From: Ulota crispa
Taxonomy: Eukaryota; Streptophyta; Bryopsida; Orthotrichales; Orthotrichaceae
Assembly (NCBI GenBank): GCA_963920765.1
Contig: OY987251.1
Span: 5,644,501-5,708,500, forward strand
Length of the DNA stretch: 64,000 nucleotides
Direction of reading: 5' to 3'
Shown piece after piece: positions 1-64,000 of this stretch. Made by a program: the position numbers and the translations under genes. The notes beneath the pieces are model-generated. The model ran no database searches, was not told the DNA's origin, and saw nothing but the letters and a program-made list of their open reading frames with translations. Numbering within the stretch: the stretch's first letter is position 1; every line of letters begins with the position of its first letter.

Positions 1-289
1 GCCTGATATTGAGATATTCCTTCCGAAGTTACCAATAGGGGCGCGGCCCCCATCCACTCAGCAGGAGCTACTTCCCTTGGAGATTCCTCGAACTCTCCCG
101 AACCGCTGTTCACACTGTCACAAATGCAACTTGTCCCTTCAGCAAATCTTTGTTTCAGCCTGAAAATCCACGCTCATAGGACGAAGAGACGTAGGAGTGT
201 TCTTACACCGGTAGCCGTGTTCCGGATCGGAACTGTACTGCCACGAATAGCGGTGTCAGGTGCCGTTGCCGGGCAGCCGGTGTTCTCAT
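1..289 (-). CDS. Possible exon(s) of an unidentified gene running off the left edge
   Basis: On the minus strand an open frame of about 52 codons runs from base 159 to base 1 and leaves the window; it contains the stretches FEESPREVAPAEWMG and LLVTSEGISQYQ. It is preceded by a T-rich 3' splice site (gattttcag at 160-168). A short upstream open stretch, 289-207, starts with ATG and ends at a good donor (GGT|GTAAGA), and its phase matches the next exon. The intron so defined would be only 47 nt, which is very short for a plant, so the first exon is doubtful. The plus strand is also open over bases 2-172, so the strand is not certain. No family was recognised. The GC content is clearly higher than in the flanking repeats, which is the other reason for listing it. 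Confidence 0.3.
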
Positions 290-404
290 TGGAACTGTCT
301 TCCCTCCCACGTCCCCTGATCGTCAGCGCCTTTGCTTTTTGCAACAGTCATGCCTACGAATAAAAAACAGGAACGTTTTGTAAATGATTTCAAGCATCCT
401 GTAC

Positions 405-620
405 CAGGGTCCGGAAAATATTGAAGTTTTTTCAATTGATTTCCTTCAATTCCGGTACTGAACCGGTTTATCAAGGAACTATTTCAGTTATTTTCTCTAT
501 TTTGTACTATAAATAAAAATCTCAAGATTTTAAATAGGTTCTTAGACAATGTTTGCAAATCGTAAATGGTTTTTTCTTATTTTAATCAGCTAGTTTTGAA
601 TTAGCAGTTGGTTCTTCCTT
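405..620 (+). repeat. Dispersed repeat R1, copy 1
   Basis: This stretch aligns over its whole length with 4293-4516 (the 3' half of the F-box gene intron) and with the reverse complement of 17021-17232. Shared landmarks in order are AGGGTCCGG, a GTTTATCAAGGAAC-like block, TTATTTTCTCTAT, and GGTTCTTC at the right end. No terminal inverted repeat or obvious target duplication was seen, so the element class is unknown; a SINE-like or truncated element is possible. Confidence 0.75.
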
Positions 621-1094
621 AACCTTGTATTGTATAATAAGAGAGAAAGTATACAAACTCCCTCTAACGACATTCACAAGAAGTTTACATATGATATGAT
701 ATATTGGGCATTTCATTCTCATATCGTTAGTATATGATTCTCATGCAATCCCATTCAAGCATACCAAATTTTAGCTACTAAAAATACAAATCCTATTTTT
801 GATGAATTATTTTAATTAAAATTCTTGGTTTTTACATGATAATTGTTGAAAAAAAATGGTGATGAATTTTTGAGATTTGATTGCATGGATATATAGGAAA
901 CGTCCATATGCACATCTTTCTTTTTGCCAAGCATCTTCAAAAAGTTTCAAAATCCCTTCAATAGATATTTTCATGTTAGGGTAATCACAACCAAATGTAG
1001 TAAAACATATGTTTTTTTATGGAAATAAGATTTTGTTGTTAGATTCATATATTGTGATTAAGTTTGTACCTTTGAGCATGATGATGTGTTTACT
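621..1094. other. AT-rich spacer, nothing identified
   Basis: The stretch is AT-rich and I see no coding, RNA or repeat signature beyond short homopolymer tracts. Confidence 0.5.
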
Positions 1095-1305
1095 TGCTAC
1101 TTCCTTAGTGACCATTGTCAAAGCAAAGAGTGCAATAGAGCAAAAAAGAAGCAACATGCACACAAAGAAGAAAAGTAGTGACAAGCACAATAAAACAAAT
1201 ACCTAAAAACTATGGTCCAAGGGTATTTGTGCAATTTTTGAAAAACTAAGGGCATCTTTACAAATATGGTAAACTTCAAAGGCATCCATAAAAATTTCCG
1301 CAGAA
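1095..1305 (-). mobile_element. Half copy of the GGGAAAATTTTATGG foldback family
   Basis: Only one arm of the roughly 310-bp foldback family is present: blocks corresponding to GTGCAATTTTTGAAAAACTA and AACTTCAAAGGCATCCAT are seen, ending in AAATTTCC. The opposite arm is missing, so this is a truncated relic. Better copies lie at 13817-14136, 58739-59056 and 59186-59496. Confidence 0.7.
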
Positions 1306-1527
1306 TTTGGAGTAAAATTGGTTCCAGAAAGAAACTTTCTTATCAAATATTAGTACCTGTTCAAATTACAAATTTTGCAGTACCTTTAGAAATTTGAAAA
1401 TACAAAAGTATTGTGCACACCACTGTTTTTGTTGTTGTTTGACAAACGCCGCCCGCCCTCCTAGGAATGGAGAATTATGAGAGGGAGGGAGGCGCAAAAC
1501 ACTGGTGTACACCAATGTGCAAGGAGT

Positions 1528-2206
1528 ACCGGCATTTAGTCACAAGCTAGCCAATTGATTTTAAGAATTGCTGAATTGAATTAAAAAATTAGAAGTGAAC
1601 ATTGGCTATACAGACACTATTTTTCAAGTTTATTTTGTATAGTAATAATAAAGCAGAATTTTTAAGGGGGAATTGATATGTGTACCACACCCTTTCAATA
1701 ATTGTACCACACCCTAGAGTAAAATTTAGATTTCTACCATCAAAAAGTTGAATTTGAGAATTTGGAATTCAAATTTGGACTTGTAGACCATGATTTAGTC
1801 TAGAACCATAAAATAAATTGCAATTCAGCAACACCCAATGAAAAAGTTTAGCTAGGGAGAAAAGTGTTACTTTTATTTTTTTTGGTAAAAAAAGATATAC
1901 TTTTTCATTGGGTGTTGTTGAATTGCAACTTTTTTTGTGGTTTTTAGACTAAATCATGGTCTCTAAGTCCAAATCTGAATTCCAAATTCTCAACTTTAGC
2001 TTTTTGATGGTAGAAATCTAAAATTTACTTTGGAGGTGTGGTACAGTAATTGAAAGGGTGTGATACACATATCATATCAATTCCCTTTCTAAGGTAAATT
2101 TTGATTATTTTAAACTAATAAAAGAAACATTTCTTTAAAAAACCAAGAAAACCAGTTGACCCAAGAGAATGTAGGATATTGGCAGTTAAGCTACAAAAAA
2201 ATCCCC
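1528..2206 (+). repeat. Dispersed repeat R2, interrupted by a hairpin element
   Basis: The two flanks (about 1528-1667 and 2095-2206) match the single block 25366-25563: both begin GTACCGGCATT and both end with CCAGTTGACCCAAG followed by AATGTAGGATATTGG. The intervening 1668-2085 is a foldback element absent from the second copy, so it was inserted into this repeat. The right end abuts the GC-rich sequence upstream of the F-box gene. Confidence 0.7.
1668..2085 (+). mobile_element. Mutator-like foldback MITE (family MH), copy A
   Basis: The element is almost one complete hairpin: GGGAATTGATATG at the left is mirrored by CATATCAATTCCC-type sequence at the right, and the arms stay complementary up to a short T/A-rich loop near 1865-1900. 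It is flanked by 9-bp near-identical repeats, tttttaagg (1659-1667) and tttctaagg (2086-2094). Duplications of 9 bp and long inverted arms are typical of Mutator-like elements. It has no coding capacity. Other copies are 47155-47563 (same orientation) and 57244-57654 (reverse). Confidence 0.8.
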
Positions 2207-2219
2207 GGATTGTGCACAC

Positions 2220-2430
2220 TGTACACTGTACAGTACAGTCCGCGACGACGAAGCCGCGGACCCGCGGTGTCACGCGCCGAGACCGGTGCCCGCGCTGCGC
2301 TGACCTCACCTCCGCCTTCCCGCCTCACCTCACACACTGCGCCGTTGCCGCAGTCGTCGATCTTACTCCGCCCCCCCTCCCCCCCCCCACTCCCCAGCTG
2401 CCGAGTCACCACTCGCCGGTGCAATAAGCC
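2220..2430 (+). promoter_or_regulatory. GC-rich block upstream of the F-box gene
   Basis: A sharp switch to GC-rich sequence with many CpGs (for example CGCGGACCCGCGG) follows the R2 repeat. It could be part of the promoter or the distal 5' leader of the gene at 3417. Overlapping short open frames on both strands look like by-products of base composition. No TATA box or known operator was identified. Confidence 0.3.
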
Positions 2431-3147
2431 CGATAGATTAAAAAAATCCTCACAAAAAGATCACTGTAGCTTCAAACTGAAAAAAAATTCGATAGTATAC
2501 AAGTATTTTCCTTACCAAGTGTTTCCGGCGTGGAAATGAGAGACTGACGACGGAGCCGACGGGGAAGAGGGAAGCGAAGAATATTAGACTAAGTTTAGAA
2601 GGGCTATTGGTGGTGGTGGATTGAGTGTACAGTACTACTGCACCAGTTGCAAGCCAAAGGAGCAACTTGATTCTCTGTCAGAAAGAGAGAGAGAGCAAGA
2701 GAGAGAACAGGCAACAGAGGAAGGAAAAGATCGAAAAAGTGACTGTAGTAGTGGGGACGCAAGTGCAAGTGTGCAACCCCCTCCCTGCTTCCTGGCTGTT
2801 CTGCGTGTGTTCACCAGAACTTTCCTTGCAAACGATGCGATCATAATGATGATGGTGACAGATTTGACAATCAATTGCAAGTAGTATCACAGTTTTTGTA
2901 TTTCTTTTTTTCAAGTTAGGTCGTCACAAATGCTCCCAAGGTCATCATCGTCGTCGTCGTAGCGAGCAACCATCGTTCTGCCATAGCTTGCTCACTTCTT
3001 GTCGTTTCTTAGTTTCTTAGACGATACTTTTCTCAGTTCGAAGTGTGTCGGTTACCAGATTGTGGCGAAGAATTGAGAGAACGAGAGAGAGAACAAGAGC
3101 GAGAGAGAACGAGAGAGGAGGTTCGATTTGCTTGCTAGCAAGGTCCG
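2431..3147 (+). promoter_or_regulatory. Putative promoter and 5' leader with GA-repeat tracts
   Basis: Two GA-rich tracts lie at about 2680-2730 and 3060-3122, the second made of repeated GAGAGA and GAACGAGAGA units. In plants such tracts are common in promoters and 5' UTRs and can bind BASIC PENTACYSTEINE (GAGA-binding) proteins. The transcription start cannot be placed from sequence alone. Nothing coding is evident here. Confidence 0.35.
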
Positions 3148-3451
3148 ATGATCTCCGCCGTGAGCTCGTTCTTAATCAGCTTCGAAATCATCGCTAGTGC
3201 GCGCGGGTTTGATGTCTCATTCGAAAATGGCGATGGCGAGGGGCAAGGATTTGTAGGAGCACGCGTGTGTCGCGAGTGATATGCAAGAAAGTTGCACGAG
3301 ACAGAGCGAGAGCGACGACGCCGACGCCGACGACGACGACGCTGCTGTTCTGGCGACCCCGGGGAACGAGTGCCGCCGCCGCCGACGACGACGACGACGA
3401 CGAGTCATTCGTCGGGATGAGTCATCAAATGCGATACTACCAGCCCTGTAG
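3148..3451 (+). other. Cluster of upstream ORFs in the F-box gene leader
   Basis: Three upstream ORFs precede the main ATG at 3417 in other frames. ORF 3148-3279 encodes 43 residues. ORF 3212-3256 encodes 14 residues and contains a second ATG at 3227 with A at -3 and G at +4, a strong start context. ORF 3281-3451 encodes 56 residues, is rich in Asp then Arg, and overlaps the main start. If the transcript begins upstream of 3148 these would be expected to lower translation of the main frame. A leader intron could remove some of them. Confidence 0.4.
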
Positions 3452-5442
3452 CAGCCGATTTCGGAGCACCGGCTTCAATTCCGCGTCTCCACCGACGTCG
3501 TCGGAGGAGCAACCGCATCCCGAACCGCATCCCGAACCGCATCCCGAAACGGAGCACTCGGAGAACTGGCCAGTGGCGGAGCCGAACTGCAAAAAGCGGC
3601 GACCGTGTCACATCGCCGCGGCGTTTCTCGACCCCTCGCTATGGCGCTTCCTCCCGGACGACTTGTTGGAAAAGGTCGCCGCATGCATGCCCTTCCCGGG
3701 GCTGTTCCGGTGCCGCGCTGTCAACAAGCGTCTCAACGAATTCGTGTTCTCTCCGAAATTCCAAGAGACGCGCGCGTGCGTCAAGTCCTGGGACGCACTC
3801 TGTCCGAAGTCGCAGTACCTGCTCATCTTCGCGACTATCAAGGGGGAGAATCTGTGCACCGCTTATGATGCGGGAACCAATCGGTGGCTCCGTATGCCTC
3901 CAATGCGCGGCCTCGACCCTCGCGCCAAAGATTGCATCGCCGGTAAGCGTCTCACATCTCTCATCTCCTCTCCCCGCTATTTTTTCTCTCGTCTCAAATC
4001 TCTCCTCTTTCTGCTTCTTTTTCTCATCTCAAATCTCTCCTATTTCCGCTCTTTTTCTTGTCTCAAATCTCTCCTCTTTCTGCTTCTTTTTCTCGTCTCA
4101 AATCTGTCTCCTCTCCCCGCTGTTTTTCTCGTCTCAAATCCGTCTCCTCTCCCCGCTCTTTTTCTCGTCTCAAATCTCTGCTCTCCCCGCTCTTTTTTCT
4201 ATTGTCTCAAATCTCTCCTCTCCCCGCTCTTTCTTCTCACTTCTCAAATCTCTGATCAATCCGCTCTTTTACTCGTCTTTTTCGCCTCTCTCGGGGTCCG
4301 GGAAATATTTGAGTTTTTTCGGTTGATTTCCGTCTCTTCCCGTACGGAACCGGTTTATGAAGGAACTATTTTGGTTATTTTCTCTATATCATACTAAAAA
4401 TATACATTTTAAAGATTTTAAACCGGTTTTCAGCCTAAGTTTATAAAGTGCAAACGGTTTTTTCTCGTTTCAGCCAACCGGCTAACTTTGAACTGAACTA
4501 GCTGCCGGTTCTTCTCTCGTGAGCTTACTAACGAATGCATTCGCATGTGCAGGCGATGGCGGATTGTTATGTTTCCGCGACGTGAACGAGCAAGGACTAG
4601 CAAGCTTGTTCGTATACAACCCCGTAACAGCGAGCTGCAGAGAGTTACCGGCAATGCAAGTCGGCAACTCAATGATGCAGCACACGTGGCTGTTGACGCA
4701 CATCGTATACAACACTTTCTCAAACACCTACAAGCTCTTCGTCCTCACAAGACGCACCTGTCACCAAGCTTGTGCACACATGGAGATTTACGACTCGCTC
4801 TCGCAATCCTGGACTGTTGACAACAACCTCGCCGTCATCGAGCGCAAGTACAAGCTCACATACACGCCCCAGATCGGGGCCTCATGCGACAACCTCTTCT
4901 ACTTCGTCGCCAAAGAAGGCATTCTCCGGAGCAGTGTCATGGGGCTCGTCGTGTACGACTTCGTGAAAGGGGTGTTCCGGGAGAAGCTACTCTACCGGTG
5001 TGAGCCTCGGTGCCCGGGGAGTAAGATTGAAGTGCAAGTCGTGGAGTGTAAAGGCACGGTGTATATGGTGGTTCGTGAAGACGATTGTAAGGGTACTAAA
5101 GGAGTGTCGTTTTGTACGTTGAATCCTTCGAAGCAACAGAAGATTGAAGACGCCGTGTTGTTCGAGAGCTTCTTCGCGAAGTGGGGGTCGAGGTTTCCTC
5201 GTTACCGGTGTGTGTCTGTGCGGGATGAGCTTGGGTTGTTGCTTTATGATAAGTCGTTTCAGGTTTTGGCGGATGATTTGTCGGAGGAGCTTAAGCTTCC
5301 TCCGTGTCCGTTTCAGGGGTTGGAGCACTTTGTCCCGTCCACGGCGCTTCCGTGTCGGTACAAGGCCTTGCATAGGTATTATGCCACGCAGAATGTAGTG
5401 TCTGAGGCTCACTTCCTGCCCAATGGTGGCGCTGTTGTGTAA
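3417..5442 (+). CDS. F-box/kelch-type protein, two exons
   Basis: Exons 3417-3942 and 4553-5442 join through a GT-AG intron (GCCG|GTAAGC; GTGCAG|GCGATG) with phase 1 on both sides, giving 471 residues. Residues 1-70 are low complexity, with three HPEP repeats near 34-45 and a basic patch KKRRP near 59-63. An F-box lies at about 75-117 (WRFLPDDLLEKVAACMPFPG and onward, with the typical LP..LL pattern and CRAVNKRLN). The rest (about 130-471) resembles the beta-propeller substrate-binding region of plant F-box/kelch proteins, with spaced aromatic and Gly residues such as YDAGTNRWLRMPPM, FVYNPVTASCRELP and MEIYDSLSQSWTV. F-box proteins of this type bind SKP1 and act as substrate receptors in SCF ubiquitin ligases in nucleus or cytosol; the substrate here is unknown. 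ATG 3417 is the first in-frame ATG: the frame is open from 3213 but has no earlier ATG. The stop TAA at 5440 follows GGAVV. Confidence 0.88.
3955..4290 (+). repeat. CT-rich tandem array in intron 1 of the F-box gene
   Basis: About eight degenerate copies of a roughly 36-bp unit built from TCTCAAATCTCTCC and CCGCTCTTTTTCTCG follow the 5' splice site directly. The array is strongly pyrimidine-biased on the coding strand and has no stop in the exon 1 frame. It likely arose by slippage. It forms the 5' part of the intron; the 3' part is repeat R1. Confidence 0.85.
4293..4516 (+). repeat. Dispersed repeat R1, copy 2, inside the F-box intron
   Basis: Homologous to 405-620 and to the reverse complement of 17021-17232. 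The copy ends about 36 bp before the 3' splice site, so it supplies the sequence where a branch point would lie. The array plus this repeat make up nearly the whole intron. Confidence 0.8.
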
Positions 5443-6159
5443 GACTACTAGATGATGGCTTAGTTAGCCCCCCCCTTGCCCCCAGGTTCGGTATTAGAAA
5501 CTCGAGGTGATTTTTTTTATTTGCTATTTTGATATGGTGCTCTTCCTTTGCTTTTTTTTTAGAGAGAAAGTTGGGAGGGAAATGGTGCATGTTTGTATAT
5601 AGCGTCAGTGGGGGACAACACTGGAGTTGTTCTGTTGGCGGGGGCATTTGATGTCCGGTTTTGAAGGTATTTCTTAACGCGCTTCTCACTATGCATTTTG
5701 TTGTTGACGATGATGAGGATGATGATGATGACTCTTTTCTCCCTTGAAGTTCCGCCTCCTGTTGGGGTCCTTCCTTTTTGGTTTTGATGCTCGTGGTGTT
5801 GGGTGGGTGGGGGAAAGGTGGCTGTTTTGATGCTCATGTTGGGGGTAGGGGAAGATGGTTGTTTTGAGTTGTTTTCCTTAGAATTAGGGAGGTTTAGCCT
5901 TTTTGGTGGGCCTTTTGTTTTTGTGTTTTTTTGTGATAGATCTGAGTTTTCACACTTGTTGAGAGTGGTGTTAGTGAGGGTGGGTATTAGGATTAGTCTC
6001 ACTTTTCCTATCTAGTACCGCTTTTGGGAACGGAGTAGATTTTTGAGAGGTGGCGGGTGGTGGTTTTTTCTTCTTTTTTTTCATTGCTTTGTAGCTACCT
6101 TACATGCAAGAATAGCGTCTTTGAGAACAATTCACGCCTTGATTAGAACTGCAAAAGTA
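5443..6159 (+). other. 3' flank of the F-box gene
   Basis: This stretch should contain the 3' UTR. It is G/T-rich with runs of GATGATGATG (5710-5732) and T tracts. No canonical AATAAA was noticed close to the stop. Short open frames on both strands look like chance frames. Confidence 0.4.
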
Positions 6160-6411
6160 TTAACCCCTGAGCGCCCAGCACAAGTTCACTCAAATCCAAA
6201 CCCTTTGAAAATCATTTCAATCAGACTATCATTTAAAAGAGATCCACAAAAATTGACCGTACAAATTGGTAATGAACATAAGCCCAGAGCTCCCAGGAAA
6301 AGGACATGTTCTTTCACCGTACCATAGAAAAGATTATAATGGTCAAACACAGAATTTTTTCAAAACCAAGAGGCCATATTTTGGCCCCTTGGGTGCTTAG
6401 TTAGGGGTTAA
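6160..6411. mobile_element. TTAA-flanked MITE (piggyBac-like family PB)
   Basis: Begins TTAACCCCTGAGCGCCCA and ends GTGCTTAGTTAGGGGTTAA, so the ends are inverted repeats and TTAA is present at both edges. TTAA duplication with CCC-type termini is the signature of piggyBac transposons. No coding capacity. Confidence 0.65.
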
Positions 6412-6512
6412 TCACACCAAAATATGCTTTTCAAGAGTAGTCCCCTCTTTTTGTACTAGTGGTAACAACACGTGGCACTACGTTATGTCTACCATTTCAC
6501 AAATTTTTGTAA

Positions 6513-6752
6513 TTAACCCTTAAACAACCAATTGACCATGGTACACAATGTGTACGTGCTGTATAATTGGCATTTGCTACCAAAAAAAAGTATACATTTG
6601 GGATCTTGACTAGCTCTCTAGAATTGCATTGATCTATTTTCTAACTTCTTTGCTGATCTCAAATGTAGTTAAGGTGTGGATGGGTTCCAAATACAAGAAA
6701 AACATATTGTATTATACTTTGTACTATGGTCGGTTGGTTATTTAAGGGTTAA
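6513..6752 (-). mobile_element. TTAA-flanked MITE (family PB, short subfamily)
   Basis: Begins TTAACCCTTAAACAACC and ends GGTTATTTAAGGGTTAA. The interior matches the reverse complement of 26362-26602, 31360-31602 and 44033-44222 (shared block GATCTCAAATGTA). No coding capacity. Confidence 0.7.
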
Positions 6753-8479
6753 ACTATTACTTGTGGGTTCAAGGCCATGATCTTCATAAAGCTTTATATA
6801 GGCATAAATATTGCTTGAAAAAAATCCTATGCATTTGTGGATGCTGTTATACCTACTGTTATACTTGCAAATGGTAATTGCAAAGTGATGTTATGTTGCG
6901 TAACCAACAAGATCATGTGACAATATTTTCTTCTAGCAATGTTTATGCAAGCAAAGGACCTCTTGCATGAGCATTCTCACACTTGTGCTATTGATTACTT
7001 GGGTTTTGCTCTAATTCTTAATGGCTTAACCCCTAAGTGCCCAAGCCATGTTCATCAAAATTAGGGTTTTAAGAGACCTACAACTTTGATGCATTGTATC
7101 TCAATCAATTTGATGATTCACAAAAAGTGACCATTGAAAATAGTGGAACACTTACTTAGAAAATTTCTTCCAAATTTTGGGAACAATTGGTTGTGGGAGA
7201 TGAGAAATTACAACAATTGATCAAACCTGTGATGACAAATTTTCATTTTTTGGCAGATAGTTGCTATTTAATGGTTTTTGCAAAATTCTATAAGCCACTA
7301 ATTCATCTCGAATATGGTGAATAGCAAAATTAGATGGGAATGAGCACACTTGCAAATTATTGAAGATGTTTCTTCTTTATGTTAATTTGTAGGGTTTCAA
7401 ATTGATATTGCATAGAAAACAATGATTGGCATAATTGGCAATGGTTGCCACAACAAGGGTCTAGAACATGCTTGAACCCTTGCCACCAAATTTCCAGCTA
7501 CCACAAAAGCACACGTAAGGAAGCTTGCAAGGGGTATTGACCAATTGTAACTCATAAAACATTACTTGCCACCTCACCATGTATGGTGTTCCATCCAACC
7601 AAAGCTCTTGAGACACTTGTATAACATTGGGCTTGCCTTGTCATTACTCTACTTGTATGGATCACATGAATGCCTTGATAATTGTGGTTTATAGCAAGGT
7701 CAAAAAATTAGATCCATGACCTCAAGAGGTTTGTGAAATCATGTGAGGACCATTTTGGTACTATGGGCCATTTAGAACCCCTGAAGGACCCTTGGGCTCT
7801 GGAGATACAATACCAAATATGATTGCAATCAATATTCAAAAGTTTAAATTAGTTGGATACTAAGTGTTACAATCATACATATTGAAGAGTTGTATGATGG
7901 TGGGTGCATAATTTTTTTGAAAAGTCCTTAGAGCAGCTCAAATATGTTTGTACACATGACTGTACATACGACCGCAAAGGGCTTTTGGGCCTTTTCAGGG
8001 CTAAGCGTGAGAATGCCCTTGTGTGAGGCCCTTCGCTTGCACTTTCGCTCAGGGTTTTGTAGGCGATTAGTGGAAATAGAACAGATGAGTACGTTTGTTT
8101 TCATGGTTTGTTTTGTGCTGATGGGTATTTGAGAAGCGTTTATTTTGTGGGTAAGCGGGAGTGAGAAGTGTGAGCACTAAGTTATACTTTTATTGTACGC
8201 TAGGTATCTTATTCTTGTAAGGAACTAGGGACTACTCCTGAAAAGGCAAAAAAAAAAAGAACAAAATAAGAAAAGAAAAGAAAAGAGGAAACTGGGGAGG
8301 TTCATGGGCAAAGTCTGGTTATGCGGACTTTGATGACGTCAAGAGTCAGTTGCGGTGGTTGTTTTGACCATTTCGTTTATGGACCAATGGATTGCCGAGG
8401 GGTATGGCTGTCCGGACGCTCTGCCACTTACTTTGACGTCAAAAAAAACAAAAAGTTTTTTCACAATTTTACATTGACT
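6753..8479. other. Repeat-derived spacer, no gene seen
   Basis: A lone TTAACCCCTAAGTGCCCA end occurs at 7027. The stretch 6961-7030 resembles 59690-59790 (blocks CTCACACTTG, ATTACTTGGG and AATGGCTTAA), so it is dispersed repeat. The frame at 8321-8659 is low in complexity and overlaps a CACTA miniature. I see no gene. Confidence 0.5.
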
Positions 8480-8617
8480 CACTACAAGTACAAGGGAAGG
8501 AATAGTGTCAATTTGATCATTTTTTTGGAGTCACTTTGGATTTTTTTTTTTTTTTTGTCAATTTGGACAAATTTAGTCAATTCAAACGTATCATTGTGGA
8601 TAGTTTTTCTTGTAGTG
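8480..8617 (-). mobile_element. CACTA (En/Spm-like) miniature element
   Basis: Starts CACTACAAG and ends CTTGTAGTG; the interior carries GTCAATTTG repeats related to 11227-11358 and 11433-11550. CACTACAAGAAA ends are typical of plant CACTA transposons. No coding capacity. Confidence 0.75.
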
Positions 8618-8659
8618 ACTATTGGGTCAAGATTCTTTAATTTGCAAATTTTTGTCTAA

Positions 8660-9135
8660 ATATTACCTCAAATTGTCATTGGAGTCCATCCCACTAAAAA
8701 AATTGGGTGAAAAAATGGATGGAATTGCCAAATCCCTCCTCGAGCAAATCTAAGTGAACATTAGATTTGCCAAAATTTGAATGAAAGTAACTAATATTAG
8801 TATACTTTGTGGAAAAATGTGTACACATAGTTGATTCTATCCAATCATATTCAAAGTTTTACCTATATTGAATGTTGCATTTAGGTTGCGTTGCCTTACC
8901 CTGGTGAGTTACCTCAAGACTCATCACTTGACCACTTGGAGGCCCATGTAACACTCTAGATACTAGTTGAATTTCACATGGTTAATTTACAACTCGGACT
9001 TCAACTCGGACTTCAATAGTTTGTATTTCCATAGCTTCACATTGTTGCCAAGCTCTTTTAAACACGTTTGTTGCAGTCCTTTTTTATGGAAATTAGTATA
9101 GCAGCATTAACTATTTGTATTGTGTAAAATGTTGA
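8660..9135. repeat. Two adjacent dispersed repeats
   Basis: The first part (8660-8860) aligns with 61480-61640 through ATGAAAGTAACTAATATTAG-like and GTGTACACAT-like blocks. The second part (8885-9135) aligns with 31613-31860 through GTTGCCAAGC, TTAGTATAGCA and TTTCACATGGTT-like blocks. Element boundaries and class are not clear. Confidence 0.55.
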
Positions 9136-9767
9136 AAAATTAGTGTTGGGCAACCTAAACGCAAAATTCAAAGTACTTTGCATTCTTGGGGTGCATATCT
9201 ACCAACCTCCGAAAAAATGTAATTTACACGCTGCTTCCTAGGGGCGGAGATGCCCTTATTTGGCTGCCCGTCCCCTTGACCCAGTTTTTATTAAACCTAT
9301 TCAAAAGACTTGATAGTGTTTTGGTTTATCGAGGTCTATTATTTGTGCGACCTTAGGAAGAATGTGAACATGTTTTTGGTTGGAGATCGTGCTTGATATT
9401 TGGATTTTAAATATGAAATCAACTGGGATACATGATGTGCCGCTTTGGTTTCCAAGATAGAGCTTAGTTTCTAGCAAAAGGGGTGTTTAGTTCTCTGGTT
9501 TCTAATTCTGAAAAGAATTCTAGCTTTTTTTAACGTTTTTAATTTTTGAATGTGTATTGACAGCTTGAGAATGGTGTCTTTAAAAGGTATGCATGGAGAA
9601 AATAAAACGCAGTGTATGTCAATTGATAAAGGTAATTGAGAACGGGAAAATTTTGTTTTTTTCCAGTAATTATGAGTTAGGCCGATGTTGGTGCTTCATG
9701 ACGGAATATGAGAGAAGGTGTTTGTTACATCTTTTCTTGTAGCATGTGCACGAGCTAAATTTGCAGA

Positions 9768-10013
9768 CAACACCATATTAGTTAAATTGGGAAAAAGTGT
9801 ATATTTTGGGACTTTGAGGTGATCACCTCAAACCAAGCTTGCACCATTTTTTTGGTACATGTGTCCTTACTTGAAAAGAGAAATTTGTGAGGGAAAAAAT
9901 CTTAGTGGCTTAGACAAAATCTGATACCTTTGAATTTGGTTTAAAGTAACTTTTTGGTTTGAGGGGGAGTACAAGTTAGGACACCTGTTTTTCCCAAATT
10001 AATGAATACGGCC
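9768..10013 (+). mobile_element. Foldback element of family F4 (ATATTCGTTAATTTGGG ends)
   Basis: Left end ACACCATATTAGTTAAATTG and right end CCCAAATTAATGAATACGG are inverted copies. The interior block GAAATTTGTGAGGGAAAAAA recurs at 15070-15335, 21288-21525 and 24454-24706. The target duplication could not be fixed, so the superfamily is open. Confidence 0.65.
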
Positions 10014-10079
10014 CTAAACATCCTTCCTCAAGTTTATGAATGGACATGTCAAAGATTGCCTGTTCAATTCATTTCCCAG

Positions 10080-10986
10080 GTGTTGAGCTTTCCAGTCAAC
10101 AAATTCGTGCAATACAGTCTGCATGGCAACACATCACTTCAGTGGATTGCGTGCGAGTGCAGCTCCTGAATTATTGTCCTATTCTTTGCGGATCTGGTAG
10201 CAAAGGTAGGAAGGAAGGCCTTTGGTTTGTAGGTTCACAATTTTGTGCTTATGTAGATGTAACGTTGACCTTGTGTGATGTTCAGAATTGATGAATTTCT
10301 AACTGAGTCTTGGACGAGAATGAGGGCGCATCCACTAGCAGAAAACTGCATTGGAATCACTAAATCATGTAGGATAGTTTTGTGTTGCTCAGCAAAATTT
10401 TATATTGGAAATAAGGAATTCAACATAAATTACTTTACAAACACCATATTCATTATAATGAAAGTTTTTTAGTGAAATTTGAGTAATTTAAAGGAAATAC
10501 AACTTGAAATTAAAAAGTTTTAGGGCAACTCAACATAAGGTTTTAGGTCTATTGAGATGAATTGACATAACACTTTTAAATTGATATGAAATTGAAAGGT
10601 TTTCTATCAGTTCAGCTCAATTTGAGCTGAAAACTCTCATTTTAATATTTATTTTGAGAGGTCTCCATTCTCTCATTATAAAAAATATGGTGTTTACATA
10701 ATTTAGTGGGTTCCAATGCTGTTTTCTACTAACGATTGCACATGCCACTTTATAGACAATGTCAGGAACGGCACTAGTGAGCTTTCAAGAAAAGCTCTAG
10801 GCAAATCCTTGAAATATGGTGCGTTGTGGCTTCTTTAGCTTTTATGTTGAATTTTAATCCTGAGCAACTTTTAAAAGGCTTCAATGTTGTTGTCAATACA
10901 AACTGAATCCTTTGCTTGATTGTAGGAGTATTGTGAAAATCTCGCAAGCTTATGCAATTGCCTTTGATTACAAAATTCATGACACG
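10080..10986 (+). CDS. Candidate multi-exon gene fragment, function unknown
   Basis: Three plus-strand open blocks with good 3' splice sites can be joined in consistent phase: 10080-10205 (catttcccag|GTGTTG to AAAG|GTAGGA), 10756-10825 (actttatag|ACAATG to GCGTT|GTGGC) and 10926-10986 (gattgtag|GAGTAT to ACG|GTGTAT). The joined frame has about 84 codons without a stop, including QQIRAIQSAWQHI, GTSELSRKALGKSLKY and KISQAYAIAFDYK. The start and end exons were not found. No family was recognised. Short open blocks can be linked by chance, so this is a hypothesis; the strongest part is the first exon. Confidence 0.33.
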
Positions 10987-11226
10987 GTGTATTTTTGCAT
11001 TGTGGCGTAGAGAGAGCTTCTTTTTTCAGTCAATCAAAATTCTCTCATAGTCAATGGACGTACTATAGTTGAAGATTATTATATTTCAGGTCTTAGTTGT
11101 CTTAGTAATTTTTTGCTAATGCAGCGTTGACTTGACAATGACATATGCCTCAATGGCAACCAAGGCTATCTCCATTCTAAGAGTAGCAAACTTAGACTTG
11201 TCACCTCTAAGCTCTATGGAATCTAT

Positions 11227-11358
11227 CACTACAAGAAAACTGTGTCCAAATTGACACGTTTGAATTGACTAAACCTCTTTGAATTGACCAAAAAATGTCT
11301 GAATTGACACGTCCAAATCTATAAAAAATGACCAAATTGACAGCAATTTCTTGTAGTG
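11227..11358 (+). mobile_element. CACTA (En/Spm-like) miniature element
   Basis: Ends are CACTACAAGAAAA and TTTCTTGTAGTG, a near-perfect terminal inverted repeat. The interior is rich in GTCCAAATTGAC-like subrepeats, which resemble the subterminal repeats of CACTA elements. No coding capacity. Confidence 0.85.
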
Positions 11359-11432
11359 TAGAGTACATGGTGCGCAATATGTAGCCTTCAAGACCTGTTA
11401 ACAGAGCCCTAATTTGAGCTATCTATCACAAA

Positions 11433-11550
11433 CACTACAAAGAAATAGTGTCCAAATTGACTAAGATTGTCCAAACTGACAAAGAAATGTCCAAATTGGT
11501 ACGTCTAAATCTATAAAAAGTGACCAAATTGACAGCATTTTCTTGTCGTG
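11433..11550 (+). mobile_element. Second CACTA miniature element, closely spaced
   Basis: Ends CACTACAAAGAAA and TTTTCTTGTCGTG, with the same interior subrepeats as the copy 75 bp upstream. The pair may reflect a local tandem event or two insertions. Confidence 0.8.
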
Positions 11551-11660
11551 AAATGAAAGTCTGTTTTCCCTCAAAATGAGAAGAATAATTTTCTATTCCT
11601 GTATTTTCCATGTTTTTTGGGAGCTGTAAGTGAAATGTTTCTTATGGCTTTCTTTGAAAC

Positions 11661-12491
11661 CTAAGAAGATTTCGAAACTAGAGAACTCACTAGTTGCATC
11701 CGCCTTTCAATATCAAGCATCTCTGCTGTTAGTTGTCTCTTCTTCTCCCTTAACATTTGCATTGCATAACTGGGTTCTCTCTGCAATTAATCATTGAAAT
11801 TATTCTAATGTTGACCTCACCAGTCATCAAATTCGATTATGATGCTTAAAATTTGGGTGAACTTACAATGCGGTATGCGCTCACAGAGCCACGGGTGTCC
11901 TCTTTTTGGAAGCTATAGCCAAATTATAGTAGTCAAGAAGGGGATAGCTGTGAGCTAAAGTCTATATTTGAGTCACATGTGTACAAATTGGGAATGCTGG
12001 GGTGAACCTCTAGATAGTGTTCCGAGTAATTTGATGACATGCAGAGTATTTTCTATGCTTTTCTGACCTTTGAAGCCAACTTTTGAAGCGCATCTGATTG
12101 CACAGTTGATGATTTTCTTGAGAACATTGTATGATTCTATTTTCAATAGCTGTTTTGTCGCCATCTGTGAGACTGTGACATAGCGATGAAAGCTATTTCC
12201 ATAATTTCTGCCTCTGTCGTCACGAATCTATATACATGGAATTCAATAAAGGATATCGTCAAAGAAGCACATTGTGTTACCTCTTATCCGACTTGGAGTG
12301 AAGATTTTGGTGTCTAATATAGACATACGTACAAAGCCAATACTTACTGGTTGGATCTAGGCTCAGTGTAATAGTACTTCTGGAAGTCCCTAAATTTTCC
12401 TGGTTCTCTTACTCTTTGTTAATGTGAGCTGCAGTATACGCCTTGAGAATTGGCATGTTTCAAGTGATGGAAGAGGAGCACTTGTTATTTT
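11661..12491 (-). CDS. Candidate 3' part of an unidentified multi-exon gene
   Basis: Five minus-strand blocks join in phase: 12491-12413 (gattag| to A|GTAAGA), 12313-12281 (tattag| to AGAG|GTAACA), 12164-12068 (tctcacag| to CAAAG|GTCAGA), 11912-11867 (gctatag| to CATT|GTAAGT) and 11780-11661 (taattgcag| to stop TAG). Introns would be 99, 116, 155 and 86 nt. The joined frame gives about 124 residues. It ends in a charged, probably helical segment (YAMQMLREKKRQLTAEMLD, then IERRMQLV) about 35 residues from the stop. The last two exons have the best splice signals. Upstream exons are uncertain; open blocks at 12698-12848, 14530-14640, 16285-16461 and 18192-18324 on the same strand are possible pieces. 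The plus strand also has an open block at 12086-12165, so strand is not fully settled. No family was recognised. Confidence 0.38.
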
Positions 12492-12867
12492 CTAATCAGC
12501 AGTTTTGTCTTGTCATTGTAGATCCAAGGTAAATTGTCAATCATCTTGTGACTGTAGTTTGTCGTTCACATCAGAGTTGCCAGATATCGGTACTCTGTTT
12601 ATTTAACATGATCAAGTTGTATCTACAGATGATCTATTTCAGTAGTCTTTGTCCACATTTTTCCTCTTTTGTCTTTGTCAGCCAGATGGATCAGTCACGC
12701 AAATGAGAGTGTATGACATGTATATTTAGGTTCAACTGAACTACTGAAGGTTTGGATTTCATGTGTTGTAAAGACCCAAGCGAGCCCATTGGTGTCGTGC
12801 TGAAGATTAGAGCTGGTAGTGGGAAAACAACGAGTGGCTTCTTAACATGCACACAAAAGAGCGGAGA

Positions 12868-13443
12868 ACTTTTTAAGGGGTGAAGTTTGCGATATTTGTA
12901 TAGATACCCATGTTTTTCAGAAATTGCACAAATACCCTTGAACCATTGTCTTTAGGGATTTTTTTTTATGGAAACCCCTTTAGGTTGCAATAATTTCATA
13001 GATATCCCTGCTTCCAATATTTTCAAGCGTTTTTCTTGTTGTGCATGCCACTTCCCTTCTCCCTTTGTACACATACTACTTCTTTCTTGTTATGTGTGCG
13101 CACAAAGGGAGAAGGGAAGTGGCATGCACTACAAAAAAACACCTGAAAATTTTGGTCCAAGGATATTTGTGAAAATTTTGAAAAAGCAAGGGTATCTATG
13201 AAATTATTACAATAAAAACATTCCTTATATTTAAGGGTTTGTTCTATTCTGCATGCCACTCCTTTTTCCCTTTGTGCGCACGCTACTTTTTTTTGGGTTC
13301 AATTTCACTCCTTGCTTCAATATTGATCTATAAGGAAGTAGTGTGCACAGCAAAATAAATGCCTGCAAATTTTGATCCACTTTCTGAAAAATTAGGGGTA
13401 TCTACAAATATTGCGAACCTCAAGGGTATCCATAAAATTTTCC
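12868..13443. mobile_element. Foldback MITE (family MG) split by another copy of itself
   Basis: The left arm (12868-12957: GTGAAGTTTGCGATATTTG and following) pairs with the right arm ending CCATAAAATTTTCCC at 13443. Between them sits a second, younger copy of the same family (about 12958-13232) with its own arms, including matching GTGCATGCCACTTCCC and GGGAAGTGGCATGCAC. This is a same-family nested insertion. Confidence 0.7.
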
Positions 13444-13807
13444 CAATTTTTAATAACTTTCAATTGTTATAACATCAAATAGATTGGTTAACACATCAGG
13501 GATTCCAAGTTCCAGATCGAATATCTCAAAACTAGCCCATGAATTAAGATAAACCAGTGGCGATTTTAATTCCAGCTGATGATTCGACAACCGACATCTA
13601 TTGTAGGAGCTGGATTATATCAATGTGGGACATCTGGCCTACTCTTGCACATTAAAAGGGAGCTTTCAAACATGATATTTGAGTAGCAAGCGCAAGAGCT
13701 TCTATAATATTGCAAGAGTACATTTACCGGAGGACCTTGTTCTTCAAGGAATCAGAGCAGGTACATGAGAAGCTCCACAAATTTTATCTGAGGCAACGAT
13801 GATGGTA
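13444..13807. other. Spacer with exon-like block
   Basis: The block 13728-13787 on the minus strand has good splice-like borders (ttgcctcag| and CCTCCG|GTAAAT) but every frame is broken when the whole block is used. It could be a non-coding exon, a smaller exon starting near 13774, or chance. Confidence 0.25.
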
Positions 13808-13816
13808 ATAATTCAT

Positions 13817-14136
13817 GGGAAACTTTTATGGATACCCTGAAGTTTGCAATACTTATATGGGTACCCCTGGTTTTCAGAAATTGCACATATACCCTTGGAC
13901 AATAATTTTCAGGCATTTGTTCTACTGTGCATGCCACTTCTTTCTCCCTTGTGTGCATGTTGCTTCTTTTGGATTATATTGCACTCTTTACTTTAACATT
14001 GGTCATGAAGGAAATAGCATGCATAACAAAACAAACGCTTCAACATGATGATCCAAGAGTATTTGTGCAATTTCTGAAAAATCAAGTGTATCTATACAAA
14101 GATTGTAAACTTCAGGGGCAACCATAAAATTTTCCC
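13817..14136 (+). mobile_element. Foldback MITE (family MG), Mutator-like
   Basis: Starts GGGAAACTTTTATGG and ends CCATAAAATTTTCCC, with the two halves complementary through CTTCAGGG/CCCTGAAG-type and TGTGCAATTTCTGAAAAA-type blocks. It is flanked by ataattcat (13808-13816) and aaaattcat (14137-14145), 8 of 9 bases identical. Several copies have 9-bp duplications, so a Mutator-like origin is likely. Confidence 0.8.
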
Positions 14137-14148
14137 AAAATTCATCAT

Positions 14149-15069
14149 ATGAGCTTTCAGAGAATTGACTGATTCACATTCGTAATTATTCATGGTTGGC
14201 ATGGTCTGATCAATTAGCAAGATTATAGCCTCTCCATTATGGTTAGAGTCTGCTATAATGGTTTAAAAATTCAATACTTAAATTTTTGCGACAGTATTGG
14301 ATTGTGCTACATTTGGTTCTGATGAATTTGTGCTGGCATTTTTCAACATAGCATTGATATGTCTGAGCAGCGTCATTTGCTGAGTGTATCATTTCCAAGA
14401 GTGGTGTTAGATGCAGTGTTAATTCCACATCTACAGACTGATGATTTTCCACTAAACAATGTGATGCTACGCTTATGGCAAGGAGTGTGGAATAAACTAT
14501 GGCCATTAAAACCCGGCACTGTTTAGTACTCCAGTTTGAAGGTATCACTGAGATTTGTTTTTATGTGGTCATCCTCACGAGCCAGGACTTTCTCAATCCT
14601 TTGTTTAAATTTTAGAAAATCTACTTCTTTCTCATTTTATCCGGGATTTTATCATTTGAATGCAACCAGAATTGTTTTATTGCAGGATAAATACCTCAAT
14701 TAAATGGCAAGGCTCTGTAGAAAGAACTGGTTTTTGTAAGTTACTTAATCTAATTTTGTTGGTAATCAAGAAGATGGAAGGATATTTGTAATACCGCATT
14801 CGACCGTCTCTCTGTGTTTCCAACGAAAGCACGTATCAGCAGAATGTAAGGTAGAAGCACCCATACCCGATAACTTAAGCAATTCTGCAACAAACTACAA
14901 AGAGTTTGAGGCAACAAATATTTTTCCTATATAGAAAGATAAGAAATGTTGGGATTGCAAATTTTTCATAATTTTATTTGCAAAACTGAAATTACTATGA
15001 ATTTTGGAAGTTGAAAAGTATTTGAACCCATTGTCAACCTCTAAACTCATGCAATTCCAATAGTAACCA
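14149..15069. other. Spacer with open blocks on the minus strand
   Basis: A 101-codon minus-strand frame (14548-14243) and a neighbouring open block (about 14640-14530, containing KQRIEKVLAREDDHIK) look moderately protein-like but could not be joined without ambiguity. They may be exons of the gene candidate ending at 11661. I do not assign a function. Confidence 0.25.
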
Positions 15070-15335
15070 AAAATGCTTTATTTGTTAAATTGGTAAAAAG
15101 CCTACATTTTGGGACTTTTTAAGGTTTCAAGAGGCCTCCTGAAAACAAGCTTAGCGTTTTTTTTGGTACAAGTGTTCTCACTTGAGAGGAGGAATTTGTG
15201 AGGGAAAAAATCTTAGTGGCTCAAATTGAATCTGATACCTTTGAATCTGGTTTAAGGTGACTTTTTGGGTTTAGGGTGACTTTTTGGGTTTAAAGTGGAG
15301 TACAAAATGGTACCTCTGTTTTTACCAATTTGACA
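15070..15335 (+). mobile_element. Foldback element of family F4
   Basis: Ends TTTGTTAAATTGGTAAAAA and TTTACCAATTTGACAAAT are inverted copies; the interior matches 9768-10013 and 24454-24706. It contains a small internal duplication of GTGACTTTTTGGGTTTA. Confidence 0.65.
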
Positions 15336-15421
15336 AATAACGCGTTCAAATTATTTTCCGTTCATTACTTCTTATTTCACTTTAGGACATGTGGTATGAC
15401 TTAAATGGTCCCAACCTTGAA

Positions 15422-15885
15422 AAAAACAAAAGAACACATTCCAAAACACCTATCTTTGCTGATATTGAAAATATTGCATGATATTGGTTGGGAAAGAACA
15501 AAAGAACACATTCCAAAACACCTAAGGTAGGAGCACCCATAACCGTGAGTTTAAGGGCTTTGAACATGATGAGTATTAGTAAATGTCTAGCAAATTATAG
15601 GATCCTATTAGCAACAAAAGAATAATGAGTTTGCACTTTCAAATTTATTATTTGAATATTGTGAGAATAAGTTGTGAATTTTTAAAGAGCAAACTGCCAT
15701 TGTACCCATAACCACTATTAAGATTTCATGTTCACACATTGTACATCTTTGTCATTACATCTATCTACTCCCACAAATTTTCCAAGATTTCAGAGGTCAC
15801 GCTTATGTAGACCCTCACGAGGATGGGTGCTCCTACCTTATCCTTACTGATATTGGAAATATCACATGATATTGGTTGTAAATGG
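15422..15885. repeat. 67-bp tandem duplication, second copy interrupted by a MITE
   Basis: The block AACACATTCCAAAACACCTA followed by TCTTTGCTGATATTG occurs intact at about 15422-15489. It occurs again split around the element 15523-15840. The intact copy acts as the empty site and shows that only TA was duplicated on insertion. Confidence 0.8.
15523..15840 (-). mobile_element. TA-flanked MITE (Tc1/mariner-like family TM, subfamily S3)
   Basis: Starts TA-AGGTAGGAGCACCCATA and ends GGGTGCTCCTACCT-TA. The interior matches 20266-20582, 23046-23350, 51939-52254 and 60274-60975, for instance GAACATGATGAG and GTGAGAATAAG. TA duplication is shown by the neighbouring empty site. No coding capacity. 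Confidence 0.85.
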
Positions 15886-15914
15886 GACAATGTTGTCTAT
15901 GAGTGCTTTCACAT

Positions 15915-16127
15915 TAAGGTAAGAGGTTCTAATTGTGATCAAGCTCTAATTGTGATCAGCTCTAGGAACATCTAACATTTTACAAGGAATATTTATGACT
16001 GTCATTGATGAGTTAGGTAGGCTTAGCAATATGCTGAGCCTACCCAACTCATCAATGACAGTCATAAATATTCCTTGTAAAATATTAGATGTTCCTAGAA
16101 CTGATGGCAATTAGAACCTCTTACCTT
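15915..16127. mobile_element. TA-flanked perfect-hairpin MITE (family TM, subfamily S4)
   Basis: Starts TA-AGGTAAGAGGTTCTAATTG and ends with its inverse before TA. The arms are nearly perfect, including AATATTTATGACTGTCATTG, with a loop around AGCAATATGCT. A truncated relative may lie at 33270-33405. Confidence 0.85.
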
Positions 16128-16284
16128 AGCAGGCCAAAGTATTCTCTCACGAATGGTAGTTCAGTGTTTGTTTCACAGTACGCGTTTATTGCATCGTTTT
16201 TCTCAAGTCTGCCAGTGACTAACCTCCATAAAGATTTCCGAGCAGTTGTAAGAGTAACTAAAAGCATTTAGTCAGGTGAAGTAC

Positions 16285-16461
16285 CTCGGTAATCATGGAA
16301 TTTTTGGGAAACGGATATGGGATAGGACATGACAGCAGAAAGCTTGAGGCTGGGAGTAAATTTTGGAAGGTAGTCCTTGGAAGGATTACCTACAGTAGAC
16401 CTTTGTATCAGTACATTAATGAAAATGGAAAGAGTGTCAGTTACTTCTCTTTTTGGCGGCC
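16285..16461 (-). other. Exon-like open block, minus strand
   Basis: An open frame of 58 codons (contains IQRSTVGNPSKDYLPKF and KLSAVMSYPISVSQKFHDYR) is bordered by actgcag| and CCGAG|GTACTT. It may be an exon of the minus-strand gene candidate or a chance frame. No family was recognised. Confidence 0.25.
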
Positions 16462-16519
16462 CTGCAGTTGTACTTAAGCTTACAGGTTGTTGCAGAAGAC
16501 GTTAGCAGATGGTATAACT

Positions 16520-16933
16520 TAAGGTAATACGCTCGAAAACCGCCCATCTAAGGGCTCATCCCTCTTTTTCATGGTTTTCCGTGGATGGAAGGATTATTAG
16601 TTCATTTTTCACACAAAGAGAAATAGATGCTGAATGCAACACAAGTCGTTTCATATTTTTTGAAGTATTTTTGTGTTATCTATGAATTCTCAAAGTGCGT
16701 GTGTCATAGGTATATATTATTAATCTTAGAACTTCCAAGAACCGTTCACTTGCAAGTTGTGAAGAGATTTGAGGAAGCAAGGAGAATGATTGGTTTTTGT
16801 AATTAAAAACAAATTTTCTTCCATGCATTCAATGAATTGTAAGAGGTTAATGTAGGAACCACCAGTGCACCATTTCACAACAAGCTACTGGATGGTTCAA
16901 AATGAGCGAACGATTTTCGAGCGTACTACCTTA
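16520..16933 (-). mobile_element. TA-flanked MITE (family TM, subfamily S2)
   Basis: Starts TA-AGGTAATACGCTCG and ends CGAGCGTACTACCT-TA. The interior matches the reverse complement of 28068-28469 and 49634-50050 (shared blocks CACTTGCAAGTTGTGAAGAG and AACACAAGTCGTTTCATA). Confidence 0.8.
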
Positions 16934-17020
16934 GCATCAAAGTACAAATGAAAATGAGGATACAATATGGTGTATTTTAGACATGATCTGAACGTGCAAG
17001 AAGCTTGGATCAAGGTCTGG

Positions 17021-17232
17021 GAAGAACCTACTGCTAGTTCAGTGCTAGCCGATTGAAATGAGAAAAAACAATCTGCAATTTATAATCTTTGGCTAAAATC
17101 CGGACAAAAATCTTAAAAAAAATACTTATATTGTGAAATAAAGAAAATAACCGAAAGAGCTCCTTGATAAACCAGTACCATATAGGAATCGAAGGAAATC
17201 TACCGAAAAATCTCAAATATTTCCCGGACCCT
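17021..17232 (-). repeat. Dispersed repeat R1, copy 3
   Basis: The reverse complement aligns end to end with 405-620 and 4293-4516, from AGGGTCCGGG to GGTTCTTCCC. It therefore has the same two ends as the intron copy, which supports a discrete transposable unit. Confidence 0.8.
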
Positions 17233-17453
17233 GGCCTGGATAGCCTGCAATTTGCAGACCTATAGATGTATTGTGTACAACTGTACGTAAGTTACTTGCA
17301 GAGGTAAGTACTTGGGAGTTGGAAACTAAGTCACTGCAGGTTGGTCAGCTGCAGAGTTTCTCCTTGCAGCTTTTAGTCAGTTTTGAGTCTTTTGACTCAG
17401 CAGCCCAAAACACATGCATTTTTTTTGCCTTGCCATCGCTGTTTTTTGTATTA

Positions 17454-17760
17454 GAGAAAATTTTATAGATACCTCTGAAACTTGCAATATTTGTATAGAT
17501 GCCCTGGGGTGTTTCAAAATTGCATAAATTTGTTTGGATCATAATTTTCAAGCATTTGTTCTATTGTGCATGTCCTTCTCTCTTTATGCACACACATAAC
17601 AAGAAAGAAGTAGTGTACACGCAAAGGGAGTAGAAAGTGGTGTGCACATTAAAAGAAACACCTTTAAAATTATGGGTCAAGGGTATTTGTACAATTTCTG
17701 AAAAACTAAGGGCATTTGTACAAACACTGCAAACTTTAGGGGTATCTATCAAAATTTCCC
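17454..17760. mobile_element. Foldback MITE (family MG), Mutator-like
   Basis: Arms GAGAAAATTTTATAGATACC and GGTATCTATCAAAATTTCCC. Flanks tttgtatta (17445-17453) and ttcatatta (17761-17769) agree at 7 of 9 bases, consistent with a 9-bp target duplication that has since diverged. Confidence 0.75.
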
Positions 17761-17788
17761 TTCATATTATCCCATTCAGAACTAAACT

Positions 17789-18118
17789 TAAGGTAGGAGG
17801 TTCATATTATGCTCAAGGTCAAAATTGGTCCACCTTCTCAAATGTATCTCACATGTATACGCTATTTTTCATAGGTTTCAAAAATGTACAAGCAATGTAC
17901 ATTTGAGAAGGTGAACCGTTATAAAGCCCTATGGCCTTTTCACTTCAAAATTTTATAACTAATTTCACAAAACTCCAAAAATATGAAACAACTTGGGGTT
18001 AGATGTCAAATTTTCTTGTCTTTCAAGGAAAATTTACTGAAAAATAGTTAAAGAAGTTTCACCTCCCCAAAATTCAGTTTTAGCCCTTAGATGGTTCATT
18101 CATGAGCCTCCTACCTTA
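17789..18118 (+). mobile_element. TA-flanked MITE (family TM, subfamily S1)
   Basis: Starts TA-AGGTAGGAGGTTCATA and ends ATGAGCCTCCTACCT-TA. An internal small hairpin pairs CACCTTCTCAAATGTA with TACATTTGAGAAGGTG. The family recurs at 27677-28007, 33866-34186 and twice in the 37396-38060 palindrome. Confidence 0.85.
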
Positions 18119-18191
18119 GTCCTGCTCAAATTTTTTTCTTGCAACTCATTTACTCCTGTGGCAGTGTGGCACTGTGCACAGCAGTGGTTAC

Positions 18192-18334
18192 TTGCAGGCT
18201 GAAAGCTCGCTTTCCGAAATTATTCAGCCAGTCCTGTGATGCAGAATGTCGCCGTTTTGTTCTCTTACGCAGTTGACGACGCCTAGCTTCCCATGAGTCT
18301 CCTCTGCTCCTTATTCGAGGAATTCTATGCTCAG
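18192..18334. other. Exon-like block with strong splice borders on both strands
   Basis: On the plus strand it has excellent borders (tacttgcag| and CTCAG|GTATGT) but stops in every frame, so it could be an untranslated exon. On the minus strand 18324-18192 is open for 44 codons, is very basic (EARRRQLRKRTKRRHSASQ), and is bordered by gcatag| and CAA|GTAACC. I cannot choose between the two. Confidence 0.3.
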
Positions 18335-18348
18335 GTATGTACTCCTAC

Positions 18349-19187
18349 TAGTGGGTGTCAAACCTGGCATATTTGAAGGTTTCGGGATAACTCTGTACAG
18401 ATTTTTTTTGTAAAGTTACTGGGTGGTGGCTGAACCAAATTCTTCAAAGTTATCCCCCTTTCAAAGCTTCACAAATTATATGATAAAAATTTGAGTAAGT
18501 CTTCATAACTTATGTATGGGATAATGTCACAAAGATTGATGTGTGATATTAAAGAGGGAGGGTGTGATATTAAAAAGGGAGGGTGTGATATTAAAGAGGG
18601 AGGGTGTGATATTAAAAAGGGAGAGAGTGATATTAAAGAGGGAGATTGTGATATTAAAAAGGTTAGGGTGTGATATTACAAAGGTTATTTAGATTTTAGT
18701 AGTATGATTAGTAATAACACTAACATCTTTAATGTCATAGTTTCCCTCTTTAATATCACAATCTCCCTCGTTAATATCACTCTCTCCCTTTTTAATATCA
18801 CACCCTCCCTCTTTAATGTCACACCCTCCCTCTTTAATATCACAACCTCCCTCTTTAATGTCACACCCTCCCCCTTTAATATCACACCCTCCCCCTTTAA
18901 TATCACACCCTCCCCCTTTAATATCACACCCTCCTTTTTTAGTATCACACTCTCCCTATTTAGTATCACACTCTCCCTCTTTAGTATCACAGTCTCTCTC
19001 TAGAAGAGAGCTACAAGATCACTTGATAACTTTAAGAAAGAGAGGCCATAACTAGTTTAAGTTTTCAATCACCTCTAGAGATGGGTGATGAAGTTATCAT
19101 GCCTTATAACTTCAAAAATTGGTTGAGTTGTGGGGTGGACCCAACCAAACTTGTCGGGTGAGAAATAGCCAGGTTTGACACCCACTA
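18349..19187. mobile_element. Foldback element with arms made of 21-bp tandem arrays
   Basis: Outer ends TAGTGGGTGTCAAACCTGGC and GCCAGGTTTGACACCCACTA are exact inverse copies. Inside, about seven 21-bp units of the type GATATTAAAGAGGGAGGGTGT (18536-18680) face about twelve units in the opposite orientation (18735-18990). The organisation is like foldback elements described in animals and plants, whose arms are direct-repeat arrays in inverted orientation. The open frames seen here on both strands are by-products of a 21-bp period, which is seven codons. Confidence 0.8.
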
Positions 19188-19253
19188 CTAGCTACCTACA
19201 TGCATACACTTGTGCCTACCCACAATCATCCTCCTTCCTTGGATGTTGGGTCA

Positions 19254-19821
19254 TACTCCCTCTGTCCCAATATAAAGCTCCAAATCAAGCATAGTTCTTG
19301 TCCCACTAAAAAGCTCCCTTTTGCTAATTTCAATTGCTGAGAAAGCGTTTGTCATATCCAATGATCTCATGGGGGCAAGTTAAGCAATTAAAGAGCATCC
19401 TCTCCTAACAAGCTTGGCCTTGTCCATATGAGGTACCATTGTTGCTACTAATTCTAAATCATCAATAATGAGGAGCTAGCAACGTGCACAAATAAGGTAC
19501 TTTTTGCATGAAATTTGGGTCAAAATTGGAGATTTTGCATATAGTTGGTAAATGATATATTGATTCTAGAACGCATGTGTCATTAGTACAAAGACTAAAA
19601 TAATGAGGAGCCAGCAGCCTTCACAAACTATGCATAATAATGGTACTTTTTGCATGGAATTTGGGTGTCTAAACAACAACATAAGAACTTGAGAATTTGT
19701 AAATATATAGTAGGTGGTATATTGATTTGAGAATGCATTTGTCACTAACATAATGACTAAAAATACAATTAATCCCTCATGGAGAAGTTTTTTGGAGCTT
19801 TGTAATGGGACAAAGGGAGTA
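19254..19821. mobile_element. Stowaway-like (Tc1/mariner) element
   Basis: Begins TA-CTCCCTCTGTCCCAATA and ends ATGGGACAAAGGGAG-TA, and both ends continue into AAGCTCC/GGAGCTTT. CTCCCTC ends with TA duplication are the signature of Stowaway elements in plants. At 566 bp it is longer than most. No transposase frame is present. Confidence 0.85.
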
Positions 19822-20265
19822 GTGTTTTTATTTTCACCTACCAAACGCCACGTGCCCTCTTAGGAATGGAGAATTCTGAGAGGGAGAGAGGAGCATTGGT
19901 CCAATTTCTAACAAGGTGGCCTCATGAGACCCAAAAAAAATACCCAATTGGTATCAAAAGTGTTGGCTATATTCATATTATGACAAATGTCAAAATTCTC
20001 CAAAAATCCTACTTGACCGGTAGTATGTTTATGACTTAGCTTAAAATTTACAACTTCAATGGGAATCATAGTGCTACCCAAATACCCTATTCATATACAA
20101 TGCAAGAGAGCGTGTAAAATACAGAAACGTCCTTTATGGCATGGGTCGAAAGACCTTCAGTCAACACCAATTGATAGGGTTTTCCTAAAATTAATCATTT
20201 TCTCTTCAATTAGTTAAATATTTTTCACACTGAATGCATATTCCATACCTACGATTGAAATGGTA

Positions 20266-20582
20266 TAAGGTAGGAACACCCATAAGCGTTAGTGTCCCCG
20301 TAACTGTCACCTTTGAAATCTTAAAAAATCTCTAGAAGTGAATAGATGTAATGACAAGGATATACAACATGTGAACATGAATTCTTGAAAGTGGTTAGGA
20401 GTACAATGACAGTTTGCTCCTTAAAAATTCATAACTTATTCTCACAGTATCCAAATAATACATTCAAAAGTGCAAACTCTTTTTTTTTTGTTCCTAATAG
20501 GATCTTATAATTTGTTAGTTGTTTATTAATAGTCATCATGTTCAAAACCCTTAGTTTGACGTTTATGGGTGCTCCTACCTTA
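20266..20582 (+). mobile_element. TA-flanked MITE (family TM, subfamily S3)
   Basis: Starts TA-AGGTAGGAACACCCATAAG and ends TATGGGTGCTCCTACCT-TA. Aligns end to end with the reverse complement of 15523-15840 and with 51939-52254. Confidence 0.85.
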
Positions 20583-20632
20583 CTTGGAGAGTGTGTTCGT
20601 AACAGTCTCGATCTCGCCAACATACACAACAT

Positions 20633-20762
20633 TCATTAATTCGAGAAAAAACGCAATTTCGGGACTTTTGGGTCCTTGCATGAGTATATGATAAATACTC
20701 AGTCAAAGCACGTGAAACCCAAAAGTCCCAAAATTGCGTTTTTCCCCAAATTCATAAATATT
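20633..20762. mobile_element. Short hairpin element of family F4
   Basis: Arms GAAAAAACGCAATTTCGGGAC and its inverse near 20725-20750 enclose a short loop. The ATTAATTCG/CAAATTCATAAAT ends match family F4. Confidence 0.65.
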
Positions 20763-20922
20763 GCTATAGCAATTTTAATGGCCAGGAGAGATTCAGTTCA
20801 CCTAAGCTTATCACAAGCATTGGCACACATTGTTGGCTTGACCTCAGGTGCATGGCTTATTCCCTCACATTGAGACAAGCGAATGTGGACATGGAGAAGT
20901 CCTGAATTTCCTTCAAAACTAG

Positions 20923-22841
20923 TATCGAGGAAATTTCAATTAAGTCGAATTCTGAAAGGTGGCTTCAGAACATGCTTGTGGGTCCCTTGCCGAGCGGAAA
21001 AGTTTCCTCCACTCTCCAATTTTCTGTATTCACTTTGACTTGCAGAATTGAAATTCCTGCTTGCTACTTGAGGGATGAGCTTTCAAGAGGAGTGTCAGTA
21101 TAATTTTCTGATAATTTGTTATGAGGTGTAATTTTTAATGTGCAATCCGAGTATCATACTCACATGTGAAGTACGAAGTTGGACCGATGGGTTACAGACT
21201 TACAACTTAATGATAGCAGCATTTCATTTTTTCTACACCGACAAGTGGATTTTCAAGATGGAGCGCAAGAATACAGATTTTAATCTAACACCATATTCGG
21301 GAAAAACGGTACATTTTGGGACTTTCAAATTTTAATATGAAGGTTTTAGGTGGCCTCCTAAAACCTACACGTGTCCTCACTTGAGAGGAGAAATTTGCGA
21401 GGGAAAAAATTTTACTTGCTCAGACTGAAGCTAATACCTTTGAATATGGTTTAAAGTAACTTTTGGGTTTAAGGTGGAGTACAAAGTGGGACACCTGTTT
21501 TTCCCAAATTAACAAATATGATGTTATCTATAACTCTTCCTTTCAGCATTCTCTGTGGGGGTCTAAGTTACTATGTGTTCGGTATTATCCCCTTTCTTTA
21601 GGCTCGTTGCACTGCTTCATGTGTAGCGGCACAAAAAGAAACTATGACAATACTAAGCATAAAATTTATTTTAGCTTAGCACGGAAGTTAGAACAGCTAA
21701 TATCCAGGCCATTGAAACTGCTGACAAGATCAGCAATCACGGCATTTACTGGAAACTTAAATTGTACGCTCTAATACTTAAGGATTTTCTCTCTGTATAA
21801 TTAAAAAAAATTAAGCCAAAAGGATCTCCAGCTTTCAAAAGCATCTAAATATTTAACCCTTTGTTTTTTTACTTTTTACTTTTTTATTTATTTTATTTTG
21901 CAGAAGGGGGGAGTCAGGAGGTGAGCGGAAGTTCTCGTTGACCAATGCGCTATTGCCCAGACCAATGTTTGGGGTGAACCGGAGGTTAGTGTATTGTCAG
22001 CTGGTTGAAGTTGGAAGTAAATTGGTTAAAAATTGAAATTGCAAGATAAAAATTAGTCATTTTTTTCAAAAATATAGAAGTTTCTCAAGAAATAACTGGT
22101 GCATGCGATGGAAAATTTGGTTGAAAATTGGGAAATGCCAGATTTTAGCAGGTGAAGCTAAAATTTCTCCCCAAACATTAGCTCAAACACGGCTTGGGCT
22201 TGGCTGTTATTTGTATGTGACCTTTCACAACGGAAGTAAAAAATTTTGATTTGTGAAAATAAATGATAATTTTTAAACATATGGAGGGTTGTGTCATTCA
22301 TAACATTTAGTAGCCTGAAGAGAGGCTGCCTTTCCCTCTCTTTAGATATCATCCATGAACTTCATTTTTACAAATAATAATAATTATAATTCTGCCACAT
22401 CTAGCCCCCTCGACGTGTGTGCACTGAACTAAGTCTCCCTTTCGTAAACGTTAACAAATTTAACCAAGTGTCCCCATAGCTAAAGAAGGGTGTGAAATAT
22501 TCCACACCATTCTCCTGTAAAGAGGGCAGCCTTTACTTAATTACTAGTGCTACTCAATGTTATGTTACTCTATACTTCAATGTTTTTGTTTTTATGTTGT
22601 TTACCCATTTTTCATTTTTGCAGAGGGGGATGGAGGGGGCATAAACAACATTGATATCCTCTTAACTCTCAGTTGGTCCAAATTAAGAGATGTGGTCCTC
22701 CTCTAGATTTTTGGTGTGAGATGATTACCTTTATCAGATTGAACGGTTTTAATGCCGTGTACGTAACTTAACTCCTGGATCTTCTTCTGCTTGAGTTATT
22801 GCAGGTCCTACGATGAGCTTGATTCAAATGAGAACACTTGA
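20923..22841 (+). CDS. Candidate 3' part of an unidentified multi-exon gene
   Basis: Four plus-strand blocks join in phase to a stop: 20923-21097 (aaactag| to TCA|GTATAA), 21675-21763 (tttattttag| to AAATT|GTACGC), 21904-21984 (tattttgcag| to GGAG|GTTAGT) and 22805-22841 (gttattgcag| to stop TGA). The joined frame is about 126 codons, with VGPLPSGKVSSTLQFSVFTL, IPACYLRDELSRGVS, IETADKISNHGIYWKLK and, at the C-terminus, PMFGVNRRSYDELDSNENT. The third and fourth 3' splice sites are strong; the second donor is weak. The first intron would contain the element 21288-21525. Upstream exons were not found. No family was recognised. Open frames also exist on the minus strand over the first two blocks. 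Confidence 0.37.
21288..21525 (+). mobile_element. Foldback element of family F4
   Basis: Left AACACCATATTCGGGAAAAAC and right TTTTTCCCAAATTAACAAATA are inverse. The interior carries the family block AGAAATTTGCGAGGGAAAAAA. It lies in an intron of the plus-strand gene candidate if that model holds. Confidence 0.7.
21985..22804. other. Intron of the candidate gene or spacer
   Basis: Contains AT-rich sequence and a good 3' splice site at 22623 (tttttgcag|AGGGGG) that does not fit the reading phase of the candidate gene. No repeat family was recognised. Confidence 0.3.
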
Positions 22842-23045
22842 GGTGATTATCATACAACACCAGTCACTTTATCAAATCTTGCTTCAATATAATCAGAATA
22901 GCACAAGGACATTTCTTCAGATTCCTTCCGTGGAAATCCGTTTTTTAACTTCCTCCGTTGTAGCTTGCAAGTTATTCCCCCTGGCCATGCAAAACACCAC
23001 GCTAAGTTCTAGAAGTTAAAACCGTTTCCAGGAATTTTAGCATCG

Positions 23046-23645
23046 TATGTATACCCATAAGCGTCAAACTAAGGGTTTTGAACATGATGAGTATCAACAA
23101 GCAGCTAGCAAATTCTATTAGGAACAGAGAAATAATGAGTTTGCACTTTCAAATGTATTATTTGGACACTATGAGAATAAGCTGTGAATTCTTAATGAGC
23201 AAACTACCATTTCACCTATAACCACTTTCAAGATTTCATGTTCACATGTTGTACATCCTTGTCATTTCATCTATTCACTTTCACAGATTTTCCAAGATTT
23301 TAGAGGTGACGGTTATGGGGACATTGACGCTCATGGGTGTGCATACCTTACTACTGAAGTTTGCAATATTTGTATATATATCCTTACTTTTCCAGAAATT
23401 GCACAAATACCTTTAACATCTCAAAGGAACACCTCAAGGTAGTCTTGCAAGTATTTTTTTTAGTTCTTCTGTTCCATCTTTGTGTGTTCTTATGTTTCAA
23501 ACATCAAGACATCCATTGCAAGAATAAGAAACAATGATTCTTAAAAAGCAAAATAACTGTGTTAAGGATATTTATGCAATTTCATAAAAACCGAGGGCAT
23601 CTATACAAATATTGCAAACTTCAGGGGCATCCATCAAATTTTCCC
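23046..23645. mobile_element. Abutting relics of families TM (S3) and MG
   Basis: 23046-23350 is a degenerate minus-orientation S3 copy ending GTGCATACCT-TA. Directly next to it 23345-23645 is a left-truncated MG copy ending CATCCATCAAATTTTCCC. The MG loop has diverged from other copies. Confidence 0.65.
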
Positions 23646-24453
23646 TGTTATCTATACCAAGTTTGCAGTTTGATTCCTGGAATCTTGGGGCGGCTCTAGC
23701 TGCCATATATAAAAGACAATTGATGGTCTTGAGATCTTCAAATAAACCTATTATTGACCCACGACCTGGGAGCCGGGCATGGATGGAGTGTGGACTATGG
23801 AGGAACGTACGCATGCAGGAGTATGGGTCTTTGCATAAGTCAATTTTCCCTACGGTTTTTGATCGATCATTCTCATTCCCTAGTCTCTACCAGCCAACGA
23901 CATTGATTTTCAGAATTCTAAGGGAACAAATTAAACGCTTGGCACATAGCTGGGGACGTGGCAAGAATGAGACCACAGAAAGCTTGAGCCCAACCCTTTA
24001 ATTCAACAAATATTTCGTTTTGTGTGGGGGGAGAGTCGGTTTTGTCGTTGGCAGCACGCTTGAAACGTACCAGTATCCTCTCTACCCATTGGACTATATA
24101 GTAATCTGAGCCTGGGGGAGTAAAAAAAACTAATGGTTGTTATACTTGTGCATCGAAGAATGCGCTGGTCTCGGAGATTGTGCTCGACTTACTTCGACAG
24201 GGCTTCGATCAGTAGTAAGTTAGAGGTACGTAATACTCGACAGCATCATTCTCCTATCTGCTCACTTATTGCCATAGTGTATGCCATTGCCATCGTCACT
24301 TGCAGTACTCACCCTGAGATGGGCTCAATCTCCTTTGTGATACATGGTTGTTACTTTGGGTGAGATTTGGGTGAGATTTGGGTGAGATTGGGCTGTCTCA
24401 GACGGACGGGCAGTTTGGACAGCACAAACAGACTTGTCCATTTAATCATCAGT
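23646..24453. other. Mixed-composition spacer, nothing firmly identified
   Basis: A plus-strand frame 23612-24001 (129 codons) begins inside the MG relic and continues into unique sequence; the opposite strand is also open over 80 codons. I see no motif. A short direct repeat GGGTGAGATTT occurs near 24358-24385. Sequence near 24395-24440 resembles the repeated unit at 28860-29570 (CAGACGGACGGGCAG). Confidence 0.4.
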
Positions 24454-24706
24454 AACGCGTTATTCGTTAAATTGGGAAAAACATTACGTTGGGACTTTTT
24501 GAAAGTTTTAAGTGGCCACCTAAAACTGAGCTCACAGCATTTTTTGGGTACATGTGCCTTCACCTTAGAGGAGGAATTTGCAAGGGAAAAAATCTTAGTG
24601 GCTCATACTAAATTTGGTACCTTTGAATCTAGTTTAAGGTGACTTTTTGGGTTTAAGGTGGAGTACAAAATAGTACCTCTGTTGTTCCCAATTTAACTAA
24701 TAACGC
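24454..24706 (+). mobile_element. Foldback element of family F4
   Basis: Ends GTTATTCGTTAAATTGGGAA and CCCAATTTAACTAATAAC are inverse; the interior matches 15070-15335. Confidence 0.7.
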
Positions 24707-24910
24707 TTTCAATGTTGTGCTTTAGGATTTTTATCCTAGTTTTTTATCTTTACTATATGACATGGGTTTAAATCAATGTTTTGACTTCATGTTGGCCACA
24801 ACGTGTGTAACCAACATATACAAGATAAGCCTTTTTTACCATTCTTAATGAGTCATATTCATTAAAATGGGACAACTCTTACAAATTGAGGCTTCTGCCT
24901 TTTTTTTCCA

Positions 24911-25137
24911 AGAACACCATATTCATTGAATTGGGAATCTATTGACTGTTTTTCAATGAAATGAGATATATATCATCCAACAATACACTTCTTTTGGATA
25001 AAAAGTCTGAAATTTTGGACAAAAGTTCATTAAGCAGGTTTCAAGTGACCTCCTTAATTGAATTAAGATGGCTAATTTGGATTAAGATGAAATACAAACG
25101 GCACTCATTGTTTTCCCAAATTAACAAATATGACGTT
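24911..25137 (+). mobile_element. Foldback element of family F4, diverged interior
   Basis: Ends AACACCATATTCATTGAATTG and CCCAAATTAACAAATATGACG. It appears inserted in a copy of the unit also found at 28860-29570, because flanks 24720-24910 and 25138-25260 together resemble one unit there. Confidence 0.6.
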
Positions 25138-25365
25138 TTTTGAGTTCAACTATGAGTTGACTTCACAAGACAAACGCTCAACTGAGTCAATTGGACATAT
25201 GGGGCAAACAGGCAAGCAGACGGGCAATTTGTCCAAAATGATAACCATGTTGTGATATCAGCACGGTTGGTATGAGAGAAGCTGGTCGTACCAACATGCT
25301 CTTGCTCTCTTTGCTAACTTTGTTTCCGCAAATCCATCACCATTCCGATCAATGTATGGGACGTA

Positions 25366-25563
25366 CCGGCATTCAGTTACAAGTTAGTCAGCTGATTTTA
25401 AGAATTGTCAAATTGAATTTAAAAATTTAAGAAAAAAATCAACCATTTTGGAGGAAAAAAAAAAAAATCCTTATTTTCTACAGGTCTAGTAGGGAGTATA
25501 CTCTAGATAACCAGTTGACCCAAGAAAATGTAGGATATTGGTAGGTTAAGCTAAAAAACTACC
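25366..25563 (+). repeat. Dispersed repeat R2, uninterrupted copy
   Basis: Aligns with the two flanks of the hairpin at 1668-2085 (GTACCGGCATT at the left, GTAGGATATTGG at the right). It serves as the pre-insertion form of that locus. Confidence 0.7.
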
Positions 25564-25821
25564 CGGTCAGTGATTCAGATGACGCAAGTCACACAAAGTT
25601 TGCTTTCAGCTGTGATCCAGTCTTTCTCTCTGCCTTGCTTCAACGCTCTCCTGAGTCCTGACAGGCGCCAGTGACAATCATAAATTCGTTTGCAGTTGGT
25701 GAGCCTAGTGTAACACATTCCCCCCTTTGTAGAGCTGCAACCCTACATACACGGCACAGCGGAAGTTAAGGAAAATAAATGTGAACTTCGACCAAATCGG
25801 CGTTTTTCAAGCAATACTAAT

Positions 25822-26220
25822 TAAGGTAGGTGCACCCATAAGCGCGGAAATAAGGGTTTTGGAGTAGGTAAAACAATTGCCCAATTTTGAAAAAAATACT
25901 GTAAGTTAGGAAATGGAAACCAAAAATATTGGCATCAATTTTAAGGTTCCAATTACAAAAATTTGTTCACAAAGGCTTTTCAAAGTCCAAAATCACTGAA
26001 ATTGTAAGAATTATGTGTAAGAGATGCTAATCACAAGGCTTGTTGATTCTTAAATAGTGAGATGGGTACTCAAAACTTCATGCTAGTCACCCACAACCAT
26101 CACTTCATCACCCATAACCATCACTCAACCACTCACAACCATTTGTTTCTTTATTGATTAGCCCTGCCACTGTTAGGTGACAGGCATGGGGACGGAACGC
26201 TTATGGATGCTGCTACCTTA
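25822..26220. mobile_element. TA-flanked MITE with S3-like ends
   Basis: Starts TA-AGGTAGGTGCACCCATAAGC and ends GCTTATGGATGCTGCTACCT-TA. The ends match subfamily S3 but the interior differs (it has repeated CCATCAC and CACAACCAT), so it is a separate subfamily. Confidence 0.7.
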
Positions 26221-26279
26221 TCATTTGGCAGTGCAGGATTTCTTGGTCAGCATACCGAAATGAATCACCAAACCCTACC

Positions 26280-27092
26280 TTAACCCCTGTGGTCTCTTGT
26301 GTTGTATATGGATAGGGTACTTGGATAATTTACCACATGAACCGCCTTGGAGTTGTAAATTTTAACCCCTAAAGGATAGGGTAGCCCTTTGCGACTAGTA
26401 CAATATGGAGTATTTTTCTTGTATTTGGAGTGCATCTAAACCTTTATTACATTTGAGATCAACAAAGAAGTTAGAATAGAGATCAATGTTGTTCTAGTCA
26501 GGTAGTCAAGATCCCAAATTTAAAAAAATATTGGTACCAAATGCCAATTATACAATAGCCTACATACTATGTATTATAGTAGCTCGGTTGTTTAAGGATT
26601 AATCCAAAGGATGTTGATGTATTGTGTATACTCTCCTTTGTTATATATGGATGGAGTATTTGGGTAGCACACAAATTCCATTGGAGCTGTAAATTTCTTA
26701 AGCCAAGTCATGAACATATTATCAGTCAACTAGGATTTTTTTGGGGAATTTTAGACATTTTTCATGAAGCCATTTCTTCAAATACTAAATGTTCCTTATA
26801 TGAATACAACCAACATTTTTGGTTGGCAACATCCTTTAGGGATTAATCCGCAAAGGATGTTGTTGTATTATTGTATATGCTCTCTTCTGTTGTATATAGA
26901 TGGGATACTTGGGTAACACATGAATCCCATTGGAGTTGTATATTTTAAGCCAAGTCACAAAACATACTACCTATCAACTAGGATTTTTTGGGAAATTTTT
27001 GACATTTGTCATAAAGCCATATTCAAAGTACTGAATGATCCTTGTATGAATACAACCAACATTTTTTGTAGGCAACATCCTTTAGGGGTTAA
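26280..27092. mobile_element. Chain of four TTAA-flanked MITEs sharing TTAA junctions
   Basis: Elements lie end to end with a TTAA at every junction: a truncated copy 26280-26365, a complete 26362-26602 (TTAACCCCTAAAGG at the left), then two related copies 26599-26846 and 26843-27092, each starting with TTAATCC, AAAGGATGTTG, and ending CAACATCCTTTAGGG(A/G)TTAA. The last two align with each other along their length. Sharing the TTAA fits repeated insertion at the element edge. Confidence 0.75.
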
Positions 27093-27221
27093 GGCTTTGT
27101 TGTGTTTTGGGATTCCCTTAACGTTCCATTGAAGCTTTTCAATAACCCCATGGGAGCCATGCATGGTTTCTCCAAAAGACTCTATTTTTTGTGGAGTGTA
27201 TTGATTTGATCTAAAGTTGCA

Positions 27222-27625
27222 TTAACCCTTTAACAACTGTGGTCAATTCTAGAGGTGGGTAATCCTTTTTATGGCCATTTGGGGGAAATTTTAAAACTAT
27301 CGAATACAAATGTCTACCACAATTTGACCATAAGTATCTTGCAAGGTTTAGTGTTATGCATCATGAATTATGCTCACTCTTTAGTTGTTATGCCCATCTT
27401 TTTGGATTCATTGGTGTATTTTCAGTTGGTACTCTTTTAGTTTTTTCAACCCTTTGGCCACATGCCACCTTAGATTGGCTTGGTTATTGTCCTAAACTCT
27501 TCACTTTCCAATTCCCCAGACACGTTCCCTTTGGCTAATCACCAGATTCATTGCCATTCTCTTCCTACATAGGGAAAAGGGGCTAGATTGACCATAGAGT
27601 GGTTGACCGGTCATTAATGGGTTAA
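27222..27625. mobile_element. TTAA-flanked MITE (family PB)
   Basis: Left TTAACCCTTTAACAACTGTGG and right GACCGGTCATTAATGGGTTAA have similar inverted ends with TTAA at both edges. The interior is not shared with the other copies. Confidence 0.55.
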
Positions 27626-27676
27626 TGGGAGAGGAGACGTGAGTTCCCCTACGACCTAGCTATTTCTTGAATTACA

Positions 27677-28007
27677 TAAGGTAGAAGGCTCATAAACCAT
27701 CCATGCTCTAAAACCGCCCACCCTCTGAAATGTATCCTTTTTGTACATGATGTTTTTCATAGGCTTCCAAAATGTAGAAATAGTGTACATTTGAAGAGGT
27801 GGGCGGTTTTAGAGCCCTATGCCATTTCAGCTTCAAAATTTCATAACTAATTCTATAGAGCTCCACAAAATGCAAAGCAACTTGAATTAGATGCCAATTC
27901 TTCTTGTCTTCCAAGAAAAATTTACTAACAAATATCTCAAGAAGTTACACCTCCCCCAAAATTCAATTTCAGCCTTTACATGGTCGGTTTATGAGCCTCC
28001 TACCTTA
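27677..28007 (+). mobile_element. TA-flanked MITE (family TM, subfamily S1)
   Basis: Starts TA-AGGTAGAAGGCTCATAAACC and ends GGTTTATGAGCCTCCTACCT-TA. Aligns with 17789-18118. Confidence 0.85.
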
Positions 28008-28067
28008 TCATCAAAATTCACAGACAAGCTTCCTTAGACCTCACCAAGTAAAATCACTTCATCAGCA

Positions 28068-28469
28068 TAAGGTAGGAGGCTCATATTGTGTGCGGTCATT
28101 TTGAACCGCCCATGTAGACTCCATCAAAATGAAAATGAGGTGGTTCTAAAATCATCCACTTACAATCATTGAATACATGGATGAAAAGTTGTAAGAGCCA
28201 ATCATCCTCCTTAATTCCCCAAATCTCTTCACAACTTGCAAGTGAATGGTTTTTGAAAGGTTTAGGTTCATAAATAGAGACCTATGACACATGCCTTTTA
28301 AAAATTCATAAGTAACTCAAAAATACTTCAAAAAATATGAAACGACTTGTGTTACATTCAGCATCTCTTTCTCTTTGTTTGAAAAATGATCTAAAAATCC
28401 TCCCCTCCACGGAAGACCCTGAAAAAGGGGATAAGCCCTTAGATGGTCGGTTTACGGCCCTCCTACCTT
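28068..28469 (+). mobile_element. TA-flanked MITE (family TM, subfamily S2)
   Basis: Starts TA-AGGTAGGAGGCTCATA and ends GGCCCTCCTACCT-TA. The interior matches 49634-50050 and the reverse complement of 16520-16933. Confidence 0.85.
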
Positions 28470-28859
28470 AATGCAGAGAGCTCCTCTCAATGCCAGAAGG
28501 GTGTGCCGTTTTGCATTGAAAATGTCGCCAGACAGCGTCATATGGGAGGGGGCATTTTAGTGGTGGCTTGATTGAGATGATTTGAATGCAAGCGGGTACT
28601 GGACAACCAGGGTGATCTCGACGTTGAGTCCATGATTGGAGGGTGGTGTGAATTGAGAAACCGACCTCTAACGTGCTCTCTTTTGTAGTCATAGAGTAGT
28701 AGTAGTATATTAAACACTGACATGGAGGGGGGACGAATATACCTGCCAAAGGTGGAATTGCCAATTATGAAAATTGCATGTGGATTAAGATTGACAGTAA
28801 CCGGACCTTGAACAATCGACTAATTCAACTTTGAGGGCAACAAGGAGCGTGGTGTGATG
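28470..28859. other. Spacer with overlapping open frames
   Basis: The minus strand is open over 98 codons (28764-28468) and 61 codons (28723-28538) in two frames. Neither shows a recognisable motif or splice borders. I leave it unassigned. Confidence 0.35.
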
Positions 28860-29570
28860 ATTGTTGTCATTTTGGGCAAGATTTGGCCAACGGAGAAGAC
28901 AAGTGGATGGGGGCGGTCCAAACAATAGGAGTGGACGTGTCCATTCACGACTGTCCACATCCATCCAATGACATGTTTTAGGTGTTTTGACCTAAAATAC
29001 GAAGAACCAGATTATTCATTTTGATCTCTGATTTCATATCAACAACAATGGGAATAACTAGTATGTATGAGGTAAGCTTTTTTTATCATTTGCAAAAGTT
29101 AATTATGAGTTGATTTCATCAGTTGGATAAGAGCTTAGTTGGCTTTTAGGGCAAACAAATAGACGAACAATTTGTCTAATGTGACCATGGTTGTCACATT
29201 AGGTTAGATTTGGATGTTGGACAAGAAGATGGACGCACAAAACAAACGGCAACAAAGATGGGGTGTCTATCCATTCTTTGCATTTTAGGGTTTTTTTAGC
29301 GGTTTTGAGTTTTTGACCTACAAAGAAAGAATCAAATTATTATTTTCCTTGTTTTTTACACAATATGAGTTTAAATTCATTTTTGACTTCATGCTAGCAA
29401 CACTGAATGTCACCAGCATATACAATTGAAGATCCTTTAACATTCTTTGAAATCAATAATGAGTTGATTACATTGGATGGACATGAGCTCAATTAGCCAC
29501 TTTGGATGGACAAACAAGCAGACGGATGGGCGGTCCAGTGTGACAACCATGGTATGATCTGGATACTTGA
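28860..29570. repeat. Tandem copies of a ~300-bp dispersed repeat
   Basis: Two full units and the end of a third repeat the order TTTTAGG, GTTTTGA, TTGACCTA, AATTATGAGTTGAT, then GGCAAACAAATAGACG / GGACAAACAAGCAGACGG and CAACCATGG. A related unit lies at 24720-25260. No coding or terminal structure was seen. Confidence 0.6.
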
Positions 29571-30370
29571 AAGGAGAATTCACTACTTTTCATCTGTCCA
29601 TCACAAACTTTAGCAGAAATTCAACTCAAGTGAGAGGTTGATTCATCGAACCAGTTCAAGATTTTTGTAACTGAATGCTGTTTTGGTAACAATTGGATCC
29701 GAGGTGTTTGTGGAAAAATATCGTCGTGTCCAGGCAGCAGCAGCAACTGACAGGGACAACCTGACAAGGCAAAGGCTGAAAACTGCGATGAAACAGACTT
29801 GACTCTGACAAGAAGGGGGCAAGCATATTACTAAGCTTACCAAACACATGATGGGAGCATATCCACGTTCATTCTTAGGAATATTTAATTTTTATTCTAC
29901 ATGGCAAGTCCTGCTAGAAAGAATCTGTAAGCTTAGCTACGAACACCAACGTCACCCATGCATGTGACCGAATATTTATATTTGATAATTATTCATCATT
30001 CTCTGTTTTGTCAAACATGTCAAGGGCTAAGGTTTGACGAGTGTACGTTCTACCATATAGGTCCACGGTGCAAACTTGCCCCCTATTTATATTTGGTTAT
30101 GTAGGCCCGCCTCCCAGTCTCAGTGTGAAGTATTTACAGTAGAAAGTACACACCAGCTATAAATGTTCAGCTTCTAGAACCCACTTGCAATAAGTACTGA
30201 GAGAGAAAAAATTCCCTCATTGATATTCAAAGTTTCAACTTTTTAACGTCTTCTGTAGTGAACTCTCTACTAGCTATTGAACCTGTTGCCATGCAAGCTG
30301 CCGGTTACTCATTTCCACAAGAATTGCTCACCTTAATGGGCCTTTGCGTGAAATTAGTCTGAATCCCACA
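29571..30370. other. Spacer with one open block
   Basis: The plus strand 29668-29802 is open and ends in TGA; it includes FVEKYRRVQAAAATDRD. No convincing 3' splice site or start precedes it, and the minus strand is also open. I treat it as unassigned. Confidence 0.3.
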
Positions 30371-31295
30371 TTAACCCCTAAAGGACCAGACCCCTTTTTT
30401 TTAAGAAACATAGCGATTTTGGGCAAGTACCTGTGATTGGAATTTTTCATATTTTAGGTTGAAATTTTAATAGATTGTGGGGACAAGATTTATCTTTCAT
30501 AGGCACTAAATTTCATGACATTTGGAATTATGAGTAAAAAGTTATGGCCTAATATGTTGTTTTTTATGTTTGGCGGGTAGCTTGGGCAGATTTTTAAAAA
30601 TCACTTTTTTCAAAAAACAAAAATTTCAAATTGGTTTAGGAGATTTATGTGAATGTAGGAAGCTTTGAATCATTCTATTTGGATCAAAGTTATGAAAGTT
30701 ATGAGGATTTTTTGTTTGCAAGTAGTTATGGATTCTCTACTCCAAAATAAACTTTGAAGTCCTTTATTTTACTCAATTTTCAACATTTTGGAAAAAAAAC
30801 AAAACCAAAGGATTAATATTGTTTATGACAACATTATGACCATTGGGATTGGCATTTTTCATTTCCATAATAAAATTCTTAACAATTTAGTGTTTTGAAT
30901 CATTCTCTACTTCTTTTTATTTACCAATTTTTTTCCATATGTTATACAACTCCAAATGATTTGAAACTTTTTTGACATGTACTTTACTTAGGCGGAATAA
31001 GGAGTTTAGAGAAGCACCACCCACATGGCCTTTTTTCCTTAGGAATTTCACCTTCTGAAGGGTAGCTGCCCGGTTTTTCACAAGACATTTTTGAATATTC
31101 AAACCCTTCTAACTTCCAGTCCACGTGGTGGAAAACTCTAAATTTTTGTCCACATCTTCCAAAACCATTCTTTTACAAGATCCTATGGTTACATATGCAT
31201 AAAAATGTTTTAATTTTCAAATTTGGTTGATGCTCTAAAAATGGCAGTTTTGAAGAGTTTTTGGTGAAAACTTTGCTTGGTCCTTTAGGGGTTAA
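30371..31295 (+). mobile_element. Long TTAA-flanked element (family PB, long subfamily)
   Basis: Begins TTAACCCCTAAAGGACC and ends GGTCCTTTAGGGGTTAA, a 17-bp perfect inverted end with TTAA on both sides. At 925 bp it is the longest member. Its left subterminal part (GATTTTGGGCAAGTACCTG) matches the reverse complement of the right end of 48549-49308. No transposase frame is present. Confidence 0.8.
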
Positions 31296-31359
31296 AACCA
31301 GTGTAGATTAAAGGTATACGCTTGCTTGATTTTATACTAAATAGTGAATTTAGGCTGCC

Positions 31360-31602
31360 TTAATCCCTAAAGGACTGAGGCAGCCCTTTGTGGCCAATAC
31401 AATACGGGGCATTTTTCTAGTATTTGGAGTGCATTCACACCTTTATTACATTTGAGATCAACAAAGAATTTAGAATGTAGATCAATGTTGTTCTAGTGAG
31501 GTAGTCAAGATCCCAAATTCAAACTTTTTGTTAGTAGCAAATGTTAGTTATATAACTGCATACATAGTACGTATTATAGTAGCTCAGTCTTTTAAGGTTT
31601 AA
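31360..31602 (+). mobile_element. TTAA-flanked MITE (family PB, short subfamily)
   Basis: Begins TTAATCCCTAAAGGACTG and ends CAGTCTTTTAAGGTTTAA. Aligns with 26362-26602 along its length, including CTTTATTACATTTGAGATC. Confidence 0.75.
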
Positions 31603-31612
31603 CAATTAGGTT

Positions 31613-31860
31613 GCCTATTCTTGTAAGGCTACCTCATGACTCATTACATGATTGCTTGGAGACAACTGTAACTCGTTAAATATTAGGATTTCACGTGGTT
31701 TACAACTTGGATGTGGATAAGTTGTTTTTCTACAAGTTTTGTTATTATTGCCAAGCGCTTTGAATTTTGTTTGTGGCGGTAAGTATTTCTGAAAATTAGT
31801 ATTGAAAATTAGTATAGCAACAGTAAGTATCAGTATGTAGTGTAACTATAAACCAATGTT
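31613..31860. repeat. Dispersed repeat shared with 8885-9135
   Basis: Blocks ACTCATTACATGATTGCTTG, TTGCCAAGCGCTTT and AGTATAGCAACAGTAA correspond to 8885-9135. Class unknown. Confidence 0.5.
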
Positions 31861-33266
31861 TTTTTTTTTGGGGCAATTTAAGGCCCAATTGCCTCAAAAA
31901 AAGAGAGGCTACTTTCAAGCTTGTCGGAAAAAAAGGGGGGGAAAAGTTCAAAAAATGCCAGACTACAATTAAGAAAATTGTGTTGTAGCTTAGGATTTCA
32001 TAAAATCCTTATCAAATTGAAAATTGATGCCATCATTTTAAAATTATTTGAGTAATTTAATTTTTTTGAGGTGTTGCCTAATCTAATTCAATACAATACT
32101 TAACTATTGGCAATGATTATTTGGATGTTTTCAAAAAATGACCAATGAATATTTTTTACAAAATCCCATGATGCTCCAAAAATCCATGCATCGGGGCCAC
32201 CTTCAATTCCAACCAAAATATGGACAGAGCCAGCAAGCTACAAACCATTCTCAAAAAATGCCACCCAAGCATCGGTGAGAAAACCAAAAAAAGGCCCTGC
32301 TGTAAACTGTTGAGAAATTAGGGTAGGGCAATCTAATTGCACTATTTAGAGTAGGTTATAATATTTTCGACAAGTCTGAGTTGTAATCAATTAATCCCAT
32401 GTTTGTTGTCAGTAACACTATGACAAGTTCACAACCTTGGATTGTGCTTCAATTTGTGCTGTCTAAGAGGGTTGATTAGTAACCGGCAAACGTAAGTGAC
32501 CCAGGAGTGAAGCCAGGTATGCTTTCGGAAGACGCCGAAGTTAAGCTCATTTTGATAAGAAAGCTCATCATTTGCACTTCAAGGAAAGAATTAAAAAATT
32601 GCCAAAGTGGGGTACGTGTTTCAATTACAGACAACTAGAAATATATAAAACTGATATTGGGAACCATACGCCCATGACGATCCCAAAGAGGCTCACAGGC
32701 TGTCCTAGGCTCACTAGCTACTGAGGGTCCTGACACCGACAACCTGCTGTAGGGTGACTGCCGCCAAACAAAGCAAATTCATGACAAGGTATAACTTAGT
32801 ATTCCTTTATAGTTTACTTCCCATTCACGGGGAACCGAGCCACGCAACCCAGATCACATTCATTCACAAGCCACGCACATTCAATGGGACGTGAGTGTAT
32901 GTTAAATGCACATTCAACGTACCACAGTCCACAGGTGCTAGAATTTTTAAAATATATTATATTTTTTGTTCTCTGATAACTAATTTCTTACACTCAGATT
33001 ATCATAGCTTATCCATTTATACAGAAACTCAGTGTGGGACTTTCAGACCCCTGATAAAGGGCTCTAATCTAGCTTATGTACCAACTTCACTAAATCTCTC
33101 TAAAAATCAAAACAATACCTGTTTCCCATGAACCTGAATTTCGATCTAGATGGTATAGTCTGTATAGACTCTGTTTTGCTTTAGAAACAAAACACTGTAA
33201 CACGACTAACTAAGGAAATCACATGATCCAATGATCATTGACAACGATGAAGAACTTCAACAAAGT
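31861..33266. other. Spacer, no gene identified
   Basis: AT-rich, with a moderately GC-rich island at 32470-32900. The island contains GCCGAAGTTAAGCTC, which recalls an internal 5S rRNA motif, but the rest does not fit a 5S gene. An open plus-strand block at 32507-32632 has no supporting signals. Confidence 0.4.
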
Positions 33267-33269
33267 GTT

Positions 33270-33405
33270 AAGGTAGGAGGTCCATAAACCGACCATTTTA
33301 AGTCTACCCAACTCAACTATGACAGTGATAGATATCTGAAGGAACATGTCACTCATTCCTAGATAGGGAACGCATTTAGAACATAGTCGCTTTTAGAGCC
33401 TCTTG
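33270..33405 (+). mobile_element. Truncated TA-family MITE
   Basis: Begins TA-AGGTAGGAGGTCCATAAACC and contains CTACCCAACTCA, TGACAGT and GATA blocks like those of 15915-16127, but lacks a clear right end. Confidence 0.5.
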
Positions 33406-33575
33406 ACCCAGCCAACCATGTCCAACTGGTGAGCCTCTCAGTTTCATTTTTTTTCCTTCTGATCTTGACGCTGTCAATGTTGTCTCAGTCTTTCTTATTA
33501 TTATTATTCCAAGCCACTACCAAAGCCAGTATTTTACAAAGTGATGTTGTCATAATTTGCACAGGTTTGCTGCTT

Positions 33576-35999
33576 TTAAGGCATGTAGTACCTGTTGCCA
33601 CACAGGCATCGCCAAACCTCCGGGTAATACTCTGTCTCGGAAATGACGCCATGGGGGCTGCCGATGGCAACGTGCACTGGCATGCAAGGTTGGCAGGAGC
33701 CACACTTGTATTTGCAAGTGGGTGGAGAAGACCCTACCAAGCCTCTTCTGTTGTTGTTATTGTGTTCCTTGCTGTGAAAATGGAAAATTGAATCGGTTTC
33801 CGGAGGTGCAATTCTCACATAATCCATTTCCTGTGAAACACAGAAAAAAGGTCAGCAATATAAAGTACGGTAGTGTGCTCATATCTAAGGGCTGAAACTG
33901 AATTTTGGGGAGGTGAAACTTCTTGAACTATTTTTCAGTAAATTTTTCTTGAAAGACCAGAAGAATTGACATCTAACCCAAGTTATTTCATAAGTTTTGG
34001 AGCTTTGAGGAATTAGGTATGAAATTTTGAAGTGGAAAGGTCATAGGTCTCTAGAACCGTCCACCTCCTCAAATGTACACTGCTTGTACATTTTGAAAAT
34101 TTATGGAAAAAAGCATGTACAACAAGGGGACATTTCAGAAGGTGGGCAATTTTAATGCGTGGATGGTTTATGAGCAGACTACCTTAGTATGCTCTTAACC
34201 CCTCATTTCTAGCGGTTCTCAAATAAGATGAAAATTGGGGACAAAAACGTTTGCTAAGGCAACAAGGGAAACCTTCACTTTAAGGGTTGGTTTGTAGGCC
34301 TTTCCAAGGCTGGAAATTTTTTGTGTTGTCTAATTTTCAAACAAAAAGAAATGGATGCCAAATGTAACACAATTTTTTTCATGTTTTTTCTGAAGCATAA
34401 TTGAATAGTTGATGAATTTTTCAAATTTGCATCTATTTTTGACTTGTAGATAAGTCTCCCAAAATCCGTCCCCTTGAAACTTGTGAAAAGATGAGAAGAA
34501 ATTGAGGAGTATGATTGGTTCTTCTATCCACTCCAAGGCTAAAGAGGATCCATTGAATTTTGAGGGCCACTTCATATCCATTCTTGAGCTAATTAGTTAT
34601 AAGGACGCTTTAAGTAAGAGGGGGTCGCAATTTGAGTACACTACCTTAAACAAAATGTATACTAACCCTTCCAGTTTGCTCCCACTGTAGACGTCTTAGC
34701 ATTTACTATATAGAAGCTAAGAATGTACACTTCATAATTTGGGTTAAATTCCATGTGACCTGGTGTTTTTAAAACTTGACCCTACCCTCTCAGGCTCTCA
34801 CCAGGGTGTCTACAATCAGTGTGGAAATGAAGCCACGGTGTAAAGAGAGGAGACAAGCTGTTCATGAGGCGGCTATCAGAGTAGTTACTCGGCCAACATG
34901 AGATTAAATTCAAGTACAATTATTCCAGTCCTGTATGTCTGCTACCTTGATGTAGTATATTTTCAGAAAAATACTACTATTCTACAGACTTAATCAATCA
35001 ATTGTAGCAGCCAGCCTTTACATAAATTCCGGCGTCACTCTGACAATCCTCCAATCTAGCAGGCTTTTGGACACTACTGCTCTTTTCAGGGGAAGTTGAA
35101 TATCTTGCTCATGCTTATAATCAATGGCTAACCACAATACTGTAGCTGCAATTGATGTGGTTTTGAAAAAATTACCTTGATGTTGTGTATTTTCAGTTCT
35201 GCCACTTCAAGCTTGGCATGAATCGGTGTTGGCTCCAGATACGAGATCATTTCCTTGGCAAGGCTGCTGCCTGTATACAAAAAAGAATGTCAAAAGTGAG
35301 TTTCGGTTTATTCAATTAAACTCAGTTTATGAATCGCTAACTCAATTCACTAACATCACTGACTTGCCGAATCCACTACTGTAGTAGCCATATGCACGAA
35401 AATAGCTACTTTTTCCATTCGAATTTATGCTCAATAGTCACACTGCCAACTGGTACAAAACAGGTGATCAACTCCCTACAGCCCATCCACAAGATCTTTT
35501 TTCACAAATATAATACTAATAGATGTTAAGAAAGAGGCACAATACTTCGACTAGAATCCAAGCGAAATTCTTATATAATCTTTACAATCTAGAATCTATT
35601 GAAAGGCAAAATTTATACCCAAAGAACAGGAAAAAACAAAACAACCCTTCCTTTAGTAGCGTATAGATTTAGCCCAAGGAAAAGCCAGCAAAAAAGGCTG
35701 TCAAGGCTGCTGTGATATGTACATACACATCTGACAGGCAGAGGATCGCTGATCGGTGACTCTTAAAAAACTTGTGTAAACTTAACACCTGTACAGGATA
35801 ACCGACAGGATGGGAGGAGATGCAAACTAACTCACAGCTGGTATTATTATTATTATGTGGGGAAACCGAGTGTTGAAAAAACTAAAGTTGGAAGGAATTA
35901 ATTACCAGCTGCTGGGCCAGTGCGAGCATTCACTGAAGCAAAAAAGCAGCAAACCACAAGCAAAAAGGTGCAGCTGATCAAGCAAGCGGCTGTCGACAT
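33576..35999 (-). CDS. EPFL-family secreted cysteine-rich peptide (EPFL4/5/6-like), three exons
   Basis: Exons 35999-35906, 35270-35176 and 33830-33576 join in phase (intron phases 1 and 0) through GT-AG sites: CTG|GTAATT to gtatacag|GCAGC, and CAAG|GTAATT to tttcacag|GAAATG. The product is 147 residues. Residues 1-25 form a signal peptide (LLVVCCFFASVNA). After a variable propeptide with HNNNNRR near 86-92, the mature domain begins about GSSPPTC at 96 and runs to the C-terminus. It has six cysteines at about 102, 106, 109, 112, 138 and 140, with CGSCQPC, EYYPEVWRC and CGNRYYMP at the very end. This pattern matches the EPIDERMAL PATTERNING FACTOR-LIKE family, closest to the EPFL4/5/6 group. 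Family members are apoplastic ligands of ERECTA-family receptor kinases and, with TOO MANY MOUTHS, control stomatal spacing or growth. Subtilase cleavage before the mature part is likely (inference). The second intron (33831-35175) holds two MITEs. Confidence 0.92.
33866..34186 (-). mobile_element. TA-family MITE (S1) in EPFL intron 2
   Basis: Ends ATGAGCAGACTACCT-TA at the right; the left end is degenerate (ACGGTAGTGTGCTCATA). The interior matches the reverse complement of 17789-18118 and 27677-28007. Confidence 0.75.
34255..34648 (-). mobile_element. TA-family MITE (S2) in EPFL intron 2, degenerate left end
   Basis: The right end is GAGTACACTACCT-TA. The interior matches the reverse complement of 28068-28469 (AACACAATTTTTTTCATG, TTGAAACTTGTGAAAAGATG). 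With its neighbour it makes up about half of the intron. Confidence 0.65.
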
Positions 36000-36850
36000 G
36001 GTGCTGCTCCTCCTCCCTCGTTTTCAAGCTCCAAATCTGCAGCTTGAAAGATTCTCAGAGCCACAAATGAAGCTGATAAACCGGTGCCTAAGACTGGCTT
36101 TGCTTTGAGTGTACTTAGGACCACTTTTAACGATCCTGCTCTGAAAAGTAGTGAATTTAGCTACACACAGCCTCGAGAATAAATGGATCGACTGGAAAGG
36201 GGAAGAGTTTGGAACTGATTTAAGTGAGCTTCAGTTGCGAAGAGGCGTGGCTATGTCAGAAGAGGTCAAATCCGGGGTCAAATCCAAGGCCGTGATGACT
36301 AATAAGTGATGAGTGGCTTGCACTGCAGTACTACTCATGTACACAAAAATACGGCTCTAGCTTAGCTCGAAGTGATCGACGTAACAATAGTACTGTCACT
36401 AGCTCCCGCCTCTGGATCTTCTTATGGAGCCGAAACAACAAGCTTGCATGATACCGTTAGGTACAGAGCCGAGTGTTCGATCAAACGTCACAACAAGGCG
36501 TGTGCATGCATGCATCCGAGTGTTATAATTGGTAGATGTCTATCTATCTAGTTGCTGCACCGAGTCATGTAATTCTCACGTCAGTGAGAGCTTTGCTTTT
36601 TTTCAGTCTCTTTCTCTGTGTCTCTCTCGCTTTCTAAGTCAGTAATCTCTCACACTTGCTAATTGCGTGGGTATGACTTGACTTGACTCAACTACCAACA
36701 AGACGAAAAAAAGCCGAATCTACAAGCCTGGAACTTGGCGGTAGTAACTAACCAGCTGGTCACGAAGTAATGGAAACCTTGTCACATTGAGATTCAGCTG
36801 ATAACTCAATTCTGAACTCCCACTTGCGAAATGTTTAGACTGCGACCAAA
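36000..36850 (-). promoter_or_regulatory. Putative 5' leader and promoter of the EPFL gene
   Basis: Directly upstream of the EPFL ATG. On the coding strand there is a GA-rich tract at about 36640-36600 (AAAGCGAGAGAGACACAGAG) and a GATAGATAGA tract near 36541-36550. The start site cannot be placed. No other gene is seen between this and the palindrome at 37396. Confidence 0.3.
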
Positions 36851-37395
36851 GCTAGTATCAAATCAGAAGCAACAAAGTCCGAGGATGGCAATTGGAGACA
36901 GTGAGTTCCCACACACAGGCACTTGTCTTACAAAATCTCGGTGAAGCTAAGGACCCTTGAGCTTCAAAAGCAAGGTATGAAACTCGCCGATCAGGAAAGC
37001 TACTAATATACTAGCGGCTTGAGAAGCACTTGACCTTAATTTTCCGATCGACTCAGGATGGTTTGTAGAAGTCAGCGGGGTGAAATCAATCAGCAACAGC
37101 AACAGGGTTGCCTAGCTAGCAGTAGCAGCTTCACCAATCAAGCGCCGATCAAGGCAGTTTGTTTGCTGCAGAAGTCTAAAGTCTAAACCTCAAGCTGCTA
37201 CAATACACAACTTGAGTAGAGCATTTAGAAAACAGGAGCACCATTGGTGGAGAGATTTTGTCGCATACGGTACATACACATGCACCAAGAGTCAATCATA
37301 GTTAAGTTAACCCCCTGGGGCTGGGACTTTGTTGTCAATACCACCAGGATTGACGGTGATGAGTGAGTTTTCCCATTGTTGAGGTTACGTTAAGT

Positions 37396-38060
37396 TAAGG
37401 TAGTAGGCTCATGAATGGAGCATCCAAGGGCTGAAACTGAATTTTAGGGAGCTGAAACTTATTAAAATGTTTTCAGTAAATTTGCCTTCAAAGACAAGAG
37501 GAATTGACATCTAACTCAAGTTGTTTCATATTTTTTGGAGTTTTGTGGAATTATTTATGAAATTTGGATGTTGAAATGGCATAGGGCTCTAAAATGGTAC
37601 ACCTCCTCAAAATGAACATTGCATGTACATTGTTGAAGTGCTATGAAAAAAAAACATGTCCAAATAGAGCACATTTGAAGAGGTGCACCGTTTTAGAGCA
37701 TGCACGGTTTCAGATCCTCCTAGCTTCTCTAATTTGGCTTAGACTCTAAAATGGATCACCTCCTCAAATGTACTATTTTGTACATGTTGTTTTTCACGGG
37801 CTTTAACAATGTACACATAATATACATTTGAGGAGGTGCACCATTTTAGAGCCCTATGCCATTTCAACATCCAAATTTCATAACTTATTCCAGAAAGCTC
37901 CAAAAAATATGAAACAACTTGGGGTAGATATCAATTCCTCTTATCTTTGAAGGAAAATTTACTGAAAAATATTTCAAGAAGTTCCACCTCCATCAAAATT
38001 CAGTTTCAGGCTTTCAGCCCTTAGATCAGTTAGATGCTCCATTCATGAGCCTCCTACCCG
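37396..38060. mobile_element. Head-to-head pair of S1 MITEs forming a ~660-bp palindrome
   Basis: 37396-37730 (minus orientation) and 37735-38060 (plus orientation) are two S1 copies lying back to back. Each has its own inner hairpin (CACCTCCTCAAATGTA-type arms). The outer ends are TA-AGGTAGTAGGCTCATGAATG and CATTCATGAGCCTCCTACC. Transcripts crossing it would fold into a long hairpin. Confidence 0.8.
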
Positions 38061-38084
38061 TAACAATTTTTTTTCCCTCCCTTT

Positions 38085-38535
38085 CTCTCTCTCCCTCCGT
38101 TTTGCTTGCTGCTCAGCTGTACGTGAAGTTTGCTGGTCTTGGGAGTTGAGCCGAGGCTTGCGAGGTGCCAGAGCTGGTGACAGGCAGTCAGTCAGTGGGA
38201 CTCGGGGATCGAGGATGAGAGAGAGGAAGAGAGAGAGAGACACAGACAGGCATCTTGGGGTCGAAAGATGCAGCTTGTCTCCTGCCCTCACCACCATCGC
38301 CATTGAATTGAATCCTCCTCTTCTTACAGTACAGTACAACAGCAACCACTCCTGCTTGCTTGCCTTGCTTGGTTGCTTGGTTGCTTGGGTTGCAGTGTCG
38401 ATCTCCGTTCCTCTAGAAACTTGACCGCCAGAATCGCCGTGTGTCAGGAGTAGTCATTACTCGATCAACTTCCTTGACATGGTCGAGTGTGATCGAGCTC
38501 TGGAATGGGAACTGCTCTTCTAGAATCAGGTAACT
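38085..38535 (+). other. GC-rich block resembling a first (leader) exon
   Basis: Composition changes abruptly: a CT tract (38080-38100), then a GA tract (38215-38243, GAGAGAGGAAGAGAGAGAG), then mixed sequence ending at a good donor AATCAG|GTAACTT near 38530. A 14-codon ORF begins with ATG at 38478 and ends at TAG. There is no long frame. It could be the untranslated first exon of a plus-strand transcript or a lncRNA. No coding exon was found downstream. Confidence 0.3.
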
Positions 38536-38655
38536 TAGCTCTTTTCTTTCATTCTACAGGTAACTGGTAATGGCTTTGTTGAGAATTTTGTGCATTAACT
38601 TCGTCTCCTTGGAATCCATATGAGATGAGATAAGCTTCTGTGTCTTTTGCTACGA

Positions 38656-38932
38656 GTAACACCATATTCGTTCTTTTGGGAAAAAAACGCAATATTGGAC
38701 TTTTGGATTTTATGATTTCAGAAGATTTTTGGTGATTTAGGAGATTTTTGGTGATTTAAAGTGAATTTTTTTGATGATTTCTTCAAAATCTAACATTAAC
38801 AATGTAGTGTCTTGACAGAATTATCAAAAACTTAACTTCCAACCGTCAAAATATTCTCACAAAAGCAAAATTCAATATCCCTAGAATACGTTTTGGGAAA
38901 GACTTTTTCCCAAATTAACGAATATGGTGGTA
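38656..38932 (+). mobile_element. Foldback element of family F4
   Basis: Left ACCATATTCGTTCTTTTGGG and right CCCAAATTAACGAATATGGT are inverse. The interior differs from the 9768 type and includes TTTTTGGTGATTTAG twice. Confidence 0.75.
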
Positions 38933-40615
38933 ACGTCAGTACATTGTATAAGCAGTAAATAATCTACTTTGTGAGCGTAAATCCGTAAGACATGAGAAGT
39001 AAGCCAATATTTGGTTTTGAGACAAAATCAATTCTAAGCTCAAAATCAAAGGAAAAACTAAAACTAAAAAATGGTAAATTTTTCGGGAGATAGAAAATTT
39101 AAAATGTACACTTGTAGGTCATTATGTATACAGTGATAAGAGAAATATAGTATTTTAACAAAAAGATACTTTATCAAAAAATCCAAACTTAGGGCTCATG
39201 GATCCATGCCAACTGTATAGCATTTCTTGAGGCTTGAGGCCTACAAGATCATAAAAGTTGGAGGCAGCTTGACAATGGGTAAAACATATACAATTATACA
39301 CTACTAAGTGAGAGTTTTAGTTTTTTCCTCACTAACTTCATGTCCATTTTTAAAACCTTTTAGTGAAAGTTGAAGTAGTAAAAGACGTTCTAAATATAGA
39401 ACTTCAAGCACCCTCCAAGTTTCAATCATGTCCTTTTCCTAAATCTTTTAAAACCTTTTGGTAGAAGTTGAAGCAAAAAAGGATGTCTCAAATATAAAAC
39501 ACCAAACGTTATCCAAGTTTCCAACCATATGTTAGAAACTTGGTTTGACAAAGCATCTAGCAACTAGCGCCCCTCAATCAAGTATTAAAGAGTAGCATTG
39601 AGATGAACTGATGAAGATAATAATAATTATTTACTTAAATAAAAAACTAAAATGTCGATGCATTAGGGTTAGATTCTAAAGATTGTAGACCAATTGTGAG
39701 ATATTGATGTTCTATAAGATTGAATGTTGCATTACCCACACACATGCAACTAGTGCAAAGCGTGTGCCTGATTACTGTCAACACTCAACACTAAATGAAA
39801 ATCCTTAACCGCTTAACGCCTTAATATGCACCAAGCTCTCAGATTTTGATGTGTAAATGGACGTAAAAAGGCTTATTGTAAATGGAACGTTTGATTTCTT
39901 TTATTCAGTTCACATGGTACTACGTTATTATTTTAGGTTTTTCAGCATTTATTTTGTGCATATTTCCAAAACCTTTCTTTTGTGCAAAAATTTTGTTATT
40001 AGAAGAGTATAATTTCGTTTCACCTTAAAAATCAAAGCACTAGTAAAAAAACATGCTTGAATCAAGCCATCCTAATCAACAAAACTTTGTTCAAAATGTC
40101 CAAATCAAAGAATAGTATTGATTTGTGTTGCAATTTTTAGTAGTCATTAGCAAAATTTTGAACCTTTCACAAGGCCCTTAAAATTAACACTCTTAGCATT
40201 TATTGAGCCTAGGCCAGGTACATTAGAAGCATGTGAGAACTTGCGTGAAGTGTCTCTACCTTGTATGACTTTCTCATTGTACATCACAAAAACTATGAAT
40301 AGAAAATGGCAATTTAGTACAATCACAATTTTTTAATTACTCTCTTACTACTGTACACAATCATAACTATATGTTACCCTCACAAGTACTAGGTTGAAGA
40401 TTTTAATATAGAGAAAAAGGACCATGGTAATATGTACATGTAATTGTGACACACAATGAAAATTGGACATGCCAATGTGAGCCATGATTGTATTCAAAAG
40501 CATAGTAGGGTATAAGAAATTTTGTTATCCCAAAGTACAAATTAAAACAATTAAGGAGACCCCTTGAATGGGGTTGTTAGGTGCCTTGTGGAAGGCTCAT
40601 ATTTTTGCTTTAGTG
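38933..40615. other. AT-rich spacer, nothing identified
   Basis: Contains a near-duplicate pair at 39350-39450 and 39440-39520 (AAACCTTTTGGTAGAAGTTGA-like, AAATATAGAACTTCAAGC-like), a minor local repeat. No genes. Confidence 0.45.
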
Positions 40616-41347
40616 AAGGGTAGTTGCAAGAAACACTTGTACTATTTTTTGTCCCTTCAATCTTTGGCTGGTGGTTTTTGGCTCCTAGCTTTTCCATCCC
40701 AAGTTTGTTTGACTTGAAACTTCAAAGAAAGGTACATGTGATAGTTAGACACATTTGCTGATTATTTTTTGAACTTTCTTAAAATTAGTTTGCTATTTTA
40801 AAATAGCCCCCAATTAGGTGTCTACCATGGCCATTTTTGGGGGTTTTTAGTACTATTTTGGACCCAAAACTGCAAATTTGAAGGTCAAAATTGAAATACA
40901 AGTTCCTTTACTAAAGTTACACAATCCTACCAAAGAAAGTCTAGAAATAATAAAGCATTCATCTTCTACGTGTGCTCAAAGTGCACTACTTTTGTGCAAG
41001 TGCACAAAACACAACTTAATTTTCCTAAAAACAAATTTGATGGAGAAGGAGTACCTTCAAGTAAGGAAAAATGGGGAATTTTTAGTTTTTTTTTTTGAAT
41101 TTTTTTACTATTTTCTAAAAATAAAAAAGCAAAGTGTCCTCTTCTTGGTTTTTTTTGTCACCTATTTTTGTGCATAACTTTTAGAAATTTTTTTTTTCTA
41201 GGTTTGAATTTTCTCAAGTATGCTATTGCTTTACAAATTCTCCATATCTTATTTTATTTTGTAAAAGTTTATTCCAAAAGCTCATGATACTGTCAATACT
41301 ATGGCTGTTTGAGACAAAATTGGCAGGTGTTTCTTGCAACCACCCTT
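40616..41347. mobile_element. Non-coding element with ~38-bp terminal inverted repeats
   Basis: Left AAGGGTAGTTGCAAGAAACA and right TGTTTCTTGCAACCACCCTT pair, and the match continues into a TTTTGTCCC / GAGACAAAA part. The interior contains a 99-codon low-complexity frame with many Phe and Lys codons that I do not consider a gene. No clear target duplication. Confidence 0.6.
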
Positions 41348-42922
41348 AAACTTATTTTTCTATTTCAAAAAACAATCCTTCTTAAATTAACTTCAGAAAT
41401 GAACCATAACAAGATATCTTTGAAAGTGGCAGCAATTAGAACCTTGTAATGTAAACTTAAAGAAAAGAAAAACTTGTGAAAATCGTTCATACCCATTTCG
41501 TAGTTCAATTTGGAAGGAAATTTGAATCATTTGTTTTAGATTTGGCTGATGAGTGTTGGTGAGTAGTATGGTAAATCCAATTGTATGGATATGATGTACA
41601 TACCAGAGTTTATAACAATCATTTGAAAATAGTCATTTACTTATTCTTCTAGATAATGTTTTTTACCTTTTCTTCAAGTTTTTGGGGATTCTACGTATTC
41701 CTTAGTCTTACCACCGAGGTGAAAGATTTGAACATTGCTTTAGATGAATGAAAAGCAGTTTTGGAGAAAAAGAAATGCCTCGAAGCATTCAAAATACGGA
41801 ATTTGAAGCTTTTAAAAGCTAAGCATTGCAGGAGGGTAGTTTTCTTTTAGCGCAAAAAGACCCATGCAAGATATTTGCAATTGTCAAATTAGCAAGACAA
41901 TCGATTGGTTTGCAAGCCAGTAATAAATGTTTACTTGAGCTTTGTCTAACCTACAAAGTCTCTTGCAATGAATCCCTGCATAGAATATCCATTACTCTCA
42001 TCAATTGTGTCCTTGTAAATGACAAAAATGTATACAAATAAACTGAAAATGTGTCTTCAATTGCATTTGATATAATATAAACATGTTGGTGGTTATAAGG
42101 GAGTTACACCTTCTTCATCCCCATTCTCAATCTTTAAAAATTAGGGACGTCACACTTTATCTTGATTTGCAAAGACCCTATTCTTTGAAAATTGGGAAGT
42201 TTTTTTCTTCATCTATAGAGAAGAAGAATGGGCATGAGCCATGAAGATTGAAGAAGATTTAGTATGTGAAATTTTTATTTGTGCATGTCTTTTTTTCATT
42301 TTGCTCTTCTTGCTTTCACCCTTCTTGTAGTTGGAGACCTCAGTTGAGTGTGTGAATGCAACTTGCTTTCTTACAACATCATCATTTTTAAGGTAAACCG
42401 CCCATTCTCCCTTGTCCATTGGCCACCCACAAAAGGGGAGTCACACATTTTCCATAGAGAAGTGCTTCCATTGACTCGTATTTCCACTACACAACTTCTC
42501 ATTCTTCATAAAAGTTTCATTCTTGGAGAAGATGTGACTATCCCTTATGATTGAGAACATGCAATTAGCATTCTATAAATGGGTGAAAATGAAAAATAAA
42601 AATACCGGCTGAATTTTGAAATAACAAAACAAAACCAGTTAAAGTATCCAAAATTCGATATAATGATAGAATAAGCATTAATCTAAATATAGCATGGATA
42701 GAGGGAATAGCAATAGTAGGTATGTGAAAAAAATGGGTTGAATATGGAAAAATGATAGGCCTGCAAAGCTCAAAATACTCCCCAAAATTTAGTATTGCAC
42801 TACAGTCATGCTTAATTAAACTTAGATTATTCATGTATTTTTTAACTTTGTTTGCAAAACAAAAACAGATCTCTGGATGTTATGTTAATGTCAAGTTTAA
42901 CTAAGTATGGGACTTACATAAT
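41348..42922. other. AT-rich spacer, nothing identified
   Basis: No repeat family or gene recognised. The short frames are AT-driven. Confidence 0.4.
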
Positions 42923-43065
42923 ATTCATTAATTTGAGAAAATGCAACTTTGGGACTTTTGAATTTTTACACCCTCAAAAAAAAATACATTGAATAATCTT
43001 TCAGGATATAAAACCCAAAATTCTCAGCATTGGGTTTATTTTCCCAAATTAATGAATATTGTGTT
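42923..43065. mobile_element. Short foldback element of family F4
   Basis: Ends ATAATATTCATTAATTTGAG and CAAATTAATGAATATTGTG are inverse and end points match the F4 family. Confidence 0.65.
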
Positions 43066-43346
43066 CATGGGCTATTCATGTAATTATGGAGTTTTATGTT
43101 CTTTAACAAGAGGTAGTTTTCAATATTTTTCATTTAATAAATAGATAAATTGCATGTCTCTTGATTTGAACACTTTTTTGAATATTTTGTAAATATATTC
43201 TAATGTTATGTAAATCAAAACCTAAACAGATATTCATGGATTTTGGATTACTCATATTTAGCTGAATATAGAACAATACATATATCTCTAAATATTTTCC
43301 TCACATGTTTAGATAACTCGTATACAACATATGCAAAACATCACAT

Positions 43347-43481
43347 GTAAAAAAACAGGTCCACAATGACTAAGTGACAATGACTAAACCATGACTACAT
43401 AGTCATTTTACAGTCATTTTTTAGTTGTTGTTTAGTCATTGCAGTCATTGTCACTTAGTCATTGTGGACTCGTTTTTTTAC
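43347..43481. mobile_element. Compact hairpin MITE built on AGTCATTG
   Basis: Arms GTAAAAAAACAGGTCCACAA and the inverse GGACTCGTTTTTTTAC enclose CAATGACTAAGTGACAATG paired with CATTGTCACTTAGTCATTG. Total about 135 bp. Superfamily unknown. Confidence 0.75.
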
Positions 43482-44032
43482 CTGTGCATCAAGAGATTTA
43501 CCAAATTTTTTCATATTGATTCTCATTTTAATACTTTTTAAAACCAAAATAAGTTAAAAAAATTATAGTTGGTGATGTTTTGGGTTCTAATGAGGTGCCC
43601 AATTTGGACATCTCTTTCACAGGAAAATTTGCATGTATGTAATTACTATGCCACACGTTAAAAATGCAATACAAATGTTTTAATTTAGATTTGTATGTAG
43701 GTTCATTGAATGTTACACACTTGTGGAATACATTCAAGATGCCTCCAAAGTTTGTTCTATGTGGTGAACAATCCATTCCAAATGATCATTCATCTCTTTT
43801 AAATACCCTTTTTATTTTATTTTATTAATTCTACCATGAAAAAAACAAGGTTTCCTTGATCAAAGTGTATACAAACCAAAACAAAACTTGGATAAACTCA
43901 TAAAAGCAATTACTTTTCAATCCAAAAAAAAAATTGCTCATTCAATCCCCAGCTTTTTCCATTATGTTTCAATAAGTTGTATGGAATTTTTGTTGTATCT
44001 AATTCAAAAATGAAATTGGCAAGCTCATGCAT

Positions 44033-44222
44033 TTAACCCTTAAACATCTAAAGGCACCTTTGCTGTTAGTACAATATAAGGTATTTCTCTTATATTTGGA
44101 ATGGATTCACACCTTTATTACATTTGAGATCAACAAAGAAGTTGGAGAATAGATTAAAGCTGTTCTAGTGAGCTACTTGAGATCCCAAGTTAAAACTTCT
44201 TATTGGTAGCAAATGCCACAAC
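44033..44222 (+). mobile_element. Truncated TTAA-family MITE
   Basis: Begins TTAACCCTTAAACATCTAAAG and aligns with 26362-26602 and 31360-31602 until about GGTAGCAAATGCC, where the right end is lost. Confidence 0.65.
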
Positions 44223-44725
44223 AATGTGTATTGTTCCCGTAGAATATTTGGGGTCAACTTCTTTGATTCTTACATTAGATAATTTGGATTCACAAGAATT
44301 AAGTTGTTTTTAACAAAATCAATGTTAGTAGTGCAAAAAATGTCGCAATTAAAAGACAAGGACAATCATTTTGGCACGGAGGGAATATTAAACAATGGGT
44401 TTTTTTTACAAAAGCACAGGAGAGGTGCTCATTTTCAGTACTTGTGCTAACTAATATTTTTATTAAAATGGCCAAGGTCCACGGGGCTTTGCCCAAGTGC
44501 TTGAGAGTTGGGTTTGTTTCAATAATCATTCTAGATTTTCACATGAAAGGATGGAGACTTGAGTGATAGAGTCGTTGTACAAAGTCTCCAACACCCATAT
44601 GAAATCCGTTTGTAAGGGAAAATCCGTATCTTTTGACCCCCTTTTTGGCAAAATCAATGGGAGCTACCATTAATTTAATTTTTCATTTTGAACATATAGA
44701 AGCGTCATTTTAGCTTATAATATGG

Positions 44726-44952
44726 TATTTTTAAATTTGGGACAAACCACGAATTTTGGGATTTTTGAATTTTGCATTAGTGAGTGTATGTTGGTGATTT
44801 ATAGTGAATTTCATGGTAGTTCCTTCAACATCTTACATCATTGATGTAAGATTTCAAAGTATTAAATTCTTCTCTAAATCACCAATATACTCTCTCAAAT
44901 TCAAAATTCGGAAGTCCCATAGTTGGTTGTTTTTCCCAAATTCACAAGTATA
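44726..44952. mobile_element. Foldback element of family F4
   Basis: Left GGGACAAACCACGAATTTTG pairs approximately with the right ATTCGGAAGTCCC and GTTGGTTGTTTTTCCC region; ends resemble the F4 family. Confidence 0.5.
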
Positions 44953-45366
44953 TATTGTGTTTCATTCTAGAAAGTCACTTTAGGAATAGTAGGCTAGATT
45001 TTTCTTGCAAAGTTTGGTATTAAAAAATATGCATGACATTTTTGAATATCTTTCAATTATCATGTCCTTATAGAGTTCAAACTTGGCCTTTAATAGTTTA
45101 GATTTAATTAAATATGACATGATGTTTGTAATCAGTGTCCAAATGCTAACTTTCGATGGGAAAAGCAAATTCTCATGGGAGAATGCTTCACATTAGTTTT
45201 TCAACAGAAGGACATTATTGAGGCACGGGTTTGGAAAACTTACCGGTAGCCTTTGACCTCTCATAATTTTGGCATGCAACATGAAATTTCTATATTTTGA
45301 ACTTCATATAAGTGTAGATGAAACTTTGAACTTCACATAAGTGTAGATGAAACTTGTGTAGATGCA

Positions 45367-45795
45367 TTAGAGGAAAAATGAGCTCAAGAGAAGGTCCTTA
45401 TGGGAAGTGGTTGGAGGGGTCAAAAGCACTTACATGTAATGTCTTTTTTTAAATAGAAAAAGACTAATCCCATACACCCGCTTACAATTACTTCATGGGA
45501 ATTATTATTTTTTACAATATTATATGCTTTTTGTTTGATGAGTGTCCTTATTTGATTGAGAATTCTAGTCTTAGTTTATTGTTGTGTCCCACTAAAGGTC
45601 CTTGCATTTGTCATTGTCATGTTATAACATTGTTTTCCACCATCAATCCTTTTGTTATGTACCATGGTACACTTGAGTAGTTCACACAAGACAAAGACAC
45701 TTGTGTAGGTACCTTATCTATATTTCTTCTACCTAAATAAATAAGGTAATTTATCAAGGTTGAATGGCCTTCTCTTGAGCTCATTTTTCCTCTAA
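45367..45795. mobile_element. Non-coding element with 28-bp terminal inverted repeats
   Basis: Left TTAGAGGAAAAATGAGCTCA and right TGAGCTCATTTTTCCTCTAA are perfect inverse copies, continuing through AGAGAAGG/CCTTCTCT. Just to the left, TAAGTGTAGATGAAACTT is duplicated in tandem (45308-45352). No transposase frame. Confidence 0.75.
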
Positions 45796-47138
45796 TGAAA
45801 CTTGTTTTGAGTATGGATAAATAAACAAATTATGGTGACGCAATTTTAATCTCTTAGCATCATTCTTCTTTAAAATAAGGGCACCTATAATTGCCTTTGC
45901 CTTACGTAATTCACACCTTAAATTCAATGGTGACAAAAGACAACATGAAATTGCTAACAAACACGGTATTTGTAAAACAACACACGGCAAGTGAAAATGT
46001 CAGAAATCATTTTATTTGGAAATTCAATATAGCACCATCATAAGCACACACTAATCTCAATCTTCGCTAAGGCAGCTATTCATTAATGATGTTCACGTAA
46101 AAGGTCATTGTTCATAACATTGTTCACAATCAAAATTAACAAAAAATTACATTATTCTTGAGATGCCTAATTCATTGGTGTACATGGTTGTTTTTCTCGA
46201 CATGGCAACAATTTGACAAACTTGACGTCACAGATGGACAAGAAACTCTTTTTTTGTCTTGTAGAATCAATTTTAAGGTTGATTTTTAAATAAAGCACTT
46301 TCTTTTTTCAATCTTGACATATCCATGTTTCATTTTATTAAAGTATCTCAATTCAATATACACTTATTAGATTTTACATTTTGGGTCATATCTAAAGTAA
46401 ATTTTCAAATAATCTCAGTTGTTAAATAGGGCCTTATTAGACAAAATTGTCACTCATACTTGACACTTGTCATGCGCAACATCAGACGTCAAACAAACAA
46501 CATGACAACCAGACCCCAATACTTATCCGACAAGACAACTCTGTTGATGGAGTCTTGAGTTTTGTTGCCTTAAAAAAAATGACACATCTTAATGTGACAT
46601 TTTCACAAATACAATGTTACGAATGGAAACGTCTGAACATGAACCATTGTGTGAATCCATTGTATTTGTTTCAAAATGTGCAATGCTTGATTTTTCAAGA
46701 GACCGTTGGCACTTTGCTCAACTAAACTTCCAAAAATAAAACACCTCTTCATAGCCAAGATCATATTTCAAGACAATGTTCCTTTGTCCAAATTCCACAT
46801 CTTTTTATTTTGCTTAACTCTTAAACAACATTTTAGGTCTTGATGGGAGATCTCCAAGAATCACACAACGAATAGAAAAAAAATTTAGAGGCTAGGCATG
46901 GATGTATGACCAATCAAATAAAGAAATAAGCATATAGGAATAAATTTGAAACTTGCGCAACAATCAAATGATCCTTCTAGTAACCTCTTATGTGGAAGTT
47001 ACAAGTAAGTATAGAAGAATTTGATGTTGCAAGTACAATAAATGACATGTAGCCAAATGAACTAAAAGAAACATGTGTTATTGTGACAAGATTGTTAAAT
47101 TGAGAAACACCTTGTCTTTTTGCAATTAGTTTATCAAT
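45796..47138. other. AT-rich spacer, nothing identified
   Basis: No gene or repeat recognised. Confidence 0.4.
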
Positions 47139-47985
47139 TGGGGAAATTACAAATGGGAATTGATATGTATACCACACTTTTTCAATTACTATACCACATT
47201 TTGGGAAAATTTTAGATTTCTACCATCAAAAAGATGAATTTGAGAATTTTGAATTCAAATTTGGACTTAGAGACCATGATTTAGTCTAGGGCCATTTAAA
47301 AAGTTGCAATTCAACAACACCCAATGAAAAAGTTTAGCTAGGGAGAAAAGTATTACTTTTACTTTTGTTTGTAAAAAAAAATAAACATTTTCATTGGGTG
47401 TTCTTAATTGCAACTTTTTTATGGCTCTATACTAAATCATGGTATGTAAGTCCAAATTTGAATTCCAAATTCTCAAATTCAGCTTTTTGATGGTAGAAAT
47501 CTAAAATTTTCCCCAAGGGTGTGGTACAATAATTGAAAGGGCGTAGTACACATATCAATTCCCATTACAAATAGGGGCATGAAAACGTAAAACATTACAG
47601 ATAGGAGCATGAAATCAAAAAATATTATAGATAGGAGCACGATTTCAAAACATTTGTAATTTTTTGTGATTTTTTTTGGTTTGGACATTGGTTGATTCAG
47701 ACACATCACATTAAATGTTAGTTGATTTCCACAAAATATATATGCCTCTCCAAATCAAGCCTAAATAAAGAAATTTTAGTTAAGGGAATGACAAATTTTT
47801 GAAAACTTTTAAATTTTTTTGGAAGTTATCTAACATTTAATGTGATGTATCTAAATCAACCAATGATGTCCAAACCAAAAAAATTACAATTTTAAAAAAA
47901 AAGTGCCCTATTTGTAATTATTTTGAAAATTACGCCCCTATCTGTAACATTTTACGTTTTTATGCTCCTATTTATAATTTCTCCT
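47139..47985. mobile_element. Foldback element interrupted by a younger MITE
   Basis: Left arm GGGGAAATTACAAAT, continuing after the insertion as AGGGGCATGAAAACGTAAAAC, pairs with the right arm GTTTTTATGCTCCTATTTATA ending AATTTCTCCT. Inner blocks ACATCACATTAAATGTTAG and CTAACATTTAATGTGATGT also pair. The left arm is interrupted at 47155 by the hairpin 47155-47563. Confidence 0.8.
47155..47563 (+). mobile_element. Mutator-like foldback MITE (family MH), copy B, nested
   Basis: GGGAATTGATATGTATACC at the left and ACATATCAATTCCC at the right. Perfect 9-bp duplication attacaaat at 47146-47154 and 47564-47572. Removing the element and one duplication restores the left arm of the host foldback. 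Confidence 0.9.
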
Positions 47986-48548
47986 AGTAAATTACAAGGC
48001 TTATGAGTTCAAATTATATATTCTCTCCCTCTTCAACCTTTGGGTATATTCTATTCAAACTATATATATTATGTACTTTATATACTACAGTGGTGCCTCC
48101 ATAGGATTAACCCGTGTAACAAAAACACTTGCCTAACATGACTATCCTTGTCCCAATGAGGCCAGGAACACGTGTTCTTTGCCTAGGTAAGAAAAAATGT
48201 TTCCATAAGAAAAAAACACCTCTTGCATTAATGTCCAAGGGCTGCTTTATGAACAAAACTTGTTTACGTAAGACAAATTTGCCTTTGCCATTACATTGGC
48301 CCTAGAAGCATGGCTTTCCTTTTTGGCATGGTGAGTTCTGCCACGGTGAATGCTTTTGTAAGATGAAAAGATATTTTGTCCCGATGCTTTCATGTTAACC
48401 AAGCATTACTGTATACGTTATATATTGTATTCTTCAACCTTTATACATACCTATTCTAAACACCTCCCTCCCCCTTTTTATACTCATGATCCATCTTTAC
48501 TTTTGTTACCATTCACTTTTCTTTTTCTTTTTCCCTTTCTATTTGTTC
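47986..48548. other. AT-rich spacer, nothing identified
   Basis: No gene or repeat recognised. Confidence 0.4.
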
Positions 48549-49308
48549 TTAACCCCTACAGCCTTGGGGCCTTTAATTATTTTGTCAAATGACACTCAAA
48601 TGCCATTTCTATTGCAAAGAGTAAAAATGTTTGAAATTTTTTAACTTAAACCTTTTGCACCACAAAGTTTTGAGGTTTACTTTCTTATGGTGGGAAATTG
48701 AGTTGAGAATCTTTGGAAAAAAATCAAAACAAAAAATACTTAATTTTCATTTTTTTTTAAAACATTAGATGGAAGAAGGTATGAGATTGAACAAAAACTT
48801 AAATTGTTAATAACCTTGCAATGGAAATGAAATGCAATAATCCCAATGTTGAGATTGTTCTAGAAAGCAAACTTCACCCTTCTAATAATATTTTTTGAAA
48901 AAATGTTAAACTTGCATTAAAAAATGAGGTTTATAAGTTATTTTTTCAAGAAGATGTCTGAAGTGCCCAAAAAACAAGATTGTCCATAACTTTCTCATAA
49001 CTATCCAAATGGAATGAATCAAAGCTTTAGTAGAAAAAACAATATTAACCTATGAGAAGAAAAAATGAAAAGAAAATCCAAGTTTTTGTAAAAATAATGT
49101 GCTGCCCAATCTCCATAAATATTTGCTTATCTAGGTATAACTTTTGCTTTTGGGCATAGATTGGAATAAAAAGTAGATTCCCCAAAAGCTTATGTGTTTT
49201 CCTATTTTCAAAAAAAGTTTCAAAAAATCATGGCAAAAATTGAGGCCATAGGTACCTGCCCAAAATCACATTTGTCCCCCAAGGAGACAACATGGCTTTA
49301 GGGGTTAA
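48549..49308 (-). mobile_element. Long TTAA-flanked element (family PB, long subfamily)
   Basis: Begins TTAACCCCTACAGCC and ends GGCTTTAGGGGTTAA. The right subterminal part, read in reverse, matches the left part of 30371-31295 (GGTACCTGCCCAAAATC). No transposase frame. Confidence 0.75.
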
Positions 49309-49405
49309 TCAGTTATTTACTTAGTCATATAGATACAACTTCAACTATGTTTTTTACACATACACTATATGTTACAGCACAGTTGTGTAACTCACCAAAA
49401 CTACG

Positions 49406-50423
49406 TAAGGTATTAGGCTCTAGAAACGTTTGGTGATTTTGAACCGTCCAAGTAGGGGTCACTAAAATGGTGCACCAAGTCTCCTAAACGGATGACACTT
49501 TCTTTATTTAGAAATTGTACTTGTGCATGCCCGGTTTTAGAACCTCAAGAGAATGACATGAGCTACCATTAAGTGAGCTTATTGGCCATTATTGTGTTGA
49601 GTTTTTTTTTTCAACAAAATATAAATATATGTCATAAGGTAGTCGGCTCTAAAAGCATTGGTCATTTTGAACTATCCATATAGACAATAGAGAAATGGAC
49701 ATGAAGTGGTTCTTAAATTGTCCTCTTACAGTCATTGAATACATGAAAGAAAAGTTGTTTTTAATTGCAAGAGCCAATCATTCTCCTCGCTTTCCCATAT
49801 CTCTTCACAACATACAAGTGAACGGTTCTTGGAAGGTTTAGGGTCATAAATAGGGACTTGTGGTACATAAACTTTGAAAATTCATAAGTAATTCAAAAAT
49901 GCTTCAAAAAATATGAAACAACTTGTGTTACAATATTCCGCATCTATTTCTCTTTGTCTGAAAAATGAACTAAAAGTCCTCCCATCCATGGAAACCCATG
50001 AAAAAGGGGAATGATCCCTTAGATGGTTGGTTTTTGAGCCGACTACCTTATTAAAATAAACAAAAATGTGTTCTCAATCATAATTTGAATATTAGAATAT
50101 GAAATGCGTGCTTGCACACTTTAAGAGCCTTATTGGAGCATTCTTGGTTTTGTAGTGGTTACTTTTAGGACTCATGAGCTTCATTTACAAACTACCTTTA
50201 CATCATAAATACAACCACCTATGATTAAGAATAGATAAATATGCACCTTTTGCTTTGATAAATTATACTTAGTTTGTACCAAATCAAAAAAATTCAATCT
50301 AAATGGCCATAAAATTGTTCCTTCTATGACTTTCTACCAAAAATATTTCTAGGTTGCTAATTTGACTTTATTGTAGTACAGACGTCATCCTTTAGATGGT
50401 CGGTTTACGAGCCGACTACCTTA
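49406..50423 (+). mobile_element. TA-family MITE (S2-like) with another S2 copy nested inside
   Basis: Outer ends TA-AGGTATTAGGCTCTAGAAAC and GGTTTACGAGCCGACTACCT-TA. Inside, 49634-50050 is a complete S2 copy (TA-AGGTAGTCGGCTCTAAAAG to GAGCCGACTACCT-TA) that aligns with 28068-28469. Confidence 0.7.
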
Positions 50424-51204
50424 ATAGTCTTGCACAAAGAAAGGTTCTATGAACACCAAACAAAGCTTACATATGTCATATGTCATTCAATAAGTAGCAA
50501 GCATAGGTTCACTTACTTTATTTTAATTTGATGGTCCGCTTTGTTGATCAATGTCTCTTTTTAATAAGTGCTTACACCATAGTTTTGATTTTGGCTTTAC
50601 AAATTTCTCTCATTTTATTTTCCGACATAAATTTCAAATTATTATTACAATCTGAACTCAAAACTTACAAATTTTCCATGGCCTTGTATGCGCAAATATT
50701 GCAAGAAGAACAACTTTTATAGAATGTTTTCAGTTTGCTGACAAAACATGGCATAATTCTAGAGTACAATCTTGTACGGAGTAATAATAAATTTGAAATA
50801 GAGAAGATGAAGCACATAAAATCATATTGTTGAGCTTGCTCTTTTGCAACATGCCATACACTTCTACGATTAGAATCTCTAGTTGCTTGGGAATTTTTCA
50901 TAAAATCCCATGTCTGGGTTCACAATGCTTGGCCTCAACCCCTAAAGGTCTAAACAATGTTTTTGGCAACACAAAGATTTTGGGCATCTAATTGTATATA
51001 AAAATTGGCATGGATTCTTCTCTGTTTTTGACCCAAAAAAATGCAAGGAGTACCTTCCTTGTGCACAAATTTCAAAACCATTGAACAAACTTGCAAGAAG
51101 TTGTGATAGAATATGTGACTTCCTTTCTAAATTGAATAGTTTGGGTAGCCACAAGAAAATGGTCCACTTGGTTTGAAGCCTTTCCTGCAAACTTTTAGTG
51201 CATC
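50424..51204. other. AT-rich spacer, nothing identified
   Basis: A lone AACCCCTAAAGG at 50939 resembles a PB end. No gene. Confidence 0.4.
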
Positions 51205-51574
51205 CTTAGAGCGGCTTCACGCTATGACCGGCCAAGTCAAGAGGCCCTCAAATTGAGTGGCCAAACTTTGCCAAGAGGCCAAGAAAATCTGCTAAAAAAT
51301 ACAATAGATGCTGAAATTGACATCAATAAATGCTGAAATTGATGGCCTCTTGCCCATAGTTTGGGTCTCCATTTTTGCTAAACCCAAACTTCCCCTTGAG
51401 AGGCCATTAACCTTGGATGATAAAGTGCTACCATGTAGGCAAATGGGGGATGACGGCCTTTGGAGTTTGATCTCTAATGTGAAGGCTTGAGCGGCCAGAC
51501 TCTCGGTTTTGTGCAATTTGATTGGTGCAAACCAACGACCTCTTGACCTTCGGCCATAGTGTGAAGCAGCCCTT
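51205..51574. mobile_element. Non-coding element with ~40-bp inverted ends, possibly hAT-like
   Basis: Left GAGCGGCTTCACGCTATGACC with GGCCAAGTCAAGAGG is mirrored by CCTCTTGACC, TTCGGCCATAG and TGTGAAGCAGCCC at the right. GC content is higher than the surroundings. The hAT label is only a guess from length and end composition. Confidence 0.6.
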
Positions 51575-51938
51575 ATAAAGTGTTACAAGGAGTTACAAGA
51601 ACTACAAGAAACATGAAGTGAACTCATGAGCTTTTGATAACAAGTTTTCAACTTATGAGTGATGTCCAAAAACAAAAAAAAACCCCAATTTTAAAAGGTT
51701 TTAAGTTCAAAGATGATGATTCTGATTTTTTATAATTTTATCCATGTTTGACAAAGATTAGAGAGTAAGCTAGGTGTTCACCACTTTAATCTTCCAAAAA
51801 TAATAGGATTACTATTTTTGCACTTTTCAAAATCCTCCCTTTTTTATGGTGAAAATGCTATACCGCCTTTGACATTTAATTCATTTTCATCACAATATAT
51901 ACGTCCACTTGTCCAATTAGTTCAATTTTTTTCACACG

Positions 51939-52254
51939 TAAGGTAGGAACACCCATAAGCGTTAGCGTCCATAATTGTCACTTCTAAAATCTTGGAAAAT
52001 CTGTAGAAGTAAATAGATGTAATTATAAGGATGTACAACATGTGAACATGAAATCTCAATGTTGGTTATGGATACAATGGCAATTTGCTCTTTAAAAATT
52101 TGCAACTTATTCTCACAATATCCAGATAATATATTTGAAAGTGAAAACTCATTATTATTTTTGCTGCTAACAAGATCCTATAATTTGCTAGATGTTATTA
52201 ATAATCATCATGTTCAAAACCCTTAAACTAATTCTTATGAGTGTTCCTACCTTA
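51939..52254 (+). mobile_element. TA-flanked MITE (family TM, subfamily S3)
   Basis: Starts TA-AGGTAGGAACACCCATAAGC and ends TATGAGTGTTCCTACCT-TA. Aligns with 20266-20582. Confidence 0.85.
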
Positions 52255-53801
52255 CTCTCAACACACTTGTGCAACATAATCCAAGAGTCACTAGGTACAA
52301 GAGCACAAGATTTGGAGCTGCAAATTCTTGAAATCAAAATTTATCCAATTTGCAATGGCTGAAAACTAAAAAAAATCATCTTCAAATGGTATGATTTTGT
52401 CAATTGTAAAGAATTAGGGCCTAAAAAGAATTATCTAGTTACAAAACCAAATTAGCTTTGAAATCATACAGTCAGTCTAATGAACAGATATCACAAAATA
52501 ATTACAAGGTGGTTTTCTAAAAGGTTACAACTTTTGGTAACGTTGGTCTCAAAACTACCACTTGCTTGAGGGATTAGCTATTCCATTTAGTATTGAGTAC
52601 TCTAGATTTTCAAAATTGTGAAAAAGTAGTGTAAACTAGACCCTATATGTTTAATTAATTCTAGACTACAAAGACAAATTCAAACAATAACTTTACCTAT
52701 ACCCAAGTGGTCTCCAAAGGTGACCCCTACTCTTGAGGTGTTCATCATTCATTGTGAACCCAAAGTGGAGCAATGAGTGTCACTTGTTCAAGCAAATTTT
52801 GCCACATGTCAATTTAGTAACTAGTTTGAGAGAGTTGAAATTGGGACCATCAAGTACAAGTATAGGAACACATCCAAGCATTTTCAAGGGGAGTTTAGAG
52901 TTGCTTTTAGGGACCCTATGAGCTATAACCTTTCCCTTTAATATAAAATATTCTACAATATTTTTTCCATAAAAATTACATTCCATGGTAGTTTGTACCT
53001 ACATATTTTTTTCTTGAATTTTTCAAGACCTTGAAGTACTCTAAACCCTTAAACGCTCAGGTATGGGTAAGGTTACTTTACAATCTTGTGGAGACTAGAA
53101 GAGATTTTGACATCAAGCATGTACTTCATGAGTGCAATGCATTAGAAGCAAATAGAAACTGTGTTTTTTAACATTAGGAAAAATTTGAGCCCTTTAGAAG
53201 GCACCTAACTTGACATGAGAGATGTGCATATAGAGAAAAAAGTTGCCATTTATGACAATCAAAAATGGCAAATTCTGACATCTGCAAGCAGTTAGATCAT
53301 GTGCCATTGCGGTTTTATTATCATTATTTTATTTATTTATTTATTATACTATATTTCTTACTTCTGTAATGTACAGTGTTGCCACTTTTGAGGGGCCTTC
53401 TAGAGGGCTCAGAATTTTGCTAATGCAAATGCAAGGCATGCCTTCATCTTTCTTGAGTGATTTCTTTTCCTTCAAGTAGAACTTGGGGTGAAAATTTTTG
53501 AAAATTTTGATTTGATAAAACTCTAAAATTTGAGAATTTACCACATTAAGTTCAATTTGGAATTTTGAATTCTTGCTTGGATTCAAAAGTCCTCAGTTAG
53601 TGTACCATGATTATATTGGATAACAATAAACAACTATAAAATAGAGGCATATATCTATTGTTTTTCTTTGTTAGTGAAAAAACAGGACTTTCCAACCCTA
53701 AAGTTTGCCTATAAGAAAAGAGAGAATTTGAGGAAAGATTGAGGATGTCCTTTTCTTTTAATAAAAACCCCACCTCTTGATTTCTTTTAGGATGCAGCTT
53801 T
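52255..53801. other. AT-rich spacer, nothing identified
   Basis: A lone AACCCTTAAACGCTCAGG at 53045 resembles a PB end. No gene. Confidence 0.4.
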
Positions 53802-53878
53802 TTAACCCTTTAACAACAAGGTTGCCAAACCTAATCAGCAATTGACCGCTTTGTGACCTCCTTGTTCCTAAGGGTTAA
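53802..53878. mobile_element. Very short TTAA-flanked element
   Basis: Only 77 bp: TTAACCCTTTAACAACAAGG at the left, CCTTGTTCCTAAGGGTTAA at the right. It consists of little more than the two inverted ends with TTAA at both edges. Confidence 0.7.
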
Positions 53879-56800
53879 ACTAAGCTCTTCAAAGGTGAAT
53901 TGTCCTTCATTTGTAATACCTTCATACACAAATCATGAAGGTCATGAAGTGGCAGACCATTTTCTTTCTCATTGTCATTTTACATAACTGCTTATTTGTA
54001 GTCTTTGCAAGTTGTTTAGGTTTAGTTAAATATGGCATATAATGCTATTTAGAACAACAACTAGATGGAGATTGCTAAACTAAAGATTAAGATTGTGATT
54101 CATGGATCATATTCATATGCTTAGGTTTGCCATTGCACTTACTAACTTTTTTTAATAAAATTTGAAGTGGATAACTCGAAATTCCTTTCAACATTAATTA
54201 TGGGTTGAAAATCAACATTTTTCACCTTTTTTGGGTTTTCAACTTTTTCTTGCTATAATCTAATGGTGCTGACTTTTGAGACTGTTCTCATAGAAAAACC
54301 ATGTCGTGAGATGAAAATATCAGTTTTTGAAAGAAATGTATTTCGTAATTTGCATGAGGCATATACTTATACTTGAGGTGAGTACTTATGATGAGAGTAT
54401 AATGTTGTACTCTAATTTTTGCAATGAATTGTATCAGTCGTTTGAAAAACCTTTAAAAAAAGATAATATAAATCAACCTAACAATTGTACTAGCAAGACT
54501 GGGATATTGGAACGCTACGATTATTTTAAGGAATGTTGCAAATTTGAGCGTGTAGGTGATCGATGATGTCATTTATATACAGACATTTTCATCGTTCACG
54601 TCAATAGATAAATCTAAGATAAACATGTTTTTCCATGAGTAATTATGTACTTCAAGTTTGCTACAATATGTGGTTACTTTCCTATTAGAACATGCATAAA
54701 CATCACTTACAATATTGCACAAGTCATCAAATGTTTTATGATTATAGAATTTCAAAAAGTTAAAATAAAGGAACAACAACAAATCCATAAAACCATTACG
54801 TGAATTAGTTTTCAATAAAATCAAAGATTCTTTTTGGAAAAAACAATGCGTAAATCTTGACCTAAAAGGTAAGGGTTCAATATACATATACACACATGTG
54901 CACATACACACAAACGTAAACGTATATGCATAGGTGCACTAAATTTTGATTGTATCTGTGCTCTTTACACCTCAAAACAACAGTTTGATATAAAATGCTT
55001 GAAAAAAAGAGGAGTAGCAAGCACAAAATACGAGCTGTTATTTTTTCTATACATTGACGAGTCTCCTATTGCCATACCTTAGCATCAACCTGCTGGATTT
55101 GCAAACTTCAAAATGGCCCATTGGATTTTTGGTCCAATTCTTCAATAATAAGCATCCCAATCATTGGTTGTTGCAAGCAAAGGAAAGCACACACTTGGTT
55201 GTTGAACTTTAACTGTGATGGGGATGGAATAACTAAAAAAGAATTATGATGAGAAGTTAGCAAAATATGTATTTTCTAACCATCATTGTAGTGATGGCAT
55301 CTACACCCCTTTCTTAACTTTCTCATTTTTATATTATTTATTTTTGAAGACGAACCCACCTTTGATAGATAATTTGCACCACATCCACATGGATTCATCA
55401 TGCACATCAAATGCAACACGCCTTGGGATGCTCATTGAAGTACATTTTTATTTTAAGAATTTAAAAATTAAAAAAGGCATCATGTGTTTCTTTATCAAGC
55501 AAATTTCAAATTTCTCTTTTAACACCAAAAATTTGAAATTCTTTGTTGTGAAGCATTGGGTGTCAAGCATCAAGTGTCATTGGAAATTTGAAATTCAAAA
55601 GGGGGAGGGAGAGGAAAGGTAGGGAAAGGGAGAGCACAAATCACATGAACTTCAGAGAGATAGTGCTAAGTGCATGCAAGACATATTTGTTTAACTAATT
55701 TGGATAGTTCAAAGATTCATAAATAAAAATTATGTAATAAAATTGATAAATTAAAAAATTTAAGCAATTCATGGGCCCTTCAAATTGCATGAGGATATTT
55801 TTTGATAGGAGACCAGCCCATGCTTGGAGAATTTAGAAATTGGTTAGAGGATGTACTTAGCATTGGAATATAACTCCCAATGACCATAGTCTTGTAAAGT
55901 CTAAACTTGCATTCATCATCCAAAACCAATCAAGTTTTTCATTTAATAAGTACAAATATGTGTTGTTTTCGTTGTCTATTTTTCATTTATGAATGATTTT
56001 GCTCGTTTTGTTGAATTTAGAAATTACAAATTCTTAAGGTTCCTCAAATATTTATTACTGAAGTTCAAAACATATTCATTTAATAACAGTTTTCATAAAA
56101 GTATATATACATGTATAAATTGTTCATGAAACATCATAGGTATGATTTTTTTTTAAAACTCTTATATATCAAGTGAACACTATCAACGTTTCAATCTAAA
56201 ATAAAAGCTTAGATGAAAATTTGAATTTATGCTTTCAAAATTTATTGTCAAATGAAGATTGTTACAATATCAAATTGATAGTATAGTTGTAAATTCATGA
56301 TCTGTAGCTCATAATTTACAACTTTTGTTTGATAGTCATCAGCAAATTATTGGTTTACTTTGTGTTACATCTTCACAATTTGAAATATTGGAACCATCTC
56401 CTAGGCTTTTATGGATTAAATCTATTGTTTCATTAAAATTTTGAAGGAGCTTTTTCCCATCCACAAAAGAGAAACTTTTCTTCTATTATTTGTAGAAGGA
56501 TATCTAATATTGTTGAAAACCTTCAATAAGTGTAGAGGTCATTTTGTTTTTTGAAATTTGGATTTTTTGGAATAAACTTGAGTCCCATTAATAGCTTTCT
56601 AATGTTTTGCAATGTGAAAAATATGTTTTTGTGGTTGTAGAACATGGGGTGAGATGTATTTTGCATCTCAAATCTAGTAAAATCTCAAAACTTGAACACA
56701 AGTAGCTAGCTCTCTTTTGTTATTGAGGTAATTTAACATCCAATATTATGACCATTTCTTTAATTTTCAAATTTTATGTATTTTTTTAGTGAGCTTTCAA

Positions 56801-57243
56801 AGTATAAGCCCTACAAATTGTAAAACGTGCATTCTTGGAATTTAGAACAAAAAATTCCATGTTCACAAAATGCACAACTTGTCTTCCAACAAAATCACAA
56901 TAAAGTATTTGTATCTCATAACCTGTAGAAATTGACCACTTGATTACAAAATTTTAATGAGATTTGGTGAAATTTTCAATGAAAAATACCTGTAAATCAA
57001 AAGCTCTTTTAGTTGCTCAACTTGCTTGTGTCTTCTTTCTATAATAGAACTAGGTGTCCATATGTATGTATTTGTTTGCATGATAAAATTGCACATGGGT
57101 CATGGGGGGCATGCATGGGGCCATGGGGGGTTGATAAAAATAATCATAAAAAGTTCTCAGATTTATATCTCACCTATCACACATTAAAAAAAAACAATTA
57201 AAATAAGCCTCACCTGTCACACGTTAAAAAAACAATTAAAAAA
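53879..57243. other. AT-rich spacer, no gene identified
   Basis: The longest frame (54911-54573, minus, 112 codons) begins in a CA/TG dinucleotide tract (54885-54925) and shows no motif. No repeat family of this window was recognised here, making it the longest element-poor stretch. Confidence 0.4.
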
Positions 57244-57654
57244 GGGAATTGATAAGTGCACACCATGGGTTTATATTAGCACACCCGCTTGGGAGGTAAA
57301 TTGTAGATTTCTACCATCAAAAATCTGAATTTGAGAATTTTGAATTCAGATTTGGACTTAGAGATCATGGTTTACTCTAGAACCATAGAAAAGTTTGCAA
57401 TTGAACAACACCCAATGAAAAGCTTATTTTTTTTTACAAACAAAAGTAAAAGTAACACTTTTTCCCCTAGCTAAGCTTTTCACTGAGTGTTGTTTAATTG
57501 CAACCTTTTTTTATGGTTCTAGAGTAAACCATGGTCTCTAACTCCAAATCTGAATTCAAAATTCTCAAATTCAACTTTTCAATGGTAGAAATCTACAATT
57601 CATGTCCCAAGGGATGTGCAAAGATCAACCCCCGATGTGCACATATCAATTCTT
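57244..57654 (-). mobile_element. Mutator-like foldback MITE (family MH), copy C
   Basis: GGGAATTGATAAGTGC at the left and CACATATCAATTCTT at the right. The arms align with copies A and B, and the asymmetric loop (AAACAAAAGTAAAAGTAACAC) is inverted relative to them. Flanks are A-rich (attaaaaaa / ttaaaaaaa), compatible with a 9-bp duplication but not decisive. Confidence 0.75.
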
Positions 57655-58738
57655 TTAAAAAAACGATTAGCCTCACATGTCATAAAAACCATTAAAATAA
57701 GCAAAAATGATTAAAATAAACGACAACATGATGTGATTAAGCAAGCAAGAAACAATTAAAATAAACAAAACGATAAGCATGATTAGAATAAACAATTAAA
57801 ATAAACAACAGACAAATCATGATTAAAGCCTTCACCCTTATATTTTGTGTTTGAAGTGGTGCTCGAAGGGTGCACGGGTTCACTAGTTGAGACATAAAAA
57901 CCTTGATTGAACAATAGTGTGTAAGCAAAAAAAAATCTAAAATTCGGTTTACACTCAAAATAATCCTTTTATGCACCTACATAAAAAATTTGAACAACAA
58001 CGTCAAAATATAAGCATAGCTTCTGGTTGCCCAATTTTCCGTTAACCTCCTTTCAATGACACTTGTTTGTTGACATTTTATTTAATTTTAAATTCCTCTT
58101 TGTCCAAATAGACCAGCATGAAAAAGAGTGTCTAGTGTCTACAATTGGAAATGGTTTTTTTGTGCATAGTTGAGTTAGACCAATAGGATCAAGGAACAAG
58201 TGTTATCGGCAATATCTTGCTGTGAAGGTAAGGGGCTGTTCACACTGAGTCCCATTGAAATATGAGAAGTGTAGAGCCAAAAATTGGAACTTGGTTCTGG
58301 TCCCAAGTCCATATCCCGGTTGCTTACATGGCAACACCTTTTGAAAGTTTTGGGGCCAAAGAAAGTGGAACTTCATTCCAAATTTGAGTCAATCATTTTG
58401 TTAAACTCAAATTTTAGCTCAAGTCCCACCAATATTTTTGCTTAAATTATTTAGGACTTCTTATATATTATTTTTTGCCCTTAACAACCTAACCAATTTG
58501 GGATATGAATTAAGATGAAACTTGCAAAGATGCATATGGGACATGAAATGTAGTGTGAACTGTGAATTGCCCCTAAATTGAACGGTAACAATACAAAATA
58601 GCAGTATGATTCTAAAGTACTGAATTCAAATAGTAAACATAGAGATTTGATACTCACATTATCACCATTCTTTTGTTTGAAGACTCGGTAAAAAAAAGAT
58701 CAACCATTTCAACAAAAATCATTAGGATAAAAATAGAA
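57655..58738. other. AT-rich spacer, nothing identified
   Basis: AATTAAAATAA is repeated several times around 57685-57805. No gene. Confidence 0.4.
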
Positions 58739-59056
58739 GGAAAATTTTCATGGATACCCCCGAAGTTTGCAATATTTGCATATATAATTTCTTTTTCAGA
58801 AAATTACACAAGTACTTTTGGGTCAAAAATCTCAAGCGTTTTTTTATTGTGCACGCCACTTCTCTTCTTCATTTGTGTGTATATTGTTTCTTTTTTGTTT
58901 CATTACATTCCCTTCCTCAACATTGGTCATGAAGTAAGTGAGAGTAAAACAAATAAATGCTTAAAATTATGATTCAAGGGCATTTGTGCAATTTCTGAAA
59001 AACTAGGGGTATCTATGTAAATATTGCAAACTTTAGGGATATCCATGAAATTTCCC
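58739..59056. mobile_element. Foldback MITE (family MG) with perfect 9-bp duplication
   Basis: Arms GGAAAATTTTCATGGATACC and ATCCATGAAATTTCCC. The flanks aaaatagaa (58730-58738) and aaaatagaa (59057-59065) are identical, which marks a Mutator-like insertion. Confidence 0.85.
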
Positions 59057-59185
59057 AAAATAGAATAACAGGAGCCCTTTGAAAAGTAATATTTGCTTAT
59101 TTGAAGGCTCTTCATGGAGGATTTATTGAGACAATTCAAGTAATTTGGTATAGTGAACAAAATTAACTATGTGCCATTATTTTTA

Positions 59186-59496
59186 AGGAAATTTTTATGG
59201 AAACCCCTGAAGTTTGCAATGTTTTTGTAGATACCTTTGCTTTTTTCACAAATATAGCTAACACTCTTAGATCAAAAATTTAGGTGTTTGTTTTGTTATG
59301 CATGTCACTTCCTTCTCCTTCTCTGGGCACACTACTTCTTTCTTGTTGTGCGTGCGTACAAAGGAAGAAGGGAAGTGGCATGCACAACAAAACAAGCGCC
59401 TAATTTTTTGGACCAAGGGTATTTGTGATATTTCTGAAAATGCAAGGGCACCTATGAAAATATTGTAAACTTTAGGGATCTCCATGAAATTTTCCC
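59186..59496. mobile_element. Foldback MITE (family MG) with perfect 9-bp duplication
   Basis: Arms AGGAAATTTTTATGGAAACC and ATCTCCATGAAATTTTCCC. The flanks ttattttta (59177-59185) and ttattttta (59497-59505) are identical. It lies only 130 bp from the previous copy. Confidence 0.85.
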
Positions 59497-60273
59497 TTAT
59501 TTTTATGCTTGAAGACTCACTTGGTAATAACATACAAATTTAGACCAAAAATCAAAAGGACTAATACAAAACTAGTAATAAATTCTTACTACTCCTCATT
59601 TAGTTGATAAAGTAAATGAATTGAAAATCTTTTATTTGAAACTAGTATAGGCACTTGTCGGTTTGACAAGATGTGAAATTGTTTAAGGCCCAATTATGCA
59701 AAACATCTCTTACACATGAGCAATCTCACGTTGATGCACCACTTATTACTTGGGCTTGACCTTTGTTCCCAATGGCTTAAACATGAGAATATCCTTGTGT
59801 GAGTCCCTTAGAGCATCTCTTGCCACCAGCTTTGCCATGCCTTGTCAAATCAGTTTCTAAGGCGTGAACTTGCATGAGGTGATGAGGCGTGGCTTGAAAC
59901 TCTCCTATAGCCTGGAAGGTTTAGGCCTGCACTTGCATTAAATTGTACCGCAAAGGTACACTTGGCTAGGGAGTGACGCTGTGACAATTTACAACTTCCA
60001 TGTGTGTGAACAGTGTGTGCGAGGGGCCGTGAAAGGGGCTGTAGAAGGCTAGAATTTGATAAGGTTAGGACAGATTTTGGAGGCTGCATAGATACATTGT
60101 CTTTGGAGACTCAAATTTGCTAGTTGTTACAAGTTGGCAACAAATTTGTTTCCAAGACTCATTTCAATGGTGGCAAACCCTTACGCCTTTGATACCCTCA
60201 TTCCTTTGATACAATTATGCCTTTGATAGGCCCAAGGACGTGACCCCTCTAGCCCCCTCCTAGGACAATCACA
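59497..60273. other. Spacer with a dispersed repeat
   Basis: 59690-59790 resembles 6961-7030 (blocks GAGCAATCTCAC, TTATTACTTGGG, CAATGGCTTAA). No gene. Confidence 0.45.
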
Positions 60274-60975
60274 TAAGGTAGTAACACCCATAAGCGTTAG
60301 TGTTCCCATAACAATTACCTTTGAAATCTTGGAAAATATGTGGAAATGAGTAGATGTAATTACAAGGATGTACAACTGTGAACACATAACCTTAGTGTTG
60401 GCTATGGGTGCAATGGTAGTTTGTTCTTTAGAAATTCACAGCTTATTCTCACAATATCCAAACAATACATTCAAAAGTGCAAACTTATTTTTTTTGTTCC
60501 TAATAGGATCCTATAATTTGCTAGCTGTTTATCAATGCTCATCATGTTTAAAACTCTTAACCCCTAAACGCCCATGAGGACGATTATTGTCCTTTGGCCC
60601 TAAAAAAAAGTTCTGTACACCAAAAAAATGTCATTTTTCATCTGTTTTTTTTTCCAAAGTGACCGTAAACATATGATCCATCATAGAAGGCAAAAAATCA
60701 TCTTATCAAATATGCTCATATTTTTAAGTAACCCAAATTGTGAGAAAATTCAAAATCATGGGGTTAGGTCTCAAGTTGCCCTTATTGCAATTTTCATGAG
60801 GTCGGCAGGTACTATTGACTTTTGAAACTTTTAAAAGCAATACTATTGGTGCCCATTAGCCAAAACACTATTGAAACTACTGTAAAAATTCTATTAAACC
60901 TACAATTAGGGCAAGCCACGGCTACCCAGCGGTCCTTTAAGGGTTAAAGTGACGCTTATGGGTGCTCTTACCTTA
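60274..60975 (+). mobile_element. TA-flanked MITE (S3) interrupted by a TTAA element
   Basis: Starts TA-AGGTAGTAACACCCATAAGC and ends TATGGGTGCTCTTACCT-TA, aligned with 20266-20582 and 51939-52254 except for the insertion 60557-60947. Confidence 0.9.
60557..60947 (+). mobile_element. TTAA-flanked MITE (family PB) nested in an S3 MITE
   Basis: Left TTAACCCCTAAACGCCC and right GGTCCTTTAAGGGTTAA. Removing it with one TTAA restores the S3 sequence with the same length as uninterrupted copies, so TTAA was duplicated on insertion. Confidence 0.88.
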
Positions 60976-63900
60976 CACTCTGTTTATTTGAGGTGTTGCT
61001 GAGCACATGATGGACACTCACCCCTCTCCCTCCATCAGGGGTGTCCCAACCTGAATGGAAGCTGCTCATTCTATGGTGGCAATCACATGTACGTTCCCTC
61101 AAGGAAAAAAACCACCAGTTCCCAAAGCCCAGCATGAATCATCCCACCAATCAATGTCTCCCTCTCCCACCAAGCATGTTGCCACGCCACAATCATAATC
61201 TCTTCTTCATGCTTGCTTGTACCTCCTTTTTTTTGTTTTTCTTTGTCATAACCAAATCATTTGTCCCCCAGCTAACGTTGGCCCAAACAGGAAAGGTTAG
61301 GTGAACTCTCTGCACAAAACTCCAAATTGGAGAAACTTAGCACCACTCTGATGTTGCTCGCAATCAACAGCCCACCTTCATGATATGAGAGAGCATCCCC
61401 ACACCCAGGTGGGGGCAGGGGCAAGTTTTTCCTTCTTGGCAAATTTTCACCTAAATCTTACCTAGAACTAACACTGGCTACCAATACACTAAGAAAGTTG
61501 GGAGAAAAAAATAGATGAAATCATCAAATCTCTCCTTTTGTAACACCCAATTTGTCAAAATTTGGATGAAAATAGCTTATATTAGTAAACTTATTGGACA
61601 AACGTGCACACATCAATCATTCTTTCCAATTTTAGCTAATTTTCCTTACTTGCGTGCAGTCTAGGGTGCGGGTTGCTATACCCTAACAAATACAACAAAA
61701 AAAACCAGGCGAGAGGCCGCCCCACCAAGGCATTGGGCAAATTTTTCTTAGCACTAGGCATGCATAATTTCCACAATAGGGGGTTTCAGATATGCTGTTC
61801 TCCACCAATTTCATTCACGTGAATGAAGTTGGTGAACAAGTTAGTCAAGTCACTGTTCATGTCTTTGCGTCCACCCATTCAAATATCCAAATTGTAGTGA
61901 ACTACTCACTGGTCACCCTTTCAACTTTGCCCACAATCACCAATTTGGTAAGCTAATCTGGATCCCTTGAACTCCACCATTGTTGCTTCTAATCTGGAAC
62001 CCTTTGACTCCACAATTGTCCGCTTTTAATAATGATCTTTTTAGCTCCACCATCGTCCCTTCTTGCACACTGCAATTCCTTGAATGACCTTGACCTGGCA
62101 ATCAACTCTGCATCCAAACTATCTAGAGGCACAGAGCAAGAGCCAAAGGCGCGGAGGGAGAGCCGAAACACGGGCAGCAACACAAACAGGTGCAGGAGCA
62201 ACAAGAACATGAGCGGAGCTAACAAGAGAGACAAAGAGGAAGAGGCTTCACGTTGTTCACTCGTGAACGAGCCACGAGCCATGAGGACCTCCTGAAGGTC
62301 CTCATGGGTGGTTCACTTTTGTGACTTCATGTTCACCAATGAACAAAAACTTGTTCAAGACCATTTGTTCATCATTTTTTTGAGATATTTGAAACCCCTA
62401 ATGATGTGTCAAATGGGCGTGGACGGGAATTTGTTTGGTGCTTGGAGTTGACTGATGAAGGGAGCCATTTTGCAAACAAGCCACAATCAAAGCTCTTGCT
62501 ATGCTAGAAGCTTTGGATATGATGAGGGTGCATTAATTAAAGCTGGCTAATTTAATCAATTAGGTTTAATGGCGATGTTCAAGAATAAATCGTTGCAAGG
62601 AATAAACTTCTTTGTTATTTGGTAAAGATCTTGGCCTCTTGGCCCATAACGGGGAGGTCCCAATCTAACAACTAACAAGGCCCTGTCACTATAACTAGTC
62701 CTAAGCAGTCGCACCCTTGTGGGGATTTGAGTGACCAACGGTGGCAATGGTTTGACATCAAAGAGTCTTCAAGTAGCATTTGGAGAGAAATTTAGTTTCG
62801 GTGGCTAGAATTTGGCATTTCCTGTTTTCAAACAATTTTTTCCAAGTACGCACCGGTCATCTCTATTATAAAGCATCACATGTTTATTCATCATAGGAAA
62901 TTAAAAACTCCCTCTCAAAGAAAGAGGAGGTAAAGGGAAGGTGAAAAAAGAAAGGGATAAATAGGAACAATTTGGATAAGACAAATGGTGGAAAGATAGG
63001 GAAAATAGTAGGTGAAACAGCGCACAACGCGGGCAAGGCATTTTTATTTTCTACAATTTTCCTATAATTAAACTATAAAATTTGTTTAATTAGATATCAT
63101 TATGAAAAACCGATTGATTTTTTATCCACTAGTTTCAAGTTTTAAATGCAGTTCTTAGCAATTTCAAAGGGCTGACACACTAAATGTTGGTTTTTCCTAG
63201 TCTGTCTCCAACTCCATATCTCCCCCTTCATTTCCTAAAGGCCTACGTGGCCCCTCGAGGGTCAAGTGGGGTTTTGGGCATGTACTTACAGCTAAACTAC
63301 TTTGTGAGATTTTCTGAAACTTTTATACAAGATGAGGAATTCAAAGATCTACGTGGGCGTTTAATCTTTTCTTCATTTTGACATTTATTGAAGAAGTTAT
63401 GCATGCATTTCTAAACAAATAGGGGAAGGCAGGTAGCCCAAAACTTTTTTAAATATTGCATTGAAAAATAAATAAAAATCTGAAATTGATTCTTTAGCTT
63501 TATAGATATGTAGGAAGCTTCAAATTATTCAATTTTGATTAATGGGTGAGAAGTTTTAGTTTGCAGGTAGACATGGGACTCCCAAACCTCCATTCCTTTT
63601 GCCCCTTGCAAATTTTGATGCTCTGCTTTTTTGAGCCCTTTGTGTATTTATCTTTTGAATTGTTTTTTCCAAGTTGTAAGAGACTAAGATTCCTTGGTTT
63701 TCACCATTTGGGTCAAAGTAATTCAAATTTCTAAATCTTACATAAGTCCTCCAATTTTGCCGAGTGTATATGCAAATTTCATGGCCTTACGGCATTGCAA
63801 GATTTTACAAAGTATGATTCACACCTCCAATTTGTTTGAAAATTCTCTTACACTTAGTTAACTTGGTCTTCTACTTGGAAAAAATAAGACTGAACTTTGT

Positions 63901-64000
63901 GTAGAGCAATTTTTTTGATATAGGAACGGTCAAAGGCTTCTAAATTTTTTGGGCAACTGGGAAATAAACTTTTTTTTTCACTTCAGATGTCAATATCTCA
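60976..64000. other. Spacer to the right edge, no gene identified
   Basis: 61480-61640 matches 8660-8860. A perfect short palindrome lies at about 61799-61840 (TTCATTCACGTGAATGAA with CCACCAA/TTGGTGAA flanks), and a small hairpin GAGGACCTCCTGAAGGTCCTC at 62282-62302. Frames around 62000-62300 occur on both strands and lack motifs. Nothing else is claimed. Confidence 0.4.

Follow-up and report, generated by a model that had tools for sequence, protein, structure and literature searches.

TTAA-bounded miniature elements in a plant genome, most probably of the piggyBac superfamily, and transposase-bearing elements with the same kind of ends

The window, the 64,000-nucleotide stretch of DNA analyzed here, holds 11 elements with TTAA at two paired ends, plus three isolated ends; the termini approximate the consensus CCC(C/T)TAAA(G/C)(G/A)(A/C)C. 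A preliminary description had counted at least twelve elements running from TTAACCC(C/T) to GGGTTAA; the 11 pairs and three single ends are there, but exact TTAACCC...GGGTTAA ends occur in seven elements only (6160-6411, 6513-6752, 27222-27625, 30371-31295, 48549-49308, 53802-53878, and 60557-60947). Features lie on the plus strand unless stated otherwise. A 252-bp element (6160-6411) carries CCCCTGAGCGCCCAG at its left and CCCCTAACTAAGCACCC at its right end, and its first 19 left bases are the same as a TTAA end adjoining a transposase match on contig C6. It is followed by a 240-bp element of family F1 (6513-6752, minus strand), whose 33-base inverted repeats are 88% complementary, and by a single left end, TTAACCCCTAAGTGCCCAAG (7026-7045), for which a right end was looked for and not found. 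This single end, missing from the earlier list, shows 91% identity over its first 23 bases with a terminus of the 5,216-bp element on contig C2 that carries a transposase.

What had been taken for a chain beginning at 26280 resolves into four elements, some of whose inner ends read TTAATCC: a truncated F2 element (26280-26361), an F1 element of 241 bp with TTAA at both ends (26362-26602; 83% identity with 31360-31602), and two F2 elements of 248 bp (26599-26846) and 250 bp (26843-27092) that adjoin through a common TTAA. The internal TTAA of the truncated element is broken by the F1 element at 26362, and its homology to 26878-26949 ends about the TTAA. This second nested insertion, in addition to the one at 60557 described below, is only half supported because the right-hand remainder of the target was not found. 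Two further F1 entries were amended: the 243-bp element at 31360-31602 is present but begins with TTAATCCC and ends with GGTTTAA, and the element at 44033-44218, truncated on its right side, has the left end but no right end.

The remaining elements are longer, with one exception. Both ends of the 404-bp element at 27222-27625 match those of transposase-bearing piggyBac elements, of which it is a shortened derivative (see below). The 925-bp element (30371-31295) has 18-base perfect inverted repeats, TTAA included, and the 760-bp element (48549-49308, minus strand) has the ends CCCCTACAGCC and CCCCTAAAGCC. A 265-base stretch of the latter is 68% like part of 30371-31295 and is all that supports a relation; a single close family was rejected (full-length identity, 53%; P = 0.466). 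The exception is a 77-bp element (53802-53878), for which the ends, CCCTTTAACAACAAGG and CCCTTAGGAACAAGG, are the sole evidence. Finally, a 391-bp element (60557-60947) is inserted in another repeat, a TA-flanked copy of family F5 (60274-60975), and its empty site shows the TTAA target.

The motif TTAACCC occurs 24 times on the two strands of the window, against 10.8 ± 2.8 expected from 100 dinucleotide shuffles, none of which reaches 24. Nine facing pairs lie at most 1 kb apart, whereas permuted orientations give a mean of 3.4, and at least nine in 2 of 20,000 permutations. These pairs comprise seven elements, the pair 26362/27092, which spans three adjoining elements, and the pair 34195/34747, which was not accepted as an element. 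Judged by their inner sequence, the sites at 21853, 34195, 34747, 37307, and 48107 look like chance to us and were left out of the element list. A reading in which all ends arise by chance, or as motifs resembling the plant telomere unit CCCTAAA, beside the TTAA common in AT-rich DNA could draw on these 5 of 24 sites and on the many ends that contain CCCTAAA. It is contradicted by the enrichment of TTAACCC, by the excess of facing pairs, and by genome copies that keep the same boundaries; we rejected it on these grounds and consider its probability negligible. The enrichment, the facing pairs, and the seven elements with exact ends bear out the earlier claim that TTAA-flanked, CCC-ended elements are real.

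Terminal inverted repeats were sought in 40 inner bases per end and scored against 500 shuffles. The score was reached by no shuffle or one in the elements at 6513, 26599, 26843, 27222, 30371, 31360, and 48549, with the best local match out of register with the tips at 26843 and 27222, and by 28 shuffles at 53802-53878; the ends were not alike above chance at 6160 (238 shuffles), 26362 (64), and 60557 (113). The tips are CCCTT or CCCCT at most ends, CCCAT at 27625, TCC at 26599, 26602, 26843, 26846, and 31360, and ACC at 31602. A passage of a report on coral elements characterizes the piggyBac superfamily by terminal inverted repeats of 12 to 19 bp with a CC[C/T]T motif (PMC2872659). Such ends are found here, apart from the three elements without matching ends; CCCCT tips strictly depart from the motif at the fourth base, as do two coral ends in the same passage. 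Of the 50 best window sites for a profile built from 19 coral piggyBac ends, 9 are preceded by TTAA, with 0.35 expected; with columns 5 to 13 permuted, the mean was 0.21 and the maximum 4 (300 runs). As that passage describes it, the coral CMITE with its partners AmiPB1-6 resembles the window elements in TTAA flanks, CCC[C/T]T ends, non-coding sequence, tandem copies, and partner transposons with similar ends, and differs in its length of about 100 bp, compared with 77 to 925 bp here in a plant host (PMC2872659). Each of the two ends of 60557-60947 agrees with one of the two AmiPB2 ends given there at 11 of 13 bases; in 60 Markov sequences, no site behind TTAA matched in this way, and 2 and 4 window sites without TTAA match the two AmiPB2 ends at 11 of 13.

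Because TTAA alone cannot separate superfamilies, miniature inverted-repeat elements (MITEs) of another TTAA-targeting superfamily, for example, Kolobok (or Sola3), moved by an unrelated transposase, have to be weighed. According to the passage seen of PMC6004289, Kolobok also targets TTAA, and the Xenopus Kolobok T2-MITEs are like the present elements in target and in being MITEs, but they have AGGRR ends and another transposase. Kolobok ends are given there as RR or AGGRR, compared with CCC at the window ends, and a profile from 12 Kolobok ends finds no TTAA-preceded site among its best 100 in the window, where only 0.70 is expected by chance. Having found no RR or AGGRR ends, we rejected Kolobok, and the transposases described below leave an origin in any such superfamily very improbable.

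The TTAA target was examined in the host genome (275 Mb searched). Joined via one TTAA, the flanks of 60557-60947 give a continuous alignment over the junction to four further F5 copies at 80 to 86%. This was the sole independent empty site in 12 joined-flank tests; two further spanning matches were artefacts of head-to-tail copies. The preliminary description had proposed compiling the four flanking bases of all copies. The exact 14-base end CCCCTAAAGGACCA occurs 8,876 times genome-wide, 7,555 times (85%) directly after TTAA and 1,321 times without an exact TTAA before it, and the backwards control pattern does not occur. In a set of 12 copies of the 925-bp element, among them the one in the window, TTAA is present at 23 of 24 ends, and the sequence outside is unrelated (26 to 28% identity). 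End-like sites without TTAA exist as well, for example, at 7774 (AGAA), 50935 (TCAA), 53042 (TAAA), and 20144 (CCAT). The elements thus have a TTAA target that is duplicated on insertion, as in piggyBac. Formally, the TTAA empty site can be read as TA with one extra base on each side, that is, as Tc1/mariner-type elements with a TA duplication sitting in TTAA by chance. In that case the outer bases should be free, as they are in a TA-flanked group of the same window (A 9, T 8, G 5, and C 4 at 26 ends), but the outer T and A are retained at 85% of the 8,876 CCCCTAAAGGACCA ends and the full TTAA at nearly all ends of the 925-bp copies, and the transposase found is of family PF13843. The TA-target reading was rejected on these observations and is even less probable than a Kolobok-like origin.

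The window families have high copy numbers and recurring boundaries. In each search, counts past about 40 scored places are first-look candidates and not confirmed copies. Element 6513-6752 has 3,556 such candidates genome-wide, with the span 1-240 in 30 of 40 scored, and element 30371-31295 has 4,903, with the exact span 1-925 in 36 of 41 matches listed, its own included. Likewise, the exact spans 1-404 of 27222-27625 and 1-391 of 60557-60947 recur in 27 and 34 of 40 scored genome copies, respectively, again including their own.

As the preliminary description had stated, none of the elements appears to encode a transposase: 17 stop-free stretches of at least 45 amino acids, taken from all paired elements but the 77-bp one (ten of eleven), gave family matches below cut-off only, and none to a transposase family. 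At 77 to 925 bp, the elements are short, non-coding, abundant, and defined at their ends, as MITEs are. Elsewhere in the window there is an F-box match and a KIB1-4 propeller match just below its cut-off, and Rfam and ARAGORN gave no matches and no tRNA, respectively, in the window. These two protein matches and the presence of the LFY family (SAM_LFY) in the genome mark the host as a plant, as had been assumed; the LFY family is plant-specific.

In the host genome, 120 matches to PF13843 (DDE_Tnp_1_7) were found, all over cut-off (best E value, 1.3e-73). They come from 116 scored candidates of 528 and include genes matched in two pieces, and 110 of the 120 contain stop codons inside; 14 control genomes gave no PF13843 match. 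We first read 23 transposase loci, 15 with 5.5 to 6 kb and 8 with only 4.1 kb, which is too short for elements of 5 to 8 kb, and then read five of them further out. Both ends could be assigned at six of the 23 loci (C2 twice, C3, C5, C6, and C7). The transposase lies between TTAA-CC ends in elements of 5,230 bp on C2 and 8,033 bp on C7 (score, 17), 5,027 bp on C3 (score, 16), and 5,216 bp on C2 (score, 15); in 300 unmodified window draws, a score of 16 was reached by none and 15 by 24. Pairings with scores of 11 (C6) and, judged by score only, 13 (C5) fall within what the controls reach, and at C3 an alternative pairing of 9,125 bp scores equally well, so that the ends paired there may belong to separate MITEs. 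The C5 and C8 elements are alike in blocks from end to end (64 to 76%); the likeness begins exactly at TTAA (C5 position 652, C8 position 3695) and stops five bases before the other tips. To the right of the C8 element the flank is decayed and reads TTGA. A transposase element of 5.2 kb is present twice, at locus L015 and at L014, which is one of the 16 loci read besides C8 and the six with assigned ends. The two copies are 99.3% identical with unrelated flanks, which speaks against an earlier reading as a duplication or assembly repeat and suggests recent movement.

The 472-amino-acid frame of C8 has no stop and matches bat piggyBat (9c0f; 3.6e-18) and Trichoplusia ni piggyBac (6x67; 6.6e-16), with D at the positions aligned to D268, D346, and D447, which we take to be the catalytic aspartates. 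A C4 frame matches 6x67 at 4e-20 with D268 and D346 aligned; the aligned stretch stops before D447. These host transposases are thus related to the insect and bat proteins, with aligned aspartates and far-diverged sequence. The host elements of 5 to 8 kb contrast with 2.4 kb for the insect element in the passage seen of PMC2874221.

The longer elements that carry PF13843 have TTAA at their boundaries and CCC termini of the same type, as the proposed search for longer copies had anticipated, and this placement of piggyBac transposase genes between matching ends again argues against Kolobok. It is firm for the family of 27222-27625. Bases 1-77 of that element match one end of the C5 and C8 transposase elements (77 bp; E value, 2e-4), and at the other end bases 209-404 match C8 and bases 214-404 match C5 (191 to 196 bp; 1e-32 and 5e-19). 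Since both ends are matched, 27222-27625 is a shortened derivative of such a transposase-bearing element; for this family the sharing already contradicts movement by an unrelated transposase. The expected partner elsewhere in the genome thus exists in the form of transposase-bearing elements. None of the transposase loci read shows a partner that bears the exact CCCCTAAAGGACCA end on both sides, and the other window families presumably have partners of their own or in common.

Taken together, the window elements of this plant genome are almost certainly non-autonomous piggyBac-superfamily MITEs, the assignment originally put forward. Each miniature would consist of a stretch of DNA between two CCC(C/T)-type ends, recognized by a piggyBac-type DDD transposase that longer elements at other genomic sites supply; the transposase would excise the stretch and insert it at TTAA, leaving TTAA on both flanks. 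We infer that the copies were mobilized by such transposases through a cut-and-paste mechanism with precise excision. At least one family, that of 27222-27625, arose when a transposase-bearing element lost its middle part.

The piggyBac superfamily is already known, best from animals, and the host belongs to a group for which papers disagree on its presence. In the passages seen, piggyBac is counted among plant superfamilies, or relatives are said to be present in plants (PMC10794571, PMC2874221, and PMC10813416); other published accounts, as far as seen, disagree. The Niphotrichum and Coffea passages hold nothing on the question. For the fern Ceratopteris, piggyBac-labelled repeats (1,230 pieces; 122,417 bases) are a table row, with no ends, target, or transposase in the passage (PMC6890710). 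Among the open-licence PMC papers listed by the literature searches, none has a title or abstract opening on piggyBac MITEs in a plant.

One plant genome thus shows piggyBac transposases and miniature derivatives together and at high copy number, and annotation that presumes plants to lack piggyBac would miss or misname such elements. The native plant transposases and ends can be compared with the insect system, which, according to the passage seen, has already served in rice to excise DNA without leaving a footprint (PMC10905368). We see an even chance that piggyBac has radiated in this plant lineage into a large and diverse, recently mobile group, in which several transposase lineages with their own end types raised miniature families, some of thousands of copies. 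If so, piggyBac would rank among the major DNA-transposon groups of one or more green-plant branches, whether retained from an early ancestor or acquired by horizontal transfer.

The motif TTAACCC occurs 24 times on both strands of the window, where 10.8 ± 2.8 occurrences are expected, and nine pairs of it face each other within 1 kb, against 3.4 expected when orientations are permuted (at least nine in 2 of 20,000 permutations). This excess bears out the preliminary description of TTAA-flanked, CCC-ended short elements. Seven of the facing pairs are elements and one spans three adjoining elements; the pair 34195/34747 was discarded. Our inventory comprises 11 paired elements and three single ends. 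The listed ends share an inner sequence of about CCC(C/T)TAAA(G/C)(G/A)(A/C)C, and TTAA, which starts at 0.7% of positions, directly precedes 14 of the 17 sites fitting this pattern alone (≤1 mismatch), a partly circular count, as the pattern was derived from TTAA ends; the empty-site, profile, and genome tests are free of that circularity. Scored against shuffles, the inverted repeats of seven elements are strong (out of register with the tips in two), those of one are moderate, and those of three do not exceed chance.

Self-comparison of the window defined two families, F1 (6513-6752, 26362-26602, 31360-31602, and 44033-44218; pairwise K2P distances of 0.20 to 0.35) and F2 (26280, 26599-26846, and 26843-27092). 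Their homology-defined boundaries coincide with TTAA, except in truncated copies and in an F2 relative at 19978-20135, an end of which is preceded by CCAT. Two F2 copies are arranged head to tail and share a single TTAA; likewise, tandem arrays are described for coral CMITEs (PMC2872659).

The 391-bp element at 60557-60947 lies within a copy of another repeat. When its flanks are joined via a single TTAA, the resulting sequence aligns over the junction with four further copies of that repeat (86.3, 84.8, 80.6, and 80.2%). Of 12 flank joins tried, no other gave an independent empty site; two further junction-spanning alignments were artifacts of the head-to-tail F2 copies. As a control, a TA-flanked repeat group in the window has A, T, G, and C outside the TA at 9, 8, 5, and 4 of 26 ends, respectively. 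Because the outer base is free in this group, repeats of the window do not have fixed TTAA flanks as a rule.

The TA-flanked repeats, with ends that start AGGTAG.., form a distinct group, mostly of 300 to 420 bp (15523-15841, 17786-18118, 20265-20584, 27674-28008, 28066-28470, 33883-34186, 37396-38058, 49633-50050, 51939-52256, and 60274-60975). By target they resemble Tc1/mariner-like short nonautonomous elements (MITEs); their end sequence matches none that we recognized. A foldback repeat of about 400 bp, some 80 to 83% self-complementary over its length, is present in three copies (1658-2074, 47152-47566, and 57246-57652), with ends GGGAATTGATATGT in two and GGGAATTGATAAGT in one. The arms of a large hairpin-like structure at 18541-19001 consist of a 21-base tandem unit, TTAAAGAGGGAGGGTGTGATA, on one side and of the complement of this unit on the opposite side.

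A profile built from 19 published coral piggyBac ends places 9 of its best 50 window sites behind TTAA (0.35 expected); with columns 5 to 13 permuted, 300 trials averaged 0.21 such sites, with at most 4 in any trial. Ahead of the best 100 sites, TTAA is the most frequent 4-mer (12 versus 0.70 expected). A Kolobok end profile places none of its best 100 window sites behind TTAA (0.70 expected). The two ends of 60557-60947 each share 11 of 13 bases with an end of the coral element AmiPB2, one with its left and one with its right end; no such match at a TTAA-preceded site arose in 60 Markov sequences, and two and four window sites without TTAA also reach 11/13.

Genome-wide, the exact 14-base end CCCCTAAAGGACCA occurs 8,876 times, 7,555 of them behind TTAA, and its backwards control does not occur. 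TTAA is likewise found at 23 of 24 ends of the 12 best-scoring copies fetched of the 925-bp element (30371-31295), outside which the sequence is unrelated (26 to 28% identity). The flanking four bases thus agree with the preliminary description. Counting window copies, full-length matches make up 36 of 41 listed for the 925-bp element (1-925; 4,903 first-look candidates), and 27, 34, and 30 of the 40 best for the 404-bp (1-404; 673), 391-bp (1-391; 2,624), and 240-bp (1-240; 3,556) elements. Besides the window copy, the matches listed for the 925-bp element include 39 that are complete or nearly so, with 90 to 92% identity to it. Across the four elements, the 40 best copies diverge by 8 to 16% from those in the window, which points to past bursts of these families.

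The host assembly, which comprises 157 contigs totaling 274.8 Mb and contains the window at C10:5644501-5708500, was searched with the piggyBac transposase family PF13843 (DDE_Tnp_1_7), as the preliminary description had proposed. This yielded 120 matches, some genes being matched in two pieces, all over the cutoff (best E value, 1.3e-73; 116 of 528 candidates scored); 10 lack an internal stop, and 14 control genomes gave no match. A 472-aa frame without a stop on contig C8 matches the structures of piggyBat and piggyBac, and the three aspartates align. The plant-specific SAM_LFY family has six matches in the assembly (best E value, 1.2e-27, on C4), and the window holds an F-box match (28.2 bits; cutoff, 20.5) after which come a KIB1-4 propeller match slightly below its cutoff (27.0 versus 27.4) and a Kelch match slightly above its own. 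These matches identify the host as a plant, probably a land plant, and elements and transposases share large contigs with SAM_LFY and F-box-type genes. The F-box and KIB1-4 matches lie in neighboring frames at 3213-5442, probably a single gene with an intron; the stretch 4294-4514 recurs at 407-627 and 17011-17234.

We read 23 transposase loci (8 of 4.1 kb and 15 of 5.5 to 6 kb), extended five, and paired TTAA ends by script. Paired-end elements were obtained on C2 (5,230 bp, score 17; 5,216 bp, score 15), C7 (8,033 bp, 17), C3 (5,027 bp, 16, with an alternative 9,125-bp pairing of equal score), C5 (7,089 bp, 13), and C6 (6,836 bp, 11). With right ends reversed, the peak score in 300 draws was 13; in a stricter control of unmodified window draws, 15 was reached in 24 of 300 and at least 16 in none. 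Therefore, scores alone support only the 5,230-bp C2, C7, and (ambiguously) C3 elements.

The firm case for putative partners, independent of these scores, is one of sequence likeness. (i) Six blocks of similarity (64 to 76%) link the C5 and C8 elements, starting exactly at TTAA (C5 652, C8 3695) and stopping at C5 7735/C8 9345, five bases before the right-hand tips; the C8 right flank is TTGA. (ii) The 404-bp element 27222-27625 matches C8 over bases 209-404 (74.5%; E value, 1e-32), C5 over 214-404 (69.6%; 5e-19), and the other end of both over 1-77 (70%; 2e-4), with about 131 unassigned bases between the two matching stretches. Since it matches both ends, it is a transposase element minus its middle. 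In addition, element 6160-6411 starts with 19 bases identical to the left end of the C6 element, and the single end at 7026 is 91% like a C2 end over its first 23 bases. At one C8 locus (L011, 5347-5350), a decayed TTAA (TCAA/TTGA) forms the junction of two abutting elements, one transposase bearing and with a 27222-type end, the other a copy that has a CCCCTAAAGGACCA end.

A 5.2-kb transposase-bearing element lies twice on C2 (near 36.76 and 36.78 Mb), in opposite orientations about 10 kb apart. Over 5,233 bases the copies share 99.3% identity; their similarity stops at TTAA on one side, and on the other the first copy lacks the last ~17 bases of the element. Outside them, the sequence is unrelated on both sides (24 to 25% identity). 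This suggests recent movement, with one copy apparently end damaged; an unusual duplication might also account for the pair in the one genome examined. On C7 (near 18.20/18.22 Mb) and C10 (near 0.68/0.79 Mb), two further pairs of oppositely oriented transposase matches have the same or almost the same score and may be recent copies, duplications, or assembly repeats.

In the cited passages, published statements on piggyBac in plants conflict: it is placed in “animals only or other organisms” (PMC4093653), counted among plant superfamilies (PMC10794571), “found in plants” (PMC2874221; PMC10813416), and, for the fern Ceratopteris, listed in a table row (PMC6890710). A search of open-license papers by title and abstract opening found none on plant piggyBac MITEs.

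Our results establish the TTAA target, the ends, the partner genes, and the copy number. Most likely, piggyBac transposase encoded by the longer elements would bind the paired ends and cut out the element, which would then be inserted at TTAA; the system may be active at present. By the features tested (target, ends, and partner genes), the elements belong to the piggyBac superfamily, and the proposal of piggyBac MITEs in a plant is supported by the TTAA target, CCC ends, PF13843 partners, copy number, and SAM_LFY-bearing host.
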